Source: Allobosea sp. 117
GTDB taxonomy: Bacteria; Pseudomonadota; Alphaproteobacteria; Rhizobiales; Xanthobacteraceae
Assembly (NCBI RefSeq): GCF_000702305.1
Contig: NZ_JNLC01000014.1
Coordinates: 124,001-188,000 of the forward strand
Direction of reading: 5' to 3'
Length of the DNA: 64,000 nt
The notes beneath the pieces were generated by a model, which was not told where the DNA came from, ran no database searches, and saw only the letters and a program-made list of their open reading frames with translations. The position numbers and the translations under genes were made by a program. Positions 1 to 64,000 of this stretch are shown piece by piece; within the stretch, counting starts at the first letter, position 1, and every line of letters begins with the position of its first letter.

Positions 1-1
1 C

Positions 2-325
2 CGCGTCTCGGTCGGCGGCAGCCTGATCGTGCCCTTCGCGCGGCAGGGCGGCGCCGGCGACGTGCTGGACGCGCTGGAGCGCGCCGGCTTCACGCCGATC
101 GCGCTGAGCCCCGCAGGCACCGAGGTGCTGAGCGAGGTGGTGCGGCCGAAGCGCGTGGCGCTGCTGCTCGGCGCCGAAGGATCCGGCCTCTCCGCCCCCG
201 TGATGGCCCGGGCGCACACAGTGCGCATTCCCATGAAGGGCGATTTCGACTCGCTCAACGTGGCGACGGCGGCGGGCATCGCGCTCCATCATTTGACCTG
301 CGATCCACGCAGCTTTCGCGTATAA
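2..325 (+). CDS. SpoU/TrmH-family RNA 2'-O-methyltransferase, C-terminal part
   Basis: The reading frame is open from the window edge, so only about 107 C-terminal residues are visible. They carry the SPOUT (trefoil-knot) methyltransferase signatures: motif 2 as LLLGAEGSGL and motif 3 as IPM followed by SLNVATAAGIAL, which bind S-adenosylmethionine. The family methylates ribose 2'-OH in tRNA or rRNA in the cytoplasm; the substrate cannot be told from this fragment. It ends with TAA 42 nt before the next start and looks unrelated to the C1 genes that follow. Family assignment is firm, exact member unknown. Confidence 0.85.
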   Translation, partial: RVSVGGSLIVPFARQGGAGDVLDALERAGFTPIALSPAGTEVLSEVVRPKRVALLLGAEGSGLSAPVMARAHTVRIPMKGDFDSLNVATAAGIALHHLTCDPRSFRV

Positions 326-367
326 ATGCCCGGAAGCCGGAAAACCGGCCGATGCCGGGAGGGCATC

Positions 368-1198
368 ATGCGCATGATGAACGCCGTGCTTGCCACAACC
401 ATCATGGCGGCCGCATTGCTCGCCACTTCCGTCGCCGCCTCCTCGGCGCAGGAGCCGGGCGCGGACGCGACGTGGAACGCGCTGAAGCCGGACGTGTTCG
501 GCGAGCGGCCGGTCACCGAGGCAAGCCCGCTTGTCACGCTCACCGCGCCGGTGCGGGCCGAGGATGCGGCGATGGTGCCGATCGAAGTGGTGGTGGCGCT
601 GCCCTCCGGCGATGCGCGGACGGTGAAGAAGGTCACCCTCATCGTCGACGAGAACCCCGCTCCGGTGGCGGCGACCTTCACCCTCGGCGGCGCACGGCAC
701 GACATCACCATCGGCACGCGGCTGCGCGTGAACTCCTACAGCTATGTGCGGGCCATCGCCGAACTCTCCGACGGCGCTCTCGTCATGGCGGCGCGCTATG
801 TGAAAGCCTCGGGCGGCTGCTCGGCGCCGGCGATGAAGGACGAGGAGAACGCGCTGAAGAACATCGGCCAGATGAAGCTTCGCCTCGTCGAGGGCGACCA
901 GAAGGGCGACGCGACGCAGGCCAACCGCCTCGCCCGCGTGCAACTGATGATCCGCCACCCGAACTATTCCGGGCTGCAGATGGACCAGGTGACGCGGCTC
1001 TACATCCCGGCGAAGTTCGTCGACCGGATCGAGGTGAAGCAGGGCGACGAAATGGTCTTCACCATGGAAGGCGGCATCTCGCTCAGCGAGGATCCGGCGA
1101 TCCAGTTCTCCTTCGAGCCGACCGGCCAGCAGATCCACGTCAATGCCGGCGACACCGACGGCCGCAACTTCAAGGGCGACCTGCAGCCGGCGGGGTGA
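368..1198 (+). CDS. quinoprotein dehydrogenase-associated SoxYZ-like carrier protein
   Basis: A 276-residue exported protein. Start chosen at 368 because it opens a normal signal peptide (MRMMNAVLATTIMAAALLAT, cleavage near SSAQE) and follows a GGGAGG-like site; an upstream ATG at 326 would add 14 residues with no role. The N-terminal half resembles SoxY, with the diagnostic GGCSAPA segment (SoxY proteins carry their substrate on a conserved cysteine in a GGCGG-type arm). The C-terminal half resembles SoxZ (FVDRIEVKQGDEMVF). Such fused carriers are found beside PQQ dehydrogenases and are thought to work with a SoxH-like metallohydrolase; one is encoded at 25.4 kb. The carried group is unknown. 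Confidence 0.85.
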   Translation: MRMMNAVLATTIMAAALLATSVAASSAQEPGADATWNALKPDVFGERPVTEASPLVTLTAPVRAEDAAMVPIEVVVALPSGDARTVKKVTLIVDENPAPVAATFTLGGARHDITIGTRLRVNSYSYVRAIAELSDGALVMAARYVKASGGCSAPAMKDEENALKNIGQMKLRLVEGDQKGDATQANRLARVQLMIRHPNYSGLQMDQVTRLYIPAKFVDRIEVKQGDEMVFTMEGGISLSEDPAIQFSFEPTGQQIHVNAGDTDGRNFKGDLQPAG

Positions 1199-1258
1199 GT
1201 GGTCGCCAGCCCGAGCCGTCAGGCGGATGCAAAGAAAGGCTTGGCCAAAAAGCTTTTC

Positions 1259-1365
1259 CTGGGTCCCGGATCAGCGTTCTGGCTTCGCCGTCACTTGTCC
1301 GGGACACGTGGAGCTGTTGTTTCCCGGACAAGCTGCGCGAAGCGCAGCGCCGATCCGGGATCCAG
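1259..1365. repeat. nested palindromic intergenic repeat (REP-like)
   Basis: Between convergent genes. Outer arms (about 1259-1276 and 1351-1365, CTGGGTCCCGGATC against GATCCGGGATCCAG) are imperfectly complementary. Inner arms CTTGTCCGGG (1294-1303) and CCCGGACAAG (1323-1332) are perfectly complementary. The transcript would fold strongly and may end transcription from both sides. A related element lies at 32681-32774. No gene is seen between 1199 and 1395. Confidence 0.65.
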
Positions 1366-1395
1366 CGAAGACCCTTCGCCTTGCCGCTCAAATCC

Positions 1396-1764
1396 TCAAT
1401 AGAAGCAGGTCACTTCCGCTTCCGCCTGGGCGCGGCGAAGGTCGGCGACCATGTCGCGGAACATGCCGGTCGCGCGGAACACCTCGGCCTGCTGGCCACC
1501 GACCTGCGTCATGCTGAGGATGGTCTCGGCCTGGACGTATTTGTCGTAGGGCAGGATGGTGGCGATGGTGTCGATCGAGCAGGAGCACTTCTCCAGCGCC
1601 TGCCGGCTCTGGCCGTTCGCCGCCATGCAGCCGAACACGTAGTCGGCGCGCGCCACCGTCGGATAGTCGTTGACGAGGCCGGCGGGCGCGGCGTTCTGCG
1701 CGAGCGCGCCGGTGGAGGCGAGGCCGAGCACGAGGCCGGCGGCGGCGAACATCTTCACGCGCAT
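1396..1764 (-). CDS. small exported cysteine-containing protein of unknown function
   Basis: 122 residues. Start set at 1764 because AAGGGAG lies 8-10 nt upstream; an earlier in-frame ATG at 1782 overlaps the preceding stop. A signal peptide (MRVKMFAAAGLVLGLASTGA, then LAQNA) implies a periplasmic product. The mature part has four cysteines (FGCMAANGQ, EKCSCSID, VTCFY), enough for two disulfides. It is the last gene of the pqq-containing run, 14 nt after its neighbour. I do not recognise a family of known function; the context suggests accessory work in PQQ or quinoprotein metabolism. Confidence 0.7.
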   Translation of the reverse strand: MRVKMFAAAGLVLGLASTGALAQNAAPAGLVNDYPTVARADYVFGCMAANGQSRQALEKCSCSIDTIATILPYDKYVQAETILSMTQVGGQQAEVFRATGMFRDMVADLRRAQAEAEVTCFY

Positions 1765-1778
1765 TGGGGCGTCTCCCT

Positions 1779-2468
1779 TCATTTCGCCGCGGCGGGCGCG
1801 TTGCTTCCGGCAAGGGTGAGGCGCGTCTCGATCATGTTGGCGCTGCCGTCCGCCTTAGGGGTGGTGACGTTGACGGCGTAGAGCCCGCCGGGCACCTCGT
1901 CCGAGAACAGGAACTCGTAGCGGCGCTGCGCGATCTCGAGGAGTTGCACCTTGTTCGGGTCGTTCGCGAAGGGCGTCATGACGAGCTTCCATCCCGTCAC
2001 GCTGCGCCCGTCATAGTCGAAGCGCGCCTCCTCGACGGTGCCGCCGGCGAGGCCGTCGCGCATGCGGTTGCGGATGTAGAACGGGCTGCCCTTGGTGAGC
2101 GCCGCGATCTCCTTGGCCTCGCGCTCCAGCAGTACGAGCACCACGGGGTTGCCGGTCATCACCGGGAACGGCCCGGCCTCGGTCTTGTTATCGCCGCGCC
2201 GGATGTCGATGTCGGAGACCCGCTTGGCCGGATCCTCCGGTACCGCGGAGATGGTCAGATCGAGCGTCTCGTCGAAGCTCTCCCCAAGCTTCGCATCGGC
2301 CGTGGTGTGCTTGTAGGCATAGGAGATGCGGGTGCCGGGCTGGAGCAGCGCCAGATAGGGCTTGTCGAAGAACAGCTCGGAAGCGGTCGGCAGCGCCGCC
2401 AGCGCGGAGGTCGCGGCAGCGACGGCGACAGCCAGCACGATGACGGGACGCAGGAAGGCGATACGCAT
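1779..2468 (-). CDS. exported protein of unknown function in the pqq operon
   Basis: 229 residues, starting at ATG 2468, the first start that gives a signal peptide (MRIAFLRPVIVLAVAVAAAT, then SALAALPT). The mature part has no membrane segment and no cysteine. It looks like a beta-rich periplasmic domain, with segments such as GTRISYAYKH, FYIRNRMRDG and ARFDYDGRSVTGWK. It follows pqqE by 23 nt, so it is probably co-transcribed with the PQQ genes. No enzyme motif is recognised. A periplasmic partner of PQQ dehydrogenases is a guess from position only. Confidence 0.7.
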   Translation of the reverse strand: MRIAFLRPVIVLAVAVAAATSALAALPTASELFFDKPYLALLQPGTRISYAYKHTTADAKLGESFDETLDLTISAVPEDPAKRVSDIDIRRGDNKTEAGPFPVMTGNPVVLVLLEREAKEIAALTKGSPFYIRNRMRDGLAGGTVEEARFDYDGRSVTGWKLVMTPFANDPNKVQLLEIAQRRYEFLFSDEVPGGLYAVNVTTPKADGSANMIETRLTLAGSNAPAAAK

Positions 2469-2491
2469 GAACCAAAGCTCCGTCGCCGCGC

Positions 2492-3634
2492 TCAGGACGC
2501 GCGATCCGGGTTGAGGAAGCGGCGATAGTCGTAATCCTCGACGCCGGCGGCGGCGTCGATTTCCGCCAGCTCGAGCAGATGCCGGTGCAGCGGCGACTTG
2601 TGGCAGGCGGGATCGGTGGCCGCGGCGTCCCCGGCGATCGCCATCGCCTGGCAGCGGCAGCCGCCCCAGTCGATCTCCTTGCGCTCGCAGCCTTTGCACA
2701 GCTCGGGCATCCAGTCGGTGCCGCGGAAGGCGTTGAAGGCCGGCGAATCCTGCCAGATCTCGCTCAGCGAATGCTCGCGCACGTTCCAGAAGTCCAGATT
2801 CGGGATGGTCTCGGCGGCGTGGCAGGGCAGCACCTTGCCCGACGGCGTGACGTTGAGCGACTGGCGGCCCCAGCCATTCATGCAGGGCTTGGGATATTTC
2901 GCGTAATAGTCCGGCACCACGGCGTCGATGGTGAGCTTGCCCTTCAGCCGCGCGCGCGCCTCCTCCACCACGTCGAGCGCCTTGAAGACCTGCTCGCGGG
3001 TCGGCATCAGCGCGGCGCGGTTGCGCAGCGCCCAGCCGTAATACTGCGCATGGGCGATCTCGACGCGCCGGGCGCCGAGGTCCTGCGCGAGCTGGATGAA
3101 ATCCGGGATCTGATGGATGTTCGCCCGGTGCACCACCGCATTGATGGTCAGCGGCAGGCCGAGCCGGCGTACCTCGGCGGCGAAGGAGAGCTTGCGCTCG
3201 AAGGCACCCTTATAGCCGGAGACGCGCTCGGTCACCGGGCTGTCGGCGCCCTGGAAGGAAAGCTGCACATGATCGACGCCGGCATCCGAGATGGCCTGCA
3301 GCCGCTCGGGCGTGACGCCGACGCCGGCAGTGATAAGGTTGGTGTAGAGCCCGACCTCGACGCAGTGGCGGATCATCTCCTCCAGATCGCGCCGCGAGGT
3401 CGGCTCGCCGCCGGACAGATGCACCTGCAGCACGCCGAGCCGCGCGGCCTCGGAGAAGACGCGCAGCCAGCTCTCGGTATCGAGTTCGACATTGCGGCGG
3501 TCGAGCTCGACGGGGTTCGAGCAATAGGGGCATTGCAGCGGGCAGCGATGCGTCAGCTCCGCCAGCATGCCGTAGGGCGCCGGCACCGGGGGACGGGTGC
3601 CGGCGAGTGCTTGCGTATCGGCGTGCACATTCAT
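2492..3634 (-). CDS. pqqE: PqqA peptide cyclase (radical SAM enzyme PqqE)
   Basis: 380 residues. PqqE forms the carbon-carbon link between Glu and Tyr side chains of the PqqA peptide, the first committed step of pyrroloquinoline quinone (PQQ) synthesis. The radical SAM cluster motif C-x3-C-x2-C is at residues 31-38 (CPLQCPYC). The C-terminal SPASM region holds the further cysteines for auxiliary Fe-S clusters ([31 protein letters not shown]). Normal family length. The ATG overlaps the pqqD stop (ATGA), which fits the known PqqD-PqqE complex and implies coupled translation. Confidence 0.97.
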
Positions 3635-3912
3635 GATGCGACCTCCACCAGCCCCTTCTCGGACAGGCCGCCGAGAAAGGCGTCGACATCGGTCTCGATG
3701 CGTGCGCGGTCGACGGCGAAGGCGCTCGCCAGATCGTCGACGATCGCCGCGATGTCACGCTCGCCATCGACTCGCTTGAGGATCTCCACCGCCACCGGAT
3801 CGGGATGCAGCACGCGCTCGGGAGCGAGCAGCACCCACTGGCCGCGCGCCTCATCGTGCCGCAGCCGCACGCCGCGGGCGAATTTCGGCACTCCGGTCGC
3901 GGCAAGGACCAC
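3631..3912 (-). CDS. pqqD: PQQ biosynthesis peptide chaperone PqqD
   Basis: 93 residues, starting with GTG directly next to the pqqC stop. PqqD binds the PqqA precursor peptide (RiPP recognition element fold) and presents it to PqqE. Typical PqqD features are seen: [21 protein letters not shown] near the N-terminus, [16 protein letters not shown] in the middle, and a C-terminal [14 protein letters not shown] helix. It overlaps pqqE by 4 nt. Length and order are normal for alphaproteobacterial pqqABCDE operons. Confidence 0.95.
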
Positions 3913-4647
3913 TTATCCCTCCTTGGGCGCGAAAGCGCCGGGATAGGCCATCTTCGGGTCGACATAGGCGAAATAGAGCGCGTCGAGCTGTACCCACAGC
4001 ACGTCGCACTTGAATTCCAGCGCGCGGATCGCCGCTTCCTGCTGCTCGGGCGTCTTCGCATGCCGCTTGACGTAGTCGAGCGCGAAATCCGCGTCGCGCG
4101 GGGCCTGCGTCAGGCGCTTGTCGAAATAGGCGAGCGTCTCCTTCGAGACGAAATCATAGTTCGCCAGCATGCCGGCGACACGCTCGCCGATGATGCCGGG
4201 CGAGAACATCTCCGTGAGGGACGAGGCGATGGCCTCCAGCAGGCTCTTCTCGCGGACGAAATGCACATAGGCGTCGACCGCGAAGCGCGTGGCGGGCAGG
4301 AGGCCGCGCAGCGAGGCGACATAGTCGCGATCGAGGCCGAGACCGTCGGTGAGCTTCAGCCAGCGGGCGATGCCGCCCTCACCCTCGTGCTCGCCGTCAT
4401 GATCGATGATGCGCTGGCGCCAGACGCGACGCAGCTCGGGCTCCTCCATGCGGGCGAGAATGGAGGAATCCTTCACCGGGATCATCGCCTGGTAGTAGTA
4501 GCGGTTGAGCGCCCAGGCCTGCACCTGGCCGAAGCTCAGTTCGCCGCCGTGCAGCAGCTTATGGAACGGGTGAAGGCTGTGATAGCGCCGCGCGCCGACG
4601 TCGCGCAGGCGGGCTTCGAGTTCCTCGGGCGAAAGCAGCGTGGTCAT
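3913..4647 (-). CDS. pqqC: pyrroloquinoline-quinone synthase PqqC
   Basis: 244 residues. PqqC is the cofactorless oxidase that closes the ring and carries out the final eight-electron oxidation of AHQQ to PQQ. The family pattern is clear: YHSLHPFHKLLHGGELS near the N-terminus, WALNRYYYQAMIPVKD, RQRIIDHDGEHEGEGG, and the helical core with EMFSPGIIGERV. Conserved His, Tyr and Arg residues expected in the active site are present. The start ATG overlaps the pqqB stop by 4 nt. Confidence 0.97.
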   Translation of the reverse strand: MTTLLSPEELEARLRDVGARRYHSLHPFHKLLHGGELSFGQVQAWALNRYYYQAMIPVKDSSILARMEEPELRRVWRQRIIDHDGEHEGEGGIARWLKLTDGLGLDRDYVASLRGLLPATRFAVDAYVHFVREKSLLEAIASSLTEMFSPGIIGERVAGMLANYDFVSKETLAYFDKRLTQAPRDADFALDYVKRHAKTPEQQEAAIRALEFKCDVLWVQLDALYFAYVDPKMAYPGAFAPKEG

Positions 4648-5570
4648 AGGGTGATCTCCATCCCGTCGCGGGCGATTTCCCAGCCCGCCCGGTCCGTCGC
4701 GGCCCGTTCAGTCGAGCCGTCCACCAGAACCGGATTTGTATTGTTGATATGCACGTAGACCTTGCGACCGACCTTGATATCGGACAAGGCGGCCATCGAG
4801 CCGTCCTCGCCGACCATCGCCATATGGCCCATGCGCGCGCCGGTCTTGGTGCCGACGCCGGCGCGGACCATCTCGTCGTCGGTGAACAGCGTGCCGTCGA
4901 ACAGCACCAGATCGGCGCCCTCGAGACGGGCACGCAGCGCATCGGTCATCCGCGCACAGCCCGGAACGAAGAGGACGCGCGCACCGCCGGCCTTCAGCTC
5001 AACGCCGATGGTCTGCTCGCCCTCGATGTCGGTCGCAAGTGCGCCATGCTCGGCGATCTCGCCTTGCTCCAGATAGAGCGCGATCTTGCCGGGCACCGGA
5101 AAAATCTCCGCGCTCACGCCGTCCACCGGCTCGAAGGTCGAGCCCAGCGTCACCTCGCGGCGCTCCACGACGCCTTCGGCCAGCACGTCGAACACGCTGT
5201 TCGCCCTGAGCACCGCATGCACGGCAGGCGTCGCGTTCAACACAAAGGGCTGCATCTCCCGAAGGTTCAGCAGCCCGGCGACATGGTCGATATCGGCGTT
5301 GGTCAGCAGCACAGAGGCCACCGGCGTGTGCCGGCGGCCTCCTCGCGGATGCAATGCCGGCACGGCTTGAATCTGCGACAGGATCTCGGGCGCGCAGTTG
5401 ATGACGGCCCAGCGCTCGCCGTCCGCGCTGACCGCTATGGACGTCTGAGTCCGGCGGCTGACGCGCGGATCACCCTCCCAGGCGAGCGCACAAACCGGGC
5501 ATCGGCAGTTCCACTGGGGGAAGCCCCCGCCGGCTGCCGAGCCGAGCACCACGAGACGGAGGCGAGACAC
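4644..5570 (-). CDS. pqqB: PQQ biosynthesis protein PqqB (metallo-beta-lactamase fold hydroxylase)
   Basis: 308 residues from a GTG start at 5570. PqqB is an iron-dependent member of the metallo-beta-lactamase fold that hydroxylates the tyrosine-derived part of the PQQ precursor. The N-terminus shows the family signature VVLGSAAGGGFPQWNCRCPVC, with the two zinc-binding cysteines, and the metal-site segment LLTNADIDHVAGLLNLRE. It lies 46 nt after pqqA and overlaps pqqC. The ribosome binding site ahead of the GTG is weak, so coupling to pqqA translation is plausible. Confidence 0.96.
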   Translation of the reverse strand: MSRLRLVVLGSAAGGGFPQWNCRCPVCALAWEGDPRVSRRTQTSIAVSADGERWAVINCAPEILSQIQAVPALHPRGGRRHTPVASVLLTNADIDHVAGLLNLREMQPFVLNATPAVHAVLRANSVFDVLAEGVVERREVTLGSTFEPVDGVSAEIFPVPGKIALYLEQGEIAEHGALATDIEGEQTIGVELKAGGARVLFVPGCARMTDALRARLEGADLVLFDGTLFTDDEMVRAGVGTKTGARMGHMAMVGEDGSMAALSDIKVGRKVYVHINNTNPVLVDGSTERAATDRAGWEIARDGMEITL

Positions 5571-5616
5571 GCGCTATGGCCTATGAATGCCGTCGCTCAA
5601 GCCCCGCCCCTCAACC

Positions 5617-5694
5617 TCAGAAGTCAGCCGGAAAGTAGGCGTTGACTTCCATGCCGACGCAGACTTCGACGATGCAGGGGGTCGTCCAGGTCAT
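5617..5694 (-). CDS. pqqA: PQQ precursor peptide PqqA
   Basis: A 25-codon gene. The product begins MTWTTPCIVEVCVGMEVNAY and ends FPADF. Glu16 and Tyr20, within the invariant E-x3-Y, are the residues cross-linked and processed into PQQ. A strong GGAGGAAG site lies 8 nt upstream of the ATG. It heads pqqBCDE, with its own promoter region upstream. Cysteines at positions 7 and 12 are seen in some alphaproteobacterial PqqA peptides. The peptide is consumed, not kept as a protein. Confidence 0.95.
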   Translation of the reverse strand: MTWTTPCIVEVCVGMEVNAYFPADF

Positions 5695-5720
5695 TTTTGC
5701 TTCCTCCAGTGAAATGCCCC

Positions 5721-5749
5721 AGTATAAGTTTCTAAGAAACTTATAAGAA
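5721..5749 (-). promoter_or_regulatory. pqqA promoter: direct-repeat operator and -10 box
   Basis: On the minus strand two 7-bp direct repeats, TTCTTAT (5749-5743) and TTCTTAG (5738-5732), are separated by AAGT. They are followed after 5 nt by TATACT (5726-5721), a good sigma-70 -10 box. This leaves a leader of about 20 nt to the pqqA ATG. There is no good -35 box: the repeats occupy that place, as in promoters activated by OmpR/PhoB-type regulators. The same stretch contains a perfect 23-nt palindrome (5723-5745). Function is inferred. Confidence 0.6.
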
Positions 5750-5886
5750 GCATCTTTGCTCTACGGCACCAGATGCCGCAGTAATACTCTGGTGTTCGAC
5801 ACAGGAAACGTCAAGATCAGTTTGATGTTAATCTATGTCGACAATATGCCAAGCGGCAATACTGCACCGCAATATGATCCGACCAC

Positions 5887-6576
5887 TCACGCGGGTACCG
5901 GCTCGAACATGAAGCCGCGTCCGCGCACGGTGACGATGAGGCGCCCGCCATCGGGCATCGCCTCGGCCAGCTTGTGGCGCAGATAGCCGACATAGACATC
6001 CACCACGTTCAGCGAGGCCCCGCCATGGCCCGCCCAGAGCGCCGAGAAGATGTCGGCGCGGGCCAGCGGCTCGCCGGAATGGCGCATGAGCAGCGCCAGC
6101 AGCTCCACCTCGCGCTCGGTGAGGCGCACCCGGGTGTCGCCCGCCTGCGCCTGCCGCGTGTCGAGATCGAGGGTCAGCGGCCCGGCGCTCAGCACGCGCG
6201 GCTCGCCCTCCCCGGTGCTGCGGCGCAGGGCCTGCACCTTCACCCGCGCCAGCAGCTCCTCGAATGCGAACGGCTTCACGATGTAGTCATCGGCGCCGGC
6301 GAGCAGGCCCTCGGTGCGCTCGTTCACACTGGAACGGGCCGAAAGCATGATGATCGGCGCGGTCTGGCCGGCGGCACGCAGAGCCTTGCACACATCGATG
6401 CCGGAGCGGCCGGGCAGCATGACGTCGAGGATGATCGCCTCCAGCGGCTTGCCATTGGCCGCGCGCAAGGCCTGCTCGCCGTCGCCGACGAGCTCCACCT
6501 GGTAGCTCTCCGAAGCGAAGCCGCGCCGCAGCAGCGAGCCGATGTCGGCATCGTCCTCGACGATCAATATGGTCAT
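5887..6576 (-). CDS. OmpR-family response regulator
   Basis: 229 residues; start at ATG 6576 (MTILIVEDDADIGSLLRRGF). The receiver domain (about 1-120) has the acidic pair EDD, the phosphoacceptor Asp in AIILDVMLPG, and the conserved Lys in DDYIVKPFAFEELLAR. The C-terminal winged helix (about 130-225) has the OmpR-type recognition region VRLTEREVELLALLMRHSGEPL and the wing VDVYVGYLRHKLAEAMPDGG. It overlaps the histidine kinase stop (ATGA) and sits upstream of pqqA on the same strand. It may act on the direct repeat in front of pqqA; that link is inferred. Confidence 0.93.
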   Translation of the reverse strand: MTILIVEDDADIGSLLRRGFASESYQVELVGDGEQALRAANGKPLEAIILDVMLPGRSGIDVCKALRAAGQTAPIIMLSARSSVNERTEGLLAGADDYIVKPFAFEELLARVKVQALRRSTGEGEPRVLSAGPLTLDLDTRQAQAGDTRVRLTEREVELLALLMRHSGEPLARADIFSALWAGHGGASLNVVDVYVGYLRHKLAEAMPDGGRLIVTVRGRGFMFEPVPA

Positions 6577-8240
6577 TGCGCAGCCTCCAGAATGAGAGCC
6601 GGGGCCAGCGCCGGAAGGCGCAGCGTCACGACGGTGCCCTCCGCCGGAGCATCCCGGCCCGGCCCGCGGTCGCGCGCCGCATCCTCGCGCGTCCGGCTTT
6701 CGATACCGATCGTGCCGCCATGAGCTTCGACGATCCATTTCGCAAGCGCGAGACCGATACCAAAACCCGAGCCCTCACGCCCCCCGCCTGCACCGCGCCA
6801 GAAGCGCTCGAAGACGTGCGGCAGCTCGTCGCGGGGAATGCCCTCTCCATAGTCCCGCACCGTGATCACCGCCTGGCTCCCCTGCCCGGTAGCCGCGATT
6901 CGGATCACGGCTCCAGCCGGGGAATGGCGCACGGCATTGGCGACGAGCCCGTCCAGCACCTGACGCAGCCACTCCCGGTCGGCGTCGACCGCGAGCTCCG
7001 GCGGCGGCGCATCGACCTCCAGCGTCATGCCGGCGGCCCGCACCACCGGCAGCACGCTCTCGGCCGCCTCGGCGATCAGATCGGCGACCGGCAGCAGATG
7101 CCGGTCGAGCTCGATCTGGCCGGTCTCCGAACGGGCGATCCGCAACAGGTCCTCGACGCGGCGGTGCAGGCGGCGGGCACGCGACTGGATGACCAGCAGG
7201 GCCGCCCTCAGGTCGTCCGGCTGCGGCGCGCCCTGGCGGAGCGTCACCTCGGCCTCGCCGAGGATGACGGTGAGCGGCGTGCGCAGCTCATGGCTGACAT
7301 CGGTGAAGAACCGCCGCCGCGCCTGATCGACATTTTCCAGCCGCTCATTGGCGGCGCGCAGCTCGACCGTGCGCGCGTCGACGATCTCCTTGAGCCGCTG
7401 CTGGTCGGCGACGAGGCGCGCCTCGCGGCGGGCGAGATGGGCGGCCATGCGGTTGAAGCGGACCATGGCGAGGCTCAGCTCGTCGTGGCCGGTGACGGTG
7501 AGGCGCGTATCCGACCGCCCCTTGGCGATCGCGGCCGCGGCGGTGGCAACCTCCGCCACCCGGTGCACCAGCGAGCGCCCGAGCAGCTGATAAAGAGCGA
7601 TCGCCGCCAGGAAGACGAAGGCGACGCCGGCAAGGCCCCAATGGACCGCCTGCTCACGCAGGCTGTGGACGGCCGCCTGCGCCGCCTGCGCGGTCACGCG
7701 CTCCTCCTCCATCGCGATTCCGAGCGGCGCGCCGAAACCGGCGGCGAAGACGTCGAGCGCCACCCGCACCCCGGCCTGGGGATCGGGAGTGGCCAGCGCT
7801 TCGGAAATCTGCCGGTTGAGGCTTTCGAACTGGGCGTTGAGACGCGCCACGGTGCGGCTGCGCGCCGCCATCATGGTGCGCTGCTCCTCGCCGCTGAGCC
7901 GCGCGACATCCTCGCCCAGTGCGGTCTCGAAACGCTGGAAGGAGTCGCGGACCCGCTCGCGCGCGCCGTCGAGCCGGTCGCCGTCGAAACCGGGGGCCTG
8001 CGTCGCCTGCAAAGTCACGAGCGCATAGTCGCCGACGCGGCCCGACAGGCTGGAGAGCAGCTCCAGCCGCTTCTGCGCGCCGACGAGCCGCTCCACCTGA
8101 TCGTTGGCCGCCCCCAGCGCCACGACGAGCGCCGCCGAGGCCGCCGCCGTGACGAGCACGGCGATGGCCAGTAGCAGCGCCATGCGCGCGCGCAGGGAAG
8201 AGAGATTCAGCCGCACCATGCCGGCGGTGTCCCGGATCAT
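6573..8240 (-). CDS. membrane sensor histidine kinase
   Basis: 555 residues. Membrane segment near 18-42, a periplasmic helical sensor region of about 155 residues (glutamine/arginine-rich heptads, four-helix-bundle style), a second membrane segment near 200-222, then a HAMP linker. The HisKA dimerisation helix has the phosphorylated His in DVSHELRTPL near residue 318. The ATPase domain has an N box (LVANAVRHSP), G1 (DYGEGIP) and G2 (GFGIGLAL). It is paired by overlap with the response regulator. ATG 8240 is used, but 8219 also gives a complete first membrane helix. The stimulus is unknown; methanol, lanthanide or PQQ state would fit the location. Confidence 0.93.
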   Translation of the reverse strand: MIRDTAGMVRLNLSSLRARMALLLAIAVLVTAAASAALVVALGAANDQVERLVGAQKRLELLSSLSGRVGDYALVTLQATQAPGFDGDRLDGARERVRDSFQRFETALGEDVARLSGEEQRTMMAARSRTVARLNAQFESLNRQISEALATPDPQAGVRVALDVFAAGFGAPLGIAMEEERVTAQAAQAAVHSLREQAVHWGLAGVAFVFLAAIALYQLLGRSLVHRVAEVATAAAAIAKGRSDTRLTVTGHDELSLAMVRFNRMAAHLARREARLVADQQRLKEIVDARTVELRAANERLENVDQARRRFFTDVSHELRTPLTVILGEAEVTLRQGAPQPDDLRAALLVIQSRARRLHRRVEDLLRIARSETGQIELDRHLLPVADLIAEAAESVLPVVRAAGMTLEVDAPPPELAVDADREWLRQVLDGLVANAVRHSPAGAVIRIAATGQGSQAVITVRDYGEGIPRDELPHVFERFWRGAGGGREGSGFGIGLALAKWIVEAHGGTIGIESRTREDAARDRGPGRDAPAEGTVVTLRLPALAPALILEAAQ

Positions 8241-8309
8241 CCGACCGTCGAACCTGGCGAAATGATTTCATGTCCGCGTCGCATGCGCACGCTGCACCGC
8301 AACAGAAAC

Positions 8310-8330
8310 GCGGCCGCGCCCGGCGGCCGC
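8310..8330. terminator. hairpin after the 83-residue exported protein gene
   Basis: Perfect 8-bp arms GCGGCCGC (8310-8317 and 8323-8330) around a 5-nt loop, followed on the minus strand by GTTTCTGTT. It sits between the minus-strand gene ending at 8374 and the kinase gene start, so it probably ends that transcript. The T tract is weak. Confidence 0.5.
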
Positions 8331-8373
8331 TTTCCCGGTTGCAGCGCAGCGAAATGCGCGTGGATCGGCGTCC

Positions 8374-8625
8374 TCAGCCCTTCACCGCCTTCTTCCCGTC
8401 GCTGACGAAATCGAGGCACTCGTCATATTCCTTCTCGCCGAGCTCGCGCTCGGCGCCCTTGAGCGCCTTGTTCAGCTTGTCGAGCGTCACCTTCTGCGGC
8501 TTCTTGGCGATCTCCGCCTTCAGCACGGCGATGCCGTCGCTGCATTCCTTCGCCTCGTCGGCGAGCGCGAAGGACGCGCCGGCGCAGAGCGTGGCTCCGG
8601 CAAGAAGAAGGGTGGCGAGCTTCAT
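8374..8625 (-). CDS. small exported protein of unknown function
   Basis: 83 residues: signal peptide MKLATLLLAGATLCAGASFA, cut near LADEA, then about 60 charged helical residues (ECSDGIAVLKAEIAKKPQKV, LNKALKGAERELGEKEYDEC). Two cysteines in the mature part could pair. A GGGAGGATA-like site precedes the ATG. It lies 57 nt after the cupredoxin-like gene on the same strand and is probably co-transcribed with it. No known family of defined function is recognised; a periplasmic accessory protein of quinoprotein metabolism is a guess. Confidence 0.7.
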   Translation of the reverse strand: MKLATLLLAGATLCAGASFALADEAKECSDGIAVLKAEIAKKPQKVTLDKLNKALKGAERELGEKEYDECLDFVSDGKKAVKG

Positions 8626-8682
8626 GGCGGTATCCTCCCGATGGATGTTCTTGGTCGTCGATTACTTGTCGGCACGGGCGCT

Positions 8683-9129
8683 TTATTTGACCGTGATGGT
8701 CCCCTTCATGCCCTTCTCCTCCAGCCCCTCGATCCACCAGTCATACTTGCCGGGCCGGATAGTGACGAATTCGAGCGAGATGGTGCCCGCATCGTCGAAC
8801 TCGATGTGGTGCGGGGGGCCGTAGGGATGGATTTCCAGATGATTGATGACGATCTGGTTCATCCAGATCATGCGGAAGAACTCGGGCGCCATGAACTTGT
8901 ATTCCTTGCCGCCGTTGGACGTGACGTCCAGGCGGTAGGACTTGCCCGATTCCATCTCGATGTCCTTGACGGACACCACGAAGTCGTTGCCGCTGGTGTC
9001 GCCGAGCACGATCTCCGGCAGGTTCTGGCGGCCCTTCACAAGGTCGCCCGCGCTCGCGCCGCCGGCCACGAGCCCGGCACACAGCGTCGCGGCCAGCGCG
9101 AGGCCGGCACGCAGTGGCGTCTTCTTCAT
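8683..9129 (-). CDS. cupredoxin-like periplasmic protein lacking the copper-site cysteine
   Basis: 148 residues with signal peptide (MKKTPLRAGLALAATLCAGL, mature from about GDLVKG). The mature part has a cupredoxin-like beta-barrel pattern: ESGKSYRLDVTSNGG, then a C-terminal WWIEGLEEKGMKGTITVK strand pair. It resembles the protein encoded at 16486-16926. Where that paralogue has a cysteine (WFCKGMEARGM) this one has isoleucine (WWIEGLEEKGM), so a normal type 1 copper site is not possible. A His-rich segment (NHLEIHPYGPPHHIEF) could bind metal. Probably an accessory periplasmic protein of the methanol system. Confidence 0.75.
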   Translation of the reverse strand: MKKTPLRAGLALAATLCAGLVAGGASAGDLVKGRQNLPEIVLGDTSGNDFVVSVKDIEMESGKSYRLDVTSNGGKEYKFMAPEFFRMIWMNQIVINHLEIHPYGPPHHIEFDDAGTISLEFVTIRPGKYDWWIEGLEEKGMKGTITVK

Positions 9130-9260
9130 GCGATCCTCCTGGCGTTGCTTGCGCGCTTGGAAGGAGCGGCGACGAACCGACGCTCCCCCCGCGCGAATTC
9201 TTCCGCCGGGAAGCTAGAGACGCCATTGTTTGCTGTCTAGTGAATTGATTCTTATGAATA

Positions 9261-9300
9261 ATTTATGATCGACCGCCCAATGGGCGGCGCGATCATAAAT
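9261..9300. other. 40-bp near-perfect palindrome
   Basis: Outer arms ATTTATGATCG (9261-9271) and CGATCATAAAT (9290-9300) pair perfectly. Inner arms CCGCCCA (9273-9279) and TGGGCGG (9281-9287) also pair. It lies between the minus-strand gene ending at 9362 and the start of the cupredoxin-like gene at 9129, and is AT-rich on its lower-coordinate side. It could be the terminator of the 9362-9571 gene or an operator. An imperfect TTCTTAT-GAAT-AATTTAT repeat (9249-9266) runs into it on the plus strand. Confidence 0.5.
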
Positions 9301-9361
9301 CGGATGGCGGGGAGCCGCGGCGCGGCGAAACCATTCGCCGACGCCGCCACTCGACTGCCGC

Positions 9362-9571
9362 TCAGATGTCGCGCTCGACGGTGCCGGGACGGCCGCAACG
9401 ATATTTCGTCACGCGCCACTTCGGATGGGATTCCGACCATTCGGCGATCACCGGCTGGGCGCCCATCATGCACTGGATCGGGAGGGAGACCTGTTCGAGA
9501 TTGAGGGACAACGCTTCTTCCTTGCAGACGCCCGGCGACGCAACAAGACAGATCGACAGTATAAGCTCCAT
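9362..9571 (-). CDS. small conserved hypothetical protein
   Basis: 69 residues starting MELILSICLVASPGVCKEEA. The hydrophobic N-terminus may be a short signal or anchor. Four cysteines occur (ICLV, GVCKEE, IQCMMG, YRCGRP). The segment IQCMMGAQPVIAEWSESHPK looks like a family I recall among small uncharacterised alphaproteobacterial proteins, but no function is known to me. It stands alone between two longer non-coding stretches. Base composition and codon use match a real gene, though it is short. Confidence 0.6.
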   Translation of the reverse strand: MELILSICLVASPGVCKEEALSLNLEQVSLPIQCMMGAQPVIAEWSESHPKWRVTKYRCGRPGTVERDI

Positions 9572-10126
9572 GGCTGGACCCTTCGGATTTGGACCTGGCT
9601 ATTCGAGCGTTTTCCCTAGACACCGTCAGAGCAGCAATTTGTATGCCAGATACCAAGTCGCAAGCCCGAGTGACGGAACCGGCGGCCAGCACTCATGCTG
9701 CAATGCAACATTCTAAGGGTGCGCAACAAGGGATTGCAATCCCCCGCTATCGGCCCGTCATAGTGAGCGGCTACGCTGCGCTGCGGGCGACGGTCAAAAA
9801 CTGTGCGGCGGAGACCCGCGGCTGACCAATCGCTCGGCACCGCGGCCGATGCGCGACGGAGTGTCGCGAAAAGTCCCGCCGGTGTGCCGTTCCTCCCGTC
9901 CCGTCATGGCCGATGCGTCGAAAACACCCGGGAAAGCAGTATTTTCAACGAAGATTCCCTTGCAGGACGTCGCGATGCGGCACTAGTCTCGCGCCCGTGA
10001 CGTGTCTGGTCGTGCTATCGGGCCAACCGGTTTGGTGTGTCAAACGCTGCAACAAAGATAGCCGGGACATTCGGAGAGGGCGGATCCCTTCCCTCGATTG
10101 ATCAACCCCGTATTGGGAGGATTTAG
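9572..10126. promoter_or_regulatory. upstream region of fae, no gene seen
   Basis: About 555 nt without a convincing coding region; open frames here are short and lack ribosome sites. It must hold the promoter of fae. A TTGCAG box followed after 17 nt by CTAGTC (around 9960-9990) is a weak sigma-70 candidate. A GTTTG-N6-CAAAC inverted repeat lies near 10030-10045. A strong GGGAGGA site lies just upstream of the fae ATG. Confidence 0.4.
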
Positions 10127-10633
10127 ATGGCCAAGATCAACAAGGTTCTGATCGGCGAGTCGCTCGTGGGCGACGGCAACGAAGTAGCCCATATCGACCT
10201 GATCATCGGACCGCGCGGCAGCGCGGCGGAAAGTGCTTTCGTCAACGCGCTGACCAACAACAAGGACGGCTTCACCTCGCTTCTCGCGGTGGTGACCCCG
10301 AACCTGCTGGCCAAGCCGAACACGATCCTGTTCAACAAGGTCACGATCAAGGACGCCCGCCAGGCGGTGCAGATGTTCGGACCGGCGCAGTACGCGGTCG
10401 CCAAGGCGGTCGTGGATTGCGTCGCCGACGGCACCATCCCGGAGGAGGAAGCCGACGACCTGTTCATCTCGGTCGGCGTGTTCATCCACTGGGAAGCGGC
10501 GGACGACGCCAAGATCCAGAAGTTCAACTACGAAGCCACCAAGGAAGCCCTCAAGCGCGCCGTCGCCGGCGAGCCGAAGGCCCGCGACGTGATCGCGCAG
10601 TCGTCGACCGCCAAGCATCCCTTCGCGGCTTAG
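10127..10633 (+). CDS. fae: formaldehyde-activating enzyme Fae
   Basis: 168 residues. Fae condenses formaldehyde with dephospho-tetrahydromethanopterin to methylene-H4MPT, the entry to formaldehyde oxidation in the cytoplasm. The N-terminus [19 protein letters not shown] carries the catalytic His22, and the segments [20 protein letters not shown] and [20 protein letters not shown] are typical. The ribosome site GGGAGGA is strong, as expected for an abundant enzyme. It stands as a single gene closed by a repeated terminator. After its TAG stop the same frame stays open for 30 codons (see next entry). Confidence 0.97.
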
Positions 10634-10726
10634 ATCGGAAGCAACCCTGGGCAGCCAAAAGCTCCGCCCGCGGCCCCGCCGAAGGGCCTGCTCCAGCGGT
10701 TGGCGGCGATCTTCCTCGACAAGTAA
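10634..10726 (+). other. in-frame open tail behind the fae amber stop
   Basis: Directly after the fae TAG the same frame reads 30 sense codons to a TAA at 10724-10726. The predicted tail has a Pro/Ala linker (PKAPPAAPP) and then an amphipathic helix-like end (KGLLQRLAAIFLDK). There is no start codon of its own. It may be chance, a lost C-terminal extension or a readthrough product. No other gene is seen between 10634 and 10920. Confidence 0.35.
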
Positions 10727-10794
10727 GGGCGGCGCGTCCGCCCGGGCTTCGCGTAGATCAAGCGGCTCTGCCGCTTCATGACCGCCGACTCACC

Positions 10795-10928
10795 AAGACC
10801 CGGGACTTCGTGTCCCGGGTCTTTTTCATTCCGGCAGGAATCCGGACCCGGGACTTCGTGTCCCGGGTCTTTTTCATTCCGGCAGGAATCCGGACCCGGG
10901 ATTTCGTGTCCCGAGCTTTTTCATTCCG
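10795..10928. terminator. tandem 48-bp repeat, each unit a rho-independent terminator hairpin
   Basis: 2.7 copies of a 48-bp unit. Copy 1 forms a 12-bp perfect stem (10795-10806 with 10812-10823, loop TTCGT) ending in TTTTT. Copy 2 forms a 10-bp stem (10845-10854 with 10860-10869) and TTTTT. Copy 3 (from 10893) has lost part of its stem but keeps a TTTTT run. The array lies between the convergent fae and ABC ATPase genes, and its last bases overlap the ATPase stop codon. Confidence 0.85.
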
Positions 10929-11634
10929 CCGCCGGCAGCAGCCCGCGCCGCACCGCGTCGATCGCGGCCGGATCGGCACGCTCGGCGGGCGACAGCGTCA
11001 CCGGCAGGTCACGGACGATACGGGCCGGCGTTCCGCCGAGCACCACGATGCGGCTGGCGAGCTCGACCGCCTCGCGGCTGTCGTGGGTGACGAACAGCAC
11101 GGTCGCCGGGCGTCGCGCCAGAAGCCGGCGCAGCAGTTCGCGCAGCCGCGCCGCCCCCGCCTCGTCCAGCGAGACGAAGGGCTCGTCCATCAGCAGCACC
11201 TCCGGCTCTACCGCGAAGGCGCGGGCGAGCGCGACGCGTCGCTGCTGGCCGAGCGACAGGCGCTCGGGATAGGCACTGGCCTGCTCGGACAATCCGACCT
11301 CGGCGAGCATGGCGCGGGCACGGCCCTCGTCCTCCGGCCCGAGCGGCAGGGCGACGTTCTCCAGTACCGTCCGCCACGGCAGCAGGCGCGGATTCTGGAA
11401 GGCGTAGGCGATGCGCGGGCTCGCCGGATCGAAGCGCACGGCGCCGGAATAGTCGCGGTCGAGCTCGGCGACGATGTTGAGCAGCGTCGTCTTGCCGAGG
11501 CCGGAGGGGGCGAGCAGCACGAGGAAGCTGCGCTCGGGCACCGCGAGCGCGAAATCGCGGAAGATCACCCGCTCCGGCGCCCCGGCGATAGCCGGAAAGC
11601 GCTTCTCGGCAATGGCGATGTCAATGGCGGCCAT
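10921..11634 (-). CDS. ABC transporter ATP-binding protein (SsuB/TauB-like)
   Basis: 237 residues from ATG 11634. It powers uptake of a small solute with the permease and binding protein upstream. Seen: Walker A as APSGLGKTT (Gly-Leu in place of the common Gly-Ser/Cys), Q loop (YAFQNPRLLPWRTV), signature LSLGQQRRVALARA (LSxGQ), Walker B (VLLMDEPFVSLDE) and the switch His in FVTHDSREAV. It begins 11 nt after the permease stop. Relatives include nitrate, sulfonate and taurine importers; the substrate is unknown. Confidence 0.9.
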   Translation of the reverse strand: MAAIDIAIAEKRFPAIAGAPERVIFRDFALAVPERSFLVLLAPSGLGKTTLLNIVAELDRDYSGAVRFDPASPRIAYAFQNPRLLPWRTVLENVALPLGPEDEGRARAMLAEVGLSEQASAYPERLSLGQQRRVALARAFAVEPEVLLMDEPFVSLDEAGAARLRELLRRLLARRPATVLFVTHDSREAVELASRIVVLGGTPARIVRDLPVTLSPAERADPAAIDAVRRGLLPAAE

Positions 11635-11644
11635 GGGTGCGCGC

Positions 11645-12430
11645 CTATCGGCGCCAGCGATTGGCGTGGCGCTCCCACGGCTGGAGCACGCCGATCTCGA
11701 TGAGCTGGACGACGGCGGTGAAGGCCAGCGCATAGGCGAGCACAGTGGCGACGTCGAACAACTGGAACGCCGTCTGCAGTTCGAAGCCGACCCCGTTCGA
11801 ACGGCCCAGCAGCTCGACCACCAGCACGATCTTCCAGGTGAGCGCGAGGCCCGAGCGCGCCGAGGCGGCGAAGAAGGGCGCGAGCTGCGGCAGCACCACG
11901 TGCCGCATTGCCTTCCACGGCCCGAAGCGGAAGACGCGCGCCATCTCGTCGAGGTCGCGCGAGAGCGCCAGCGCCCCTTCGCGCATCGTCACCGCGACGT
12001 TCGGGATCTTGTTGATGGCGACCGCGGTCACCGCCGCCGCCTCGGTGAGGCCGAACCAGATATAGCAGAGGATGATCACCACCAGCGCCGGCAGGTTGAG
12101 CAGCACGATCACCCACGGCCCGAAGATGCGGTCGAGCGCCGGCGAGCGGCCGAGCGCTATGCCCACCATCGAGCCCACCGCCATGGCGATGAGGAAGCTC
12201 GCCGCGACGCGTCCCAGCGTGATGGCGATGTTGGTGACGAGCGCGCCGCCCTCCGCCGCGCGGGCGAGCGCCGCCGTCACGGCCGCCGGCCCGGGCAGCA
12301 AGGACGAGGCGACCAGCATCGCCGCCGCCTGCCAGGCCAGGACGAGCAGCGCCAGCGAGAGCGCCGTCATCGCCAGCGAGGAGCCGATGCGGCGCATCAG
12401 GCTGGAGGACGGGGAGGCTGCCGCGGCCAT
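11645..12430 (-). CDS. ABC transporter permease (SsuC/TauC-like)
   Basis: 261 residues from ATG 12430; a TTG at 12442 would overlap the binding-protein stop (TTGA) and add four residues. About six membrane helices are visible. The permease-ATPase contact loop of the family is present (EMARVFRFGPWKAMRHVVLP). It sits between the binding protein and ATPase genes on the same strand. Substrate not predictable from sequence. Confidence 0.9.
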   Translation of the reverse strand: MAAAASPSSSLMRRIGSSLAMTALSLALLVLAWQAAAMLVASSLLPGPAAVTAALARAAEGGALVTNIAITLGRVAASFLIAMAVGSMVGIALGRSPALDRIFGPWVIVLLNLPALVVIILCYIWFGLTEAAAVTAVAINKIPNVAVTMREGALALSRDLDEMARVFRFGPWKAMRHVVLPQLAPFFAASARSGLALTWKIVLVVELLGRSNGVGFELQTAFQLFDVATVLAYALAFTAVVQLIEIGVLQPWERHANRWRR

Positions 12431-12438
12431 GGCGCCGG

Positions 12439-13437
12439 TCAATCCTTCGCCGGGCCGAACAGGGCGGCGTCGAAGCGGGCGTCGGGGCCGACCAGGTCCT
12501 TGCCGCCGATACGCGCCAGCACCTCATAGAGCCTGGCGCAGGAGGTGCGCTCCGCCGCGCCGAAGGCGCCCGGAATGCCGGCGCGGAAATAGTCGCGCAA
12601 TTTGAGGAATTCGGCCTGGTCCGCCGCCTGCATCAGCGGGCGCAGCCGCTCCCAGGCGGCATCCGAGGTCGCGAGCACGCGATTGGCCGCCGAGGCGGCG
12701 CGGAAGAAGGCCTGAAATGCAGCGCCCCGCGCCTCTTCCGACTTCTCGCGCCAGACGAAGCCGACCAGCGGCGGCGTCGGAGAGATGCCGAGCCCGCTCA
12801 CCACCTCGTCCATGTCGATGAGGCGGCGCAGGCCGCGCGCGTCGAGCCGCGCGGCATAGGGCCAGAAGGTGAGCGCGGCATCGACGCGTCCGAGCACGAG
12901 CTGCTCGCTGATCAGCGGCGCGGCGCCGTAGACCGGCTCGACCAGACTGGCGAGGTCCGCGCCGGCGCGCTCGCGGGCATAGGCACGCAGCAGCAGCCAG
13001 CTCTTGTCGAGCGGCCCGCCGGCGATGCCGAGCTTGCGGCCCTTCAGGTCGGAGAGCGCGCGCACCGGCCCGTCGGCCTGCACCATCACCGCGCCCAGCG
13101 CGTTGGAGAAAGGGGCGAAGCGCAGCATCTCGCCGCCATTGCGGCGCTGCATCGCCCAGAGCCAGTCGCTGACGATCAGGTCGATGTCGCCGGCCTGCAG
13201 CGCCACTGTGGTGGCCTGCCCCGAGGCGAAGTCTACGCTCTCTATGGCGAGGTTCTCGCGCGCATCGAGCCCCTCCCCCTTGATGGTCGCCACCAGCCAG
13301 TTGAGCGTGCCGAACTTCAGCGCGCCGATGCGCACTGACGGCGAGGCGGCGCGCAGCGAGCGGGGCGTCATCGCAAGCGCGGCGGTGGCGCCGGCTCCGA
13401 GAAGCAGATCGCGGCGCGAGAGGAGCGGTGTCGTCAT
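12439..13437 (-). CDS. ABC transporter substrate-binding protein with Tat-type signal
   Basis: 332 residues. The N-terminus LLSRRDLLLGAGATAALAM has a twin-arginine signal, so the protein may be exported folded. The mature part follows the NMT1/SsuA-like pattern: IGALKFGTLNWLVATIKGEG, SGQATTVALQAGDIDLIVSD and LSDLKGRKLGIAGGPLDKSW. It overlaps the DUF3280 gene (ATGA) upstream. In methylotrophs, importers near xox genes are candidates for metal or chelator uptake, but nothing in this sequence proves that. Confidence 0.88.
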   Translation of the reverse strand: MTTPLLSRRDLLLGAGATAALAMTPRSLRAASPSVRIGALKFGTLNWLVATIKGEGLDARENLAIESVDFASGQATTVALQAGDIDLIVSDWLWAMQRRNGGEMLRFAPFSNALGAVMVQADGPVRALSDLKGRKLGIAGGPLDKSWLLLRAYARERAGADLASLVEPVYGAAPLISEQLVLGRVDAALTFWPYAARLDARGLRRLIDMDEVVSGLGISPTPPLVGFVWREKSEEARGAAFQAFFRAASAANRVLATSDAAWERLRPLMQAADQAEFLKLRDYFRAGIPGAFGAAERTSCARLYEVLARIGGKDLVGPDARFDAALFGPAKD

Positions 13438-13955
13438 GGGGCGGCCTTGCCGGTCAGCGGCGGATCGAGCAGCCGGTTGCGTATCAGATAAGAGACGCCC
13501 CGCAGCCAGGATTCATCGGTGTTGTTGCGGATGTCGGCGCTGCCGGCGCGCAGCACCTGCCCGGTCGCGACGTCACGGAGCTGGAAATTGATGTTGAGGA
13601 TGAGGTTCGAGACCTTCTGCACGAGGCCGATGACCTCGAGCTCGGCGCCGAGGGCGCGGGCGATGGGCAGATCGCAGCCGTTGCAGTTGCGGATCGGCGA
13701 GGCCTCGTCGATCTGGGCCTTCTGCGGCGCGGTGTCGACCACCTGATAGCCGGCTGCGGCGAGGCGCTTGCGCATGTCTTCGGTGATCAGGGCGAGACGG
13801 CGCTGCTCGTCCGGGCGCGGGCCGCCGATGCCGGCCTCGCCGCTGGTGTCGAACAGCTCGAAGCCGAACACCACGACGCGGGTCGCCGCGCTCGCCGGGC
13901 CGGCCATCGGCAAGGCGGCGAGCAGCACGCCGAACAGCACCGGAATCAGCTTCAT
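13434..13955 (-). CDS. DUF3280-family periplasmic protein
   Basis: 173 residues from ATG 13955 (MKLIPVLFGVLLAALPMAGP, cut near ASAATR). The mature part has ATRVVVFGFELFDTSGEAG, an EDMRKRLAAAGYQVVD helix, and RNCNGCDLPIARALGAELEV with a C-N-G-C pair that may form a disulfide or bind metal. The domain is recognised as DUF3280, seen next to PQQ dehydrogenase accessory genes. It heads the minus-strand importer operon and overlaps the binding protein gene by 4 nt. Function unknown. Confidence 0.8.
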   Translation of the reverse strand: MKLIPVLFGVLLAALPMAGPASAATRVVVFGFELFDTSGEAGIGGPRPDEQRRLALITEDMRKRLAAAGYQVVDTAPQKAQIDEASPIRNCNGCDLPIARALGAELEVIGLVQKVSNLILNINFQLRDVATGQVLRAGSADIRNNTDESWLRGVSYLIRNRLLDPPLTGKAAP

Positions 13956-14090
13956 GCCGCATCGCCTCCCGGCGAATTGTCGTTGTCTGTTGAAGTGATC
14001 ATATCGGGGGCACCGTCTCCCGCAACCGACGACATTCAAAATTCCGTCAAGCTGCGACAGAAGTTCCCAGAATTGGCAGGAACTTTCAAA

Positions 14091-14120
14091 CTCTTATTAA
14101 TTTCTTATGCGATCTATTCT
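14091..14120 (+). promoter_or_regulatory. direct-repeat promoter of the PQQ-associated ABC operon
   Basis: Plus strand: CTCTTAT (14091-14097), spacer TAAT, TTCTTAT (14102-14108), 6 nt, then TATTCT (14115-14120) as a -10 box. The geometry nearly matches the pqqA promoter (7-4-7 repeats, 5-6 nt, -10 box, no -35 box). It lies in the divergent gap between the DUF3280 gene and the binding protein gene. Regulation by an OmpR-type activator is inferred. Confidence 0.55.
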
Positions 14121-14204
14121 GTTGAACACTTGATTTCGTTTGGTACTCTTCTGCCGGCGGCGGCATTACCTTAGGTCAAACACTAGCCGCGGGAAGAAAT
14201 GCCA

Positions 14205-15437
14205 ATGAGACGGATGGCTCACGCCGCTGCTGGCGCGGCCGTGCTGGCCCTTGCGGCCCTCGCGCCCGCCACCGGCGTGCATGCGCAAAGCGAGGCGCCG
14301 CCAGCGGCCACGCCGCAGAACGCCGCCCCGCAGGCGCAGACCTTCCACATCGGCGTGGTACGCCAGATGCCCGAGCAGCCGCCATGGGTGGCGCCGCTGA
14401 TGGCGCCGCCGGAAGACCTCGGCATCGCCGGAGCCCAGCTCGGCATACGCGACAGCCTGACCAGCGGGCGCTTCCTCAAGCTCGACTACAAGCTCGAGAC
14501 CGAGATCGTGCCGACCGACGGCGACCCGCTGCCCGCCGCGCAGAAGCTGGTCGAGGCCGGCAACAGCTTCCTCATTCTCGACGTGCCGGCGGACCAACTG
14601 CTCAGGATCGCCGACGCGCTGAAGGACAAGGATGTCCTGATCATCAATGCCGGATCGGCCGACGACCGGCTGCGGCAGGAGGACTGCCGCGCCAACGTGT
14701 TCCATGTCGCGCCCAACCGCGCCATGCTCACCGACGCGCTGGCGCAGTTCCTGATATTCAAGCGCTGGCGCAACTGGTTCCTGATGGTCGGGCGCACCGA
14801 CAATGACAAGCTCTATGCCGAGGCGGTGCGCCGCTCGGCCAAGAAGTTCGGCGCCAAGATCGTGGCGGAGAAGACCTGGGACTATGGGCCGGATGCACGC
14901 GCCACCGCCCAATCCGAGGTGCCGCGCGGAACCCAGGTCGGCGAGTACGACATCCTCGTCGTCGCCGACGAGCTTGGCGAATTCGGCGACATCCTGCCCT
15001 ACAACACCTGGCTCGCCCGGCCCATCGCCGGCACGCAGGGGCTGATGCCGCTCTCCTGGCATCCGACCATGGAGAACTGGGGCGCCTCGCAGCTACAGAG
15101 CCGCTTCTTCAAGCAGTCCAAGCGCTTCATGCAGACGCTGGACTTCCAGATGTGGGAAGGCGTGTTCGCCATCGGCTCGGCCGGGCTCAAGACGCGCTCC
15201 AACGACCCGAAGGCGATCCGCGCGCTGATGCTGTCGTCTGGCTACGACCTGCCGGTGTTCAAGGGCGTGGCCGCGAGCTTCCGCGACTGGGACCACCAGC
15301 TCCGCCAGCCGATTCTGCTCACCCACGCCACCAACACGGTCACGCTGTCGCCGCAGCAGGGCTACCTGCACCAGCGCACACCACTCGACACGCTCGGCTT
15401 CGACAAGCCCGAGACTGCCTGCAAGCTCGACAAATAA
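14205..15437 (+). CDS. PQQ-dehydrogenase-associated ABC transporter substrate-binding protein
   Basis: 410 residues. ATG 14205 is preferred to 14199 because GGAAG lies 8 nt away. The signal peptide MRRMAHAAAGAAVLALAALA is cut near VHAQSE. The mature protein resembles branched-chain amino acid binding proteins (periplasmic type I fold): KRWRNWFLMVGRTDND, RSAKKFGAKIVAEKTWD and GEYDILVVADELGEFGDILP. It matches my memory of the family linked to PQQ alcohol dehydrogenase systems. First gene of the plus-strand operon to 19.36 kb. Comparable loci in Methylorubrum are needed for lanthanide use; that role here is inferred. Confidence 0.85.
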   Translation: MRRMAHAAAGAAVLALAALAPATGVHAQSEAPPAATPQNAAPQAQTFHIGVVRQMPEQPPWVAPLMAPPEDLGIAGAQLGIRDSLTSGRFLKLDYKLETEIVPTDGDPLPAAQKLVEAGNSFLILDVPADQLLRIADALKDKDVLIINAGSADDRLRQEDCRANVFHVAPNRAMLTDALAQFLIFKRWRNWFLMVGRTDNDKLYAEAVRRSAKKFGAKIVAEKTWDYGPDARATAQSEVPRGTQVGEYDILVVADELGEFGDILPYNTWLARPIAGTQGLMPLSWHPTMENWGASQLQSRFFKQSKRFMQTLDFQMWEGVFAIGSAGLKTRSNDPKAIRALMLSSGYDLPVFKGVAASFRDWDHQLRQPILLTHATNTVTLSPQQGYLHQRTPLDTLGFDKPETACKLDK

Positions 15438-15457
15438 GACGATCCTGGGAGGAAGAT

Positions 15458-16447
15458 ATGACGATCCGCACCCTGCCCGCTGCCGGCTTCGCGCTGTTCG
15501 CCGGGACCCTTCTCGGGGTCAGCGCGCTGCCGGCGCAGGCGCAGGTCCGCGCCTTCATCTCCAACGAGCGCGATCACACCATGAGCGTGATCGACATGGA
15601 CAGCCTGAAGGTGATCGAGACGGTGAAGACCGGCCGGCGCCCGCGCGGCATCACCGCGAGCCCCGACGGCAAGCTGATCTATCTGTGCGCCTCCGACGAC
15701 AACCGCGTCGAGGTCTACGATTCCAAGACCCTGAAGCTGGTGAAGACGCTGCGTTCCGGGCCGGACCCCGAACTCTTCGTGCTCGCGCCGTCCGGCAACC
15801 CGCTCTACATCGCCAATGAAGACGACAACATGGTCACCGTCGTCAATGTCGACAACAACGAGCTGGTGGCGGAGATCCCGGTCGGCGTCGAGCCGGAAGG
15901 CATGGCGGTCAGCCCGGACGGGCGGTTCCTGGTGAACACCTCCGAGACCACCAACATGGCGCATGTGATCGACACCAAGAGCAACGAGATCGTCGAGAAC
16001 ATCCTGGTCGATTCGCGCCCGCGCTACGCCAAGTTCAACACCGACAACACCCAGCTCTGGGTCAGCTCGGAGGTCGGGGGAACCGTCGCGGTGGTCGATC
16101 CCAAGACGTGGAAGATCACCAAGAAGATTTCCTTCGAGATCCCCGGCGTGAACAAGGACGCCATCCAGCCGGTCGGCATCCGCATCACCAAGGACGGCTC
16201 CAAGGCCTTCGTGGCGCTCGGCCCGGCCAACCGGGTCGCCGTGATCAACGCCAAGACGCTGGAGGTGGAGAAATATCTGCTGGTCGGCCAGCGCGTCTGG
16301 CAGCTCGCCTTCACCCCCGACGAGAAGCTGCTGCTCTCCACCAACGGCAACTCGAACGACGTCTCGATCATCGACGTCGCCAGCGAGAAGGTGACCAAGT
16401 CCGTCGCTGTCGGCCGCCTGCCCTGGGGCGCGGTGGTGGTGCCGTAA
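15458..16447 (+). CDS. PQQ-catabolism-associated YVTN beta-propeller protein
   Basis: 329 residues with a signal peptide (MTIRTLPAAGFALFAGTLLG, cut near AQAQVR). Seven YVTN-type blades of about 42 residues follow, with repeats such as GRRPRGITASPDGKLIY, VEPEGMAVSPDGRFLV and RVWQLAFTPDEKLLLS. A strong GGGAGGAAG site fixes the start. The family is regularly found with PQQ dehydrogenases and this ABC transporter; its ligand is unknown. It lies 20 nt after the binding protein gene and is secreted to the periplasm. Confidence 0.88.
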   Translation: MTIRTLPAAGFALFAGTLLGVSALPAQAQVRAFISNERDHTMSVIDMDSLKVIETVKTGRRPRGITASPDGKLIYLCASDDNRVEVYDSKTLKLVKTLRSGPDPELFVLAPSGNPLYIANEDDNMVTVVNVDNNELVAEIPVGVEPEGMAVSPDGRFLVNTSETTNMAHVIDTKSNEIVENILVDSRPRYAKFNTDNTQLWVSSEVGGTVAVVDPKTWKITKKISFEIPGVNKDAIQPVGIRITKDGSKAFVALGPANRVAVINAKTLEVEKYLLVGQRVWQLAFTPDEKLLLSTNGNSNDVSIIDVASEKVTKSVAVGRLPWGAVVVP

Positions 16448-16485
16448 TCGTCCGTGCAAGCCAACAAAGCCCCGAGGAGGAACCG

Positions 16486-16926
16486 ATGAAGTGCACCCTG
16501 GCCGCCGCCGCGCTCGGCGCCGTCGCCCTGTCCGCCGCCATTTCCACAACCCCTGCGCTCGCCACCGGCGACCTCGCGCTGAAGCCGATCGAGCTCAAGG
16601 AGCTGGTGGTCGGCGAAGGCGAATCCGGCTTCGGCGTCTCGCAGAAGACCTATGAGCTGGAGACCGGCAAGGCCTACCGGCTGATGATCAAGTCCACCGG
16701 CAACAAGGAATGCGCCTGGCAGTCGCCGGGCCTCTCGCAGAACATCTGGCTGCGCAAGGTCGAGGCGGGCGGCATGGAGATCAAGGCGGTGCATCTCATC
16801 GAGCTCGAATTCGAGGATGCCGGCGAGGCCGAAATCTTCTTCGTGCCGGTGCGCACCGGCACCTTCAAATGGTTCTGCAAGGGCATGGAAGCGCGCGGCA
16901 TGGAAGGCGAGTTCGTGGTGAAGTGA
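16486..16926 (+). CDS. cupredoxin-like periplasmic protein
   Basis: 146 residues with a signal peptide (MKCTLAAAALGAVALSAAIS, cut near ALATGD). The GAGGAGGAA site before ATG 16486 is strong. The fold pattern is cupredoxin-like (LETGKAYRLMIKSTGN, then FKWFCKGMEARGMEGEFVVK). Cys in WFCKGME with the following Met resembles a copper-binding loop, but the usual His ligands are not obvious. The N-terminal half aligns by eye with the 8683-9129 product. A hairpin terminator follows, so the ATPase gene downstream may be less transcribed. Confidence 0.78.
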   Translation: MKCTLAAAALGAVALSAAISTTPALATGDLALKPIELKELVVGEGESGFGVSQKTYELETGKAYRLMIKSTGNKECAWQSPGLSQNIWLRKVEAGGMEIKAVHLIELEFEDAGEAEIFFVPVRTGTFKWFCKGMEARGMEGEFVVK

Positions 16927-16958
16927 GCGCGCCGGAACCTTGAAGGGTCCATGATCGT

Positions 16959-16983
16959 CATCCCCGGCCATGCGCCGGGGATG
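16959..16983 (+). terminator. intrinsic terminator or attenuator inside the ABC operon
   Basis: Perfect 10-bp stem CATCCCCGGC (16959-16968) and GCCGGGGATG (16974-16983) with a 5-nt loop, followed by TCTTTTC. It lies between the cupredoxin-like gene and the ABC ATPase gene and could lower expression of the transporter relative to the periplasmic proteins. The core resembles common alphaproteobacterial intergenic repeats. Confidence 0.6.
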
Positions 16984-17023
16984 TCTTTTCGGAAGACGCG
17001 GATTGCCGCAGCGGAAGCATCGG

Positions 17024-17812
17024 ATGCAGACCGAGCTCGACAGGTTGGACGCCGCATCGGCCGCCGCGAAGCCGCCGCCGGCGCTCGAGGTGCGCCATGT
17101 GAGCCACGTCTTCGGCGCGCGCAGGGCGCTGGACGACGTCAGCCTCGCCGTGCCGGCCGGCAGCTTCACCGCTCTGCTCGGCCCCAACGGCGCCGGCAAG
17201 ACGACGCTGTTCTCGCTGATCACCCGGCTCTACGACAACCGCACCGGCTCGATCCGCGTGCTCGGGCACGACGTGCGGCGCGAGCCGGCGGCGGCGCTCA
17301 GCCAACTCGGCGTGGTGTTCCAGGCGCGCACGCTCGACCTCGACCTCACCGTCACGCAGAACCTCGTCTATCACGCGGCGCTGCACGGCATCGGCTTTGC
17401 CCGCGCCCGCGTCCGGGCCCGCCAGGTGCTCGAGCAGGTCGGCCTCGCCGATCGTGCGAAGGACAAGGTGCGCCAGCTCTCAGGCGGGCAGATGCGACGG
17501 GTCGAGATCGCCCGCGCGCTGGTGCACCGGCCCTCCCTGCTGCTGCTCGACGAGCCGACCGTGGGCCTCGACATCAGCTCGCGCGCCGCCCTCGTCGCCG
17601 AGGTGCGGCGGCTGGTGGCGAGCGAGGGCCTAGGCGTGCTGTGGGCGACGCACATCATCGAGGAGATCGAGCCTGGCGACCGCGTCATCGTGCTGGACAA
17701 GGGCCGGGTGCGCGCCGAGGCCGGCTATGCCGAACTCGTCGGGGCGGCCGGCGACCTCTCCGCCGCCTTCCTCGCCCTCACCGCCGGGCCGGACGCGGGA
17801 GGCGAATCGTGA
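17024..17812 (+). CDS. ABC transporter ATP-binding protein, PQQ-dehydrogenase-associated
   Basis: 262 residues from ATG 17024 (GGAAG upstream). Walker A GPNGAGKTT, Q loop VVFQARTLDLDLT, signature LSGGQMRRVEIARA, Walker B LLLLDEPTVGLD and switch His in WATHIIEEIE are all intact. It resembles ATPases of ABC-2 exporters of the NodI/CcmA type. It overlaps the permease start by 4 nt (GTGA), so the two form one transporter. The context implies movement of a compound linked to PQQ or lanthanide-dependent alcohol oxidation. Confidence 0.9.
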   Translation: MQTELDRLDAASAAAKPPPALEVRHVSHVFGARRALDDVSLAVPAGSFTALLGPNGAGKTTLFSLITRLYDNRTGSIRVLGHDVRREPAAALSQLGVVFQARTLDLDLTVTQNLVYHAALHGIGFARARVRARQVLEQVGLADRAKDKVRQLSGGQMRRVEIARALVHRPSLLLLDEPTVGLDISSRAALVAEVRRLVASEGLGVLWATHIIEEIEPGDRVIVLDKGRVRAEAGYAELVGAAGDLSAAFLALTAGPDAGGES

Positions 17813-18657
17813 GCTTCGTACCCGAGCGCCGCGGCGGGCGGCTGACGTTCTCCGGCTATCTCGTCTGCCTCGCCGGCATCTGCTGGCGCGAGGGGCTGCG
17901 CTTCGTCAACCAGCGCGGCCGCTTCCTCTCGGCGCTGGTGCGCCCGCTGGTGTGGCTGTTCATCTTCGCCGCCGGCTTCCGCTCGGTGCTCGGCGTCTCG
18001 ATCATCCCGCCTTACGAGACCTATGTGCTCTACGAGGTCTATGTGGCGCCGGGGCTGGTGGCGATGATCCAGCTCTTCAACGGGCTGCAGTCCTCGCTGT
18101 CCATGGTCTATGACCGCGAGGTCGGCGCCATGCGCATCCTGCTGGTCAGCCCCTATCCGCGCTGGTTCCTGCTGCTGTCGAAGCTGATCGCCGGCATCTG
18201 CGTGTCGCTGCTGCAGGTCTACGCCTTCCTGGTGGTGGCGTGGTTCTGGGAGGTGGAGGCGCCGCCGATCGGCTATCTGACCGTGCTGCCGGCGCTCCTC
18301 CTCACCGGCCTGATGCTCGGCGCCATGGGACTGCTGATGAGCTCGCTGTTCCGCCAGCTCGAGAACTTCGCGAGCGTGATGAACTTCGTCATCTTCCCGA
18401 TGTTCTTCACCTCCTCGGCGCTCTACCCGCTCTGGCGGGTGCAGGAGAGCAGCCTCGTCCTCTACTATATCTGCCTGTTCAACCCCTTCACCTATGCGGT
18501 GGAGCTGATCCGCTTCGCGCTTTACGGGCAGTTCGACGCCTTCTCGGCGCTCGTCGTCGCCGCCTGCGCGCTGGTGTTCCTGATCGGGGCAATCATCGCC
18601 TATGATCCCTCCGCCGGCATCATGGCCCGCCGCGGCGGGCCGGACGCGGCCAAATGA
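17809..18657 (+). CDS. ABC-2 type transporter permease, PQQ-dehydrogenase-associated
   Basis: 282 residues from a GTG start overlapping the ATPase stop. Six membrane helices are visible, for example PLVWLFIFAAGFRSVLGV, CVSLLQVYAFLVVAWFW, ALLLTGLMLGAMGLLMSS, FVIFPMFFTSSALYPLW and FSALVVAACALVFLIGAI. The segment MRILLVSPYPRWFLLLSKL is the usual ABC-2 coupling region. ABC-2 permeases are mostly exporters, so the pairing with a periplasmic binding protein gene is unusual but typical of this PQQ-linked group. Confidence 0.9.
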   Translation: MSFVPERRGGRLTFSGYLVCLAGICWREGLRFVNQRGRFLSALVRPLVWLFIFAAGFRSVLGVSIIPPYETYVLYEVYVAPGLVAMIQLFNGLQSSLSMVYDREVGAMRILLVSPYPRWFLLLSKLIAGICVSLLQVYAFLVVAWFWEVEAPPIGYLTVLPALLLTGLMLGAMGLLMSSLFRQLENFASVMNFVIFPMFFTSSALYPLWRVQESSLVLYYICLFNPFTYAVELIRFALYGQFDAFSALVVAACALVFLIGAIIAYDPSAGIMARRGGPDAAK

Positions 18658-18695
18658 ACAAGACCACAACGAACAAGATCAACTGGGAGACGCCA

Positions 18696-19358
18696 ATGAT
18701 CTCAGCCATCCCATGCCTGCCGCTCGCGCGCAGCCGTCTGGCCCGCGGACTTCTGATCGGCGCCCTGCTCGGTTTACCCGCCCTCGCGCCGGCTCCCACC
18801 GCGGCGGCGTCGCCCCAGGCGGGAAGCCTGTGGCCCTGCATCCAGCCGCGCGTCGCCAGCCTCGCCGCCGCGCAGATGTGGGCCGGCCCGCCGGTGGAGG
18901 GCCTCGCCTGGCGCGACGACGACAAGGTGGCCGGGCTGGTTCCCGTGCTGGCGGCGCGGCGCACCTCGATCGAGGACGCCAGCGCGCAGATCGAGGCCTT
19001 CGCCAAGGAGGCCGGGCCGCAGAAGAAGGAAAGGCTGACGCTGCTCTTCGCCGGCGTGTTCGACCAGATCAACACGCTGCGCTCGCGCATCCTCTCCGGC
19101 ATCGAGCGCTATTCGCAGCACCAGATCGACCTCGCCGCGCGCATCAAGGAGGAGAGCCTCGCCCTCGCCAAGGCGAAGAAGGCGGCCACCACCGACGAGG
19201 AGAAGACCAAGGCGGCCGAGATGGAGAAGCAGCTTCTCTGGGACACCCGCATCTACGACACCCGCACCCAGCAGGTGACGGCGGTGTGCGAGAGTCCGGT
19301 GATCCTCGAGCAACGCGCCTTCGCCATCGCCCGCGCCATCCAGAACGTGATGGAATGA
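18696..19358 (+). CDS. exported helical protein of the PQQ-associated ABC operon
   Basis: 220 residues from ATG 18696, preceded by GGGAG at good spacing; an earlier ATG at 18654 overlaps the permease stop (ATGA) and would add 14 polar residues. Signal peptide ARGLLIGALLGLPALAPAPT. Mature part mostly helical with strong charge (AARIKEESLALAKAKKAATT) and two cysteines (LWPCIQ, TAVCESPV). No catalytic motif recognised. Last gene of the operon; its stop abuts the stop of the opposing gene. Probably a periplasmic partner of the transporter. Confidence 0.75.
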   Translation: MISAIPCLPLARSRLARGLLIGALLGLPALAPAPTAAASPQAGSLWPCIQPRVASLAAAQMWAGPPVEGLAWRDDDKVAGLVPVLAARRTSIEDASAQIEAFAKEAGPQKKERLTLLFAGVFDQINTLRSRILSGIERYSQHQIDLAARIKEESLALAKAKKAATTDEEKTKAAEMEKQLLWDTRIYDTRTQQVTAVCESPVILEQRAFAIARAIQNVME

Positions 19359-19949
19359 TCAGCGGCTGCGCAGCCGCGTGAGCACATAGACGATGATCAG
19401 CAGGTGGAGCACCAGCGCGACGGCGAGGCCGAATGCGTGCTGGGCGAACCCAACCTCTGGTAGCGCTCCGACGACGAAGATGGTCGCCAGACTCAGCGGC
19501 AGGAACAGCGCGACCGCGGTGACGAGGCCGGGATTGTAGACGCCGAGACGCGCTCGCGCGCCGATATGGGTGATGCCATTCACCAGCATCGCATAGGGCG
19601 CGACGAGACCCCAGCCGGGCCCGAAGGCGAGCGCCGCATAGAGCGCGGCGAGATTGAGCCCCCACACCACCGGGACATTGATGACCAGCACGGCGGCGAC
19701 GCTGAGCGCATCGCGCCCGCCGAACACGCGCCCGTTGGCGAAGGAGCGGAAGCGGTCGCCGGTGTGCTCCTCGACCTGATGCACCATATAGCCGGGGCTG
19801 TGCAGAAAGATCAGCAGGAGCGGCAGCGGCATCACCGTCGCGAGGGCAGGCGTGAGCGCGAGCAGCGCGGCCGCCATGAAGCCGGCGCCCGTGACCCAGT
19901 GCTCGGCGAGCCATACCCAGCCGCGCAACCGTTCCGATAGGCCCGCCAT
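19359..19949 (-). CDS. HXXEE-domain membrane protein
   Basis: 196 residues with five or six membrane helices (GAGFMAAALLALTPALATVM, DALSVAAVLVINVPVVWG, GLVTAVALFLPLSLATIFVV, FGLAVALVLHLLIIVYV). The name-giving motif is seen as HQVEEH after the second helix, with further polar residues at helix ends (NGITHIGAR). Function of the family is unknown. It is the last gene on the minus strand after the xox block; 58 nt separate it from the methyltransferase stop. Link to methanol oxidation is uncertain. Confidence 0.8.
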   Translation of the reverse strand: MAGLSERLRGWVWLAEHWVTGAGFMAAALLALTPALATVMPLPLLLIFLHSPGYMVHQVEEHTGDRFRSFANGRVFGGRDALSVAAVLVINVPVVWGLNLAALYAALAFGPGWGLVAPYAMLVNGITHIGARARLGVYNPGLVTAVALFLPLSLATIFVVGALPEVGFAQHAFGLAVALVLHLLIIVYVLTRLRSR

Positions 19950-20007
19950 GCAGCGCCCCGACGCGATGATTCGCGCTCATGGTAGCTGCCCCGATATCGC
20001 CAGACCG

Positions 20008-20787
20008 TTAAGCGGGGCTGCGCTGACCCCACACCGCGACGCCGCCGCCGCCGAAGCCCCAGAAATCGGGGGATTTGAGCAGGAGCAGCGCCTCGTCGAG
20101 CCGCTCGCCACTCATCGCGCCCGAAGACAGCATGCGCTCGCGCATCTGGTCGGCCGTAAGGGCGAAGAACTCGGCGACCGGCGAGCCGCCCTGGATCACC
20201 GAGAAGTCCCCCTCCCCGCCGACCCGCTCCAGCCCCATGGTCGCGACCATCTGCGGCAAGGCGCGGGCCCAGAAGCAGTCCCGGCCGGACGCCTTCACCA
20301 CCGTATCGGTCAGCGCCACCATGAAGTCCCGGTAAAGACCGGAGGACGAGGTGTGGACCGGGAAGAAGTCGACCTCCTCCAGCAGCAGCCAGCCGCCCGG
20401 CTTCAGCGCCTCGACCATCCGGCGCACGGCGCGCTCGGGCTCTGGAAGATGGTGCAGCAGCCAGCGCGTGTGCACGAAATCGAACTCCGCCGGCGGCAGC
20501 GGGTCCGCCATGATGTCGTGCGTGCGTGTTTCCAGGTTGGGATGTTCGAGGCCATCGAGCAGGGCGGTGTTGATGTCGGTCGCCACCACATGGCCGGACG
20601 GGCCGACCTGCGCGCACAGCCACCGCGCGACGGAACCGCCGCCCGCACCGACTTCGAGGCAGCGCGCGCCGGGCCCGAGACCGAGCGCGGTCAGGCGCCG
20701 CATCGTCATCGGATCGAGCAACTGCTCCAGAAGCGCCAGACGCCGATTCGCCTGGTTCCAGGAATTGTCGAGCGCATAGCCTGACAT
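20008..20787 (-). CDS. class I SAM-dependent methyltransferase
   Basis: 259 residues; ATG 20787 used because the longer frame needs a TTG. The Rossmann core has motif I as LEVGAGGGSVARWL, the acidic ribose-binding residue in VVATDINTALL, motif II/III as FDFVHTRWLLHHLPEP and ALKPGGWLLLEEVDFF. The LLHHLPEPERAVR segment is typical of small-molecule methyltransferases of the UbiE/phthiotriol type. It lies 85 nt after the CXXCW gene. Substrate unknown; nothing ties it to C1 metabolism except position. Confidence 0.85.
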   Translation of the reverse strand: MSGYALDNSWNQANRRLALLEQLLDPMTMRRLTALGLGPGARCLEVGAGGGSVARWLCAQVGPSGHVVATDINTALLDGLEHPNLETRTHDIMADPLPPAEFDFVHTRWLLHHLPEPERAVRRMVEALKPGGWLLLEEVDFFPVHTSSSGLYRDFMVALTDTVVKASGRDCFWARALPQMVATMGLERVGGEGDFSVIQGGSPVAEFFALTADQMRERMLSSGAMSGERLDEALLLLKSPDFWGFGGGGVAVWGQRSPA

Positions 20788-20872
20788 GGGCCGCCCCTGC
20801 CCCGTCGACAACCATGGGTATCATCATAGGCGAAATGCGCGTGCGCGCCAATGCGCCGCGAAGATCGCGACG

Positions 20873-21556
20873 TCAGCCTGCCGGCCGTGTCCAGGGATGC
20901 GCTTCTTCCAGCGGCAGGCCGGCCTTGGCCCAGCCGTCGCTACCGGCGGGATACCAGGCGACGCGGGTGAAGCCGTAGCCGAGCGCGCGCTTGGCCGCAT
21001 TCCATGACATCCAGCAATCGGTCTGGCAGTAGAAGACCAGCGGCGCATCGCGGCGCCCGCCGGTGAGCGCGTCGAGGCCGGCGCGGAAATAGCCGTCGAC
21101 CTCGGCATTCAGCGCGCCATAGCCGACATTGGGGAGCCAGGCGCTGCCCGGCAGATGGTCGCGCCGCTTGTCGCGCCAGAGGGTACCGGCCGGAAGGTTG
21201 GCAGGCTTCACGTCGCGGGGCATGACGTCGACGAAGATCGCGCTCTTGTCGCGCCATGCGCGTTCGGCAGCGACGGTGTCGAGCACCTTCGCGCCGCGCA
21301 GCGTCGGCGGCGTCGGCGCGCGGTATTCCTCCATGCGGTAGCCGTCGGGCTCGGCCACGGGAGCGGGCCCCTCGGCGAGCGCCGGGAAGGCGAGCAGCGC
21401 CAGCGCGAGGCCGGCCATGCCGAGCCAGGCGAGGCGCACAGGCGAAGCCGCCTCATCCGGCGCCGGCCGCTTGTCCCCCGAAGCTTCCGTCAGGGACCAT
21501 CGGCCGGGGTGCCCCGCGCGGTCCGACAGGCGGGCCGACGCGGGATGCTTCGTCAT
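20873..21556 (-). CDS. PQQ-dependent catabolism-associated CXXCW-motif protein (rhodanese-like)
   Basis: 227 residues with a long basic N-terminus (about 40 residues) before the hydrophobic segment LAWLGMAGLALALLAFPALA. The mature part is rhodanese-like: KSAIFVDVMPRDVKPANLPA, then the active-site loop YCQTDCWMSWNAAKRAL with the two cysteines and Trp that name the family, and a C-terminal VAWYPAGSDGWAKAGLPLEE. Rhodaneses carry sulfur or other groups on a cysteine, so it may act with the SoxYZ-like carrier. Start overlaps the xoxJ stop (ATGA), placing it in the xox operon. Confidence 0.88.
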   Translation of the reverse strand: MTKHPASARLSDRAGHPGRWSLTEASGDKRPAPDEAASPVRLAWLGMAGLALALLAFPALAEGPAPVAEPDGYRMEEYRAPTPPTLRGAKVLDTVAAERAWRDKSAIFVDVMPRDVKPANLPAGTLWRDKRRDHLPGSAWLPNVGYGALNAEVDGYFRAGLDALTGGRRDAPLVFYCQTDCWMSWNAAKRALGYGFTRVAWYPAGSDGWAKAGLPLEEAHPWTRPAG

Positions 21557-22434
21557 TTACCCGCCTCCAGCGGCCGGTTCTGCTCGTCGAGCAGCGGCAC
21601 ACCAAAGTCGAGAAGGATGCGGTTGATCTCCGGCTGCGCCTCGGTGATGAAGGTGTTGAGCTGGTGCTTCCAGTTCAGCTCGCCGGGCCGGATGCCGAAG
21701 GTGATGCGGTAGACCATGGCCGGATCACCGCGCTCCTTGACCAGCGGCACCACCGCCAGCGGCGCCTCCGAACGGCGCGCGTAATAGCCGCCGATCGGCC
21801 CCCACAATATGCCGGCGTCGATGGTGCCGGCATTGATGTCGGCGATCATCTGCTCGGCCGGGCTCTCGTAGCGCCGGTCGACGGTGAGCGCATAGGGGCG
21901 GGCAAAGCCCATCAGTCCATTGCGGGCTAGCGCGTCGGCCGGCGGGGTGCCGGCGACGACGCCGATGTGCTGACCCTTGAGGCGCGGATCGGCCAGCGCG
22001 TCGACACCGTCGAGCGGGCTGTCCTTGCGGTAGATCAGCACCCAGGCCGACTTGTAATACGCGTTGGTGTTCAGCACCGGATCGCCGCCGGCGACATAGC
22101 CCATGACGATGTCGCAGCGCTTGGCACCGAGCGTCATGCGGTAGAAGCCGGTGGCCTGCGGAAACCACGTGTAGTCGAGCGTGATGCCGAGCTTCTTTGC
22201 CAGCAGTTCGGCGATCTTGTTCTCGAATCCCTCGCCCTTCTCGTCGGTGAAGGGCATGTTGGCGGGATCCGCGCAGACCCTCAGGGTCGAGCGGTCGACG
22301 AGATCGGAGACCTGGGCGCGGGCGGCCGGCGTGCCGGCCAGCAGCCCGGCGGCCAGCGCCGCGAGGGCCGCAGCCCTCAGGCCACCGCGCCGCTCAGTTA
22401 GACCGGCCGAAGCACTGGTTCTCATTGTCGCCAT
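21553..22434 (-). CDS. xoxJ: XoxJ, periplasmic binding protein of the lanthanide methanol dehydrogenase
   Basis: 293 residues from ATG 22434, or 290 from 22425; neither has a clear ribosome site. Signal peptide LRAAALAALAAGLLAGTPAA cut near RAQVSD. The mature protein is of the MoxJ/XoxJ solute-binding type: LRVCADPANMPFTDEKGEGF, DIVMGYVAGGDPVLNTNAYY, AEQMIADINAGTIDAGILWG. It is thought to help activate the XoxF enzyme, not to serve a transporter. Overlaps xoxG by about 40 nt and the CXXCW gene by 4 nt. Confidence 0.9.
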   Translation of the reverse strand: MATMRTSASAGLTERRGGLRAAALAALAAGLLAGTPAARAQVSDLVDRSTLRVCADPANMPFTDEKGEGFENKIAELLAKKLGITLDYTWFPQATGFYRMTLGAKRCDIVMGYVAGGDPVLNTNAYYKSAWVLIYRKDSPLDGVDALADPRLKGQHIGVVAGTPPADALARNGLMGFARPYALTVDRRYESPAEQMIADINAGTIDAGILWGPIGGYYARRSEAPLAVVPLVKERGDPAMVYRITFGIRPGELNWKHQLNTFITEAQPEINRILLDFGVPLLDEQNRPLEAGK

Positions 22435-22984
22435 ACGCCTTCGTCTTGTCCTCGCGCTTGGAGGGACGCTCGCGACCGAGCGCGCCGTCGGCACGTGCCT
22501 TGAGATAGACGTAGAGGTCGTCGAGATAGCACATCACGTTCAGGTTCTCGCCGAAAGCCGGCATGACCTGGTCCGCGGTGCCGACGCCGATCGTCTTCTT
22601 GCCGTTGACCACCGTCTCCATGAACTGCTCATAGGTCAGGGTCTTCAGCGAATTGGCGAGGGCCGGGGCGTAGGTCGAGCCCATGCCGTCCGGGCCGTGG
22701 CAAACGTGGCACTCGGCGTGATAGCGGCGGTAGCCGCTGTAGGTGTACCAGTCGAGCGTGCCGTCGGAACCGATATGGTAGGTCGGCGTGCCGTCCGGCA
22801 GCGTGTACTTGCCCAGCTCGTCCTTGGTCGCCTGAGCCTGCGCCTCGCTCGCCGGGGCGGCGGCGGGGGCCGGCTGCTGGGCGGAGGCCGGCACGGACGG
22901 CAGGGCGAGCACGACGGCCAGCAGCACCGAGGCCACGACCGACGCAGCACCAGAAATCGACCGTCCGAAAACAGAATTCGTCAT
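22394..22984 (-). CDS. xoxG: XoxG, c-type cytochrome electron acceptor of XoxF
   Basis: 196 residues; signal peptide SVVASVLLAVVLALPSVPAS, then an Ala/Pro/Gln linker. One heme site CHVCH and a likely axial Met in QVMPAFGENLN. The segment YRRYHAECHVCHGPDGMGST is typical of the cytochrome cL-like XoxG that takes electrons from PQQ in XoxF. The C-terminal part (DKTKAYGDNENQCFGRSN) has an extra Cys. Separated from xoxF by 209 nt holding a hairpin and a direct repeat that may be its own promoter. Confidence 0.93.
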   Translation of the reverse strand: MTNSVFGRSISGAASVVASVLLAVVLALPSVPASAQQPAPAAAPASEAQAQATKDELGKYTLPDGTPTYHIGSDGTLDWYTYSGYRRYHAECHVCHGPDGMGSTYAPALANSLKTLTYEQFMETVVNGKKTIGVGTADQVMPAFGENLNVMCYLDDLYVYLKARADGALGRERPSKREDKTKAYGDNENQCFGRSN

Positions 22985-23059
22985 GGGGTCACTCCCGAAG
23001 GGACAGGGCCCGGATTCGGGTCCGATTGGCCGGACAGGGCGGCCTTCGGACCGGTTATC

Positions 23060-23077
23060 TTAAGAATCTCATAAGGC
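23060..23077 (-). promoter_or_regulatory. direct repeat upstream of xoxG
   Basis: Minus strand: GCCTTAT (23077-23071), spacer GAGA, TTCTTAA (23066-23060). It has the same 7-4-7 layout as the repeats before pqqA and the ABC operon, and lies 76-93 nt ahead of the xoxG start. A clear -10 box at the same spacing is not seen, so an independent promoter is only suggested. Confidence 0.4.
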
Positions 23078-23095
23078 GCGCAGCGCGGAGACGGC

Positions 23096-23133
23096 GGGGC
23101 CTGGCACACCGGGTTGTCCGATGGCCAGGCCCC
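23096..23133 (-). terminator. hairpin between xoxF and xoxG
   Basis: Perfect 10-bp arms GGGGCCTGGC (23096-23105) and GCCAGGCCCC (23124-23133) with an 18-nt loop. No T tract follows on the minus strand, so it is more likely an mRNA-stabilising or attenuating stem that keeps xoxF message above xoxG. Confidence 0.5.
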
Positions 23134-23193
23134 AGTCCCTTTATGGTTTCGTCACGGAATTGGCGCGGCCCGCGAGGAGCCGCGCCTGGTCGA

Positions 23194-24999
23194 TCAGTTC
23201 GGCAGAGCGAAGACGGTGAGCTGGCCACCGAGGTTGGTGTAGTTGCTCAGCGCCGCATAGCCACCCACCGCGCCGAGGCCGGCGTTCGGGTCGGTCAGGC
23301 CGGCCGCGAGGCCGATGCCCGCCCAGCCGCCGACACCCGACAGGATGGCGACATACTGGCGACCCTTGTGCTCATAGGTGGTGACGTTGCCGATGATGCC
23401 CGACGGGGTCTTGAACTTGTAGAGTTCCTTGCCCGACTTGGCGTCGACCGCCTTCAGATAGCCTTCCAGCGTGCCGTAGAAGACCACGTCGCCGGCGGTG
23501 GCGAGCGCACCCGACCACACCGAGAACGGCTCCGGCAGCGACCACACGATCTTGCCCTTGGTGTTGTCCCAGGCGATGAAGTTGCCCATGCCGCCATGGC
23601 TGCCCGGCGCGGGGAACATCGACAGGGTGGCACCGACATAGGGCTGACCCGCGGTGTAGCTGACGCGGAACGGCTCATAGTCCATGCAGACGTGGTTGGT
23701 CGGCACGTAGAAGAGGTTCGTCTTGGGCGAGAAGGCCGCCGGCTGCTGGTCCTTGGTACCGAGCGCCGCCGGGCAGATGCCCTTCGTGTTGACGTCCTCG
23801 CCCTGCGCCTCGGTCGAGTACTTGGAGACGACCAGCGGACGACCGAAGGTCGGGCTGCCCTTGTCCATGTCGACCTTGGTGGCCCAGTTCACGGCCGGGT
23901 CGTACTTCTCGGCAACCAGCAGCTCGCCGGACACGCGGTCGAGCGTGTAGCCGAAGCCGTTGCGGTCGAAGTGCGTCAGCAGCTTGCGCGGCTGGCCGTT
24001 GAACTGCTGATCCGTGAGGATCATCTCGTTGATGCCGTCATAGTCCCACTCGTCGTGGGGGGTCATCTGGTAGACCCACTTGGCCATGCCGGTGTCGGCG
24101 TCACGCGCCCAGATGGTCATCGACCACTTGTTGTCGCCGGGACGCTGCTTCGGGTTCCAGGTGGAGGGGTTGCCCGACCCGTAATAGACGAGGTTCGTCT
24201 CGGGATCGTAGGAGTACCAGCCCCAGGTGCAGCCGCCGCCGATCTTCCACTGATCGCCTTCCCAGGTCTTCAGCGAAGAATCCTTGCCGACCGGCTTGCC
24301 GAGAGCGGTGGTCTTCTCCGGATCGACGAGGATGTCGCTGTCCGGGCCCATCGAATAGCCGCGCCAGACCTGCTTGCCGGTCGCGGTGTCGTAGGCGGTG
24401 ACGTGGCAGCGCACGCCGAACTCGCCGCCCGAGATGCCGACGATGACCTTGTCCTTCACCGGAAGCACGGTGGCGGTGTTGGTCTCGCCCTTCTTCGGGT
24501 CGCCGTTGACGACCGACCACTTCTTCTGGCCGGTCTTCGCGTCGAGCGCGACGAGCGTGGTGTCGGCCTGGTGCAGGAAGATCGTGCCGTCGGAATAGGC
24601 AAGGCCGCGATTGACCGTATCGCAGCACATCACCGGAATGACGTTCGGATCCTGCTTGGGCTCGTACTTCCAGAGGATCTTGCCGTCGTTGTTAAGATCC
24701 AAAGCATAAACGATGTTCGGGAACGGCGTGTGAACGTACATCACGTCGCCGATCACCAGCGGACCGCCTTCGTGACCACGCAGGACGCCGGTCGAGAAGG
24801 TCCAAGCGACCTGCATCTTGCCGACGTTGCCAGCGTTGATCTGGTTGAGCTGGGAATAACGCGTATTCGCGTAATCGCCAGTCTGGATGCCCCACTGCTT
24901 CGGATCTTTGATGATCTTGGTGAGGCCGTCATTGGCCGAAGCGGGGCACATATAAGCCGCGGTGCCAAGCAACACCGCCGCATAGGCAAATTTGCGCAT
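23194..24999 (-). CDS. xoxF: lanthanide-dependent methanol dehydrogenase XoxF
   Basis: 601 residues with signal peptide ([20 protein letters not shown], cut near SANDG). An eight-bladed PQQ propeller that oxidises methanol in the periplasm. The segment PHDEWDYDG holds catalytic Asp319 and, two residues on, Asp321, the extra acidic ligand that marks lanthanide enzymes (Ala in calcium-type MxaF). The vicinal disulfide (VMCCDTVN) that stacks on PQQ, Glu in SGGEFGVR and Asn in YGSGNPSTW complete the site. A very strong AGGAGGA site precedes the ATG. No mxaF is in the window. Confidence 0.96.
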
Positions 25000-25405
25000 G
25001 CGTAATCTCCTCCTGAACGCGATCCTCCGCGCGGGACAAGCTGTTAAAGCTGACCCGCTTCGGCTTATTGTTGTCGTTTCTGACCGTTCATCTTCGGCAG
25101 CGTGTCACGACCGACTGGGGGAGAACAGCCGGATATCATGGGGGCCTATCGCCCCTAGCTGGCCTACGAACCGAATTCCAGGAGTTGCCCTCCCGATAAC
25201 CCGTTGAAGCCGAAGATGCAGCGACCCTAGACCGATTTTGAACAACACGCAATAAGAACCGGCCCGTGAAAACGCTCTTATTATGATTTTGCTGCAAGTG
25301 CGAAAAGGCATTCTGGATGCCAGCCTGAACGACTTGGCTCCGCCGGAATTACTCGCCTTATCCTTTTGTTTTGCTTGACACGTTGCTTGACCTGCGCATC
25401 CGCGA
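25000..25405. promoter_or_regulatory. xoxF upstream region, no gene seen
   Basis: 406 nt between xoxF and the metallohydrolase stop. On the minus strand TTGCGT and TAGGGT, 17 nt apart (about 25250-25220), are a weak promoter pair. TTCTTAT lies at 25258-25252 (minus) and CTCTTAT at 25275-25281 (plus), half-sites like those at pqqA. ATCTTCGGC (near 25091) and GCCGAAGAT (near 25209) form a distant inverted repeat in the leader. Nothing coding is supported. Confidence 0.45.
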
Positions 25406-26371
25406 TCATTCCCACTCGAATTCGTGATAGGCGGCGATCGCGTTGCGCGCGTTGAACTCGTCGAACAGCGCCCAGCGATCGCGCTCCGAACGCCCCGCCT
25501 CGTCCGCCGCCTGCCCCATGGAACGCCCCTCTGCGATGAGGCGCCGCACGTCGTCGCGCAGGATTTCGAGATAGCGCCGCTCGTCCGCCGAAGCCGCCGG
25601 CCATTCGACCGAAGCCGGCCCGTGCCCCGGCACGGCGCGGGCGATTCCCGGCCGGGCGACCAGGGCGTCGAGCAGCTTCAGCCAGCCCTTCAGGCTGCCG
25701 TCGAGGGTGGGAATATGGCCGACGAAGAGGAGGTCGCCGAGGAACCACGTCCCGGTAGCCGAATCGAACACCGTGAGGTCGTTGTCGGTGTGGGCCGTCG
25801 GATGCGCGTCGAGGACGAGGCGCCGCCCGCCGAGATCGAGCTCCATCCTCGTGTCGACCAGCGTCTCGGGCAGGACGATCCGCGTCCCCTCCGCGGCGGG
25901 GCCGAGCATGCGCTCGACCTGGGCGAGATAGGTCTCCGCCCGCACCGACAGGGCGCGCGGCATCTTGCGATGGGCGACGAAGACGGCCCCCTGCCCTTCG
26001 AAGGCGGCGTTGCCGAGCACGTGGTCGGGGTGCATGTGGGTGTTGATGATGTAGCGGACCGGTCGGTCGGTCACCGCCCGCACCGCGGCGCGCATGCGCT
26101 CGCCGGCGAGTCGGCTGTTGCCGGTGTCGATGACCGCCGCCGCCTCCGAGCCCACGACCAGGCTCATATTGGCGATGGCGCCGTCATTGTCGGCGGCGAT
26201 GAGCTCGTAAGGCGCGCGATAGACGAAGGTGCCTGGCGCGATCTCCTCGAGCGGCTCCGGCGCCACGGCGCCGTTCTGCTCCGTTGTGCCGGCGCGTGCG
26301 GATGCCCGCCCGCCGAGCCACGCGACGCTCATCAGAGCCAGCAGTGCACGGCGACTGAAGCGTTCCGGCAT
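25406..26371 (-). CDS. quinoprotein relay system zinc metallohydrolase (SoxH-like)
   Basis: 321 residues from ATG 26371, preceded by GGAG at 7 nt; a GTG at 26389 is possible. The N-terminus MPERFSRRALLALMSVAWLG has an Arg pair and looks exported. Metallo-beta-lactamase fold: the zinc motif is HMHPDH in INTHMHPDHVLGNAAF, with later ligand segments DAHPTAHTDNDL, GDLLFVGHIPTLDG and VPGHGPAS. Members sit beside PQQ dehydrogenases and SoxYZ-like carriers; they may hydrolyse a carrier-bound product. Substrate unknown. On the same strand just upstream of xoxF. Confidence 0.88.
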   Translation of the reverse strand: MPERFSRRALLALMSVAWLGGRASARAGTTEQNGAVAPEPLEEIAPGTFVYRAPYELIAADNDGAIANMSLVVGSEAAAVIDTGNSRLAGERMRAAVRAVTDRPVRYIINTHMHPDHVLGNAAFEGQGAVFVAHRKMPRALSVRAETYLAQVERMLGPAAEGTRIVLPETLVDTRMELDLGGRRLVLDAHPTAHTDNDLTVFDSATGTWFLGDLLFVGHIPTLDGSLKGWLKLLDALVARPGIARAVPGHGPASVEWPAASADERRYLEILRDDVRRLIAEGRSMGQAADEAGRSERDRWALFDEFNARNAIAAYHEFEWE

Positions 26372-26502
26372 GAGCGCGCTCCGGGCCACTCAAGCGGCGC
26401 CGCCCGCACGGATGCGGGCGGCCCTGTCTCGTCAATCTATAAAGCGGAAGCGGGACGATGTCCGGCGCGGCGCGCTCCGAGTCGCGCCCGAGCGGCAGCG
26501 CC

Positions 26503-26898
26503 TTACTTCTTGTTGCCCTTCTCGTCGAACTGCGAGAGATAGGCGAGCAGGTCGGCGCGGTCGCCTTCCTTGGGCAGGCCGGCGAACACCATCTTGATGC
26601 CCGGCAGGTAGGCCTTCGGATTCTCCAGATACTTGCTCAGCTTCTCGGCGTCCCAGACGTCGCCGTTCGCATTGTGCTGCTTCAGCGTCTCGGAATAGTT
26701 GAAGCCTTCGACCGCGCCCATCTTGCGGCCGACGATGCCGTTCAGCTCGGGGCCGACCTTGTTCTTGGCGTCCGCGCCGACGGCGTGGCAGGCCATGCAT
26801 TTCTTGAAGACGGTCGCGCCCTTCTCGGGATCGCCGTCGGCGAGGGCGACGGTGGAACCGAGGGCAAGCAGGGCAGCGGCGGCGAGGATGCGATTCAT
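26503..26898 (-). CDS. class I cytochrome c (c2/c550-like)
   Basis: 131 residues from ATG 26898: signal peptide MNRILAAAALLALGSTVALA, then heme site CMACH at 34-38. The axial Met lies in PGIKMVFAGL, and VGPELNGIVGRKMG is the usual class I pattern. It would carry electrons from XoxG to the terminal oxidase in the periplasm. It is transcribed towards the metallohydrolase and xoxF, 131 nt ahead of the former, and diverges from the methylofuran gene run. Confidence 0.92.
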   Translation of the reverse strand: MNRILAAAALLALGSTVALADGDPEKGATVFKKCMACHAVGADAKNKVGPELNGIVGRKMGAVEGFNYSETLKQHNANGDVWDAEKLSKYLENPKAYLPGIKMVFAGLPKEGDRADLLAYLSQFDEKGNKK

Positions 26899-27157
26899 AC
26901 GAATTCCTTCCCAGACAGATTTTGGCGACGCCGTCATCCGCGGCGCTTTCATCGGGGGGCACCTTAACGCGCGTCTTAGAACGATCCTAGACGACGAAAG
27001 ATCCAGTCCAACCGGTACTGAGGGCGATAAATGGCCGCATTTGAAGACGCGCGGAACGCCAGGACGTGCGGCACGGCGTCACGATCCGCCCCAGCAGGGG
27101 CGGATTTGCGGCGATCGGCTTTTCGCGTAGCGTCGCCCGCGGGATAGGAATGCCGGC
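26899..27157. promoter_or_regulatory. divergent promoter region between cytochrome c and mfnE-like genes
   Basis: 259 nt with no coding signal. GTCTTAG-AACG-ATCCTAG (26973-26990, plus strand) has the 7-4-7 spacing seen at pqqA but a weaker sequence match. No clear -10/-35 pair stands out. Confidence 0.3.
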
Positions 27158-27778
27158 ATGAAACGGACCCCCGGAACGCCCCCGCGACGCCAATCGCCCG
27201 CCGACGTCGTCAAGCTCGGCGGCAGCCTCGTCGGCGACGCACGGCTGCCGGCCCTGCTCGCCGAGTTTGCGCGCATCGGCGCGCCGCTCGTCGTGGTGGG
27301 CGGCGGCGGCCCGCTGGCGGATGCGGTGCGGACGCTGCAGCCGAGGCTCGGCTTTGGCGACGCGGCGGCGCATCACATGGCGATCCTCGCCATGGAGCAG
27401 ACGGCGCTCGCCCTCGCCGACCTCGCGCCCGGCCTCGTCCCCTGCGCCGACGCCGGCGCGATCGCGCAGGCGCACCGCGCCGGCCGTGCCGCGCTGTGGC
27501 GGCCGGCGGCGATGGCGCGCGCGGCGCAGGTGCCGGCGAGCTGGGAGGTGACGTCGGACAGCCTCGCGCTCTGGCTCGCCAAGGAGATCGGGGCGGCGCG
27601 CCTCACCCTGGTGAAGGCGGCGCCGGTCGAGGATCCGCACGGTCCCGCCGCCGGATGGGCTGCGAAAGGGCTGGTCGATCCCTATTTCCCGCAGATCGCG
27701 GCGGGATTCTCCGGCGCGATCGAGGCGCGCTCGATCAAGGACGCGCTCAACCGATGGAAGGCACGGGCGGCGGCATGA
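27158..27778 (+). CDS. mfnE: amino acid kinase family protein, MfnE-like (methylofuran synthesis)
   Basis: 206 residues. The amino acid kinase fold shows in VVKLGGSLVGDARLPALLAE (nucleotide-binding Lys-Leu-Gly-Gly-Ser) and VVVGGGGPLADAVR, with a C-terminal TSDSLALWLAKEIGAARLTL. In archaea MfnE phosphorylates aminomethyl-furanmethanol phosphate on the way to methanofuran; methylotrophs have relatives for methylofuran. The first ATG with the kinase core was used; the 15 basic residues before the core are untypical. First of five genes overlapping by 4-8 nt. Confidence 0.8.
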   Translation: MKRTPGTPPRRQSPADVVKLGGSLVGDARLPALLAEFARIGAPLVVVGGGGPLADAVRTLQPRLGFGDAAAHHMAILAMEQTALALADLAPGLVPCADAGAIAQAHRAGRAALWRPAAMARAAQVPASWEVTSDSLALWLAKEIGAARLTLVKAAPVEDPHGPAAGWAAKGLVDPYFPQIAAGFSGAIEARSIKDALNRWKARAAA

Positions 27779-28353
27779 CGCATGAGGACGAGAACCGGCG
27801 CGGCGCCTATCCGCGCTGGAGCTGGGCGCTGACCGGCTCGGGGCATTTCTTCACCGAATCGATCGCGCTGATCAAGGAGCTGGGCGACGTCGACCTGTTC
27901 GTGTCGGCGGCGGCGGAGGAAGTGCTGCGCATGTACAAGCAGGAGCTGCCGGAGGGCACCCGCATCCTGCACGAGACCACCGCCAGCTCGGCCCCCGTCG
28001 GGCGCTTCTATGACGGGCTCTACCACACGCTGATCGTCTCGCCGGCCTCCTCCAACACGGTGGCGAAGTGCGTCTACGGCATCTCCGACACGCTGGTCAC
28101 CAACTGCTTCGCGCAGGCCGGCAAGTGTCGCGTGCACTCCATCGTCTTCGCCTGCGACACCGCCCCGGAGATGATCACCATGGCGCCGAAGGGGCCGGTA
28201 CCGGTCTATCCGCGCCGTATCGACCTCGAGAACACCGCCCGACTCAAGGAGTTCGAGGACTGCACCGTGGTCGAATCGATCGCCGACCTCAGGGCGGCGG
28301 TGGAGGCACGGCGGCAGTTCCTCGCGGCACAGGACATGCCGGCCGATGGCTGA
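27775..28353 (+). CDS. flavoprotein, dihydromethanopterin reductase (DmrB)-like
   Basis: 192 residues; ATGA overlap with the kinase gene. Typical HFCD/flavoprotein features: WALTGSGHFFTESIALIKEL at the N-terminus (FMN loop), GLYHTLIVSPASSNTVAKCV and VYGISDTLVTNCFAQAGK. The HSIVFACDT-APEM segment matches the archaeal-type flavoprotein found in H4MPT gene clusters. It probably reduces dihydromethanopterin to H4MPT or a related pterin; this is family inference. Several cysteines are present but no Fe-S motif. Confidence 0.8.
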   Translation: MTHEDENRRGAYPRWSWALTGSGHFFTESIALIKELGDVDLFVSAAAEEVLRMYKQELPEGTRILHETTASSAPVGRFYDGLYHTLIVSPASSNTVAKCVYGISDTLVTNCFAQAGKCRVHSIVFACDTAPEMITMAPKGPVPVYPRRIDLENTARLKEFEDCTVVESIADLRAAVEARRQFLAAQDMPADG

Positions 28354-29797
28354 CGAGCCGCCGCGCGAGAAGGTCGCGCTGGTCACCGGCTCGCTCGCTG
28401 AGCCGCGCCTGCGCAAGATCGCGGCGGAGATCGCCGATGACAGCCTCGATCCGGTGGTGGTGAATGTCGGGGTGAAGGTGGCGGCGCTGATGACCGCCGA
28501 GATCGTCGAGCGGCGCCTCGCCATCCCCGCGGGCACGGACAAGGTGATGATGCCCGGCCGCTTCCGCGGCGACCTCGACCGGCTGGCGAAGTTCTTCGGT
28601 GTGCCCTTCACGCGCGGGCCGGACGAGATGGCCGACCTGCCGGATTATTTCGGCCAGCAGCGCCGCGCCGCCGACCTCTCGCGCCACGAAGTGACGCTGT
28701 TCGCCGAGATCGTCGACGCCACCGCGCTCGACGTGCCGGCCCTAGTCGAGAAGGCGCGCCGCCTCGCCGCCGAGGGCGCCGACGTGATCGACCTCGGCTG
28801 CATGCCCGACACGACCTTCCCGCATCTCGAGGCGGCGATCGCCGCGCTGCATGCGGAGGGGCTGAAGGTCAGCGTCGATTCTTTCTCGGCCGATGAGCTT
28901 TCCCGCGCCACCCGCGCCGGCGCCGACTTCCTGCTCAGTCTCAATGAGAACAATCTCTCCATCGCCGACGAGGGGCCGGCGGTGCCGGTGCTGGTGCCGG
29001 CGACGCAGGGCGACATGGATTCGCTCGTCCGCGCCATCGAAGCCGCGCAGGCGAAGGGCATCGCCTTCTATGCGGACCCGATCCTCGATCCGATCCATTA
29101 CGGCTTCACCGCCTCGATCCTGCGCTATGCGGAGCTGCGCCGGCTGTTCCCGGGCATCCCGATCCTGATGGGCATCGGCAACGTCACCGAGCTCACCGAC
29201 GCCGACACCACCGGCATCAACGCGATCCTGATGGGCATCATCTCGGAGCTGCATCTCAACGCGGTGCTGGCCGTGCAGGTGAGCCCGCACTGCCGCACGG
29301 CGGTGCGCGAGTTCGACCGGGCGCGGCGCGAGTTCCTCGCCGCCCGCGAGGCCGGCGCGCTGCCGCAGGGCTTCGGCGGCGGCCTGATGGCGCTGCGCGA
29401 CCGGCGCCCGCACGCCTCGACCCCGGAGGAGATCGCCGGCCTCGCGGCGCAGGTGAAGGATCGCAATTTCCGCATCGAGGTCGCGCAGGACGGTATCCAC
29501 GTCTACAACCGCGACGGCCATCACGTCGCCGGCGATCCCTTCGCGCTGTTCCCGCACCTCAAGGTGGAGGATGACGGCGCGCACGCCTTCTATCTCGGGG
29601 TGGAGACGGCGCGCGCCGAGATCGCGCATCTGCTCGGCAAGCGCTATGCGCAGGACGAGCCGCTGCGCTGGGGCGTCGCCGGCGAGACGACCCCGAGCGC
29701 CGAGGACGCGCACCGTTTGACATTCAAGGAGGCGGGCACGACCCTGCGCGCCACTTCCGCCAAGCCCGACGACACCGTGAAAACCGACGAAGCATGA
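28346..29797 (+). CDS. dihydropteroate synthase-like protein (DUF6513) of H4MPT synthesis
   Basis: 483 residues. N-terminal domain (about 1-120, VALVTGSLAEPRLRKIAAEI) is the DUF6513 part. The middle TIM barrel (about 120-370) resembles dihydropteroate synthase: ADVIDLGCMPDTTFPHLEAA, GLKVSVDSFSADEL and DFLLSLNENNL. It would join the pterin to ribofuranosylaminobenzene phosphate in place of p-aminobenzoate. C-terminal part of about 100 residues has no named role. It overlaps both neighbours and so is part of one translated run. Confidence 0.85.
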   Translation: MADEPPREKVALVTGSLAEPRLRKIAAEIADDSLDPVVVNVGVKVAALMTAEIVERRLAIPAGTDKVMMPGRFRGDLDRLAKFFGVPFTRGPDEMADLPDYFGQQRRAADLSRHEVTLFAEIVDATALDVPALVEKARRLAAEGADVIDLGCMPDTTFPHLEAAIAALHAEGLKVSVDSFSADELSRATRAGADFLLSLNENNLSIADEGPAVPVLVPATQGDMDSLVRAIEAAQAKGIAFYADPILDPIHYGFTASILRYAELRRLFPGIPILMGIGNVTELTDADTTGINAILMGIISELHLNAVLAVQVSPHCRTAVREFDRARREFLAAREAGALPQGFGGGLMALRDRRPHASTPEEIAGLAAQVKDRNFRIEVAQDGIHVYNRDGHHVAGDPFALFPHLKVEDDGAHAFYLGVETARAEIAHLLGKRYAQDEPLRWGVAGETTPSAEDAHRLTFKEAGTTLRATSAKPDDTVKTDEA

Positions 29798-30360
29798 TCC
29801 GCGAGACCATTGTCACCACCCGATCGCCCGATGGCGAGCCGCACATCGCCCCGATGGGCGCGACCGTGATCGAGGGCGGCTATCTGCTGCAGCCGTTCCG
29901 TCCCTCGCGCACGCTCGACAATCTGATGGCGACGCGCGAGGCGGTGCTGAACTTCACCGACGACGTGCGCCTGTTCGCCGCGTGCGTGATCGGTCGCCGC
30001 TTCCCGGTCGACGTGCGCAAGGCGACCCGGGTGAAGGGCGTGCGCCTTTCCGACGCGCTGTCGCATGACGAGGTGAGCGTCGACATCATCGAGGACGATC
30101 CGCAGCGGCCGAAGTTCCACTGCCGCGTCGTCTATTCGGACGGCCACCGGCGCTTCCTCGGGATGAACCGCGCCAAGGCGGCGGTGCTGGAGGCGGCGGT
30201 GCTGGTCAGCCGCCTGTCCATGCTCGCCGACGAGAAGGTGGACCGGGAGATGGAATATCTCGCCATCGCGGTGGAGAAGACCGCTGGGCCGGAGGAGTTC
30301 GAGGCCTGGGGCTGGCTGACCGAGGCGATCGCCGAGCACCGGCGGAAGCGCGCCTCATGA
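29794..30360 (+). CDS. DUF447-family flavin-binding split-barrel protein
   Basis: 188 residues, ATGA overlap on both sides. Starts MIRETIVTTRSPDGEPHIAP, the typical DUF447 beginning (compare flavin reductase-like split barrels), followed by FRPSRTLDNLMATREAVLNF and an all-helical C-terminal third with KAAVLEAAVLVSRLSML. Members occur in archaea and in methylotroph H4MPT clusters. No reaction is assigned. A reductase step in H4MPT or methylofuran synthesis is plausible, from fold and position only. Confidence 0.82.
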   Translation: MIRETIVTTRSPDGEPHIAPMGATVIEGGYLLQPFRPSRTLDNLMATREAVLNFTDDVRLFAACVIGRRFPVDVRKATRVKGVRLSDALSHDEVSVDIIEDDPQRPKFHCRVVYSDGHRRFLGMNRAKAAVLEAAVLVSRLSMLADEKVDREMEYLAIAVEKTAGPEEFEAWGWLTEAIAEHRRKRAS

Positions 30361-31079
30361 GCACGCCGTCGCCCCGCCTGCTGGCGAGCGTCGCCGACCT
30401 CGCGGAAATGGAGATCGCGCGCGCGGGCGGCGCCGACATCGTCGACCTGAAGCAGCCGGCCTTCGGCGCGCTGGGCGCCTGGAGCACGGAGGCGCTCACC
30501 GCCGCCGTGATGCTGTGGAACGCGTGGCCATCTACCGGACCTTCGCCGCGCCCGCTGCTCAGCGCCACCGCCGGCGACCAGCCGATGGTGCCGGCGATCC
30601 TCGCCCAGGCCGCCGGCATGGTGGCGGCCAGCGGCGTGCCGATCGTTAAAGTGGGGCTGTTCCGCTCCGCCCATGTCGCGGACTGCATCGAAGCGCTGGC
30701 CCCGCTCACCGCGCGCACCCAGCTCGTCGGCGTCCTGTTCGCCGACCAGGAGCCGGATTTCGGCCTCGTCGCCGCGCTGGGACAGGCGGGATTCGCCGGT
30801 GTGATGCTCGACACCGCCGACAAGCGCGCGGGCGGCCTCACCGCCCATATGGACGCGCTCACCCTCAGCCAGTTCGTCGTCGAGGCACGCCGGCACGGGC
30901 TGATGACCGGGCTCGCCGGCTCGCTCGCCCTCGACGACATCGAGCCGCTGTCGTGCATCGGCGCGGACTATCTCGGCTTCCGCGGCGTGCTGTGCGCGGA
31001 CGGGCGCACGGGCAGCCTCGACCGCGGGCGGCTCGCCGCCGTGCGCGAGCGGATGCCGGCCTTCTCGACCGACGGATGA
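30357..31079 (+). CDS. mfnB: (5-formylfuran-3-yl)methyl phosphate synthase, MfnB-like
   Basis: 240 residues. MfnB condenses two glyceraldehyde 3-phosphate molecules to the furan ring of methanofuran/methylofuran. Seen: LLASVADLAEMEIARAGGAD, the Schiff-base region ADIVDLKQPAFGALGAW with the catalytic Lys, IVKVGLFR with the second conserved Lys, and the closing GADYLGFRGVLC. Normal length. Last of the five overlapping genes; the following gap of 204 nt separates it from mgtE. Confidence 0.88.
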   Translation: MSTPSPRLLASVADLAEMEIARAGGADIVDLKQPAFGALGAWSTEALTAAVMLWNAWPSTGPSPRPLLSATAGDQPMVPAILAQAAGMVAASGVPIVKVGLFRSAHVADCIEALAPLTARTQLVGVLFADQEPDFGLVAALGQAGFAGVMLDTADKRAGGLTAHMDALTLSQFVVEARRHGLMTGLAGSLALDDIEPLSCIGADYLGFRGVLCADGRTGSLDRGRLAAVRERMPAFSTDG

Positions 31080-31283
31080 ACCCTTCCGACCGGCCTTGAC
31101 AGCACCGCCGCGCGGGTCCACTCACCCGCCGCGGTGTCACCGCCGCGCAACCGGACCCTTTTATCAATGCCCAGCGACAGTTGCAGTCGATTGCCGTCAC
31201 CGGACGGCGCGGCCTGATCGCCGATTGGGGAAACCTGACGGCTCGCCGCGACCGCCGATGACGGCCGGTCAAGGAAGAGCCAG
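31080..31283 (+). promoter_or_regulatory. mgtE leader
   Basis: 204 nt. TTGACA at 31096-31101 is a perfect -35 box, but the -10 place 17 nt on is poor. GCGGGT-CCACTC-ACCCGC (near 31113-31130) and neighbouring GCGGTG/CACCGC arms can fold. A Mg-sensing leader would be reasonable, but I cannot match a known riboswitch. Confidence 0.35.
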
Positions 31284-32678
31284 ATGGACGAGATTCGGTC
31301 CCCCGAAGACCTCGACGACGTGGTGGCGCGCGCGCCGGCGGAAGCCGCTGCGCTGGCCGCCGAGCTCGTCGACGAACACCCCGCCGACATTGCCGAAGCG
31401 CTGGACGACGAGGAGCCGGAGGTCGCCTCCGCGGTACTCGCCAGCCTGCCGCGCGAGCAGCAGGTCGAGGTGCTCGACCTGCCCGACTTCGACCTGTCGA
31501 GCGACCTGATCGAGGCGCTGCCCGTCGAGGAGGCGGTGCGGCTGATCGGCGAGATGTCGGCCGACCGCGCCGCCGACCTGTTCCGCTACATGGAGGAGCC
31601 GGCGCGCTCGCACCTGTTCGCGCGGCTGCCGGCGGGAACGCAGGCCGAGCTGAACCGGCTGCTCTCCTATCCCGAGGACACCGCGGGCAGCCTGATGACG
31701 ACCGAGTTCGTCACCGTGCCCTCGACCTGGACGGTGGGCGAGACACTGCGCCACATCCGCGAGATCGAGCGCACGCGCGAGACCATCTACGCGATCTACG
31801 TGCTCGATCCCCTCACCCACAAGCTGTTGAAGGCGGTGACCCTGCGCCGCCTGATCATCGGCGAGCCGGGCCAGCCGATCCTCTCCGCCGCGCCCAAGCA
31901 CGACCCGATCACCGTCGATCCGCTGATGGACCGCGAGGAGGTGGCGCGGCTCATCTCGAAATACGACCTGCTGGCGGTGCCGGTGGTGGACGAGAAGGAG
32001 CATGTGCTCGGCATCGTCACCGTCGACGACATGATCGACGCGATCATCGAGGAGGGCACCGAGGACGCGCAGAAGTTCGGCGGCATGGAGGCGCTGGACG
32101 AGCCCTATATGGAGATCGGCTTCCTCGACATGCTGAAGAAGCGCGCCGGCTGGCTCTCCATCCTGTTCCTCGGCGAGATGCTGACCGCGAGCGCGATGCA
32201 GCATTTCGAGGACGAGCTCGAACGCGCCATCGTGCTCACCCTGTTCATTCCGCTGATCATGAGCTCGGGCGGCAATTCCGGCTCGCAGGCGACCTCGCTG
32301 ATCATCCGCGCGCTAGCGCTGCACGAGATCAAGCTCGGCGACTGGTGGCGCGTCGCCCTGCGCGAGCTGCCCTCCGGCCTCGTGCTCGGCTCGATACTCG
32401 GCGTGCTCGGCATGGTGCGCATCACCATCTGGCAGCTTGCCGGCCTGCACGACTATGGCGAGCACTGGGTGCTGGTGGCGCTCACCATCGGCTGTGCGCT
32501 CGTCGCCATCGTCACCTTCGGCTCGCTGATCGGCTCGATGCTGCCCTTCGTGCTGCGCCGCTGCGGCTTCGATCCGGCGAGCGCCTCGGCGCCGTTCGTC
32601 GCCACCTTCATCGACGTCACCGGCCTCGTCATCTATTTCAGCGTGGCCCTGGTGATACTGAGCGGGACGCTGCTTTAG
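31284..32678 (+). CDS. mgtE: magnesium transporter MgtE
   Basis: 464 residues. Cytoplasmic N domain of helical repeats (HPADIAEALDDEEPEVASAV), a CBS pair (about 145-270: LMTTEFVTVPSTWTVGETLR and HDPITVDPLMDREEVARLIS) and five membrane helices (IVLTLFIPLIMSSGGNSGSQ contains the pore-lining family motif; later GCALVAIVTFGSLIGSMLP). Channel-like Mg2+ uptake gated by cytosolic Mg2+. SD AAGGAAGAG before ATG 31284. Flanked by methylofuran genes and a DUF1059 gene; probably an independent unit. RuBisCO and transketolase need Mg2+, but no regulatory link is seen. Confidence 0.96.
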   Translation: MDEIRSPEDLDDVVARAPAEAAALAAELVDEHPADIAEALDDEEPEVASAVLASLPREQQVEVLDLPDFDLSSDLIEALPVEEAVRLIGEMSADRAADLFRYMEEPARSHLFARLPAGTQAELNRLLSYPEDTAGSLMTTEFVTVPSTWTVGETLRHIREIERTRETIYAIYVLDPLTHKLLKAVTLRRLIIGEPGQPILSAAPKHDPITVDPLMDREEVARLISKYDLLAVPVVDEKEHVLGIVTVDDMIDAIIEEGTEDAQKFGGMEALDEPYMEIGFLDMLKKRAGWLSILFLGEMLTASAMQHFEDELERAIVLTLFIPLIMSSGGNSGSQATSLIIRALALHEIKLGDWWRVALRELPSGLVLGSILGVLGMVRITIWQLAGLHDYGEHWVLVALTIGCALVAIVTFGSLIGSMLPFVLRRCGFDPASASAPFVATFIDVTGLVIYFSVALVILSGTLL

Positions 32679-32680
32679 AC

Positions 32681-32774
32681 GTCATCCCGGCCGAAGCGCA
32701 GCGCAGAGCCGGGATCGTGCGACAGCTTATCCTGCACACGATCCCGGATCGGCCTTGCGGCCGTCCGGGATGAC
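32681..32774. repeat. palindromic intergenic repeat at the mgtE / DUF1059 junction
   Basis: Outer arms GTCATCCCGG (32681-32690) and CCGGGATGAC (32765-32774) and inner arms CCGGGATCGTG (32709-32719) and CACGATCCCGG (32737-32747) are perfectly complementary. It starts 3 nt after the mgtE stop between convergent genes and likely ends both transcripts. Related to the element at 1259-1365. Confidence 0.7.
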
Positions 32775-32792
32775 GGTGAGCCGGCTCAGGCG

Positions 32793-33005
32793 TCAGGCGG
32801 CGCGCGGCGCGGCGGCCGGCGGCGTGCCCTGATGGAAGGCGTGCTTCATCTGCTTGCGCAGGTCCGGCGTGTCCTTGGCGCCGTGCACGGCGACGGCATG
32901 CTGGACGGCGGCGTCGAGCAATTCGCCCTCGGTGTCGGCGGCGATCGCCACGGTGCATTTCTTGTCACCGGGCATCTCGCGGCAATCGATGAAATAGCGT
33001 CCCAT
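32793..33005 (-). CDS. DUF1059-family protein
   Basis: 70 residues: MGRYFIDCREMPGDKKCTVA, then IAADTEGELLDAAVQHAVAV and a helical TPDLRKQMKHAFHQGTPP. The Y-x-D-C and K-K-C pattern with two cysteines is the DUF1059 signature; the domain is small, cytoplasmic and of unknown function. A separate gene between mgtE and fhcC, with the gene start at the only good ATG. Confidence 0.8.
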   Translation of the reverse strand: MGRYFIDCREMPGDKKCTVAIAADTEGELLDAAVQHAVAVHGAKDTPDLRKQMKHAFHQGTPPAAAPRAA

Positions 33006-33132
33006 ATGCGCCTCCTCATGGCAGGCGCCGGATCGCGCGGGGGACGTCCCTGTCGGCGTCCCTCCGAGGACGGCGCCGGGGCGGGACCCTACGCCCGCAC
33101 CGACAACGCCTCAAATCACGAAAGCGGGCGGC

Positions 33133-33933
33133 TCACCCCAGCACCAGCACCTCGCCCTGCCCGCCCATCAGCGTGTCGCCGACGATGCGACGGGCGGCGG
33201 TCGCGTCCTTGAGGAGATGGGCGAGGTCCTTCACGCGGCGCGCCATGAGGCGCAGCGCGATCAGGTCGTGGCGACCGGTGTCGACAAAGCCGGCCGGCAG
33301 TTCCGGCGCGTTCCGCACCAGCAGCGTGCCGCGCTTCATGCCGCGCCCGGCGAGCGGGCCGACGCTGCCCTCGACCGCCGCCGTGCCGGCGATCATGTCG
33401 GTGGCGAGTCCCTCGCCGGCATCGCCCGCGACCACGACGAGGCCGCCGCGCTGGCGCTCGGCAAGGCGCGGGCCGGCCGACCCGTGGATGCGGATCACCC
33501 CGCCCGACATGCCGCGCCGCGAGCCCGAGCCGGCCGCGCCGGCGCGCGCGCCGGCATCCCGCGCGAGCTCGATGCGCCCGCCCGACATCTCGGCGCCGAG
33601 ATAGTCCCCGGCATTGCCGGCGATGCGGATGACGCCGCCCGACATTCCCATCCCGGCGAAGGCGCCGACCGGGCCGTCGACGATGATCTCGCCGGCCCCC
33701 AGCCCGGCGCCGACCCCGTCGAGCCGGTCGTCGCCGATCTCGATCACCAGCGGCCCGTCGCCGCCGGCGTTCTCGATGAAGAACAGGTCGCCCAATCCGA
33801 CGCGCCGCCCGCCATGCGGCACCTGGACATACTCGGCATCGCGACGCGACAGCGCGGACAACAGCGCCGGCGTGATGCCGGAAAGATCAACGCGGGCGGT
33901 GAAGGGAGCGACCGGCTTCAGCGTGATGGTCAT
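33133..33933 (-). CDS. fhcC: formyltransferase/hydrolase complex subunit C (FhcC)
   Basis: 266 residues. Right-handed beta-helix of glycine-rich repeats related to FwdC/FmdC (GMGMSGGVIRIAGNAGDYLG, SGSRRGMSGGVIRIHGSAG, GRGMKRGTLLVRNAPELPAG). A structural subunit of the cytoplasmic Fhc complex that releases formate from formyl-methylofuran. Overlaps the fhcD stop by 4 nt. Last gene of the fhc operon; 127 nt with no feature separate it from the DUF1059 gene. Confidence 0.94.
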   Translation of the reverse strand: MTITLKPVAPFTARVDLSGITPALLSALSRRDAEYVQVPHGGRRVGLGDLFFIENAGGDGPLVIEIGDDRLDGVGAGLGAGEIIVDGPVGAFAGMGMSGGVIRIAGNAGDYLGAEMSGGRIELARDAGARAGAAGSGSRRGMSGGVIRIHGSAGPRLAERQRGGLVVVAGDAGEGLATDMIAGTAAVEGSVGPLAGRGMKRGTLLVRNAPELPAGFVDTGRHDLIALRLMARRVKDLAHLLKDATAARRIVGDTLMGGQGEVLVLG

Positions 33934-34856
33934 GGCCGCACCTCCGCCAGCTTGGCATCCTCAGCCATGATCTCGCGCAGCTTGAAGTGGAACGGCCCGA
34001 GATTGCCGCCGTAGTTGCCGGCGTCGATGGCGACGATCCCCGACTCGGCACCGAGCTCGCACACCGCCTTGATGCCGACGCGGGTGGATTCCGCGACGCT
34101 GTCGAAGCTCACGCCGTCGATGACGATCTCCATCACCGAGCCGACCTCCGGGGTCAGCGCGCTCTCCACCGTGCCGTAGAGCGTCGGGCAATAGGCATGG
34201 TTGGTGGAGGCGAACAGGCCCTTGTATTTCGAGCCGACCTTGGAGCCGGAGCGCACCACCCCGCCGGGGAAGGGCAATATGTTGCCCTCGACCGTGCCCA
34301 TCGCCTTCACCGCCACCTCGGCGGCCCTCAGCGCCGCCTCGCGGGTGCGGGCGAGAATGAGGAAATTGCCGCCGCCGACGCCCTCCACCGAGCCGGTGTC
34401 GTCGTCGCAGACGAACTCGCCCTCCATCACCGGCAGGCGCCAGAAGCGCTTGCTCCCGATCTTCTTGGAAATCTGGTGGCCGTCGGCGAAATAGCGGATG
34501 GTCCTCGCCAGCGGCACACGCTTGCCTTCCTCCATGCCGGCATAGCAGGCGGTGGTCGGGCAGGTGAGGATGCACTGGCCGAGGCGCAGCGGCACCACCT
34601 TCTTCAAGCTGCCGAAATCCATCGCGAAGATCAGGATGGAAACGCCCGGCCGCCCGTCCGGCGTCTGCCCGGCGGGGATTTCCCGCTCGACGCCGGCCTC
34701 GCAGCCGCAGCCGATGACCGAGGTGGCGAAGCCGGTGGTGGTGCGTGCTGCGATCATCGCCCATTCCGGCGTGTCGGCGGTGATGATCAGCCGCGTGCCC
34801 ACCATCGGGAAGGCTTCGGCGAAGCTGTCGCGGATCTCGACGCCGTTGATGATCAT
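33930..34856 (-). CDS. fhcD: formylmethylofuran:H4MPT formyltransferase (FhcD / Ftr)
   Basis: 308 residues. Transfers the formyl group from formyl-H4MPT to methylofuran within Fhc. Highly conserved segments: MIINGVEIRDSFAEAFPMVG, TTTGFATSVIGCGCEAGVER, GQCILTCPTTACYAG and GVVRSGSKVGSKYKGLFAST. Normal length. Its start overlaps the fhcA stop by one base (TGATG), and its stop overlaps fhcC (ATGA), indicating stoichiometric translation. Confidence 0.96.
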   Translation of the reverse strand: MIINGVEIRDSFAEAFPMVGTRLIITADTPEWAMIAARTTTGFATSVIGCGCEAGVEREIPAGQTPDGRPGVSILIFAMDFGSLKKVVPLRLGQCILTCPTTACYAGMEEGKRVPLARTIRYFADGHQISKKIGSKRFWRLPVMEGEFVCDDDTGSVEGVGGGNFLILARTREAALRAAEVAVKAMGTVEGNILPFPGGVVRSGSKVGSKYKGLFASTNHAYCPTLYGTVESALTPEVGSVMEIVIDGVSFDSVAESTRVGIKAVCELGAESGIVAIDAGNYGGNLGPFHFKLREIMAEDAKLAEVRP

Positions 34857-36526
34857 CAGAGGCCCTCCCCCTCGCAGGTGAGGATGGTCGGCCCGGCGCC
34901 GCCGCGCAATTCGCCGTCGGCGATGCGGAAATGGTTCGCCTTCAGCCCGATGGCGTCGTCGAACCAGCGCTGCATGTCGCCCTCGATGGAGGAGCGGTCA
35001 TAGGCCGGACGCAGCACATGGGTGGTGCCGCGCGCGAGGTCGACGATCTCGCCGTCCTTCACGATCATCCGACCGTTCTTGAACACGTAGCGGGCCTTCG
35101 AGAACATCGCCTCGCGGTCGGCATCCTCGCGGTAGACCACGACGTCGCCGACACCGCCGGCGCCGAGATGGCCCTTGTCCTTCAGGCCGAGGATACGGGC
35201 CGGGGCGGCGCGGGTGAGGATGGCGATCTCCTCCAGCGAATATTCGCGCCGGATCTCGCCGAGCATGGTGTGCGCCTGCGCCGCCTTGTTGAGCGTCGCG
35301 AGCTGGGCGTTGCGGAAGTCGCGATCCATCAGCAGGCGGATGAGGTGCGGATAGGTGGTGAAGGGACCGCCATTCGGGTGATCGGTGGTGAGGAAGATGC
35401 GCCAGGGGTCCTCGACGAGGAGGAACAGCTCCAGCCCGATCGCCCATTGCAGCGCGTTGACGAAGGACTTGTCGCGGTATTCGAACGGCACCACGCCGCA
35501 GGCGGCATCCAGCTCGATGTCCATGCCGATGGACTTCTTGGGGGATGCGAGGCCGCGGTTGCGGTATTGCGACATGTAGTCGGCCGAGGCCGTCACGGTC
35601 TGGCCGAACATCACCTGCCCGACATCGACCGAGATGTTCGGGCTGGCGTTCACCAATTCGGCGATGCGCGCGGCGGCGGACGAGAATTTCCGGTCGCCCT
35701 CGGTGCCGTAGGAATGGAACTGCAGGTGCGTCAGATGCAGGCGCCGCCCCTCCGCCGCGCGGATGGTGGCGAGCGTCGTCTCCTCGTTGCCCGGCACGCC
35801 GAGATTGCAGCCGTGCAGATGAATCGGGTGCGGCACGCCGAGCTCGGTCACCGCCCGGATCAGCGTGGTCAGCACCTTGCGCGGCGTCACCTCATAATGC
35901 GGGTTCGCCTCGTCGAGATTCATCCAGCGGGCGTTGAACTTGAAGGCGTTGATGCCGCCGGGATTGACGATCTTGACGGCGAAGGCCTGCGTCGCCTCGA
36001 TCATCCAGCCGACATAGGCGTTGATCTGCTCCTGCCCCGCCCCGGCGGCGAGCAGGCGCAGGATGTAGTCGTCATTGCCGAGCACCAAATAGGCACCGGT
36101 ATCGAGATTGGGGATGTCGGCCATCTCCAGATGCGCGCCGCGCGCATTGGCGCCGAGCATGGCCGGCTCGAACACCGTGGTGTAGCCGAGCTCGGCATAG
36201 CGGCAGCCGGTGGCATGGGCGGTCGGCACCGCGCGCCCGCCGCCGCAGCCGCAGAAGGCGCCGGTGAGCTCGGGATAGGCGCGGCGGTCCTCCTGCATCA
36301 GCAGGCGGGCGAGGTTCATCTTGCCGCCGGCGATGTGGCTGTGCAGGTCGATGCCGCCCGCCATCACCACGTCGCCGCCGAGGTCGATCTCCTCGTCGGC
36401 GCGCGCGTCGCTGGCGGCGACGATGCGCCCGTCCTCAACCTCGATGTCGCGCGTCGCACCGCTCGCGACACCGTTCTCGCCATTGGCCGGGTCGAGCACG
36501 CGCCCGCCCTTCAGCCGAAGTCTCAT
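34856..36526 (-). CDS. fhcA: formyltransferase/hydrolase complex subunit A (FhcA), formylmethylofuran hydrolase
   Basis: 556 residues. Amidohydrolase-fold subunit homologous to FwdA/FmdA; in the bacterial complex it hydrolyses formyl-methylofuran to formate. Metal-site motif HSH in GGIDLHSHIAGGKMN, and later metal-site candidates in HPIHLHGCNLG, LHLTHLQFHSYG and FLTTDHPNGGPFTTYP. The C-terminal part has RKVLTTLIRAV and REYSLEEIAILTRAAPARIL, common in the family. Stop overlaps fhcD by one base and start overlaps fhcB by 4 nt. Confidence 0.95.
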   Translation of the reverse strand: MRLRLKGGRVLDPANGENGVASGATRDIEVEDGRIVAASDARADEEIDLGGDVVMAGGIDLHSHIAGGKMNLARLLMQEDRRAYPELTGAFCGCGGGRAVPTAHATGCRYAELGYTTVFEPAMLGANARGAHLEMADIPNLDTGAYLVLGNDDYILRLLAAGAGQEQINAYVGWMIEATQAFAVKIVNPGGINAFKFNARWMNLDEANPHYEVTPRKVLTTLIRAVTELGVPHPIHLHGCNLGVPGNEETTLATIRAAEGRRLHLTHLQFHSYGTEGDRKFSSAAARIAELVNASPNISVDVGQVMFGQTVTASADYMSQYRNRGLASPKKSIGMDIELDAACGVVPFEYRDKSFVNALQWAIGLELFLLVEDPWRIFLTTDHPNGGPFTTYPHLIRLLMDRDFRNAQLATLNKAAQAHTMLGEIRREYSLEEIAILTRAAPARILGLKDKGHLGAGGVGDVVVYREDADREAMFSKARYVFKNGRMIVKDGEIVDLARGTTHVLRPAYDRSSIEGDMQRWFDDAIGLKANHFRIADGELRGGAGPTILTCEGEGL

Positions 36527-37815
36527 GCAACAGCTCCTGCTATCCGGCGCACAGCCTCGGCGACGCCGGGAAGCGTCGCGACGCGCAAGGCGCCGAGCGG
36601 CAGGCTCACAATCGAATCCATTCTGAAGACGGTGCCGGCATGGTCAATGCCGGGGGTGCCGACCGGGATGAACACGTCGGGGTCCCGGTCGAACGGGGTG
36701 TCGGGGTGGCCGAGCACGATGATCTTGCCGGCGAAGTCCTCGACGAGGGATGCCGGGGGCGGCTCCGGCCGGAATGCCGAGACCCAGACGAGGACGTCCG
36801 CGTCCTTCACCGCATTCGCGGCGGCGAAGAGGTCGGGGTCGTGCGCCGAGACGCCGCCGCGTATGGCGGTGCGCAGCGGATAGCCGAGCCGCCACAGCAG
36901 AAGCTGGTTGATGCCGATGATGTTGTCGCGCCCGCCGAGCGGGAAGACGCCGGCGCGGGTGGTCACGTTCAGCGCGTCGATGAGGGCGGTGACGCGCTCG
37001 GCGACGAGGTCGCCTTCCGCGAACTCCGCGGCGTTCCAGGTGGCGACGGCGTAGGCGGCGCCCTGCAGTGCCGCCGCGGTATCGGCGAGCGCGGGGAGCG
37101 GCACGCCGCCGATCGTCTCGCCGGTGATGCGCCGGCCGGCGACGAGGCCGTTCAGCGCCTCCAGCGCCGCGACGGGATCGCTGGCCGGTAGATGACTGAC
37201 GGCGACGCCGTCGAGCTGCTTCAGCGCCCGCTCGCCGGGCGCGGCGCCGAGGAAGATCACCCGGCGGCTCTTGGCGAACAGGGGGTCGGCTGGGTAGAGC
37301 CGCTCGAACAGCCGGCCGAAGGCGGATGTCGGGTCGTCGCCAACCACCAGCAGCACGTCGCAGCGGTTGCGCACCTCGGCGAGCGTGGAGGCGAGCCAGC
37401 CGGTGCGCTGGGTCGCCGCGAAATTGCGGAACAATCCCACCGAGGCGGAATGGTCGAGCACGCCGCCGAAGGTCGCCGCGAGGTCGACGATCGCGCGCCC
37501 GCCGTCGATGTCGGCGCCAAGACCGGCGATCAGCGGCGAGCGCGCCGCCGCGAGAATGTCACGCGCCGCACTGGCCGCATCGTCCTGGCTGCACGCCTCA
37601 CCGGCCCGGCTGGCCGAACGGTCCGGCTCCTCGCCGCGACGCAGGAACAGCTTGGCGGCCTCCGGGCAGACGGTGCCGCGCGCCCGCACCGCACGTCCCG
37701 AGACCTCGATTTCGAGGTCGTCGCAGCCGAGCCCGCAGAAGCCGCAGACGACGTCGCGGACGAGGCGGGGAGAGCCGTCGGAGGCGGCGACGCCGGGAGT
37801 GTCGATGGAAGTCAT
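36523..37815 (-). CDS. fhcB: formyltransferase/hydrolase complex subunit B (FhcB)
   Basis: 430 residues. Derived from the molybdopterin subunit FwdB/FmdB of archaeal formylmethanofuran dehydrogenase but thought to be structural and non-redox in Fhc. The N-terminus keeps four cysteines (VCGFCGLGCDDLE and GTVCPEAAKLF, pattern C-x2-C-x3-C-x18-C). Later segments GVFPLGGRDNIIGINQ and IVLGHPDTPFDRDPDVFIPV match the family. Nine nt separate it from the dehydratase gene upstream. Weak ribosome site, possibly coupled. Confidence 0.93.
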   Translation of the reverse strand: MTSIDTPGVAASDGSPRLVRDVVCGFCGLGCDDLEIEVSGRAVRARGTVCPEAAKLFLRRGEEPDRSASRAGEACSQDDAASAARDILAAARSPLIAGLGADIDGGRAIVDLAATFGGVLDHSASVGLFRNFAATQRTGWLASTLAEVRNRCDVLLVVGDDPTSAFGRLFERLYPADPLFAKSRRVIFLGAAPGERALKQLDGVAVSHLPASDPVAALEALNGLVAGRRITGETIGGVPLPALADTAAALQGAAYAVATWNAAEFAEGDLVAERVTALIDALNVTTRAGVFPLGGRDNIIGINQLLLWRLGYPLRTAIRGGVSAHDPDLFAAANAVKDADVLVWVSAFRPEPPPASLVEDFAGKIIVLGHPDTPFDRDPDVFIPVGTPGIDHAGTVFRMDSIVSLPLGALRVATLPGVAEAVRRIAGAVA

Positions 37816-37824
37816 ATGATACCG

Positions 37825-38205
37825 TCAATCATACTTGATATAGGCGAAGCGCAGATCGCCCCGCGGCGTTCCCTCGAGTGCGCTGTCGGGCGCAAGTCCC
37901 GGCTGCCACTCGATGAATTCCTCGATCTTCTTCGCCAACTGGAAATCGCGCTCGGTGACCCCCTTGGCATCGTGCGACATCAGGCGCACTTCAACCCAGG
38001 CATAGGAGGCCGTGATGTCGGGATGGTGCCAGGCGGCCTCGGCGAGGTGGCCGACGGCGTTGATGACCATCAGCGTGCCCTTCCAACTGCTGGTCTTGTA
38101 GGTCCGCCGGATCCAGCCGTCCTCCAGCCGCCAGCGCGGCAGCTCGGCCTTGAGCCGCGCCTCGATCTCGCTGGCGGAAAACGTCTTTTTGGGATCGATC
38201 GCCAT
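37825..38205 (-). CDS. pterin-4a-carbinolamine dehydratase (PhhB/DCoH)-like protein
   Basis: 126 residues from ATG 38205, GGAGGATA upstream. The catalytic His cluster is seen in INAVGHLAEAAWHHPDITAS, with the conserved WVEVRLMSHDAKGVTERDFQLA. The family dehydrates 4a-hydroxy-tetrahydropterin and can bind pterins. It heads the fhc operon 9 nt before fhcB. This organism shows no phenylalanine hydroxylase here, so a role in H4MPT chemistry or repair is plausible but unproven. Confidence 0.9.
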   Translation of the reverse strand: MAIDPKKTFSASEIEARLKAELPRWRLEDGWIRRTYKTSSWKGTLMVINAVGHLAEAAWHHPDITASYAWVEVRLMSHDAKGVTERDFQLAKKIEEFIEWQPGLAPDSALEGTPRGDLRFAYIKYD

Positions 38206-38370
38206 GGCGTCATATCCTCCTTGGCACGTTCGCCCGTTCTGTAGGCGGGGCGATTGGTTGGATTCGGTAGCACGCGGCGGCGGCGCACCGCAAACCCGCA
38301 TCGTGGCCTTCGCCTGCGCTCTTGTCCGCGAAAGCGGCCTCGCACTACGATACGCCTCGAGGAAACGCTC

Positions 38371-39399
38371 GTGAACAAAACAACGCTCGATCTTGAAGCG
38401 GCCCACGAGGATGGTCGGAACGCCGCGGTGCGCGTCACCGCGCCGGGCCGCCTGCATCTTGGATTCCTCGACCTCGCCGGCACGCTCGGCCGGCGTTTCG
38501 GCAGCCTCGGCATCGCGCTCGACCGTCCGGCGACCATCGTGCGCCTCGAACGCGCGGATGCGCTCTCCGCCAGCGGCCCCGACGCCGAGCGGGCGCGCGC
38601 CGCGGTCGAAAAGGTCGCACGTCAGCTTGGTCTCGACGACCGCGTGAAGGTCGTGGTCGAGGCGGCGCTGCCGCCGCATGCCGGGCTCGGCTCGGGTACG
38701 CAGCTCGGGCTCGCGGTGGCCGCCGGCCTGTCCGTCCTCAACGGCCGCCCGGTCTCGCCGCGCGAGCTCGGCGCCGTGCTCGGTCGCGGAGCGCGTTCGG
38801 CGATCGGCATCGGCGCCTTCACGCAGGGCGGCGTGATCCTCGACGGCGGCAAATCCGTGCGGCCGGACGCGGATGGCGCGCCGCCGCCGATCCTCGCCCG
38901 CCTGCCCTTCCCGGACGAGTGGCGCATCCTCATTGTGCAGGACCTCGGCCATCGCGGCCTCTCGGGGGCCGAGGAGGTCTCGGCGATGGAGGGGCTGCCG
39001 CCCTTCGCCGACACGCTGGCCGGCCACATGGCACGGCTCGCGGTCATGGTCGCGCTGCCGGCGCTGGCCGAGCACGACCTGCGGCATTTCGGCGAGGCGG
39101 TCGGCGAAATGCAGAGATTGCTCGGGGACCACTATGCGGGAGCGCAGGGTGGCCGCTATACGAGCCCTCAGGTCGCCGAGGTCATGGACTTCATCGAGGC
39201 GGCCGGCATACAAGGCGTCGGCCAGAGCTCCTGGGGCCCGACCGGCTTCGCCATCATCGGCAGCCGCGAGGAGGCCGAACGACTGATCGGTGAGGTACGC
39301 GCGCGCTTCGGCGCCCGGCCGAACCTGGCTTTCGACTGCGTGCGCGGCAGCAATGCCGGCGCGCGGATCGAACGGCTTGCCTGCGTCACGCAGTGCTGA
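38371..39399 (+). CDS. beta-ribofuranosylaminobenzene 5'-phosphate synthase (RFAP synthase, MptG-like)
   Basis: 342 residues from a GTG start with GAGGAAA upstream. Joins PRPP and a hydroxybenzoate-type substrate with CO2 loss to form the C-glycoside at the start of H4MPT synthesis. It has a GHMP-kinase fold: APGRLHLGFLDLAGTLGRRF at the N-terminus, and PPHAGLGSGTQLGLAVAAG as the phosphate-binding loop. Also ARSAIGIGAFTQGGVILDGG. Transcribed divergently from the fhc operon; mtdB follows after 103 nt. Confidence 0.93.
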   Translation: MNKTTLDLEAAHEDGRNAAVRVTAPGRLHLGFLDLAGTLGRRFGSLGIALDRPATIVRLERADALSASGPDAERARAAVEKVARQLGLDDRVKVVVEAALPPHAGLGSGTQLGLAVAAGLSVLNGRPVSPRELGAVLGRGARSAIGIGAFTQGGVILDGGKSVRPDADGAPPPILARLPFPDEWRILIVQDLGHRGLSGAEEVSAMEGLPPFADTLAGHMARLAVMVALPALAEHDLRHFGEAVGEMQRLLGDHYAGAQGGRYTSPQVAEVMDFIEAAGIQGVGQSSWGPTGFAIIGSREEAERLIGEVRARFGARPNLAFDCVRGSNAGARIERLACVTQC

Positions 39400-39502
39400 G
39401 CGGCGGATTGGCGGAAAGCCCGCGTCGCTGATTTCCTTGCAATCCAAGGCCCAATGACGAGGCCGGTCACGGCCCGATTCCACCCGAGGAGTCTGAAAAG
39501 AC

Positions 39503-40402
39503 ATGGCGGACAAAGCGCCGATTCTGCACATCGTGTCGCCGCTGCGGCACGTTTCCCCGTTCGACGTGAACATGGCGGTGGACGCCGGCTACACGACCAT
39601 CCTCCCCTATTCCGAGGTCAAGCTCGAGGAGATGGTCGACCTCACGCAGGACATGATGTTCTCGCGTGCGCCGGACCATGCCTCGCGCACCGGGCTGTTC
39701 ATCGGCGGCAAGGATGCGAGCCTCGCGCTCGACATGGCCAAGGAGGCGCACTCCGCGCTGTTCCCGCCGTTCCAGATCTCGGTGTTCGTGGATCCAGCCG
39801 GCTCCTTCACCACCGCCGCCGCGATGATCGCCGAGGTCGAGCGCAAGCTCGCCGGGCGCCGCGAGGGCGGGCTCAAGGGCGCCAAGGTGCAGGTGTATGG
39901 CGCGACCGGCGTGGTCGGCGGCATCGCCGCGGTCATCGCCGCGCAGGCCGGGGCGCATGTGACGCTGGTCAGCCACCGCGATGTGGACACCGTCCGGCTG
40001 AAGGCCGCCGACTTCAAGGTCCGCTTCGACGTCGACCTCGCAAGCGCCGCCGCGCGCGACGACGAGGGCAAGCGCGCCCTGCTGCCGGAAGCCGAGATCG
40101 TGCTCGCCTGCGGCAAGGCCGGTGTGCAGATCCTCTCCGCCGAACACCTGTCGGTTGCGCGCCGGCTGCTGGTGGCGGCGGACGTCAACGCGGTGCCGCC
40201 ATCGGGGATCGCGGGGGTGGAGGCGCTCGACGACGGCAAGCAGTTGGCCGGCGGCGCACTCGGTATTGGTGCACTGGCGATCGGGCATCTAAAGTACCGT
40301 GTCCAGCACGAGCTCCTGAAGCGGATGCGGACGACGGACACCGCGCTCAACATCGGTTTCGAGGATGCCTTCACTCTCGCCAGATCGCTGGTCGCCGCAT
40401 GA
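39503..40402 (+). CDS. mtdB: NAD(P)-dependent methylene-H4MPT dehydrogenase MtdB
   Basis: 299 residues. Oxidises methylene-H4MPT to methenyl-H4MPT in the cytoplasm. The N-terminus ILHIVSPLRHVSPFDVNMAV is family-specific, and the dinucleotide fold shows as KVQVYGATGVVGGIAAVIAA with ADVNAVPPSGIAGVEALDDG near the active site. CACCCGAGGAGTC precedes the ATG. The next gene starts 38 nt inside its 3' end. Confidence 0.96.
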   Translation: MADKAPILHIVSPLRHVSPFDVNMAVDAGYTTILPYSEVKLEEMVDLTQDMMFSRAPDHASRTGLFIGGKDASLALDMAKEAHSALFPPFQISVFVDPAGSFTTAAAMIAEVERKLAGRREGGLKGAKVQVYGATGVVGGIAAVIAAQAGAHVTLVSHRDVDTVRLKAADFKVRFDVDLASAAARDDEGKRALLPEAEIVLACGKAGVQILSAEHLSVARRLLVAADVNAVPPSGIAGVEALDDGKQLAGGALGIGALAIGHLKYRVQHELLKRMRTTDTALNIGFEDAFTLARSLVAA

Positions 40403-41528
40403 GCCGCCCGATCTCGTCATCGTCGGCATCGCCGCCCGCGCGCTCGCGGCCGCGGCGCGGCGGGCCGGGATGCGGCCGATCGTGCTCGACCTGTTCGGGG
40501 ACGACGACACGCGCGCCCTCGCGCATGAAGCGATCCCGATCCGCCGGCTCGGAGGCCTCGCCTTCGATCCGGACGACCTGTTCGAGCAGCTCGCGATCCA
40601 CGCCACCGGCGATCTGCCGGTGGTGCTTGGCACCGGCTTCGAGCAGTCGCCGGAACTGGTCGAGCGCATCGGCCACGACTTCCGGCTGGTCGGCAATGGC
40701 AGCCGGACGCTGGCCTTCCTGAAGGAACCGGTGGTGTTCATGCGTCTCACCGCCAATCTCGGCATTCCCTATCCGACGGTCTTCACGGGGCCGGCGCCGG
40801 AAGGGGTGCGCACGCTGGAGAAGCGGGTCGGCGGCTCCGGCGGCTGGCATGTGCGCGAGGCGCAGGCCCCGCGCGGGCCGGGCTGGTACGTGCAGGAATA
40901 TGTCGAGGGCGACACCTTCTCGGCGCTGTTCCTCGGCAACGGGCGGGAGGCGCGCCTGCTCGCCTTCTCGCAGCAATGGTGCGCGCCGACCGACGAGGCG
41001 CCGTTCCGCTATGGCGGCGCGGCCGGGCCGGTGGCCATCGATGCGGCGACCCGGGCCGGCATCTCCACCGCGCTCGACCGGCTGGTCTATGCCACCGGCC
41101 TTGTCGGCCTCGCCAGCGCCGACCTCGTGCGGACCGAGACCGGCTGGACGCTGCTGGAGATCAATCCGCGCCCCGGCGCGACCCTCGACGTGTTCGACCA
41201 TGAGCCGCTGCCGCCGCTGCTGACGCTTCATTTCGCGGCCTGCGAGGGGCGCCTGCCCGACCTCGCGCCGCTTGAGCCGGCAGACGTCGAGACGGCACGG
41301 GCGGCCGCCGTGTTCTACGCGCCCGCGCCTTTCGAGATGCGGCTCGACCCGCTGCCCGACTGGGTCGCCGATCGCCCTCCGCAGGGAACGCGGATCGAGA
41401 CGGGCGAGCCGGTGTGCACCGTGCTGGCCGAAGGCCGGACGGCGGAGGAGGCGCGCGAGACCGTCGCCCAGAGAATCAGCGAGCTGTGGCAAGCGCTGTC
41501 ACGCGCCGGCCGGAAGGCAGCCGAATAA
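40365..41528 (+). CDS. ATP-grasp protein of the H4MPT/methylofuran cluster, function unassigned
   Basis: 387 residues. ATG 40365 is the only start that keeps the N-terminal fold (PPDLVIVGIAARALAAAARR), giving a 38-nt overlap with mtdB. ATP-grasp features: EPVVFMRLTANLGIPYPTVF, AQAPRGPGWYVQEYVEGDTF and the metal-binding GWTLLEINPRPGATLDVFDH. ATP-grasp enzymes make amide or ester bonds to carboxyl groups. It may ligate an amino acid in cofactor synthesis. Conserved position before mch is known from other methylotrophs; its reaction is not known to me. Confidence 0.82.
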   Translation: MPSLSPDRWSPHEPPDLVIVGIAARALAAAARRAGMRPIVLDLFGDDDTRALAHEAIPIRRLGGLAFDPDDLFEQLAIHATGDLPVVLGTGFEQSPELVERIGHDFRLVGNGSRTLAFLKEPVVFMRLTANLGIPYPTVFTGPAPEGVRTLEKRVGGSGGWHVREAQAPRGPGWYVQEYVEGDTFSALFLGNGREARLLAFSQQWCAPTDEAPFRYGGAAGPVAIDAATRAGISTALDRLVYATGLVGLASADLVRTETGWTLLEINPRPGATLDVFDHEPLPPLLTLHFAACEGRLPDLAPLEPADVETARAAAVFYAPAPFEMRLDPLPDWVADRPPQGTRIETGEPVCTVLAEGRTAEEARETVAQRISELWQALSRAGRKAAE

Positions 41529-41543
41529 GAGGGAGAAATGCCC

Positions 41544-42500
41544 ATGAGCGATCAACGCACAAGCCTTTCGGCACTCACCGCGCCGCTCGTCGAAAAACTG
41601 GTGGCCGATGCCGACTGGCTGCGGCTCGGCATCTCGCGGCTGTCGAATGGCGTGCGGATCGTCGATGCCGGCATCGCGGTGCGCGGCGGCATCGAGGCGG
41701 GACGGCGCATCGCCGAGATCTGCCTCGGCGGCCTCGGCCGGGTCAGCGTCGGCTCCAGCGGGCGGTTCCCGCGCTGGGGCACCACGCTGACGGTCGGCAC
41801 CGCCGATCCCGTGCTCGCCTGCCTCGCCAGCCAATATGCCGGGTGGAGCCTGGCGGAAGGCGACTTCTTTGCGCTCGGCTCCGGGCCGGCGCGGGCGCTG
41901 TGGGCCAAGGAGGCGCTGTTCGCCGAGCTCGGCTACCGCGACCGTGCCAGCGCCGGTGTGCTGGTGCTGGAGGTTGACGGAGCGCCGCCGGAGAGCCTCG
42001 CCGCGCATATCGCCGCCGAGTGCGGCATCGCGCCCGAGGCGCTGACGCTGATCCTCACCCCGACGCGCAGCCTCGCCGGCACCGTGCAGGTGGTCGCGCG
42101 CGTGCTGGAGGTGGCGCTGCACAAGGCGCATGCGCTGCACTTTCCGCTGGACCGCATCGTCGACGGCATCGGCAGTGCGCCGCTGCCGCCGCCCGCGCCG
42201 GATTTCGTCTCGGCGATGGGCCGCACCAACGACGCGACGCTCTATGGCGGCGACGTCCAGCTCTATGTCGAAGGCCCGGAATCGGACGCGCGCGACCTCG
42301 CCGCCAAGCTGCCGAGCTCCACCTCGCGCGACTACGGGCGCACCTTCGGCGAGATCTTCAGCGCCTATAAAGGCGATTTCTATGCGATGGACCCGATGCT
42401 TTTCAGCCCGGCACGGGTTACCGTCACCGCACTCGAATCCGGACGCAGCTTCACCAATGGCGCGTTCGACGAGGAGGTGCTGGAGCGGTCCTTCGCATGA
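41544..42500 (+). CDS. mch: methenyl-H4MPT cyclohydrolase Mch
   Basis: 318 residues from ATG 41544, chosen because GGAG lies 8 nt away; ATG 41538 has only 2 nt. Hydrolyses methenyl-H4MPT to formyl-H4MPT. Conserved stretches: FPRWGTTLTVGTADPVLACL, QYAGWSLAEGDFFALGSGPA, AMGRTNDATLYGGDVQLYVE and IFSAYKGDFYAMDPMLFSPA. Normal length. Overlaps the ligase downstream by 4 nt, linking C1 oxidation to cofactor synthesis in one operon. Confidence 0.97.
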   Translation: MSDQRTSLSALTAPLVEKLVADADWLRLGISRLSNGVRIVDAGIAVRGGIEAGRRIAEICLGGLGRVSVGSSGRFPRWGTTLTVGTADPVLACLASQYAGWSLAEGDFFALGSGPARALWAKEALFAELGYRDRASAGVLVLEVDGAPPESLAAHIAAECGIAPEALTLILTPTRSLAGTVQVVARVLEVALHKAHALHFPLDRIVDGIGSAPLPPPAPDFVSAMGRTNDATLYGGDVQLYVEGPESDARDLAAKLPSSTSRDYGRTFGEIFSAYKGDFYAMDPMLFSPARVTVTALESGRSFTNGAFDEEVLERSFA

Positions 42501-43405
42501 CGTCCCGACGTTCTGACACGGTCGTCATCTTCACCGAGGATGCCGACTGGCACACCCGCAACCTCAAGGCCGCGATCGAGCGCGAGGGCCTGAGCGTGCT
42601 GGTGCTGTCGCTGAACGATTGCGGCTTCGCCATCGGCGAGACGCCGCACGGCCTTCTGCTGCCGGGCCTCGACGGGATGCTGCCGGCCGCCGCCTTCGTG
42701 CGCGTCATCGCCAAGGGCACCACCGAGCAGATCACCGCGCGGCTCGGCCTCCTGCATGCGCTGCGCGAGCTCGGCGTGCCGGTGATGAACGACGCGCGGG
42801 CGATCGAGCGCTGCGTCGACAAGTCCATGACCAGCTTCCTGATCGCCAAAGCCGGCCTGCCGACGCCGCGCACCTTCGTGCGCGAGGACCGCGCGGCGAT
42901 GCAGGCGCTGGTCGACGAGGCCCCAGCCGACGCGGTGCTGAAGCCGCTGTTCGGCGCGCAAGGCAAGGGCATCCGGCGCATCGCCCCGCGCGAGCCGCTT
43001 CCCGAGCCGGAAAGGGTCGGCGGCGTCTACTATCTGCAGGAATTCGTCGAGGGCAGCGCCCCGGACCGCTATCAGGACTGGCGGGTGTTCGTCATCGGCG
43101 AGAACGCCGAGGCGGCGATGATCCGCCGCTCCGAGCGCTGGATCACCAACATCCACCAGGGCGCGGTGGGCGAGCCGGCGGAGCCGGACGAGACCCTGCG
43201 GCACCTCGCCATCGCGGCGACCCGGGCGGTCGGCGCCGACTATGCCGGCGTCGACGTGATCGAGGATGCGACCGGCGCCTACAAGGTGCTGGAGGTCAAT
43301 TCCATGCCGGCCTGGAAGGGCCTGCAGCGGGCGACCGGGCTCGACATCGCGCGGGCGCTCGCCCGCCACCTCGCGGGCAGGCTGTCCACGGTGACGGTGG
43401 TGTGA
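42497..43405 (+). CDS. RimK-family alpha-L-glutamate ligase
   Basis: 302 residues, ATGA overlap with mch. ATP-grasp of the RimK/MptN group: CVDKSMTSFLIAKAGLPTPR, AVLKPLFGAQGKGIRRIAPR (glycine-rich loop), YYLQEFVEGSAPDRYQDWRV and VDVIEDATGAYKVLEVNSMP. These enzymes add glutamates to tetrahydromethanopterin, F420 or ribosomal protein S6. In Methylorubrum, methylofuran carries a long polyglutamate chain, so this is a fair candidate for that polymerase. Which acceptor is used is not shown by sequence. Confidence 0.88.
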   Translation: MTSRRSDTVVIFTEDADWHTRNLKAAIEREGLSVLVLSLNDCGFAIGETPHGLLLPGLDGMLPAAAFVRVIAKGTTEQITARLGLLHALRELGVPVMNDARAIERCVDKSMTSFLIAKAGLPTPRTFVREDRAAMQALVDEAPADAVLKPLFGAQGKGIRRIAPREPLPEPERVGGVYYLQEFVEGSAPDRYQDWRVFVIGENAEAAMIRRSERWITNIHQGAVGEPAEPDETLRHLAIAATRAVGADYAGVDVIEDATGAYKVLEVNSMPAWKGLQRATGLDIARALARHLAGRLSTVTVV

Positions 43406-44232
43406 GGTACTACCGCATCATCCAGGCGTTCCGCGCCTCCTGCTACGACGAGCTGAACGCGCTCAAGCCCGGAAATGTGCATTGCTTCGCCGGCGGCCAC
43501 GGCATGGAGGTCATCCATTTCGAGGACGCCGCCGATGCCGCGGCGCCCCACATCGCCACGGAGCATGCCCGCGTCGGCGCCCGGATCGAGGCGGCGGTGA
43601 AGGCCTCGGTGGCGAAGACCGGGCTGAACATCAATCTCGGCATCATCCTGCTCTGCGCGCCGCTCGCCGCCGCCTATGAGACCGGCGGACCGCTGCGCGA
43701 GGCGCTCGCCGCGACGCTGGCGGCGCTCGACATCGAGGACGCCGCCGCCACCTTCCGCGCCATCACCCTCGCCAATCCGGGCGGCCTCGGCCAAGCCGAG
43801 CAGCACGACGTGCACGCCCCACCCGCCGTTGGCCTGCGCGAGGCGATGGGCGCGGCCGCCTCGCGCGACCGCATCGCCCGGCAATATGTGAGCGACTTCG
43901 CCGACGTGTTCGAGATCGGCGTGGCGCGCGTCAATGCGCTCCGCCAGGCCGCCGCGCCGGTGAAGGCGGAGGCGGTGCACCTCGCCTTCATGGCGGCCTT
44001 CCCGGACAGCCATATCGCCCGCAAGTTCGGCCCTGAGGTCGCCGCCGGCGTGCGCGAGGAAGCCGAGGCGATCGAGCGCGCTGTCGACTGGAAGGCTCCC
44101 GATGCGCGCCGCCGCATCCCGCTCGCTGAGTTCGACGCCTCGCTGAAAGAACGCGGGCTGAACCCCGGCACCAGTGCCGACCTCACGGTGGCTAGCCTGT
44201 TCGCGGCGCGGCTGCTTGCCCTCACCGCATGA
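43402..44232 (+). CDS. triphosphoribosyl-dephospho-CoA synthase (CitG)-like protein
   Basis: 276 residues from a GTG overlapping the preceding stop (GTGA). All-helical CitG/MdcB pattern: ELNALKPGNVHCFAGGHGME, KTGLNINLGIILLCAPLAAA, TLANPGGLGQAEQHDV and ERGLNPGTSADLTVASLFAA. CitG makes an alpha-glycosidic bond between two riboses with ATP as donor. No citrate or malonate lyase gene is in the window. In this cluster it could add the second, alpha-linked ribose of H4MPT. Its stop overlaps the opposing HisA-like gene by 11 nt. Confidence 0.85.
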   Translation: MRYYRIIQAFRASCYDELNALKPGNVHCFAGGHGMEVIHFEDAADAAAPHIATEHARVGARIEAAVKASVAKTGLNINLGIILLCAPLAAAYETGGPLREALAATLAALDIEDAAATFRAITLANPGGLGQAEQHDVHAPPAVGLREAMGAAASRDRIARQYVSDFADVFEIGVARVNALRQAAAPVKAEAVHLAFMAAFPDSHIARKFGPEVAAGVREEAEAIERAVDWKAPDARRRIPLAEFDASLKERGLNPGTSADLTVASLFAARLLALTA

Positions 44233-44920
44233 GGCGCGACAGATCGGCGGAGGAGAGGCGCCCGTCATGCAGGGCACTCGCCAACAGAATCCCGGCGATT
44301 CCCTCGCCCGCCAGTTGCTCGACATCCTCGGCCGAGCGGGCTCCGCCGGCGGCATAGACGCGTCGCGCCCCGGCGCGCGCCTTCACCTCGGAAAGCCGCC
44401 CGAAATCCGGCCCCTGCCCCGCCCCGACGCGGGCGAGCGTCATGACGATCACACGCTCGGGCCAGAGAGCCGTATCCTCATGCATCTCCGGGGGGCCGAG
44501 GCGCCCGGAAGCATCATGGTCGAGGGACAGCAGCGCCTCGCCCGAGGCGAGCGCCGCCCGCGCCTCGGCCAGATCGCGCAGCACCTCGGTTCCGACCACC
44601 GGGATGCCGAGGCCCGCCCACCTGCGTCGATCGAGCGCGGCCGGTTCGGTCTCGCCGGCGTCGACCCAGACATCCAGCCCGGGAAAGCGCTCGCGCAGCG
44701 CGCCGATGATCCGGTCATGGCCGCCGACGCGCTGGATCGCGTCGAGATCGGCGATGTAGAGCGTGCGGAACGGCGCCAGGTCGAGGAGCGCGCCGGCGAC
44801 GTCGAGCGGCTGCGCACCGGAGCAGAGCGGGGTCTCGATCGGGCGATAGGCCGCGCGTTCGCCACGGCGGGCACGCACCACCACCCCTCCCATCAGGTCG
44901 AGGACGGGTATAAGTTCCAC
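44222..44920 (-). CDS. HisA/HisF-related TIM-barrel protein of the H4MPT cluster
   Basis: 232 residues from a GTG at 44920. Begins VELIPVLDLMGGVVVRARRG, the HisA-like catalytic start (Asp in VLDLMGG), and continues with FRTLYIADLDAIQRVGG and LDVWVDAGETEPAALD. Phosphate-binding parts look like YAAGGARSAEDVEQLAGEGI and GILLASALHDGRL. It is not the histidine enzyme by context: no his genes, and it sits antisense among H4MPT/methylofuran genes. The reaction is unknown; a ribose isomerisation during H4MPT synthesis is possible. Confidence 0.82.
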   Translation of the reverse strand: MELIPVLDLMGGVVVRARRGERAAYRPIETPLCSGAQPLDVAGALLDLAPFRTLYIADLDAIQRVGGHDRIIGALRERFPGLDVWVDAGETEPAALDRRRWAGLGIPVVGTEVLRDLAEARAALASGEALLSLDHDASGRLGPPEMHEDTALWPERVIVMTLARVGAGQGPDFGRLSEVKARAGARRVYAAGGARSAEDVEQLAGEGIAGILLASALHDGRLSSADLSRLMR

Positions 44921-44953
44921 GCCTTTCTTCTCCCTCGATCCACGGAAGGCATC

Positions 44954-45913
44954 ATGCTCGTCTTCGTCTGCGAGACGGTCACTGGCGGCGGTTTCACCGG
45001 CGAACCGCTTCCCGAATCGCTGATAGCGGAAGGCAGCCTGATGCGCGATGCCCTGATCAGCGATCTGGAGGACCTGCCGGGCGTGCGCGTCGTCACGACG
45101 CACGACGCAAGGCTGCCGCCGCCGGAACGTGCCGAGAGCACACCGATTCCCGCCGGCGGCGATCCCCGCCCGGAATGGCGCCGGCTGGCGGCACTGGCGC
45201 ATTGCTGCTGGCCGGTCGCGCCGGAACGCGGCGGCGAGCTGGCGGCGCTGGCCGCGCTGATGCGCGAGGCCAATCCCCGCGTGATCGGCCCGGACGCCGC
45301 CACCATCGCCATCTGCGCCAGCAAGGCGCGCACCGCCGCCATTCTGGCGAAGGCCGGAATCGCCGTGGTGCCGACCTGGCGGGCGGGCGAGGTGCCTGCA
45401 GGCGCGACCGGGCCGTTTGTCCTCAAGCCGGACGACGGTGCCGGCAGCGAGGGCATCCACGTCGTCGATGCGCTGCCAGCGAGCCTGGAGGACGGCACCA
45501 TAGTGCAGCCGCTGATCGAGGGGACGGCGGCGAGCCTCACGCTGCTGTGCCAGTCCGGCAAGGCGCATGTGCTCACCGCCAATCTCCAGCATATCCGCCG
45601 CAGCAACGGCGGGCTGCGGCTCGCCGGCCTCACGGTCGGCGGCCTGTGCCCGGATCCCGAGCTGCAGACGCTGGCGGTCGAGGTGATGCAGGCGCTGCCC
45701 GGCCTGCACGGCCTCGTCGGCATCGATTATATCGCCACGCCGAAGGGGCCGGTGGTGGTCGAGATCAACCCTCGCCTCACAACATCCTATGCCGGGTTGC
45801 ACCGTTCGCTCGGCGTCAACCCGGTGGCCTTCGTCGCCGAGCTGATCCGGGACGGCGTGGTGCCGGAGCTACCGCATCTGCCGGTGCCTGTTCCCGTGGA
45901 GATCAGGCTGTGA
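44954..45913 (+). CDS. mfnD: MfnD-like ATP-grasp ligase (tyramine/tyrosine--glutamate ligase)
   Basis: 319 residues. ATG 44954 (MLVFVCETVTGGGFTGEPLP) starts only 33 nt from the divergent HisA-like gene. ATP-grasp features: CASKARTAAILAKAGIAVVP, FVLKPDDGAGSEGIHVVDAL, GIDYIATPKGPVVVEINPRL and TTSYAGLHRSLGVNPVAFVA. Archaeal MfnD couples glutamate to tyramine for methanofuran; methylofuran contains tyrosine in its place. Overlaps the next gene by 4 nt (GTGA), whose relative MfnF joins this product to the furan. Confidence 0.85.
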   Translation: MLVFVCETVTGGGFTGEPLPESLIAEGSLMRDALISDLEDLPGVRVVTTHDARLPPPERAESTPIPAGGDPRPEWRRLAALAHCCWPVAPERGGELAALAALMREANPRVIGPDAATIAICASKARTAAILAKAGIAVVPTWRAGEVPAGATGPFVLKPDDGAGSEGIHVVDALPASLEDGTIVQPLIEGTAASLTLLCQSGKAHVLTANLQHIRRSNGGLRLAGLTVGGLCPDPELQTLAVEVMQALPGLHGLVGIDYIATPKGPVVVEINPRLTTSYAGLHRSLGVNPVAFVAELIRDGVVPELPHLPVPVPVEIRL

Positions 45914-46956
45914 GCGACATCGTCAGGCTGGGATGGGATGTCGGCGGCGCGCATGTGAAGCTCGCTGCCTTCAGCGCCGACGGACGGCTGAGGGCGGTGC
46001 GCATCCGCCCCTGCCCGGTCTGGCAGGGCGCCGACCATCTGCGCGAGGCGCTGCGCGCTCTGCGCGCGGAATTTCCCTCGGGCGCGGCCTCCGCCGTCAC
46101 CATGACCGCCGAGGTCGCGGACCTCTGGCCGAGCCGCCACGCCGGCGTCGTCGGCACCGCGGTCCTCCTGATGGAGGAGCTCGCCGGCCCGCCGCTGGCG
46201 CTGTTCGCCGGACCGGAAGGCTTCGTCCGGCCGGAGGCGGCCGCCGCCCATGCCGACGCGATCGGCTCGGCCAACTGGTACGCGACCGCCGCCGTGCTCG
46301 CCCATCTGCTGCCCGCAGGCGTTCTCGTCGATGTCGGTTCGACCACCTCCGACATCATTCCCTTCGCCGAAGGACGCGTCGCGGCGCAGGGCTACAGCGA
46401 CGCCGAACGGCTGGCGAGCCGCGAGCTCGTCTATGCCGGCGTCGCCCGGACCGCGGTGATGGCGCTGGCCCGCGAGGCGCCCTTCGGCGGGCGATTCGTC
46501 CCGCTGATGGCCGAGCTCTACGCCACCAGCGCGGACGTCCACCGGCTGACCGGCGACCTCGCGGAGGGTGCCGACCTGCACCCTTCCGCCGATGGTGGGC
46601 CGAAGACCGAGGAGGCCAGCGCGCGGCGGCTGCTGCGCATGGTCGGGCAGGACCTCGCACCGGACGCCCTCCCCCGGGCGAAGGCGCTAGCGCGGCATCT
46701 CTCCGAGGCGCAGCTCCACGACCTCGACCGGGCGCTTGACTGCGTGCTTTCCGGCGCGCCGAACGAGGCCGGCGAGCTGCTGGTCGGCGCCGGCGTCGGA
46801 CGCTTCCTCGCCGGGCGCCTCGCGGAACGGCGCGGGGTGCGCTATCTCGACCTTGCCGCCGTGCTCACCGACGATCCCGCGCTCGGCAGCGCGGCGGCGG
46901 ACTGCGCGCCGGCCGTCGCCGTCGGGCTGTTGTCAGCGGCCCTGTCGCCGGGCTAA
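45910..46956 (+). CDS. mfnF: hydantoinase/oxoprolinase-like H4MPT-linked protein, MfnF-like
   Basis: 348 residues from a GTG overlapping the mfnD stop. N-terminus LGWDVGGAHVKLAAFSADGR is the phosphate-binding loop of the hydantoinase/ASKHA fold; VLVDVGSTTSDIIPFAEGRV is the second. In archaea MfnF couples the phosphorylated aminomethylfuran to glutamyl-tyramine, the last backbone step of methanofuran; the bacterial protein belongs to the family once called H4MPT-linked C1 transfer pathway protein. With the mfnB, mfnE and mfnD-like genes it nearly completes a methylofuran pathway here. Confidence 0.85.
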   Translation: MSDIVRLGWDVGGAHVKLAAFSADGRLRAVRIRPCPVWQGADHLREALRALRAEFPSGAASAVTMTAEVADLWPSRHAGVVGTAVLLMEELAGPPLALFAGPEGFVRPEAAAAHADAIGSANWYATAAVLAHLLPAGVLVDVGSTTSDIIPFAEGRVAAQGYSDAERLASRELVYAGVARTAVMALAREAPFGGRFVPLMAELYATSADVHRLTGDLAEGADLHPSADGGPKTEEASARRLLRMVGQDLAPDALPRAKALARHLSEAQLHDLDRALDCVLSGAPNEAGELLVGAGVGRFLAGRLAERRGVRYLDLAAVLTDDPALGSAAADCAPAVAVGLLSAALSPG

Positions 46957-46985
46957 TCCGCACGGCGTCAAACACGAGAGTCCCC

Positions 46986-47348
46986 ATGTCCGACCGCGTC
47001 TATCTGCGTGGCATCGAGCTGCACGGCCGCCACGGCCTCTATCCCGAGGAGGCCTCGCTCGGCCAGCGCTTCGTCGTCGACATCGACTGGTGGCTCGACG
47101 CGCATCCGGCCGCCGCGCAGGACGACTACGGCGAGACGGTCGGCTACCAGGAGGTGTTCGAGACGGTGACGAAGATCAACACCGAGCACCGTTTCCACAT
47201 CATCGAGGCCTTCGCCGAGGCGATCGCGATGGCCGTGCTGGCGCGCTTCCCGCGCATCGAGAAGGTCCGCGTCGAGCTGCACAAGCCGAACGCGCCGATC
47301 GCCGGCGTCTTCCGCGACGTCGGCGTCGAGATCATCCGCAGCCGCTAG
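46986..47348 (+). CDS. dihydroneopterin aldolase (FolB)-like protein
   Basis: 120 residues. Opens MSDRVYLRGIELHGRHGLYP with the FolB substrate-binding region, contains TVGYQEVFETVTKI and FHIIEAFAEAIAMAVLARFP (catalytic Glu region) and ends KVRVELHKPNAPIAGVFRDV with the catalytic Lys. It cleaves dihydroneopterin to hydroxymethyl-dihydropterin, the pterin head of H4MPT or folate. Its place after mfnF suggests the H4MPT branch. Its stop lies 2 nt from the cbbR stop on the other strand. Confidence 0.9.
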   Translation: MSDRVYLRGIELHGRHGLYPEEASLGQRFVVDIDWWLDAHPAAAQDDYGETVGYQEVFETVTKINTEHRFHIIEAFAEAIAMAVLARFPRIEKVRVELHKPNAPIAGVFRDVGVEIIRSR

Positions 47349-47350
47349 AA

Positions 47351-48310
47351 TCAGCCTTTTCCGCCGCCGCGCCGCCGCCCGCTTTCCAGCGGCGCCAGCG
47401 GGCGCGGCAGGAACTCGGCGCCGCGCTGCGCGAGGAAATCGTTCAGGGCGGCCGCCGGCGGCGTCAGCCGCTTGGCCGAGCGCTTCACCACGAACCACTG
47501 CCGGACCACCGGCAGCCCCTCGACGTCGAGCACGGCGAGGCGCCCGTCGGCGACCTCCGCCGCCACGGTGTGGGCGGAGATGAAGGCGAGGCCGAGCCCG
47601 GCGATCACCGCCTGCTTGATGGTCTCGTTCGAGCCGATCTCCATGCCGACGCGCGGGGTCACCCCGGCGTCCTGGAAGAATCGCTCCATCAGCGTGCGCG
47701 TCCCCGAGCCCGGCTCGCGCACCAGGAAGGTGACGCCGGCGAGGTCGGACGGGGCGATGCGGCGGCCGGCCAGCGGATGATCCGCCGGCGCGACGATGAT
47801 GTGCGGATGCTCGCCGATCGGACTCTTGTCGACCTCCATGTCGAGCGGCGGCCGGCCCATGATGGCGACGTCCACCGCGTCGCCCCGCAGCGCCGCGACG
47901 ATCTCCTCGCGGTTGCCGACGACCAGCGCGACGTCGATGCCCGGATGCGAGCGCGCGAACACCCCGAGCGCGCTCGGGGCGAAATATTTCGCGGTCGAGA
48001 CGATGCCGACCGAGACGCGGCCCGCGTCGAGGCCCTTCATCGCGTCGAGCGCGGCGCCGCAATCGGCAAGGGCCCGCTCGATCCGCGCCACCGCGGCGAT
48101 GATCTCGCGGCCGGCATCGCTCGGCTGGAAGCGGTCGCCGGCCCGGTCGAGCAGCGGCAGGCCCATCTGGTCCTCCAGGAGCTGCACCTGCATGGTCACC
48201 GCCGGCGGCGTGACGTTGAGAAGGCGCGCCGCCGCGGTCACGGTGCCGGTCTCGATGACGGCGGCGAGCGCGCGGAGCTGCTTCAGCGTGACGTTGCGCA
48301 TCTGCTCCAT
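47351..48310 (-). CDS. cbbR: CbbR, LysR-type regulator of the Calvin cycle operon
   Basis: 319 residues. N-terminal winged helix (about 5-65) with TVTAAARLLNVTPPAVTMQV as the recognition helix, then the effector domain (RVSVGIVSTAKYFAPSALGV, LVREPGSGTRTLMERFF, ETIKQAVIAGLGLAFISAHT). Close to CbbR proteins of autotrophic proteobacteria in these stretches. Divergent from cbbF with 181 nt between, the standard arrangement in which CbbR activates the cbb operon in response to metabolites or NADPH. Confidence 0.95.
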   Translation of the reverse strand: MEQMRNVTLKQLRALAAVIETGTVTAAARLLNVTPPAVTMQVQLLEDQMGLPLLDRAGDRFQPSDAGREIIAAVARIERALADCGAALDAMKGLDAGRVSVGIVSTAKYFAPSALGVFARSHPGIDVALVVGNREEIVAALRGDAVDVAIMGRPPLDMEVDKSPIGEHPHIIVAPADHPLAGRRIAPSDLAGVTFLVREPGSGTRTLMERFFQDAGVTPRVGMEIGSNETIKQAVIAGLGLAFISAHTVAAEVADGRLAVLDVEGLPVVRQWFVVKRSAKRLTPPAAALNDFLAQRGAEFLPRPLAPLESGRRRGGGKG

Positions 48311-48330
48311 GGCGGCCCTCGATGTCAGTA

Positions 48331-48353
48331 ATTCTTAATCGAAGCCAAAGAAT
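48331..48353. promoter_or_regulatory. CbbR-type operator, T-N11-A inverted repeat
   Basis: ATTCTT (48331-48336) and AAGAAT (48348-48353) form an inverted repeat with an 11-nt spacer, the T-N11-A pattern of LysR-type regulators. An ATTCGAAT palindrome (48354-48361) adjoins it. The site is 21 nt from the cbbR start and about 140 nt before cbbF, as expected for control of both genes. Confidence 0.6.
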
Positions 48354-48491
48354 ATTCGAATTTCCTTATGGCGCCAAGTCAGGCAGTCTCCCCTCAATAA
48401 AAGGCGTCCGCCGCTTCGGGTCACCCCACTCGAAGATCTTACGGAAACGACACGCCAAAAGGTCCCAAGACCTCACAACCGGGGAAACGCC

Positions 48492-49517
48492 GTGACACAC
48501 ACGACATTGCAGGACCACCTCGCAGGGTGGTCCGGAGATGATTTCCTGCGCCGGGGAATCGCATCGAGCGTACTCGCGCTCGCCAGTGCCGGCATCGCCA
48601 TTGCCGAGCTGGTCGCCGCCGGTCCGCTCGCCGGCGAGCTGGCCGCCGTGCGCGGACATCACAGCGACGGTGACAGCCAGAAGGAGCTCGACGTCGTCGC
48701 CGACGGCATCATCGCCGAGCGCCTTTCCGCGGCACCGGTAGCCCTGCTCGGCTCCGAGGAGGCCGAGGAGGCGATGGAGCTCGATCCGAAAGGCACCCTC
48801 GCGGTCGCCGTCGATCCGCTCGACGGCTCGTCCAACATCGACACCAATGTCTCGATCGGCATGATCTTCTCGATCCTGCCCTTCATCGGGCCGGACTCGC
48901 TGCTGCAGCCCGGCAACCGCCAGCTCGCCGCCGGCTTCATGGTGTTCGGCCCGCAGGTCAGCCTCGCCCTCACGGTCGGCGAAGGCACCCAGCTCTTCGT
49001 GCTCGACCGCACCACCGGCCGTCTCCTGCTCATCAACGAGCATGTCGCCATCCCGGCGGAGGCTTCCGAATACGCCATCAACGGCTCGAACCAGCGCCAC
49101 TGGGACCAGCCGGTGCGCAACTACATCGAGGATTGCCAGGCCGGCGCCGAGGGCCCGCGCGGGCGCGACTTCAACACGCGCTGGATCGCCTCCATGGTGG
49201 CCGAGGCCTACCGCATCCTCGTGCGCGGCGGCGTCTATCTCTATCCCGGCGACGCCCGCAAGGGCTATCGCAACGGCCGGCTGCGCCTCGTTTACGAGGC
49301 CAACCCGATCGCCTTCCTGGTCACCCAGGCGGAGGGCGCGGCGACCGACGGCGTGAACGCGATCCTCGACCTCACGCCGACCGGCCTGCATCAGCGCGTG
49401 CCGCTGGTGTTCGGCTCGCGCGCCGAGGTGGAGCGCATCGGCCGCTATCACTCCGACCCCGTCAACCTTGCCGACCGCTCGCCGCTCTTCGCGCGGCGCG
49501 GCCTGCTGCGGGTGTGA
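48492..49517 (+). CDS. cbbF: class I fructose-1,6-bisphosphatase (CbbF)
   Basis: 341 residues from GTG 48492. Removes the 1-phosphate of fructose bisphosphate (and sedoheptulose bisphosphate in cbb systems). Metal site: [14 protein letters not shown], then [19 protein letters not shown], the class I signature, and [20 protein letters not shown] with the sugar-phosphate residues. First gene of the cbb operon; cbbP follows after 11 nt. A GGGGAAA-like site precedes it. Confidence 0.95.
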
Positions 49518-49528
49518 GGAGCGGGACC

Positions 49529-50404
49529 ATGTCGATCCATCACCCGATCATCTCGGTCACCGGCTCGTCCGGCGCGGGCACCACCTCGGTGCGGCGCATC
49601 TTCGAGCAGATCTTCCGCCGCGAGGAGGTGGTCGCCGCCTATATCGAGGGCGACGCCTTCCACCGCTACGACCGCACCGAGATGAAGCGCGTCATGGCCG
49701 AGGAGGCGGGACGCGGCAACCACCACTACAGCCATTTCGGCCCGGACTCGAACCTGTTCGAGGAGCTGGAGGAGACCTTCCGCAGCTACTCGAAGACCGG
49801 GACCGGACGGACGCGGCACTACATCCACGACGACCGCGAGGCCGAGGAATATGGCGGCACGCCCGGCACCTTCACCTCGTGGACGGACCTGCCGGGCCCG
49901 ACCGACCTCCTGTTCTACGAAGGCCTGCACGGCGCGGTGATCAGCGGCAATGTCGATGTCGCGCGCTATGCCGACCTGAAGATCGGCGTGGTGCCGGTGA
50001 TCAATCTCGAGTGGATCCAGAAGATCCATCGCGACCGCTCGACCCGCGGCTATTCCACCGAGGCGGTGACCGACACCATCCTGCGGCGCATGCCGGACTA
50101 CGTGAACTATATCTGCCCGCAGTTCACCCACACCGACATCAACTTCCAGCGCGTGCCGACGGTGGACACCTCCAACCCGTTCATCGCGCGCTGGATCCCG
50201 ACGGCGGACGAATCGATCGTCGTCATCCGCTTCGCCAAGCCGCGCGGCATCGACTTCCCCTACCTGCTCTCGATGATCCAGGGCTCCTGGATGTCACGCG
50301 CCAACTCCATCGTCATCCCCGGCGGGAAACTCGACATCGCCATGCAGCTCATCCTGACGCCGATGATCCTCAACCTCGTCGACAAGAAGCGGCGGGCCGC
50401 GTGA
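49529..50404 (+). CDS. cbbP: phosphoribulokinase (CbbP)
   Basis: 291 residues. Phosphorylates ribulose 5-phosphate to the RuBisCO substrate. P-loop GSSGAGTTS in [20 protein letters not shown], the catalytic region [19 protein letters not shown], and [19 protein letters not shown]. Length fits bacterial octameric, NADH-activated enzymes. Starts 11 nt after cbbF and ends 14 nt before cbbT. Found only in the Calvin cycle, so diagnostic. Confidence 0.96.
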
Positions 50405-50418
50405 ACCGGGAGGAAGAC

Positions 50419-52443
<2,025 letters not shown>

Positions 52444-52453
52444 GGAGAGCCCC

Positions 52454-53539
52454 ATGGCCCGCATCACTCTTCGCCAGCTTCTCGACCACGCGGCCGAGCA
52501 GGGCTACGGCGTCCCCGCCTTCAACATCAACAACATGGAGCAGGGCCTCGCGATCATGGAGGCGGCGAACGCCGTCGACGCGCCGGTCATCATGCAGGCG
52601 AGCCGCGGTGCCCGCTCCTATGCCAACGACATCATGCTCGCCAAGATGATCGAGGCGCTGTCGGAGATGTATCCGCACATCCCGCTCTGCATGCATCAGG
52701 ACCACGGGAACAACGAGGCGACCTGCCTCTCGGCGATCCAGCACGGCTTCACCTCGGTGATGATGGACGGCTCGCTGAAGGAGGACGCCAAGACCCCGGC
52801 GGACTACGACTACAACGTCGCCATCACCCGCCGCGTGGTCGACGCCGCGCACTGGGTCGGCGCCTCGGTCGAGGGCGAGCTCGGCGTGCTGGGCTCGCTG
52901 GAGCACGGCGCCGGCGAGCAGGAAGACGGTCACGGCGCCGAGGGCACCCTCAGCCACGACCAGTTGCTCACCGATCCCGACCAGGCGGTGGACTTCGTCG
53001 CCGCGACCCGCGTCGATGCGCTCGCCATCGCCATGGGCACCTCGCACGGCGCCTACAAGTTCTCGCGCAAGCCGGACGGCGACATCCTCGCGATGAACGT
53101 CATCGAGGAGATCCACCGCCGGCTGCCGAGCGTGCATCTGGTCATGCACGGCTCGTCCTCGGTGCCGCAGGCGCTGCAGGACCTGTTCAACGCCTCCGGC
53201 GGCGAGATGCCCCAGACTTGGGGTGTGCCGGTCGAGGAGATCGTGCGCGGCATCAAGCACGGCGTGCGCAAGGTCAATATCGACACCGACTGCCGGCTCG
53301 CCATGACCGCGCAGTTCCGCAAGGTGGCGCAGGCGAACAAGTCCGAGTTCGACCCGCGCAAGTTCCTTAAACCCGCCATGGACGCCATGCGCGACCTGTG
53401 CCGGGAACGTTTCGAGCAGTTCGGCACCGCCGGACAGGCCTCGAAGATCAAGGTCCTGCCGCTCGCGGCAATGGCCAAGCGCTATGCCTCGGGCGCGCTC
53501 GATCCGGTGATCGGCGGCGCCAGGGTAGCCGCGGAATAA
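52454..53539 (+). CDS. cbbA: class II fructose-bisphosphate aldolase (CbbA)
   Basis: 361 residues. Zinc-dependent aldolase for fructose and sedoheptulose bisphosphates. Motifs: [40 protein letters not shown] with zinc-binding His residues, [20 protein letters not shown], and [20 protein letters not shown] with another zinc ligand. The [20 protein letters not shown] stretch binds phosphate. Gap of 125 nt to cbbL has no clear extra gene. Confidence 0.95.
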
Positions 53540-53595
53540 CCGCGGCGGCGGAGTGAACTGAACGCCTCTCCCCGAGGGGCCGACGAAACGACTGA

Positions 53596-55134
<1,539 letters not shown>

Positions 55135-55307
55135 CGCCCGTGTACCCCGGACCCGCGCAGAGCATCGTGACGCGCCGATCCGGGATGCACCGGAAGACCA
55201 GCCGAAGACTGAAAAGCCTTTGGCGCTTCACGAATTTCCTTCTGGCCCCCGGCCCTGCGGAGCGCACTGCGCGCTTCGCCCGGGGAACGATAGATGAGGA
55301 CATCACC
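55135..55307 (+). other. cbbL-cbbS spacer with degenerate palindromic repeat
   Basis: 173 nt without a gene. It contains CCGGAC/GATCCGGG pieces like the other REP-like elements and a GCGGAGCGCACTGCGCGCTT stem region near 55256-55280. This is likely a decayed repeat inserted between the two RuBisCO subunit genes. It could alter mRNA stability or subunit ratio. Confidence 0.5.
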
Positions 55308-55727
55308 ATGCGCATCACCCAGGGCGCCTTCTCCTTCCTGCCGGACCTCACGGACGAGCAGATCGCCAAGCAGATCCAGTACTGCATCAACAATGGCTGG
55401 GCCGTGAACATCGAGTTCACCGACGACCCGCATCCCCGCAACACCTATTGGGAGCTGTGGGGCCTGCCGATGTTCGACGTGAAGGACGCCGCCGGCGTCA
55501 TGTTCGAGCTCAATGAATGCCGCAAGGCCTATGCCGGGCGCCACTACATCCGCGTCTCGGCCTTCGACGCCACCCACACCTGGGAGTCGGTGCGGCTCTC
55601 CTTCATCGTGAACCGGCCCGAGAACGAGCCCGGCTTCGCGCTGGAGCGGCAGGAAGTGGACGGGCGGAACATCCGCTACACGACCCGCCCCTACGCGGCG
55701 AACCAGCCCGAGGGCGCGCGCTACTGA
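55308..55727 (+). CDS. cbbS: RuBisCO small subunit (CbbS)
   Basis: 139 residues, longer at the C-terminus than plant-type subunits, as in red-type enzymes. Begins MRITQGAFSFLPDLTDEQIA, has QIQYCINNGWAVNIEFTDDP and NTYWELWGLPMFDVKDAAGV, and ends in the beta-hairpin extension (VDGRNIRYTTRPYAANQPEG) that lines the central channel of form IC/ID enzymes. ATG 55308 is the first start keeping the conserved N-terminus, with GAGGA upstream. Confidence 0.96.
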   Translation: MRITQGAFSFLPDLTDEQIAKQIQYCINNGWAVNIEFTDDPHPRNTYWELWGLPMFDVKDAAGVMFELNECRKAYAGRHYIRVSAFDATHTWESVRLSFIVNRPENEPGFALERQEVDGRNIRYTTRPYAANQPEGARY

Positions 55728-55785
55728 CACCCGTTTCGTGACCGAACTTCTTCGCAGCCGACCCGTTCCTCCCCGGCTGCGATAA

Positions 55786-55820
55786 GGACCGGTCCGGGAT
55801 ACCGCGCCCCGGACCGGTCC
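55786..55820 (+). terminator. strong hairpin between cbbS and cbbX
   Basis: 13-bp perfect arms GGACCGGTCCGGG (55786-55798) and CCCGGACCGGTCC (55808-55820) with a 9-nt loop, then ATTTTCTCTT. It should stop or attenuate transcription after the RuBisCO genes, so cbbX and later genes would be made in smaller amount. Confidence 0.7.
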
Positions 55821-55839
55821 ATTTTCTCTTCCCAACGAG

Positions 55840-55972
55840 CATCCTTCGAGGCTCGCGGAGCCTGTCCTCGGGCTTGCCAAAGGCAAGACCCGTGGGCTCG
55901 CACCTCAGGATGACGCTGCTCCTGTAGTGACGTCATCCTGAGGTGCCGGCCGGAGCCCGGCCTCGAAGGATG
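55840..55972. repeat. paired inverted REP-like elements before cbbX
   Basis: Two copies in opposite orientation. CATCCTTCGAGGC (55840-55852) pairs with GCCTCGAAGGATG (55960-55972), and GCACCTCAGGATGAC (55900-55914) with GTCATCCTGAGGTGC (55932-55946). This matches a widespread alphaproteobacterial intergenic repeat type. The whole 264-nt cbbS-cbbX gap is taken up by this pair and the preceding hairpin. Confidence 0.8.
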
Positions 55973-55991
55973 GGACCAGGAGCGACCAGCC

Positions 55992-56945
55992 ATGGACGCC
56001 ATCACCGAAGATCCGAAGACGGAAGCCCCGATCGCACCCGCGACGGAGGCCGTCGACCTCGCCGCCGAATTCGCGGAGACCGGCCTGTCCGAGGTGTTCG
56101 AGGAGCTCGACCGCGACCTCGTCGGCCTCGCCCCGGTCAAGAAGCGCCTGCGCGAGATCGCCGCGCTGCTGCTGGTCGACCGCGCCCGCGCCCGCTTCGG
56201 GCTGGAGGCGGCGAGCCCGACCCTGCATATGAGCTTCACCGGCAACCCCGGCACGGGCAAGACCACGGTGGCGCTGCGCATGGCGGAGATCCTCCACCGG
56301 CTCGGCTATGTGCGCAAAGGCCACCTCGTCACCGTCACGCGCGACGACCTCGTCGGCCAGTACATCGGCCACACCGCGCCGAAGACCAAGGAAATCCTCA
56401 AGCGCGCCATGGGCGGCGTGCTGTTCATCGACGAGGCCTATTACCTCTACCGGCCCGAGAACGAGCGCGACTACGGGCAGGAGGCGATCGAGATCCTCCT
56501 GCAGGTCATGGAGAACCAGCGCGACGACCTCGTCGTCATCCTCGCCGGCTATGCCGACCGCATGGAGCGCTTCTTCCACGCAAATCCCGGCTTCCGCTCG
56601 CGCGTCGCCCACCACATCGACTTCCCCGACTATTCGGAGGAGGAGCTGAACGCCATTGGCGGGCGCATCCTCGGGGCGATGAACTATGTGATGAGCCCGA
56701 AGGCGGAAGAGGCGTTCGCGCGCTACATCAGCCTGCGCAAGGAGCAGCCGCATTTCGCCAATGGCCGCTCGATCCGCAACGCGCTCGACCGCGCGCGGCT
56801 CAGGCAGGCGAACCGGCTGTTCACCGCCGGCCGGCCGGTCACCGCGCAGGACCTGCGCACGCTGGAGGCCGAGGACATCCTCGCCAGCCGCGTGTTCTCC
56901 GGCGGCATCGACAGCTATCCGCCGATCGGCGGCACGCACCCGTGA
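55992..56945 (+). CDS. cbbX: red-type RuBisCO activase CbbX
   Basis: 317 residues. AAA+ ATPase that pulls the C-terminus of red-type CbbL to release inhibitory sugar phosphates. Walker A GNPGTGKT in [20 protein letters not shown], pore and Walker B region [20 protein letters not shown] and [20 protein letters not shown], sensor [15 protein letters not shown]-terminal extension of about 40 acidic residues. Flanked on both sides by palindromic repeats inside the cbb operon, so it may be a separately adjusted part of the transcript. Confidence 0.96.
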
Positions 56946-56959
56946 TCCTTGGGAACACC

Positions 56960-57065
56960 GTCATCCTGAGGGTGCCCGGCCATCGGCCGGGCCTCGAAGG
57001 ATGCTCGCCCCGCCCACCCGAACGGACATCCTTCGAGGCTCGCTGCGCTCGCACCTCGGGATGAC
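56960..57065. repeat. paired REP-like elements between cbbX and cbbE
   Basis: First element 56960-57003 (GTCATCCTGAGGGTGCCCGG to CCTCGAAGGATG) with an internal GCCCGGC/GCCGGGC stem. Second element 57027-57065, inverted (CATCCTTCGAGGC to ACCTCGGGATGAC). Same family as 55840-55972. They fill most of the 195-nt gap. Confidence 0.8.
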
Positions 57066-57140
57066 GGTGCTCCCGATGGACGACGGTGCATGCATGAACC
57101 CGGCGATGAAGCACCGACGACTTCAAAGAGGACATCACCC

Positions 57141-57821
57141 ATGACCACCCCCCTGATCGCCCCCTCCATGCTCGCTTCCGACTTCGCACGGCTCGGCGAG
57201 GAGGTGCGCGACGTCGTGGCGGCCGGCGCCGACTGGATCCATCTCGACGTCATGGACGGCCATTTCGTGCCGAACATCACCTTCGGGCCGGACGTCATCA
57301 AGGCGATCCGCCCCTATACCGACCGCGTGTTCGACGTGCATCTGATGATCGCGCCGGTCGAGCCCTATCTCGAGGCCTTCGCCAAGGCGGGGGCCGACAT
57401 CATCACCGTGCAGGCCGAGGCGACCGACCATCTCGACCGCTGCCTGCAGGTGATCCGCTCGCTCGGCAAAAAGGCCGGCGTCGCGCTCAACCCGGCGACG
57501 TCGGAAAGCGCGGTCGCCTATGTGCTCGATAAGGTCGACCTGATCCTGCCGATGACGGTCAATCCCGGCTTCGGCGGGCAGGCCTTCATCCGCGACGTGC
57601 TGCCCAAGGTGGAGCGCCTGCGCGCCATGATCGGTGACCGGCCGATCCACCTGGAGATCGATGGCGGCGTGAATCCGGAGACCGGCGCGCTCTGCACCGC
57701 CGCGGGCGCCGACGTGCTGGTCGCCGGCTCCGCCGTCTTCAAGGGCGGCATCGAGGGCTACCGCGCCAATATCGCGGCGATCCGCTCGGCCGGCGCGAAG
57801 GCCGTGGCGAAGGCGGCCTGA
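57141..57821 (+). CDS. cbbE: ribulose-phosphate 3-epimerase (CbbE)
   Basis: 226 residues. Interconverts ribulose and xylulose 5-phosphate. TIM barrel with [40 protein letters not shown] (metal-binding His and Asp), [20 protein letters not shown] and [20 protein letters not shown] with the catalytic Asp. AAAGAGGACATC precedes the ATG. Overall length normal; cbbY follows after 4 nt. Confidence 0.96.
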
Positions 57822-57825
57822 CGCC

Positions 57826-58545
57826 ATGCGCGCGGACGTCATCATCTTCGATGTCGACGGCACGCTCGCCGAGACCGAAGAGGTGCACCGGCGCGCCTTC
57901 AACGAGGTGTTCGCGGACTTCGGCCTGAACTGGAGCTGGGACCAGCCGCTCTACCGCAAGCTGCTCGACGTCACCGGCGGCAAGGAGCGCATCGCCCATT
58001 ACGTCGCCGCCTACGACCCGCCGGACGGGGCGCGGGCGCTCGCCGCCCTTGCCGAGCTGCACGCCGCCAAGAACCGGCGCTATGGCGAGCTCGTCGCGGA
58101 AGGCGCGGCGAAGCTGCGACCCGGCATCCGCCGGCTGATCGGCGAGGCGCGCCGGGGCGGCGTCCGGCTGGCGATTGCCACCACTACCAGCCTCGCCAAT
58201 GTGGAATCCCTCCTTGCCGCCGCATTCGGCACCGAGGGGCGCGACATCTTCGAGGTGATCGGCGCCGGCGACATCGTGCCGGCCAAGAAGCCGGCGCCCG
58301 ACATCTATCGCCACGTGCTCGACGCGCTGAGGGCGCCGAGCTTCGCCTCGATCGCCGTCGAGGATTCGCGCAACGGTCTCGATTCCGCCCGGGCGGCGGG
58401 ACTGCCGACCATCGTCACGCCAAGCCTCTACACACGCCACCAGAGCTTCCCCGGCGCGCTCGCCGTGGTGCCGGACCTCGAAACCCCACCGGTGACGCTG
58501 CCGCTCATCGCCCGCTGGCGGGCCACCGAGGCGGAGCGGGACTGA
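57826..58545 (+). CDS. cbbY: CbbY-type HAD phosphatase
   Basis: 239 residues. HAD motif I IIFDVDGTLAETEEVHRRAF with nucleophile and acid Asp, motif II LAIATTTSLANVESL, motif III Lys in PAKKPAPDIYRHVLDAL and motif IV VEDSRNGLDSARAAG. In red-type systems CbbY removes the inhibitor xylulose 1,5-bisphosphate after CbbX releases it, so it completes the repair function of the operon. The 3' end stops 4 nt from an opposing gene. Confidence 0.94.
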   Translation: MRADVIIFDVDGTLAETEEVHRRAFNEVFADFGLNWSWDQPLYRKLLDVTGGKERIAHYVAAYDPPDGARALAALAELHAAKNRRYGELVAEGAAKLRPGIRRLIGEARRGGVRLAIATTTSLANVESLLAAAFGTEGRDIFEVIGAGDIVPAKKPAPDIYRHVLDALRAPSFASIAVEDSRNGLDSARAAGLPTIVTPSLYTRHQSFPGALAVVPDLETPPVTLPLIARWRATEAERD

Positions 58546-58549
58546 GCCG

Positions 58550-59785
58550 TCAGCGATCGCGCACGGGGATCGGTACGGCCTCGGCCGGCAGCCGCCCGAG
58601 GGCGAGGCTGCGGCGGCCGCCCTCCTCGTAGCGCCGCGCCAGACGGTTGAGCCGGCCACGCCACGGGTCCTCGATGCGGGCATAGGTGAAGGCCGCGAGC
58701 GCCACCGTCACGACGAGGAAGCCGGCAAGCAGCGCCTGCGTCGCCATCGGGTGGCCGAGATCGTAGAGGTGCTTCACATAGCCCTCGACGACGACCTCGC
58801 GCCGCACCGTGATGCCGGCGGCCTCGCCATAGAGCCATACGCCATAGGCGAGCAGCACTAGCAGCGGGACGTGCACCATGTAGATCGAATAGGACCAGCG
58901 CCCGAGCGCGCGCAGCGGGCGTACCCGGAGCGCGCGCGACAGCGCCCCGCCCTCGCGCGCGAAGATCAGGATGGCGCAGCCGAACACCGCCGGAGCCAGC
59001 AGGCTCAGCGCATGCACCTTGTCCGGCCCATTGCCGGCGACGATGACGAACAGCCCGGCGATCGCCACCGCCGCGACTTCCGCGACGGTTGCGAATGGCA
59101 GCGCACGCGCGCGCATCCGCACATGCAGATGATAGGCGACCACCCCGGTGAAGAAGCCGGCGACGCAGCGCACGAGGCCGTAATCGGCGGTCGAGTTCAT
59201 GTAGGACGGCGCCAGCGCCAGCAGCGCGAGGCTCGCGCCGGCCACCAGCAGGAGCGAGGCGGCGACCAGCCGCCGGCCGGACAGCACGATCACAGCCGCG
59301 AACAGGATGTAGGTGTACAGCTCGGCGCCGATGCTCCACGCCGGGCCGTTCCACGCGCTGCCATAGAGGCTCATCGAGTTGAGCAGCAGCGCGTTGAGCA
59401 CCAGCGCCAGCAGCGAATAGCTGCCCGTATTGGCATGCACCGCGAGCTGGTCGGGGTACGGGCCGAAGAGATTGATCGCCATGATCGCGACCATCATCGC
59501 GAAGAGGATCGCGGCATGCAGCGGCCACAGCCGGCCGAAGCGCCTCAGGATGAAGCCGCCGACCTTGCGCGGCGCGTCGAGCCGGTCGCGATAGGCGTGG
59601 CACACCACGAAGCCGGAGAGCACGAAGAAAAAATCCACAAAAAGATAAGAATTCAAAATGAACGCACTTCGTATCGAATCCGCATTCATGACGAACGCAA
59701 AATGATATATCGCCACCATAACAGCGCAGATACCGCGCCAGGAATCGAGGGATTCAAATCGTTCTGGCGCACCGGTATCGGCCAT
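58550..59785 (-). CDS. acyltransferase family 3 membrane protein
   Basis: 411 residues from ATG 59785 (GGAGGATATCGT upstream). Typical OafA/acyltransferase-3 start ERFESLDSWRGICAVMVAIY with the membrane His in YHFAF, then SYLFVDFFFVLSGFVVCHAY and RLWPLHAAILFAMMVAIMAI. About ten membrane helices. Such proteins move acetyl or other acyl groups to polysaccharides. The start of the gene is lower in GC than the rest of the window. Not linked to C1 metabolism. Confidence 0.92.
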   Translation of the reverse strand: MADTGAPERFESLDSWRGICAVMVAIYHFAFVMNADSIRSAFILNSYLFVDFFFVLSGFVVCHAYRDRLDAPRKVGGFILRRFGRLWPLHAAILFAMMVAIMAINLFGPYPDQLAVHANTGSYSLLALVLNALLLNSMSLYGSAWNGPAWSIGAELYTYILFAAVIVLSGRRLVAASLLLVAGASLALLALAPSYMNSTADYGLVRCVAGFFTGVVAYHLHVRMRARALPFATVAEVAAVAIAGLFVIVAGNGPDKVHALSLLAPAVFGCAILIFAREGGALSRALRVRPLRALGRWSYSIYMVHVPLLVLLAYGVWLYGEAAGITVRREVVVEGYVKHLYDLGHPMATQALLAGFLVVTVALAAFTYARIEDPWRGRLNRLARRYEEGGRRSLALGRLPAEAVPIPVRDR

Positions 59786-60049
59786 ACGATATCCTCCATT
59801 TCTGAATGTACTGTATTTTTCTACCGAAGTCGGCGGAATAAGAGCCGGATATAACGACTCATCTTGCTCACGGTTCCATCCGAACGTAGCGCAGAGACGG
59901 CCACATGATGGCGATGAAGCGGCGATTCCCCCCACCGCCGGAGGTCGCTTGAACCGATGTGAGGCGATGCGGGCTTCCGATCCGCCGACCGAGGGCCTAC
60001 AGCTTTCATTGGCGCTATGGCCAGATTTCGTGCCGCCTGGAGTGATGCG
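59786..60049. promoter_or_regulatory. divergent gap between acyltransferase and pepN genes
   Basis: 264 nt, AT-rich near 59790-59860, with no gene. It should contain both promoters; no convincing box pair or operator is picked out by eye. Confidence 0.3.
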
Positions 60050-62698
60050 ATGCCGCTCGATCCCGAGCCCCAACCCGTCCGCCTCAGCGATTACCGGCCG
60101 CCGGACTGGCTGGTCGACACGGTCGATCTCGACGTGCGCCTGCATCCCAATGCGACGCGCATTCTCGCGCGCCTCGCCATGCGGCCGAACCCGAAAGGCC
60201 GCCCCGGCGCGCCGATCGTGCTCGACGGCGACGAGCTCGCCCTGAAGGCGATTTCCCTCGACAGCACGCCGCTCGCGGGAACGGCCTATGCGCTCGGCGA
60301 GCGCACGCTGACCATTCCCTCCCCGCCGGCGCGGGCGCTGGTGATCGAGATCGAGACGCTGGTGGACCCTTCCGCCAACACCAGCCTGATGGGCCTCTAC
60401 CGCTCCAGCGGCACCTATTGCACGCAATGCGAGGCGGAAGGCTTTCGGCGCATCACCTTCTTCCCCGACCGTCCGGACGTACTCGCGGTCTACACGACCC
60501 GCATCGAGGCCGAGCGCGACGAGGCGCCGGTGCTGCTCGGCAACGGCAATCCGGTGGAGGCCGGCGAGATCCCCGGCACCACCCGCCACTACGCCATCTG
60601 GCACGATCCCTGGCCGAAGCCCTGCTACCTGTTCGCGCTGGTCGGCGGGCGGCTCGACCGGGTGAGCGCGCCCTTCGTCACCGCCTCGGGGCGCCATGTC
60701 GAGCTCGGCATCTATGTCGAGCCGGGCAAGGCCGGACGCGCCGGCTACGCGCTCGACGCGCTGGAGCGCTCGATGCGCTGGGACGAGGAGGCGTTCGGCT
60801 GCGAGTACGACCTCGACGTGTTCAACATCGTCGCCGTCGCCGACTTCAACATGGGCGCGATGGAGAACAAGGGCCTCAACATCTTCAACGACAAATACGT
60901 GCTCGCCAGCCCGGAGACCGCGACCGACGCGGACTATGCGAATATCGAGGCGATCATCGCCCACGAATATTTCCACAACTGGACCGGCAACCGCATCACC
61001 TGCCGCGACTGGTTCCAGCTCTGCCTGAAGGAAGGGCTGACCGTCTTCCGCGACCAGGAATTCTCCTCCGACCAGCGCTCGCGCCCGGTGAAGCGGATCG
61101 CCGACGTGCGGCTCCTGAAGAGCCACCAGTTCCCCGAGGACGGCGGCCCGCTGGCGCATCCGGTACGCCCGCAGACCTATCGCGAGATCAACAACTTCTA
61201 CACGGCGACCGTCTACGAGAAGGGCGCCGAGGTGGTGCGGATGCTGAAGACCCTGCTGGGGCCGGAGAGCTTCCGCGCCGGCATGGACCTCTATTTCGAG
61301 CGCCACGACGGCGACGCGGCGACCATCGAGGACTTCCTCGCCTGCTTCGCCGACGCCACCGGCACCGACCTCACCCAGTTCGCGCTGTGGTACGCGCAGG
61401 CCGGCACGCCGCTGGTCACCGCCTCGGGCGAATGGGACCGGCAGGCCCGCACCTATCGGCTCGACCTCGCGCAGGCGGTGCCGCCGACCCCCGGCCAGCC
61501 GACCAAGCTGCCGCTGGTGATCCCCCTCGCCTTCGGGCTGCTCGGGGCGGATGGCCACGACATGAAGGTCCTGCCGCCCGACGGCGGCAACGCGGCGCAT
61601 GGCGTGCTGGTGCTGAACGAGGCACGGCAGAGCTTCCTGTTCCGCAATGTCGAGGAACGGCCGGTGCCTTCGCTCAACCGCGGCTTCTCGGCTCCGGTGA
61701 AGCTCGGCACCGATCTGTCGACCGACGACCTGCTCTTCCTGGCACGCCACGACCGCGATCCGTTCAACCGCTTCGAGGCGGCGCAGACGCTCGCCATGGC
61801 GCATCTCGTCGCGGCGACGGGGGCGACGCGCGAAGCCCGCCCGTCGGCCGCGCCCGCCGCGCTGATCGAGGCGCTCGGCTCGGTGCTTGGCGACGCCTCG
61901 CTCGATCCGGCCTTCGTCGCCCAAGCGCTGTCGGTTCCCTCCGAGAGCGACATCGCGCGCGAGATCGGCAGGGGCGTCGACCCCGACGCCGTGCTCGCCG
62001 CGCGCACCACGCTCCGGCAGGCGCTCGGCACGGCGCTCGGCCACGAGCTCGTGGCGACCTATGAGCGGCTGTCCGTGCCGGACCCCTATGTGCCGGACGC
62101 GGCCTCGGCCGGGCGGCGGTCGCTGAAGAACATGTGCCTCGACCTCCTGGCGACCGCCGGCGCCGGCGACGGGGTCGCCCGCGCCCTCGCGCTCTACCGC
62201 GCCGCCGACAACATGACGGACCGCTTCTCCGCCCTGTCCACGCTGGCGCATTCCGCCAGGGACGCGCGCGAGGAGGCGCTGGCGGACTTCTACGAGCGGT
62301 TCCGCGACGAGCCGCTGGTGGTCGACAAATGGCTCGCCCTGCAGGCGCAGATCGCCGAGCCGGGAACGCTCGACCGGGTGCGCGCACTGACCAAGCATGC
62401 CGCCTTCTCCATGGGCAACCCGAACCGCGTGCGGTCGCTGATCGGCACCTTCGCCGGCGCCAATCCCACCCAGTTCCACCGCGCCGACGGCGCCGGGCAC
62501 AGCTTCGTCGCCGACACCGTGCTGACGCTCGACGGCCGGAACCCGCAGGTCGCGGCGCGCCTGCTCGCCGCCTTCAAGAGCTGGCGCTCGCTGGAGACCG
62601 TGCGCCGGAATTCGGCCGAGGCGGCCCTGAAGCGGGTCGCCGACACGCCGGGGCTGTCGCCCGACGTGTCCGACATCGCGACACGCTCGCTGGCATGA
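60050..62698 (+). CDS. pepN: aminopeptidase N (PepN)
   Basis: 882 residues from ATG 60050, with GGAG 7 nt upstream; ATG 60017 lacks a site. M1 zinc aminopeptidase of the cytoplasm. Exopeptidase motif GAMEN in FNMGAMENKGLNIF, zinc motif HEYFH in AHEYFHNWTGNRITCRDWFQ with downstream Glu in KEGLTVFRDQEF. The C-terminal helical domain (about 540-882) is complete. Housekeeping protein turnover; marks the end of the C1 island on this side. Confidence 0.96.
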   Translation: MPLDPEPQPVRLSDYRPPDWLVDTVDLDVRLHPNATRILARLAMRPNPKGRPGAPIVLDGDELALKAISLDSTPLAGTAYALGERTLTIPSPPARALVIEIETLVDPSANTSLMGLYRSSGTYCTQCEAEGFRRITFFPDRPDVLAVYTTRIEAERDEAPVLLGNGNPVEAGEIPGTTRHYAIWHDPWPKPCYLFALVGGRLDRVSAPFVTASGRHVELGIYVEPGKAGRAGYALDALERSMRWDEEAFGCEYDLDVFNIVAVADFNMGAMENKGLNIFNDKYVLASPETATDADYANIEAIIAHEYFHNWTGNRITCRDWFQLCLKEGLTVFRDQEFSSDQRSRPVKRIADVRLLKSHQFPEDGGPLAHPVRPQTYREINNFYTATVYEKGAEVVRMLKTLLGPESFRAGMDLYFERHDGDAATIEDFLACFADATGTDLTQFALWYAQAGTPLVTASGEWDRQARTYRLDLAQAVPPTPGQPTKLPLVIPLAFGLLGADGHDMKVLPPDGGNAAHGVLVLNEARQSFLFRNVEERPVPSLNRGFSAPVKLGTDLSTDDLLFLARHDRDPFNRFEAAQTLAMAHLVAATGATREARPSAAPAALIEALGSVLGDASLDPAFVAQALSVPSESDIAREIGRGVDPDAVLAARTTLRQALGTALGHELVATYERLSVPDPYVPDAASAGRRSLKNMCLDLLATAGAGDGVARALALYRAADNMTDRFSALSTLAHSARDAREEALADFYERFRDEPLVVDKWLALQAQIAEPGTLDRVRALTKHAAFSMGNPNRVRSLIGTFAGANPTQFHRADGAGHSFVADTVLTLDGRNPQVAARLLAAFKSWRSLETVRRNSAEAALKRVADTPGLSPDVSDIATRSLA

Positions 62699-62761
62699 AA
62701 TCTGCGTCCGATCTCTGCTATAAGGGAGCCAGTTGACGGCAGGCGGGACTTCGAGAGTTTC

Positions 62762-64000
62762 ATGAAGGCGACGAAGTCTCCGCCCGGCTCACGGTCGACA
62801 GGCAAGCGGGCCGCCTCGCCGCCGGACGTGGCGGAGGTCTATGAGCACGCGCCGGTGGCGCTCTGCGTCATCGATCCCGCCTTGCGCTACGTCGCCGCCA
62901 ATGACTGCTTCGCGCGCCTGCTGGAGCGCGCCGCCGGGGACGTGGTGGGCCGCTCGGTGGAGGAATGCGCCCCCTTCGCGGTGGATGCCGTCCGCCAGAA
63001 GCTGGCGCGGGCGGCGGCGGGCCTCGCGGTACCGCCGCGCGAATTCCACCACCCGGAGAGCGGCCGCAGCTTCCTCATCCATACCAGCGTGCTGCGCGAC
63101 GGGGCGGGAAACGTCAGCGGGCTGTCGATCGCGCTCGTCGACATCACCGAGCGCAAGCAGGCGGAGTCGGACCTCGCCCGCGCCGACGAGCGCAGCGCCT
63201 TCGCGCTGGAGAGCGCCGGGCAATGGGTGTGGGAGCTCGACGTGCCGAGCAACACGGTCTGGCGTTCCCCGCACTGGAAGAAGCTGCTCGGCTACCGGAG
63301 AGACGAAAGCACCGCCGATGACGAGGACCTCGCCTGGAAGATCGTGCACCCGGCCGATCGCGCGCGCGCCAGCCGGGCGCTGGCGCGAATCCTCTCCGGC
63401 GGAGAGCGCCAGTTCGAGGCCACCTACCGCATCCGCCACAAGGACGGGCGCTGGCGCTGGGTGCTGAGCCGCGGCTCGGTGGTGGAATTCGCCGCGGACG
63501 GCTCACCGCTCAGGGTGCTGGCGACCAGCGTCGACATCACCCGCCAGAAGCATGTCGAGGAGGAGCTCGCGGCCACGGTGCGCCAGCGCCGGGCGCTGGA
63601 GAGCGAGCTGATCCGCGCCAACCGGCGGCTCACCATGCTCTCCGAGATGGATCCGCTGACCGAGCTGCCGAACCGGCGCAAGTTCGACACCGTGCTCGGC
63701 CGCGAGTTCCGGCGCACGCAGCGCGGCCGCCCGTCCATGGCGCTGGTGATGATCGACGTCGACCACTTCAAGAATTTCAACGATCTCTACGGCCACCCTG
63801 CCGGCGACGAGTGCCTGTGCCGGGTCGCGGAGGCGCTGCGCGACACGCTGCGGCGCTCCGGCGACATCGTCAGCCGCTATGGCGGCGAGGAATTCGCCGC
63901 CGTGCTGACCGACACCGACGAGGTCGGGGCCATCGAGATCGCCGCGCGCATGGCCGGGTGCGTGCGCGCGCTCGCCATCGCCCATGCCGGCAGCCCGCAC
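62762..64000 (+). CDS. PAS-PAS-GGDEF diguanylate cyclase, 3' end outside the window
   Basis: 413 residues visible from ATG 62762. First PAS near residues 20-125 (YEHAPVALCVIDPALRYVAA, LVDITERKQAE), second PAS/PAC near 135-262 (AGQWVWELDVPSNTVWRSPH, YRIRHKDGRWRWVLSRG). A linking helix leads to the GGDEF domain from about 290 (DPLTELPNRRKFDTVL). Active-site loop RYGGEEF is intact, so c-di-GMP synthesis is expected. No inhibitory RxxD directly before the site is evident. Downstream part unseen, so an EAL domain cannot be excluded. Confidence 0.93.
   Translation, partial: MKATKSPPGSRSTGKRAASPPDVAEVYEHAPVALCVIDPALRYVAANDCFARLLERAAGDVVGRSVEECAPFAVDAVRQKLARAAAGLAVPPREFHHPESGRSFLIHTSVLRDGAGNVSGLSIALVDITERKQAESDLARADERSAFALESAGQWVWELDVPSNTVWRSPHWKKLLGYRRDESTADDEDLAWKIVHPADRARASRALARILSGGERQFEATYRIRHKDGRWRWVLSRGSVVEFAADGSPLRVLATSVDITRQKHVEEELAATVRQRRALESELIRANRRLTMLSEMDPLTELPNRRKFDTVLGREFRRTQRGRPSMALVMIDVDHFKNFNDLYGHPAGDECLCRVAEALRDTLRRSGDIVSRYGGEEFAAVLTDTDEVGAIEIAARMAGCVRALAIAHAGSPH

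Follow-up and report, generated by a model that had tools for sequence, protein, structure and literature searches.

A conserved pair of TTCTTAT-type heptamers, a probable common operator of pqqA, a PQQ-associated ABC operon and methanol dehydrogenase genes

Introduction

The mechanism by which a calcium methanol dehydrogenase is swapped for a lanthanide one is unsolved. A 64,000-nucleotide stretch of the genome of Allobosea sp. 117 (contig NZ_JNLC01000014.1, positions 124,001 to 188,000; the whole stretch is called the window here) carries pqqA, a PQQ-associated ABC operon, xoxF and xoxG, and a preliminary description of it had noted two heptamers of TTCTTAT type, 11 bp apart, upstream of pqqA, the ABC operon and xoxG. 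This raises the question of whether these repeats are one regulatory element and, if so, which regulator would bind it and to what effect. Operators of the OmpR/PhoB family (pho box type) consist of two direct 7-bp half-sites, 11 bp from start to start.

Results

Heptamer pairs in the window and in the host genome

On re-reading the window we found the three 7-4-7 sequences at the coordinates and on the strands first given for them, together with a weaker pair. Matches are to TTCTTAT-N4-TTCTTAT.

5732..5749, minus strand: heptamer pair TTCTTAT-AAGT-TTCTTAG, within the predicted leader of pqqA (13/14)
14091..14108, plus strand: heptamer pair CTCTTAT-TAAT-TTCTTAT, 5' of the PQQ-ABC operon (13/14)
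23060..23077, minus strand: degenerate heptamer pair in the xoxF-xoxG gap (11/14)
9249..9266, plus strand: weaker heptamer pair (11/14), upstream of and antisense to a small secreted-type gene (8683-9129)

The pairs are direct repeats of two conserved heptamers with 11-bp spacing, the arrangement of an OmpR/PhoB-type operator, and in the alignment of pqqA regions the heptamers have the highest information content. The pattern taken from the preliminary description has two exact matches in the 4.64-Mb genome, namely the pqqA and ABC sites. When up to two mismatches were allowed, it gave 13 matches and its reversed control 18, and the xoxG site taken alone is therefore at background level. Occurrence at background frequency, which had been named as the result that would speak against the element, is thus what is seen in this genome at up to two mismatches.

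Judged by its sequence, the xoxG site is the weakest of the three. Its position is kept in 13/13 genus sequences (window included), with scores of 9-12/14, and it was not found in L081, the sole other-genus gap examined. As a separate observation, the small secreted-type gene has an antisense match of 11-13/14 within 420 bp upstream in six of the seven loci examined.

Conservation across genomes

A tighter pattern with at most one mismatch matched 118 times in 30 genomes of the genus, and the control 33 times. Sites were counted by position in all 30, and each genome has two sites on opposite strands, separated by 7.2-10.4 kb; genes were mapped in 15, and in every one of these the two sites fall before pqqA and the ABC operon. 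Since the sequence is conserved throughout the genus and its position is kept, we conclude that the original observation is real and very unlikely to be due to chance. One exact match in the genus (G198 C21:146683) lies outside this gene set.

Two other genera, represented by ten genomes, have 21 exact genome-wide matches, which fall at pqqA (10, one in every genome), the ABC operon (8) and mxaF (3). With up to one mismatch allowed, the same genomes gave 33 matches and the reversed control 25, so that only the exact matches are clean, the control covering the matches at up to one mismatch and not the exact ones. The expectation that related genomes would keep the repeats before pqqA was thus borne out. 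A single cis-element common to pqqA, the PQQ-ABC operon and methanol dehydrogenase genes is well supported by these comparisons.

Sites relative to predicted promoters

The positions of the sites were compared with those of predicted promoters at the following features.

5617..5694, minus strand: pqqA, 25 codons plus stop, by translation
5785..5814, minus strand: predicted pqqA promoter, TTGACG at 5814-5809 and a less clear -10 region about 17-18 bp on
14199..18657, plus strand: PQQ-ABC (Ped-type) operon, with a TIGR03863 binding protein, a TIGR03866 beta-propeller and an ORF with a TIGR03861 permease
14122..14149, plus strand: predicted ABC operon promoter TTGAAC-16-TACTCT; TTGAnn-16/17-TAnnnT in 15/15 genus sequences
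25227..25282, minus strand: xoxF promoter region with inverted heptamers AATAAGA...TTCTTATT (25282-25251), from an alignment of 13 genus sequences
25255-25227, minus strand: predicted xoxF -35/-10, TTATTG-17-GTCTAG, assigned by eye

The pairs had been proposed to stand in place of a -35 box, with a -10 box following the first two at 5-6 nt. Such -10 strings are present in this genome; however, TATACT after the pqqA pair is found in only 3/15 genus leaders, and the ABC operon has conserved -35 and -10 boxes further downstream. The ABC pair lies exactly 13 bp upstream of the predicted -35 in 15/15 genus sequences. At pqqA, TTGACG is found upstream of the pair in 15/15, which places the pair inside the predicted leader. 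An older AM1 start site for pqqA, as listed in PMC9320726, agrees with this placement, and in Methylobacterium sp. R2-1 the AM1 string given for PpqqD in a table of that paper likewise precedes the pair. Replacement of the -35 box is not supported by these positions at pqqA and the ABC operon, and position-dependent activation or repression is the likelier mode of action.

The gene at 23194-24999 encodes WDYDG where the mxaF product has WDYAG, and it is of XoxF type, the lanthanide-type enzyme having an extra Asp two residues past the catalytic Asp in place of the Ala of MxaF. In its promoter region the heptamers are single and inverted, with no direct-repeat pair, and one of them overlaps the predicted -35. 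Relative to the predicted -35, the pair is upstream at the ABC operon and a single heptamer is over the box at xoxF, and neither holds at pqqA and mxaF.

A further carrier of the element is the promoter region of mxaF-mxaZ, located on a different contig from the window. In 12 of 13 genus loci it has two opposite-strand pairs, and in the thirteenth a single pair. The proximal pair lies just downstream of the predicted start and the distal pair, on the opposite strand, well upstream (288-308 bp end to end). Of 24 further loci, 18 have one or more matches of 11/14 no more than 700 bp from mxaF, a count that has no control of its own. A palindrome, GGGAA-N3/4-TTCCC, was also seen in relatives upstream of mxaF and of 8/15 ABC operons; in the window its N4 form, the one scanned, is at chance level.

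Of the proposal that PQQ synthesis, the ABC system and the xox genes form one regulon, what stands is the box common to pqqA, the ABC operon and methanol dehydrogenase genes.

Leader RNAs of pqqA and xoxF

5714..5754, minus strand: hairpin H2 of the pqqA leader, from folds of 35 leaders; the 5' arm and loop contain the heptamer pair
5764..5779, minus strand: H1, a small inverted repeat upstream in the pqqA leader, its dyad kept while the sequence varies, seen by eye only
25088..25217, minus strand: conserved structured RNA in the xoxF leader, multi-branched, about 130 nt

The 35 pqqA leaders, a set that excluded f50 loci L163 and L164 (not caught by the pqqA pattern) and loci without pqqA near the regulator, folded with z-scores of -1.4 to -6.2. 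The H2 arms pair better with each other than with swapped arms, none of 1000 re-pairings being as low, and the hairpin therefore covaries strongly. The TCTTA of both heptamers is nearly invariant (1.8-2 bits) and the outer arms are variable. In the same type of test at other sites, re-pairings as low as the own arms numbered 407/500 (proximal) and 370/500 (distal) at mxaF, 177/500 at xoxG and 10/500 at the ABC site, where the difference was small (-4.7 vs -4.0 kcal/mol). An RNA hairpin at the ABC site is thus at most marginal, and a hairpin as a general property of all sites is rejected.

The structured RNA in the xoxF leader lies directly before xoxF in several families and contains the invariant GUGACACG. 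A search of the window against Rfam at gathering thresholds gave no hit, and positions 24900-25500 had none even at E values up to 5. Among 397 genomes of the order, 11 contain a 21-base piece of this leader with up to two mismatches, and only two, of the same genus, contain it exactly. We regard this RNA as a candidate component of the lanthanide switch.

A regulator and kinase beside pqqA

5887..6573, minus strand: OmpR/PhoB-type response regulator (Response_reg, Trans_reg_C), MxbM-like by position and similarity
6573..8240, minus strand: sensor kinase (HAMP, HisKA, HATPase_c), MxbD-like

The pair of regulator and kinase genes reported next to pqqA was confirmed by these domains. As in MxbD-MxbM, a regulator with receiver and Trans_reg_C domains has an adjacent HAMP-HisKA kinase, and the regulator gene directly adjoins pqqA. 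In M. extorquens, too, mxbM adjoins pqqA, according to PMC9320726, and PMC11845868 and PMC5784242 describe an influence of MxbM on the mxa/xox switch.

The regulator is beside pqqA in Methylobacterium also (53-56% identical), where the ABC operon has a match in 1/8 loci. A Methylopila-like genus has a regulator of 78-80% identity, yet mxaF has an 11/14 match there in only 2/7 loci, and the matches at pqqA are mainly antisense ones of 10-11. The element and the MxbM-like gene occur together before pqqA in five genera. It can be seen that 17/30 ABC loci carry the element in regulator-bearing genomes of other families, against 0/30 in genomes of the family of Allobosea sp. 117 that lack a close orthologue, a comparison that ignores kinship and in which 10 of the 17 belong to one genus. 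The comparison of ABC loci supports the view that the element goes with the MxbM-like regulator; the few matches in Methylobacterium and the Methylopila-like genus count against it.

Discussion

The explanation we favour, and consider reasonably likely, is that TTCTTAT-N4-TTCTTAT is the operator of one regulator, most plausibly of MxbM type, that joins PQQ synthesis, the PQQ-ABC system and methanol dehydrogenase genes, the sign of control depending on position. We infer that the regulator encoded beside pqqA is the most likely binder of the pair, with the MxbD-type kinase as sensor; the signal might be methanol, lanthanide or the state of XoxF. The ABC operon, with its pair upstream of the -35, would be activated. 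At mxaF and pqqA, where the pairs follow the predicted start, repression or tuning would be expected, as it would at xoxF, where a heptamer covers the predicted -35. The proximal and distal pairs at mxaF could cooperate via a DNA loop, and at pqqA the heptamer sequence would double as part of the leader hairpin, giving a second layer of control. MxbDM is reported in Methylobacterium to be needed for xoxF repression and also for mxaF expression, and the latter need is hard to square with sites after the mxaF start.

The covarying hairpin could be the entire cause of conservation at pqqA, and it suggests another reading, namely that the repeat there, with UUCUUA in the hairpin arm and loop, is purely an RNA element whose effect would come after initiation, through translation or transcript stability for instance, and no operator. 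The position of TTGACG and of the PpqqD string 5' of the pair would suit this, as would the lack of a comparable hairpin at mxaF and xoxG. We nevertheless consider it unlikely, as the same pair lies upstream of the promoter at the ABC operon and on the other strand at mxaF, and TCTTA is held nearly constant while the outer arms of the hairpin vary. Sites in both orientations, and one ahead of a promoter, fit a DNA element rather than RNA alone.

If a DNA element is accepted, it might still serve another regulator of the circuit (the LuxR-type MxaX, an MxcE-like protein or another factor), with the MxbM-like gene a bystander. This genome has mxaY-mxaX-like genes, encoding a LuxR-type MxaX-like regulator, adjoining mxaF, and our comparison across genomes scored the MxbM-like gene and not other regulators. 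However, 7-bp direct repeats at 11-bp spacing are not expected as targets of LuxR/NarL-type proteins, and with the co-occurrence before pqqA in five genera this makes a bystander role improbable in our judgement. Chance similarity of AT-rich sequence, or a general bending or nucleoid-protein site, would account for the background-level counts with mismatches in this genome and, nearly so, in the other genera. Given the conservation within the genus and, in the other genera, the confinement of all 21 exact matches to three gene sets, we regard this as very improbable indeed, and pure chance in particular is disfavoured.

Compared with known systems, the proposed operator resembles the pho box type in its half-sites, their spacing and its place beside the genes of one regulon. 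It differs in its word, in having sites also downstream of predicted starts and on the other strand, and in a pqqA site inside an RNA hairpin; its operator role is a prediction from sequence. MxbD-MxbM of Methylobacterium extorquens and M. aquaticum is alike in its place next to pqqA and is known for its effect on mxa and xox expression (PMC5784242 and PMC11845868), whereas here a common box is proposed and the ABC operon is covered also. PedS2/PedR2 of Pseudomonas putida is alike as a rare-earth switch of PQQ dehydrogenases (PMC6115532), and PedA1A2BC of the same species is a similar Ped-type ABC operon. In the portions of the open-licence literature searched we found no MxbM binding site and no description of the heptamer box or of the pqqA and xoxF leader RNAs.

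It is conceivable, though we hold it only tentatively, that the methanol/lanthanide switch of these alphaproteobacteria has two layers, a single MxbM box for PQQ, the Ped-type transporter, mxa and xox, and leader RNAs, these being the box-containing pqqA hairpin and the xoxF RNA, which may sense lanthanide, PQQ or a related signal directly, as a riboswitch. The leader RNAs offer concrete candidates for sensing, and a box that is conserved and has a small set of target genes provides a testable binding site and regulon for the regulator. From the sequences compared, the box marks genes for the PQQ cofactor, a PQQ-linked transporter and methanol dehydrogenases in several bacterial families, and it is probably the docking site of one regulator.

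Heptamer pairs in the window and across the genus

The preliminary description placed a pair of TTCTTAT-type heptamers (direct repeat, 4-nt gap, 11 bp from start to start) before three sets of genes. All three pairs were found where it had put them, before pqqA (5749-5732, minus), the PQQ-associated ABC operon (14091-14108, plus) and xoxG (23077-23060, minus), agreeing with TTCTTAT-N4-TTCTTAT at 13, 13 and 11 of the 14 positions, respectively. The genes concerned are:

5617-5694, pqqA, then pqqB, pqqC and pqqE on the same strand
5887-6573, OmpR/PhoB-type response regulator
6573-8240, kinase of the response regulator
from 14199, plus, PQQ-ABC operon (TIGR03863, TIGR03866, TIGR03861)
24999-21553, minus, PQQ methanol/ethanol-type dehydrogenase (TIGR03075), TIGR03874 cytochrome and TIGR03871 protein

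The names xoxF, xoxG and xoxJ are retained because the dehydrogenase has the XoxF-type extra Asp, which we take to be a marker of XoxF. Two small secreted-type proteins are related (36% identical); one lies within the ABC operon (16561-16923, plus) and the other (8683-9129, minus), for which neither NCBIfam nor Pfam gave a match at E 0.001, adjoins the kinase gene and has a heptamer pair upstream.

Searched across the 4.64-Mb genome, the pattern as first described matches exactly at two sites, both inside the window; with up to two mismatches it gives 13 matches against 18 for the reversed control, which is background. By these counts the pqqA and ABC sites are exceptional in their own genome, and the xoxG site, judged by sequence alone, is not.

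Across 30 genomes of the genus, TCTTATNNNNTTCTTAK with at most one mismatch gave 118 matches against 33 for the reversed control. Each genome has a pair of sites on opposite strands, 7.2-10.4 kb apart, and in 15/15 genomes with genes mapped these are the pqqA and ABC sites. The element also occurs in a third place, between mxaF and mxaZ on a different contig (77743-77760, plus, and 78016-78033, minus, on contig C3 of the source genome), where 12 of 13 genus loci carry two opposite-strand pairs, spanning 288-308 bp end to end, and the remaining locus a single one. The genes of this region take their names from NCBIfam and Pfam (mxaF-, mxaJ- and mxaG-type genes, a MoxY-domain kinase and a LuxR-type regulator), except mxaZ, which is named by position. 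One exact genus match falls outside these places (G198 C21:146683). In the xoxF-xoxG gap the element's position is kept in 13/13 genus sequences, the window included (scores 9-12 of 14); it is absent from L081, the sole other-genus gap examined.

Just upstream of the xoxG element lies a GC-rich inverted repeat, GGGGCCTGGC...GCCAGGCCCC (23096-23133, minus), seen by eye in all 13 genus gaps and absent in L081. It is not followed by a T run and is perhaps an mRNA end or an attenuator.

The element outside the genus

A search for the element at up to one mismatch in ten genomes from two further genera, whose regulator is 54-58% identical, gave 33 matches, the control 25. Of the 33, 21 are exact and lie at pqqA (10), the ABC operon (8) and mxaF (3); four of the one-mismatch matches lie at the ABC operon (1) or mxaF (3). 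Three genomes have a further one-mismatch site, TCTTATGAACTTCTCAG, roughly 3.4 kb away from the ABC site (G160 C1:32598, G041 C32:111352, G113 C31:40904). Nine Methylobacterium pqqA leaders have pairs like GTCTTAgGATCTTCTTAr (10-12 of 14). In a scan without its own control, 18 of 24 loci had an 11/14 match no more than 700 bp from mxaF.

An ABC match scoring 11/14 or better within 550 bp was found in 17/30 genomes of other families that carry the regulator (a Methylopila-like genus accounts for 10 of the 17, and 2 have an antisense match only) vs 0/30 family genomes without a close regulator orthologue. This co-occurrence is an association only, because the two genome groups differ in phylogeny. 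There are also counter-results: in the Methylopila-like genus, where the regulator is 78-80% identical, only 2/7 mxaF loci have a match and pqqA has mainly weak antisense matches, and 1/8 Methylobacterium ABC loci has a match.

Position of the pairs relative to promoters

The proposal that the pair stands in place of a -35 box needs correction. At the ABC operon a predicted promoter, TTGAnn-16/17-TAnnnT, follows the pair by exactly 13 bp in 15/15 genus sequences, a placement that, relative to this prediction, would be an activator's geometry. TTGACG is found in 15/15 genus sequences upstream of pqqA; the pair comes after the predicted start and, in 35 leaders, precedes the start codon by 28-51 nt. 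In PMC9320726 an AM1 pqqA start is placed 95 nt upstream of the gene, with CGATATacctccgG, and newer dRNA-seq of strain DM4 is described as giving no start directly upstream of pqqA; CGATATacctccgG is present upstream of the pair in Methylobacterium sp. R2-1.

At mxaF, AAGACA or CAGACA (13/13) is followed 18 nt on by AACAAT or a similar hexamer; the AM1 promoter is given as AAGACA-18-TAGAAA (PMC9320726). The proximal pair is antisense, just past the predicted start, and several Methylobacterium mxaF genes have comparable antisense matches close to the start. At xoxF, the predicted -35 shares bases with TTCTTATTG, and an inverted AATAAGA stands upstream.

In most of 13 mxaF loci (L119-L136) a GGGAA-N3/4-TTCCC-type palindrome was seen by eye upstream of the gene, and likewise upstream of 8/15 aligned ABC operons (L069, L072-L076, L078, L079). 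It is perhaps the site of another regulator, e.g. LuxR-type MxaX.

RNA structure at pqqA and xoxF

When 35 pqqA leaders were folded, we read the minimum-energy fold as placing the pair in a hairpin (z -1.4 to -6.2, mononucleotide shuffles). Own arms averaged -15.6 kcal/mol vs -9.8 for swapped arms, with 0/1000 re-pairings as low; the same test gave no hairpin signal at the mxaF and xoxG sites and a marginal one at the ABC site. We conclude from this difference that the pqqA repeat is under two constraints, a word common to other promoters and its own RNA structure.

A second structured leader, that of xoxF, lies between the gene and its promoter:

25088-25217, minus, conserved RNA of about 130 nt

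It has no Rfam match. A model built from 14 genus sequences and searched in 41 genomes gave 18 matches at E < 0.001, of which 7 are from the genus and 11 from elsewhere; all 18 stand directly before xoxF. Four weaker matches (L330-L333, E 0.03-0.21) are likewise before xoxF, which does not hold for another eight weak loci (E 0.03-0.52). In an alignment of 31 matches (29 distinct), which was fitted to the model, both sides change in 22 of 38 pairs; covariation is 0.336, vs 0.152 when shuffled and no more than 0.112 in slid controls. GTGACACG is invariant in 31/31. Under strict filters, 308 genomes of the class yielded the source genome and G256 (before xoxF), and one additional weak match not before xoxF.

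A candidate regulon for methanol oxidation

According to the literature, mxbM adjoins pqqA in M. extorquens (PMC9320726), mxaF expression needs mxbDM in AM1 (PMC5784242), and inhibition of the Xox system appears to require MxbM, the exact mechanism of the switch being described as not known (PMC11845868). The regulator-kinase pair of the window is MxbD-MxbM-like as judged by its domains and place, which match, and we infer that it binds the heptamer pairs. We conclude that the finding is real and that a single regulon joining PQQ, ABC and xox genes, as originally suggested, is a good idea, with the regulator as a candidate. The xoxF leader, found in front of the gene across several families of the order, is likely a regulatory RNA and is a candidate riboswitch of the lanthanide switch.
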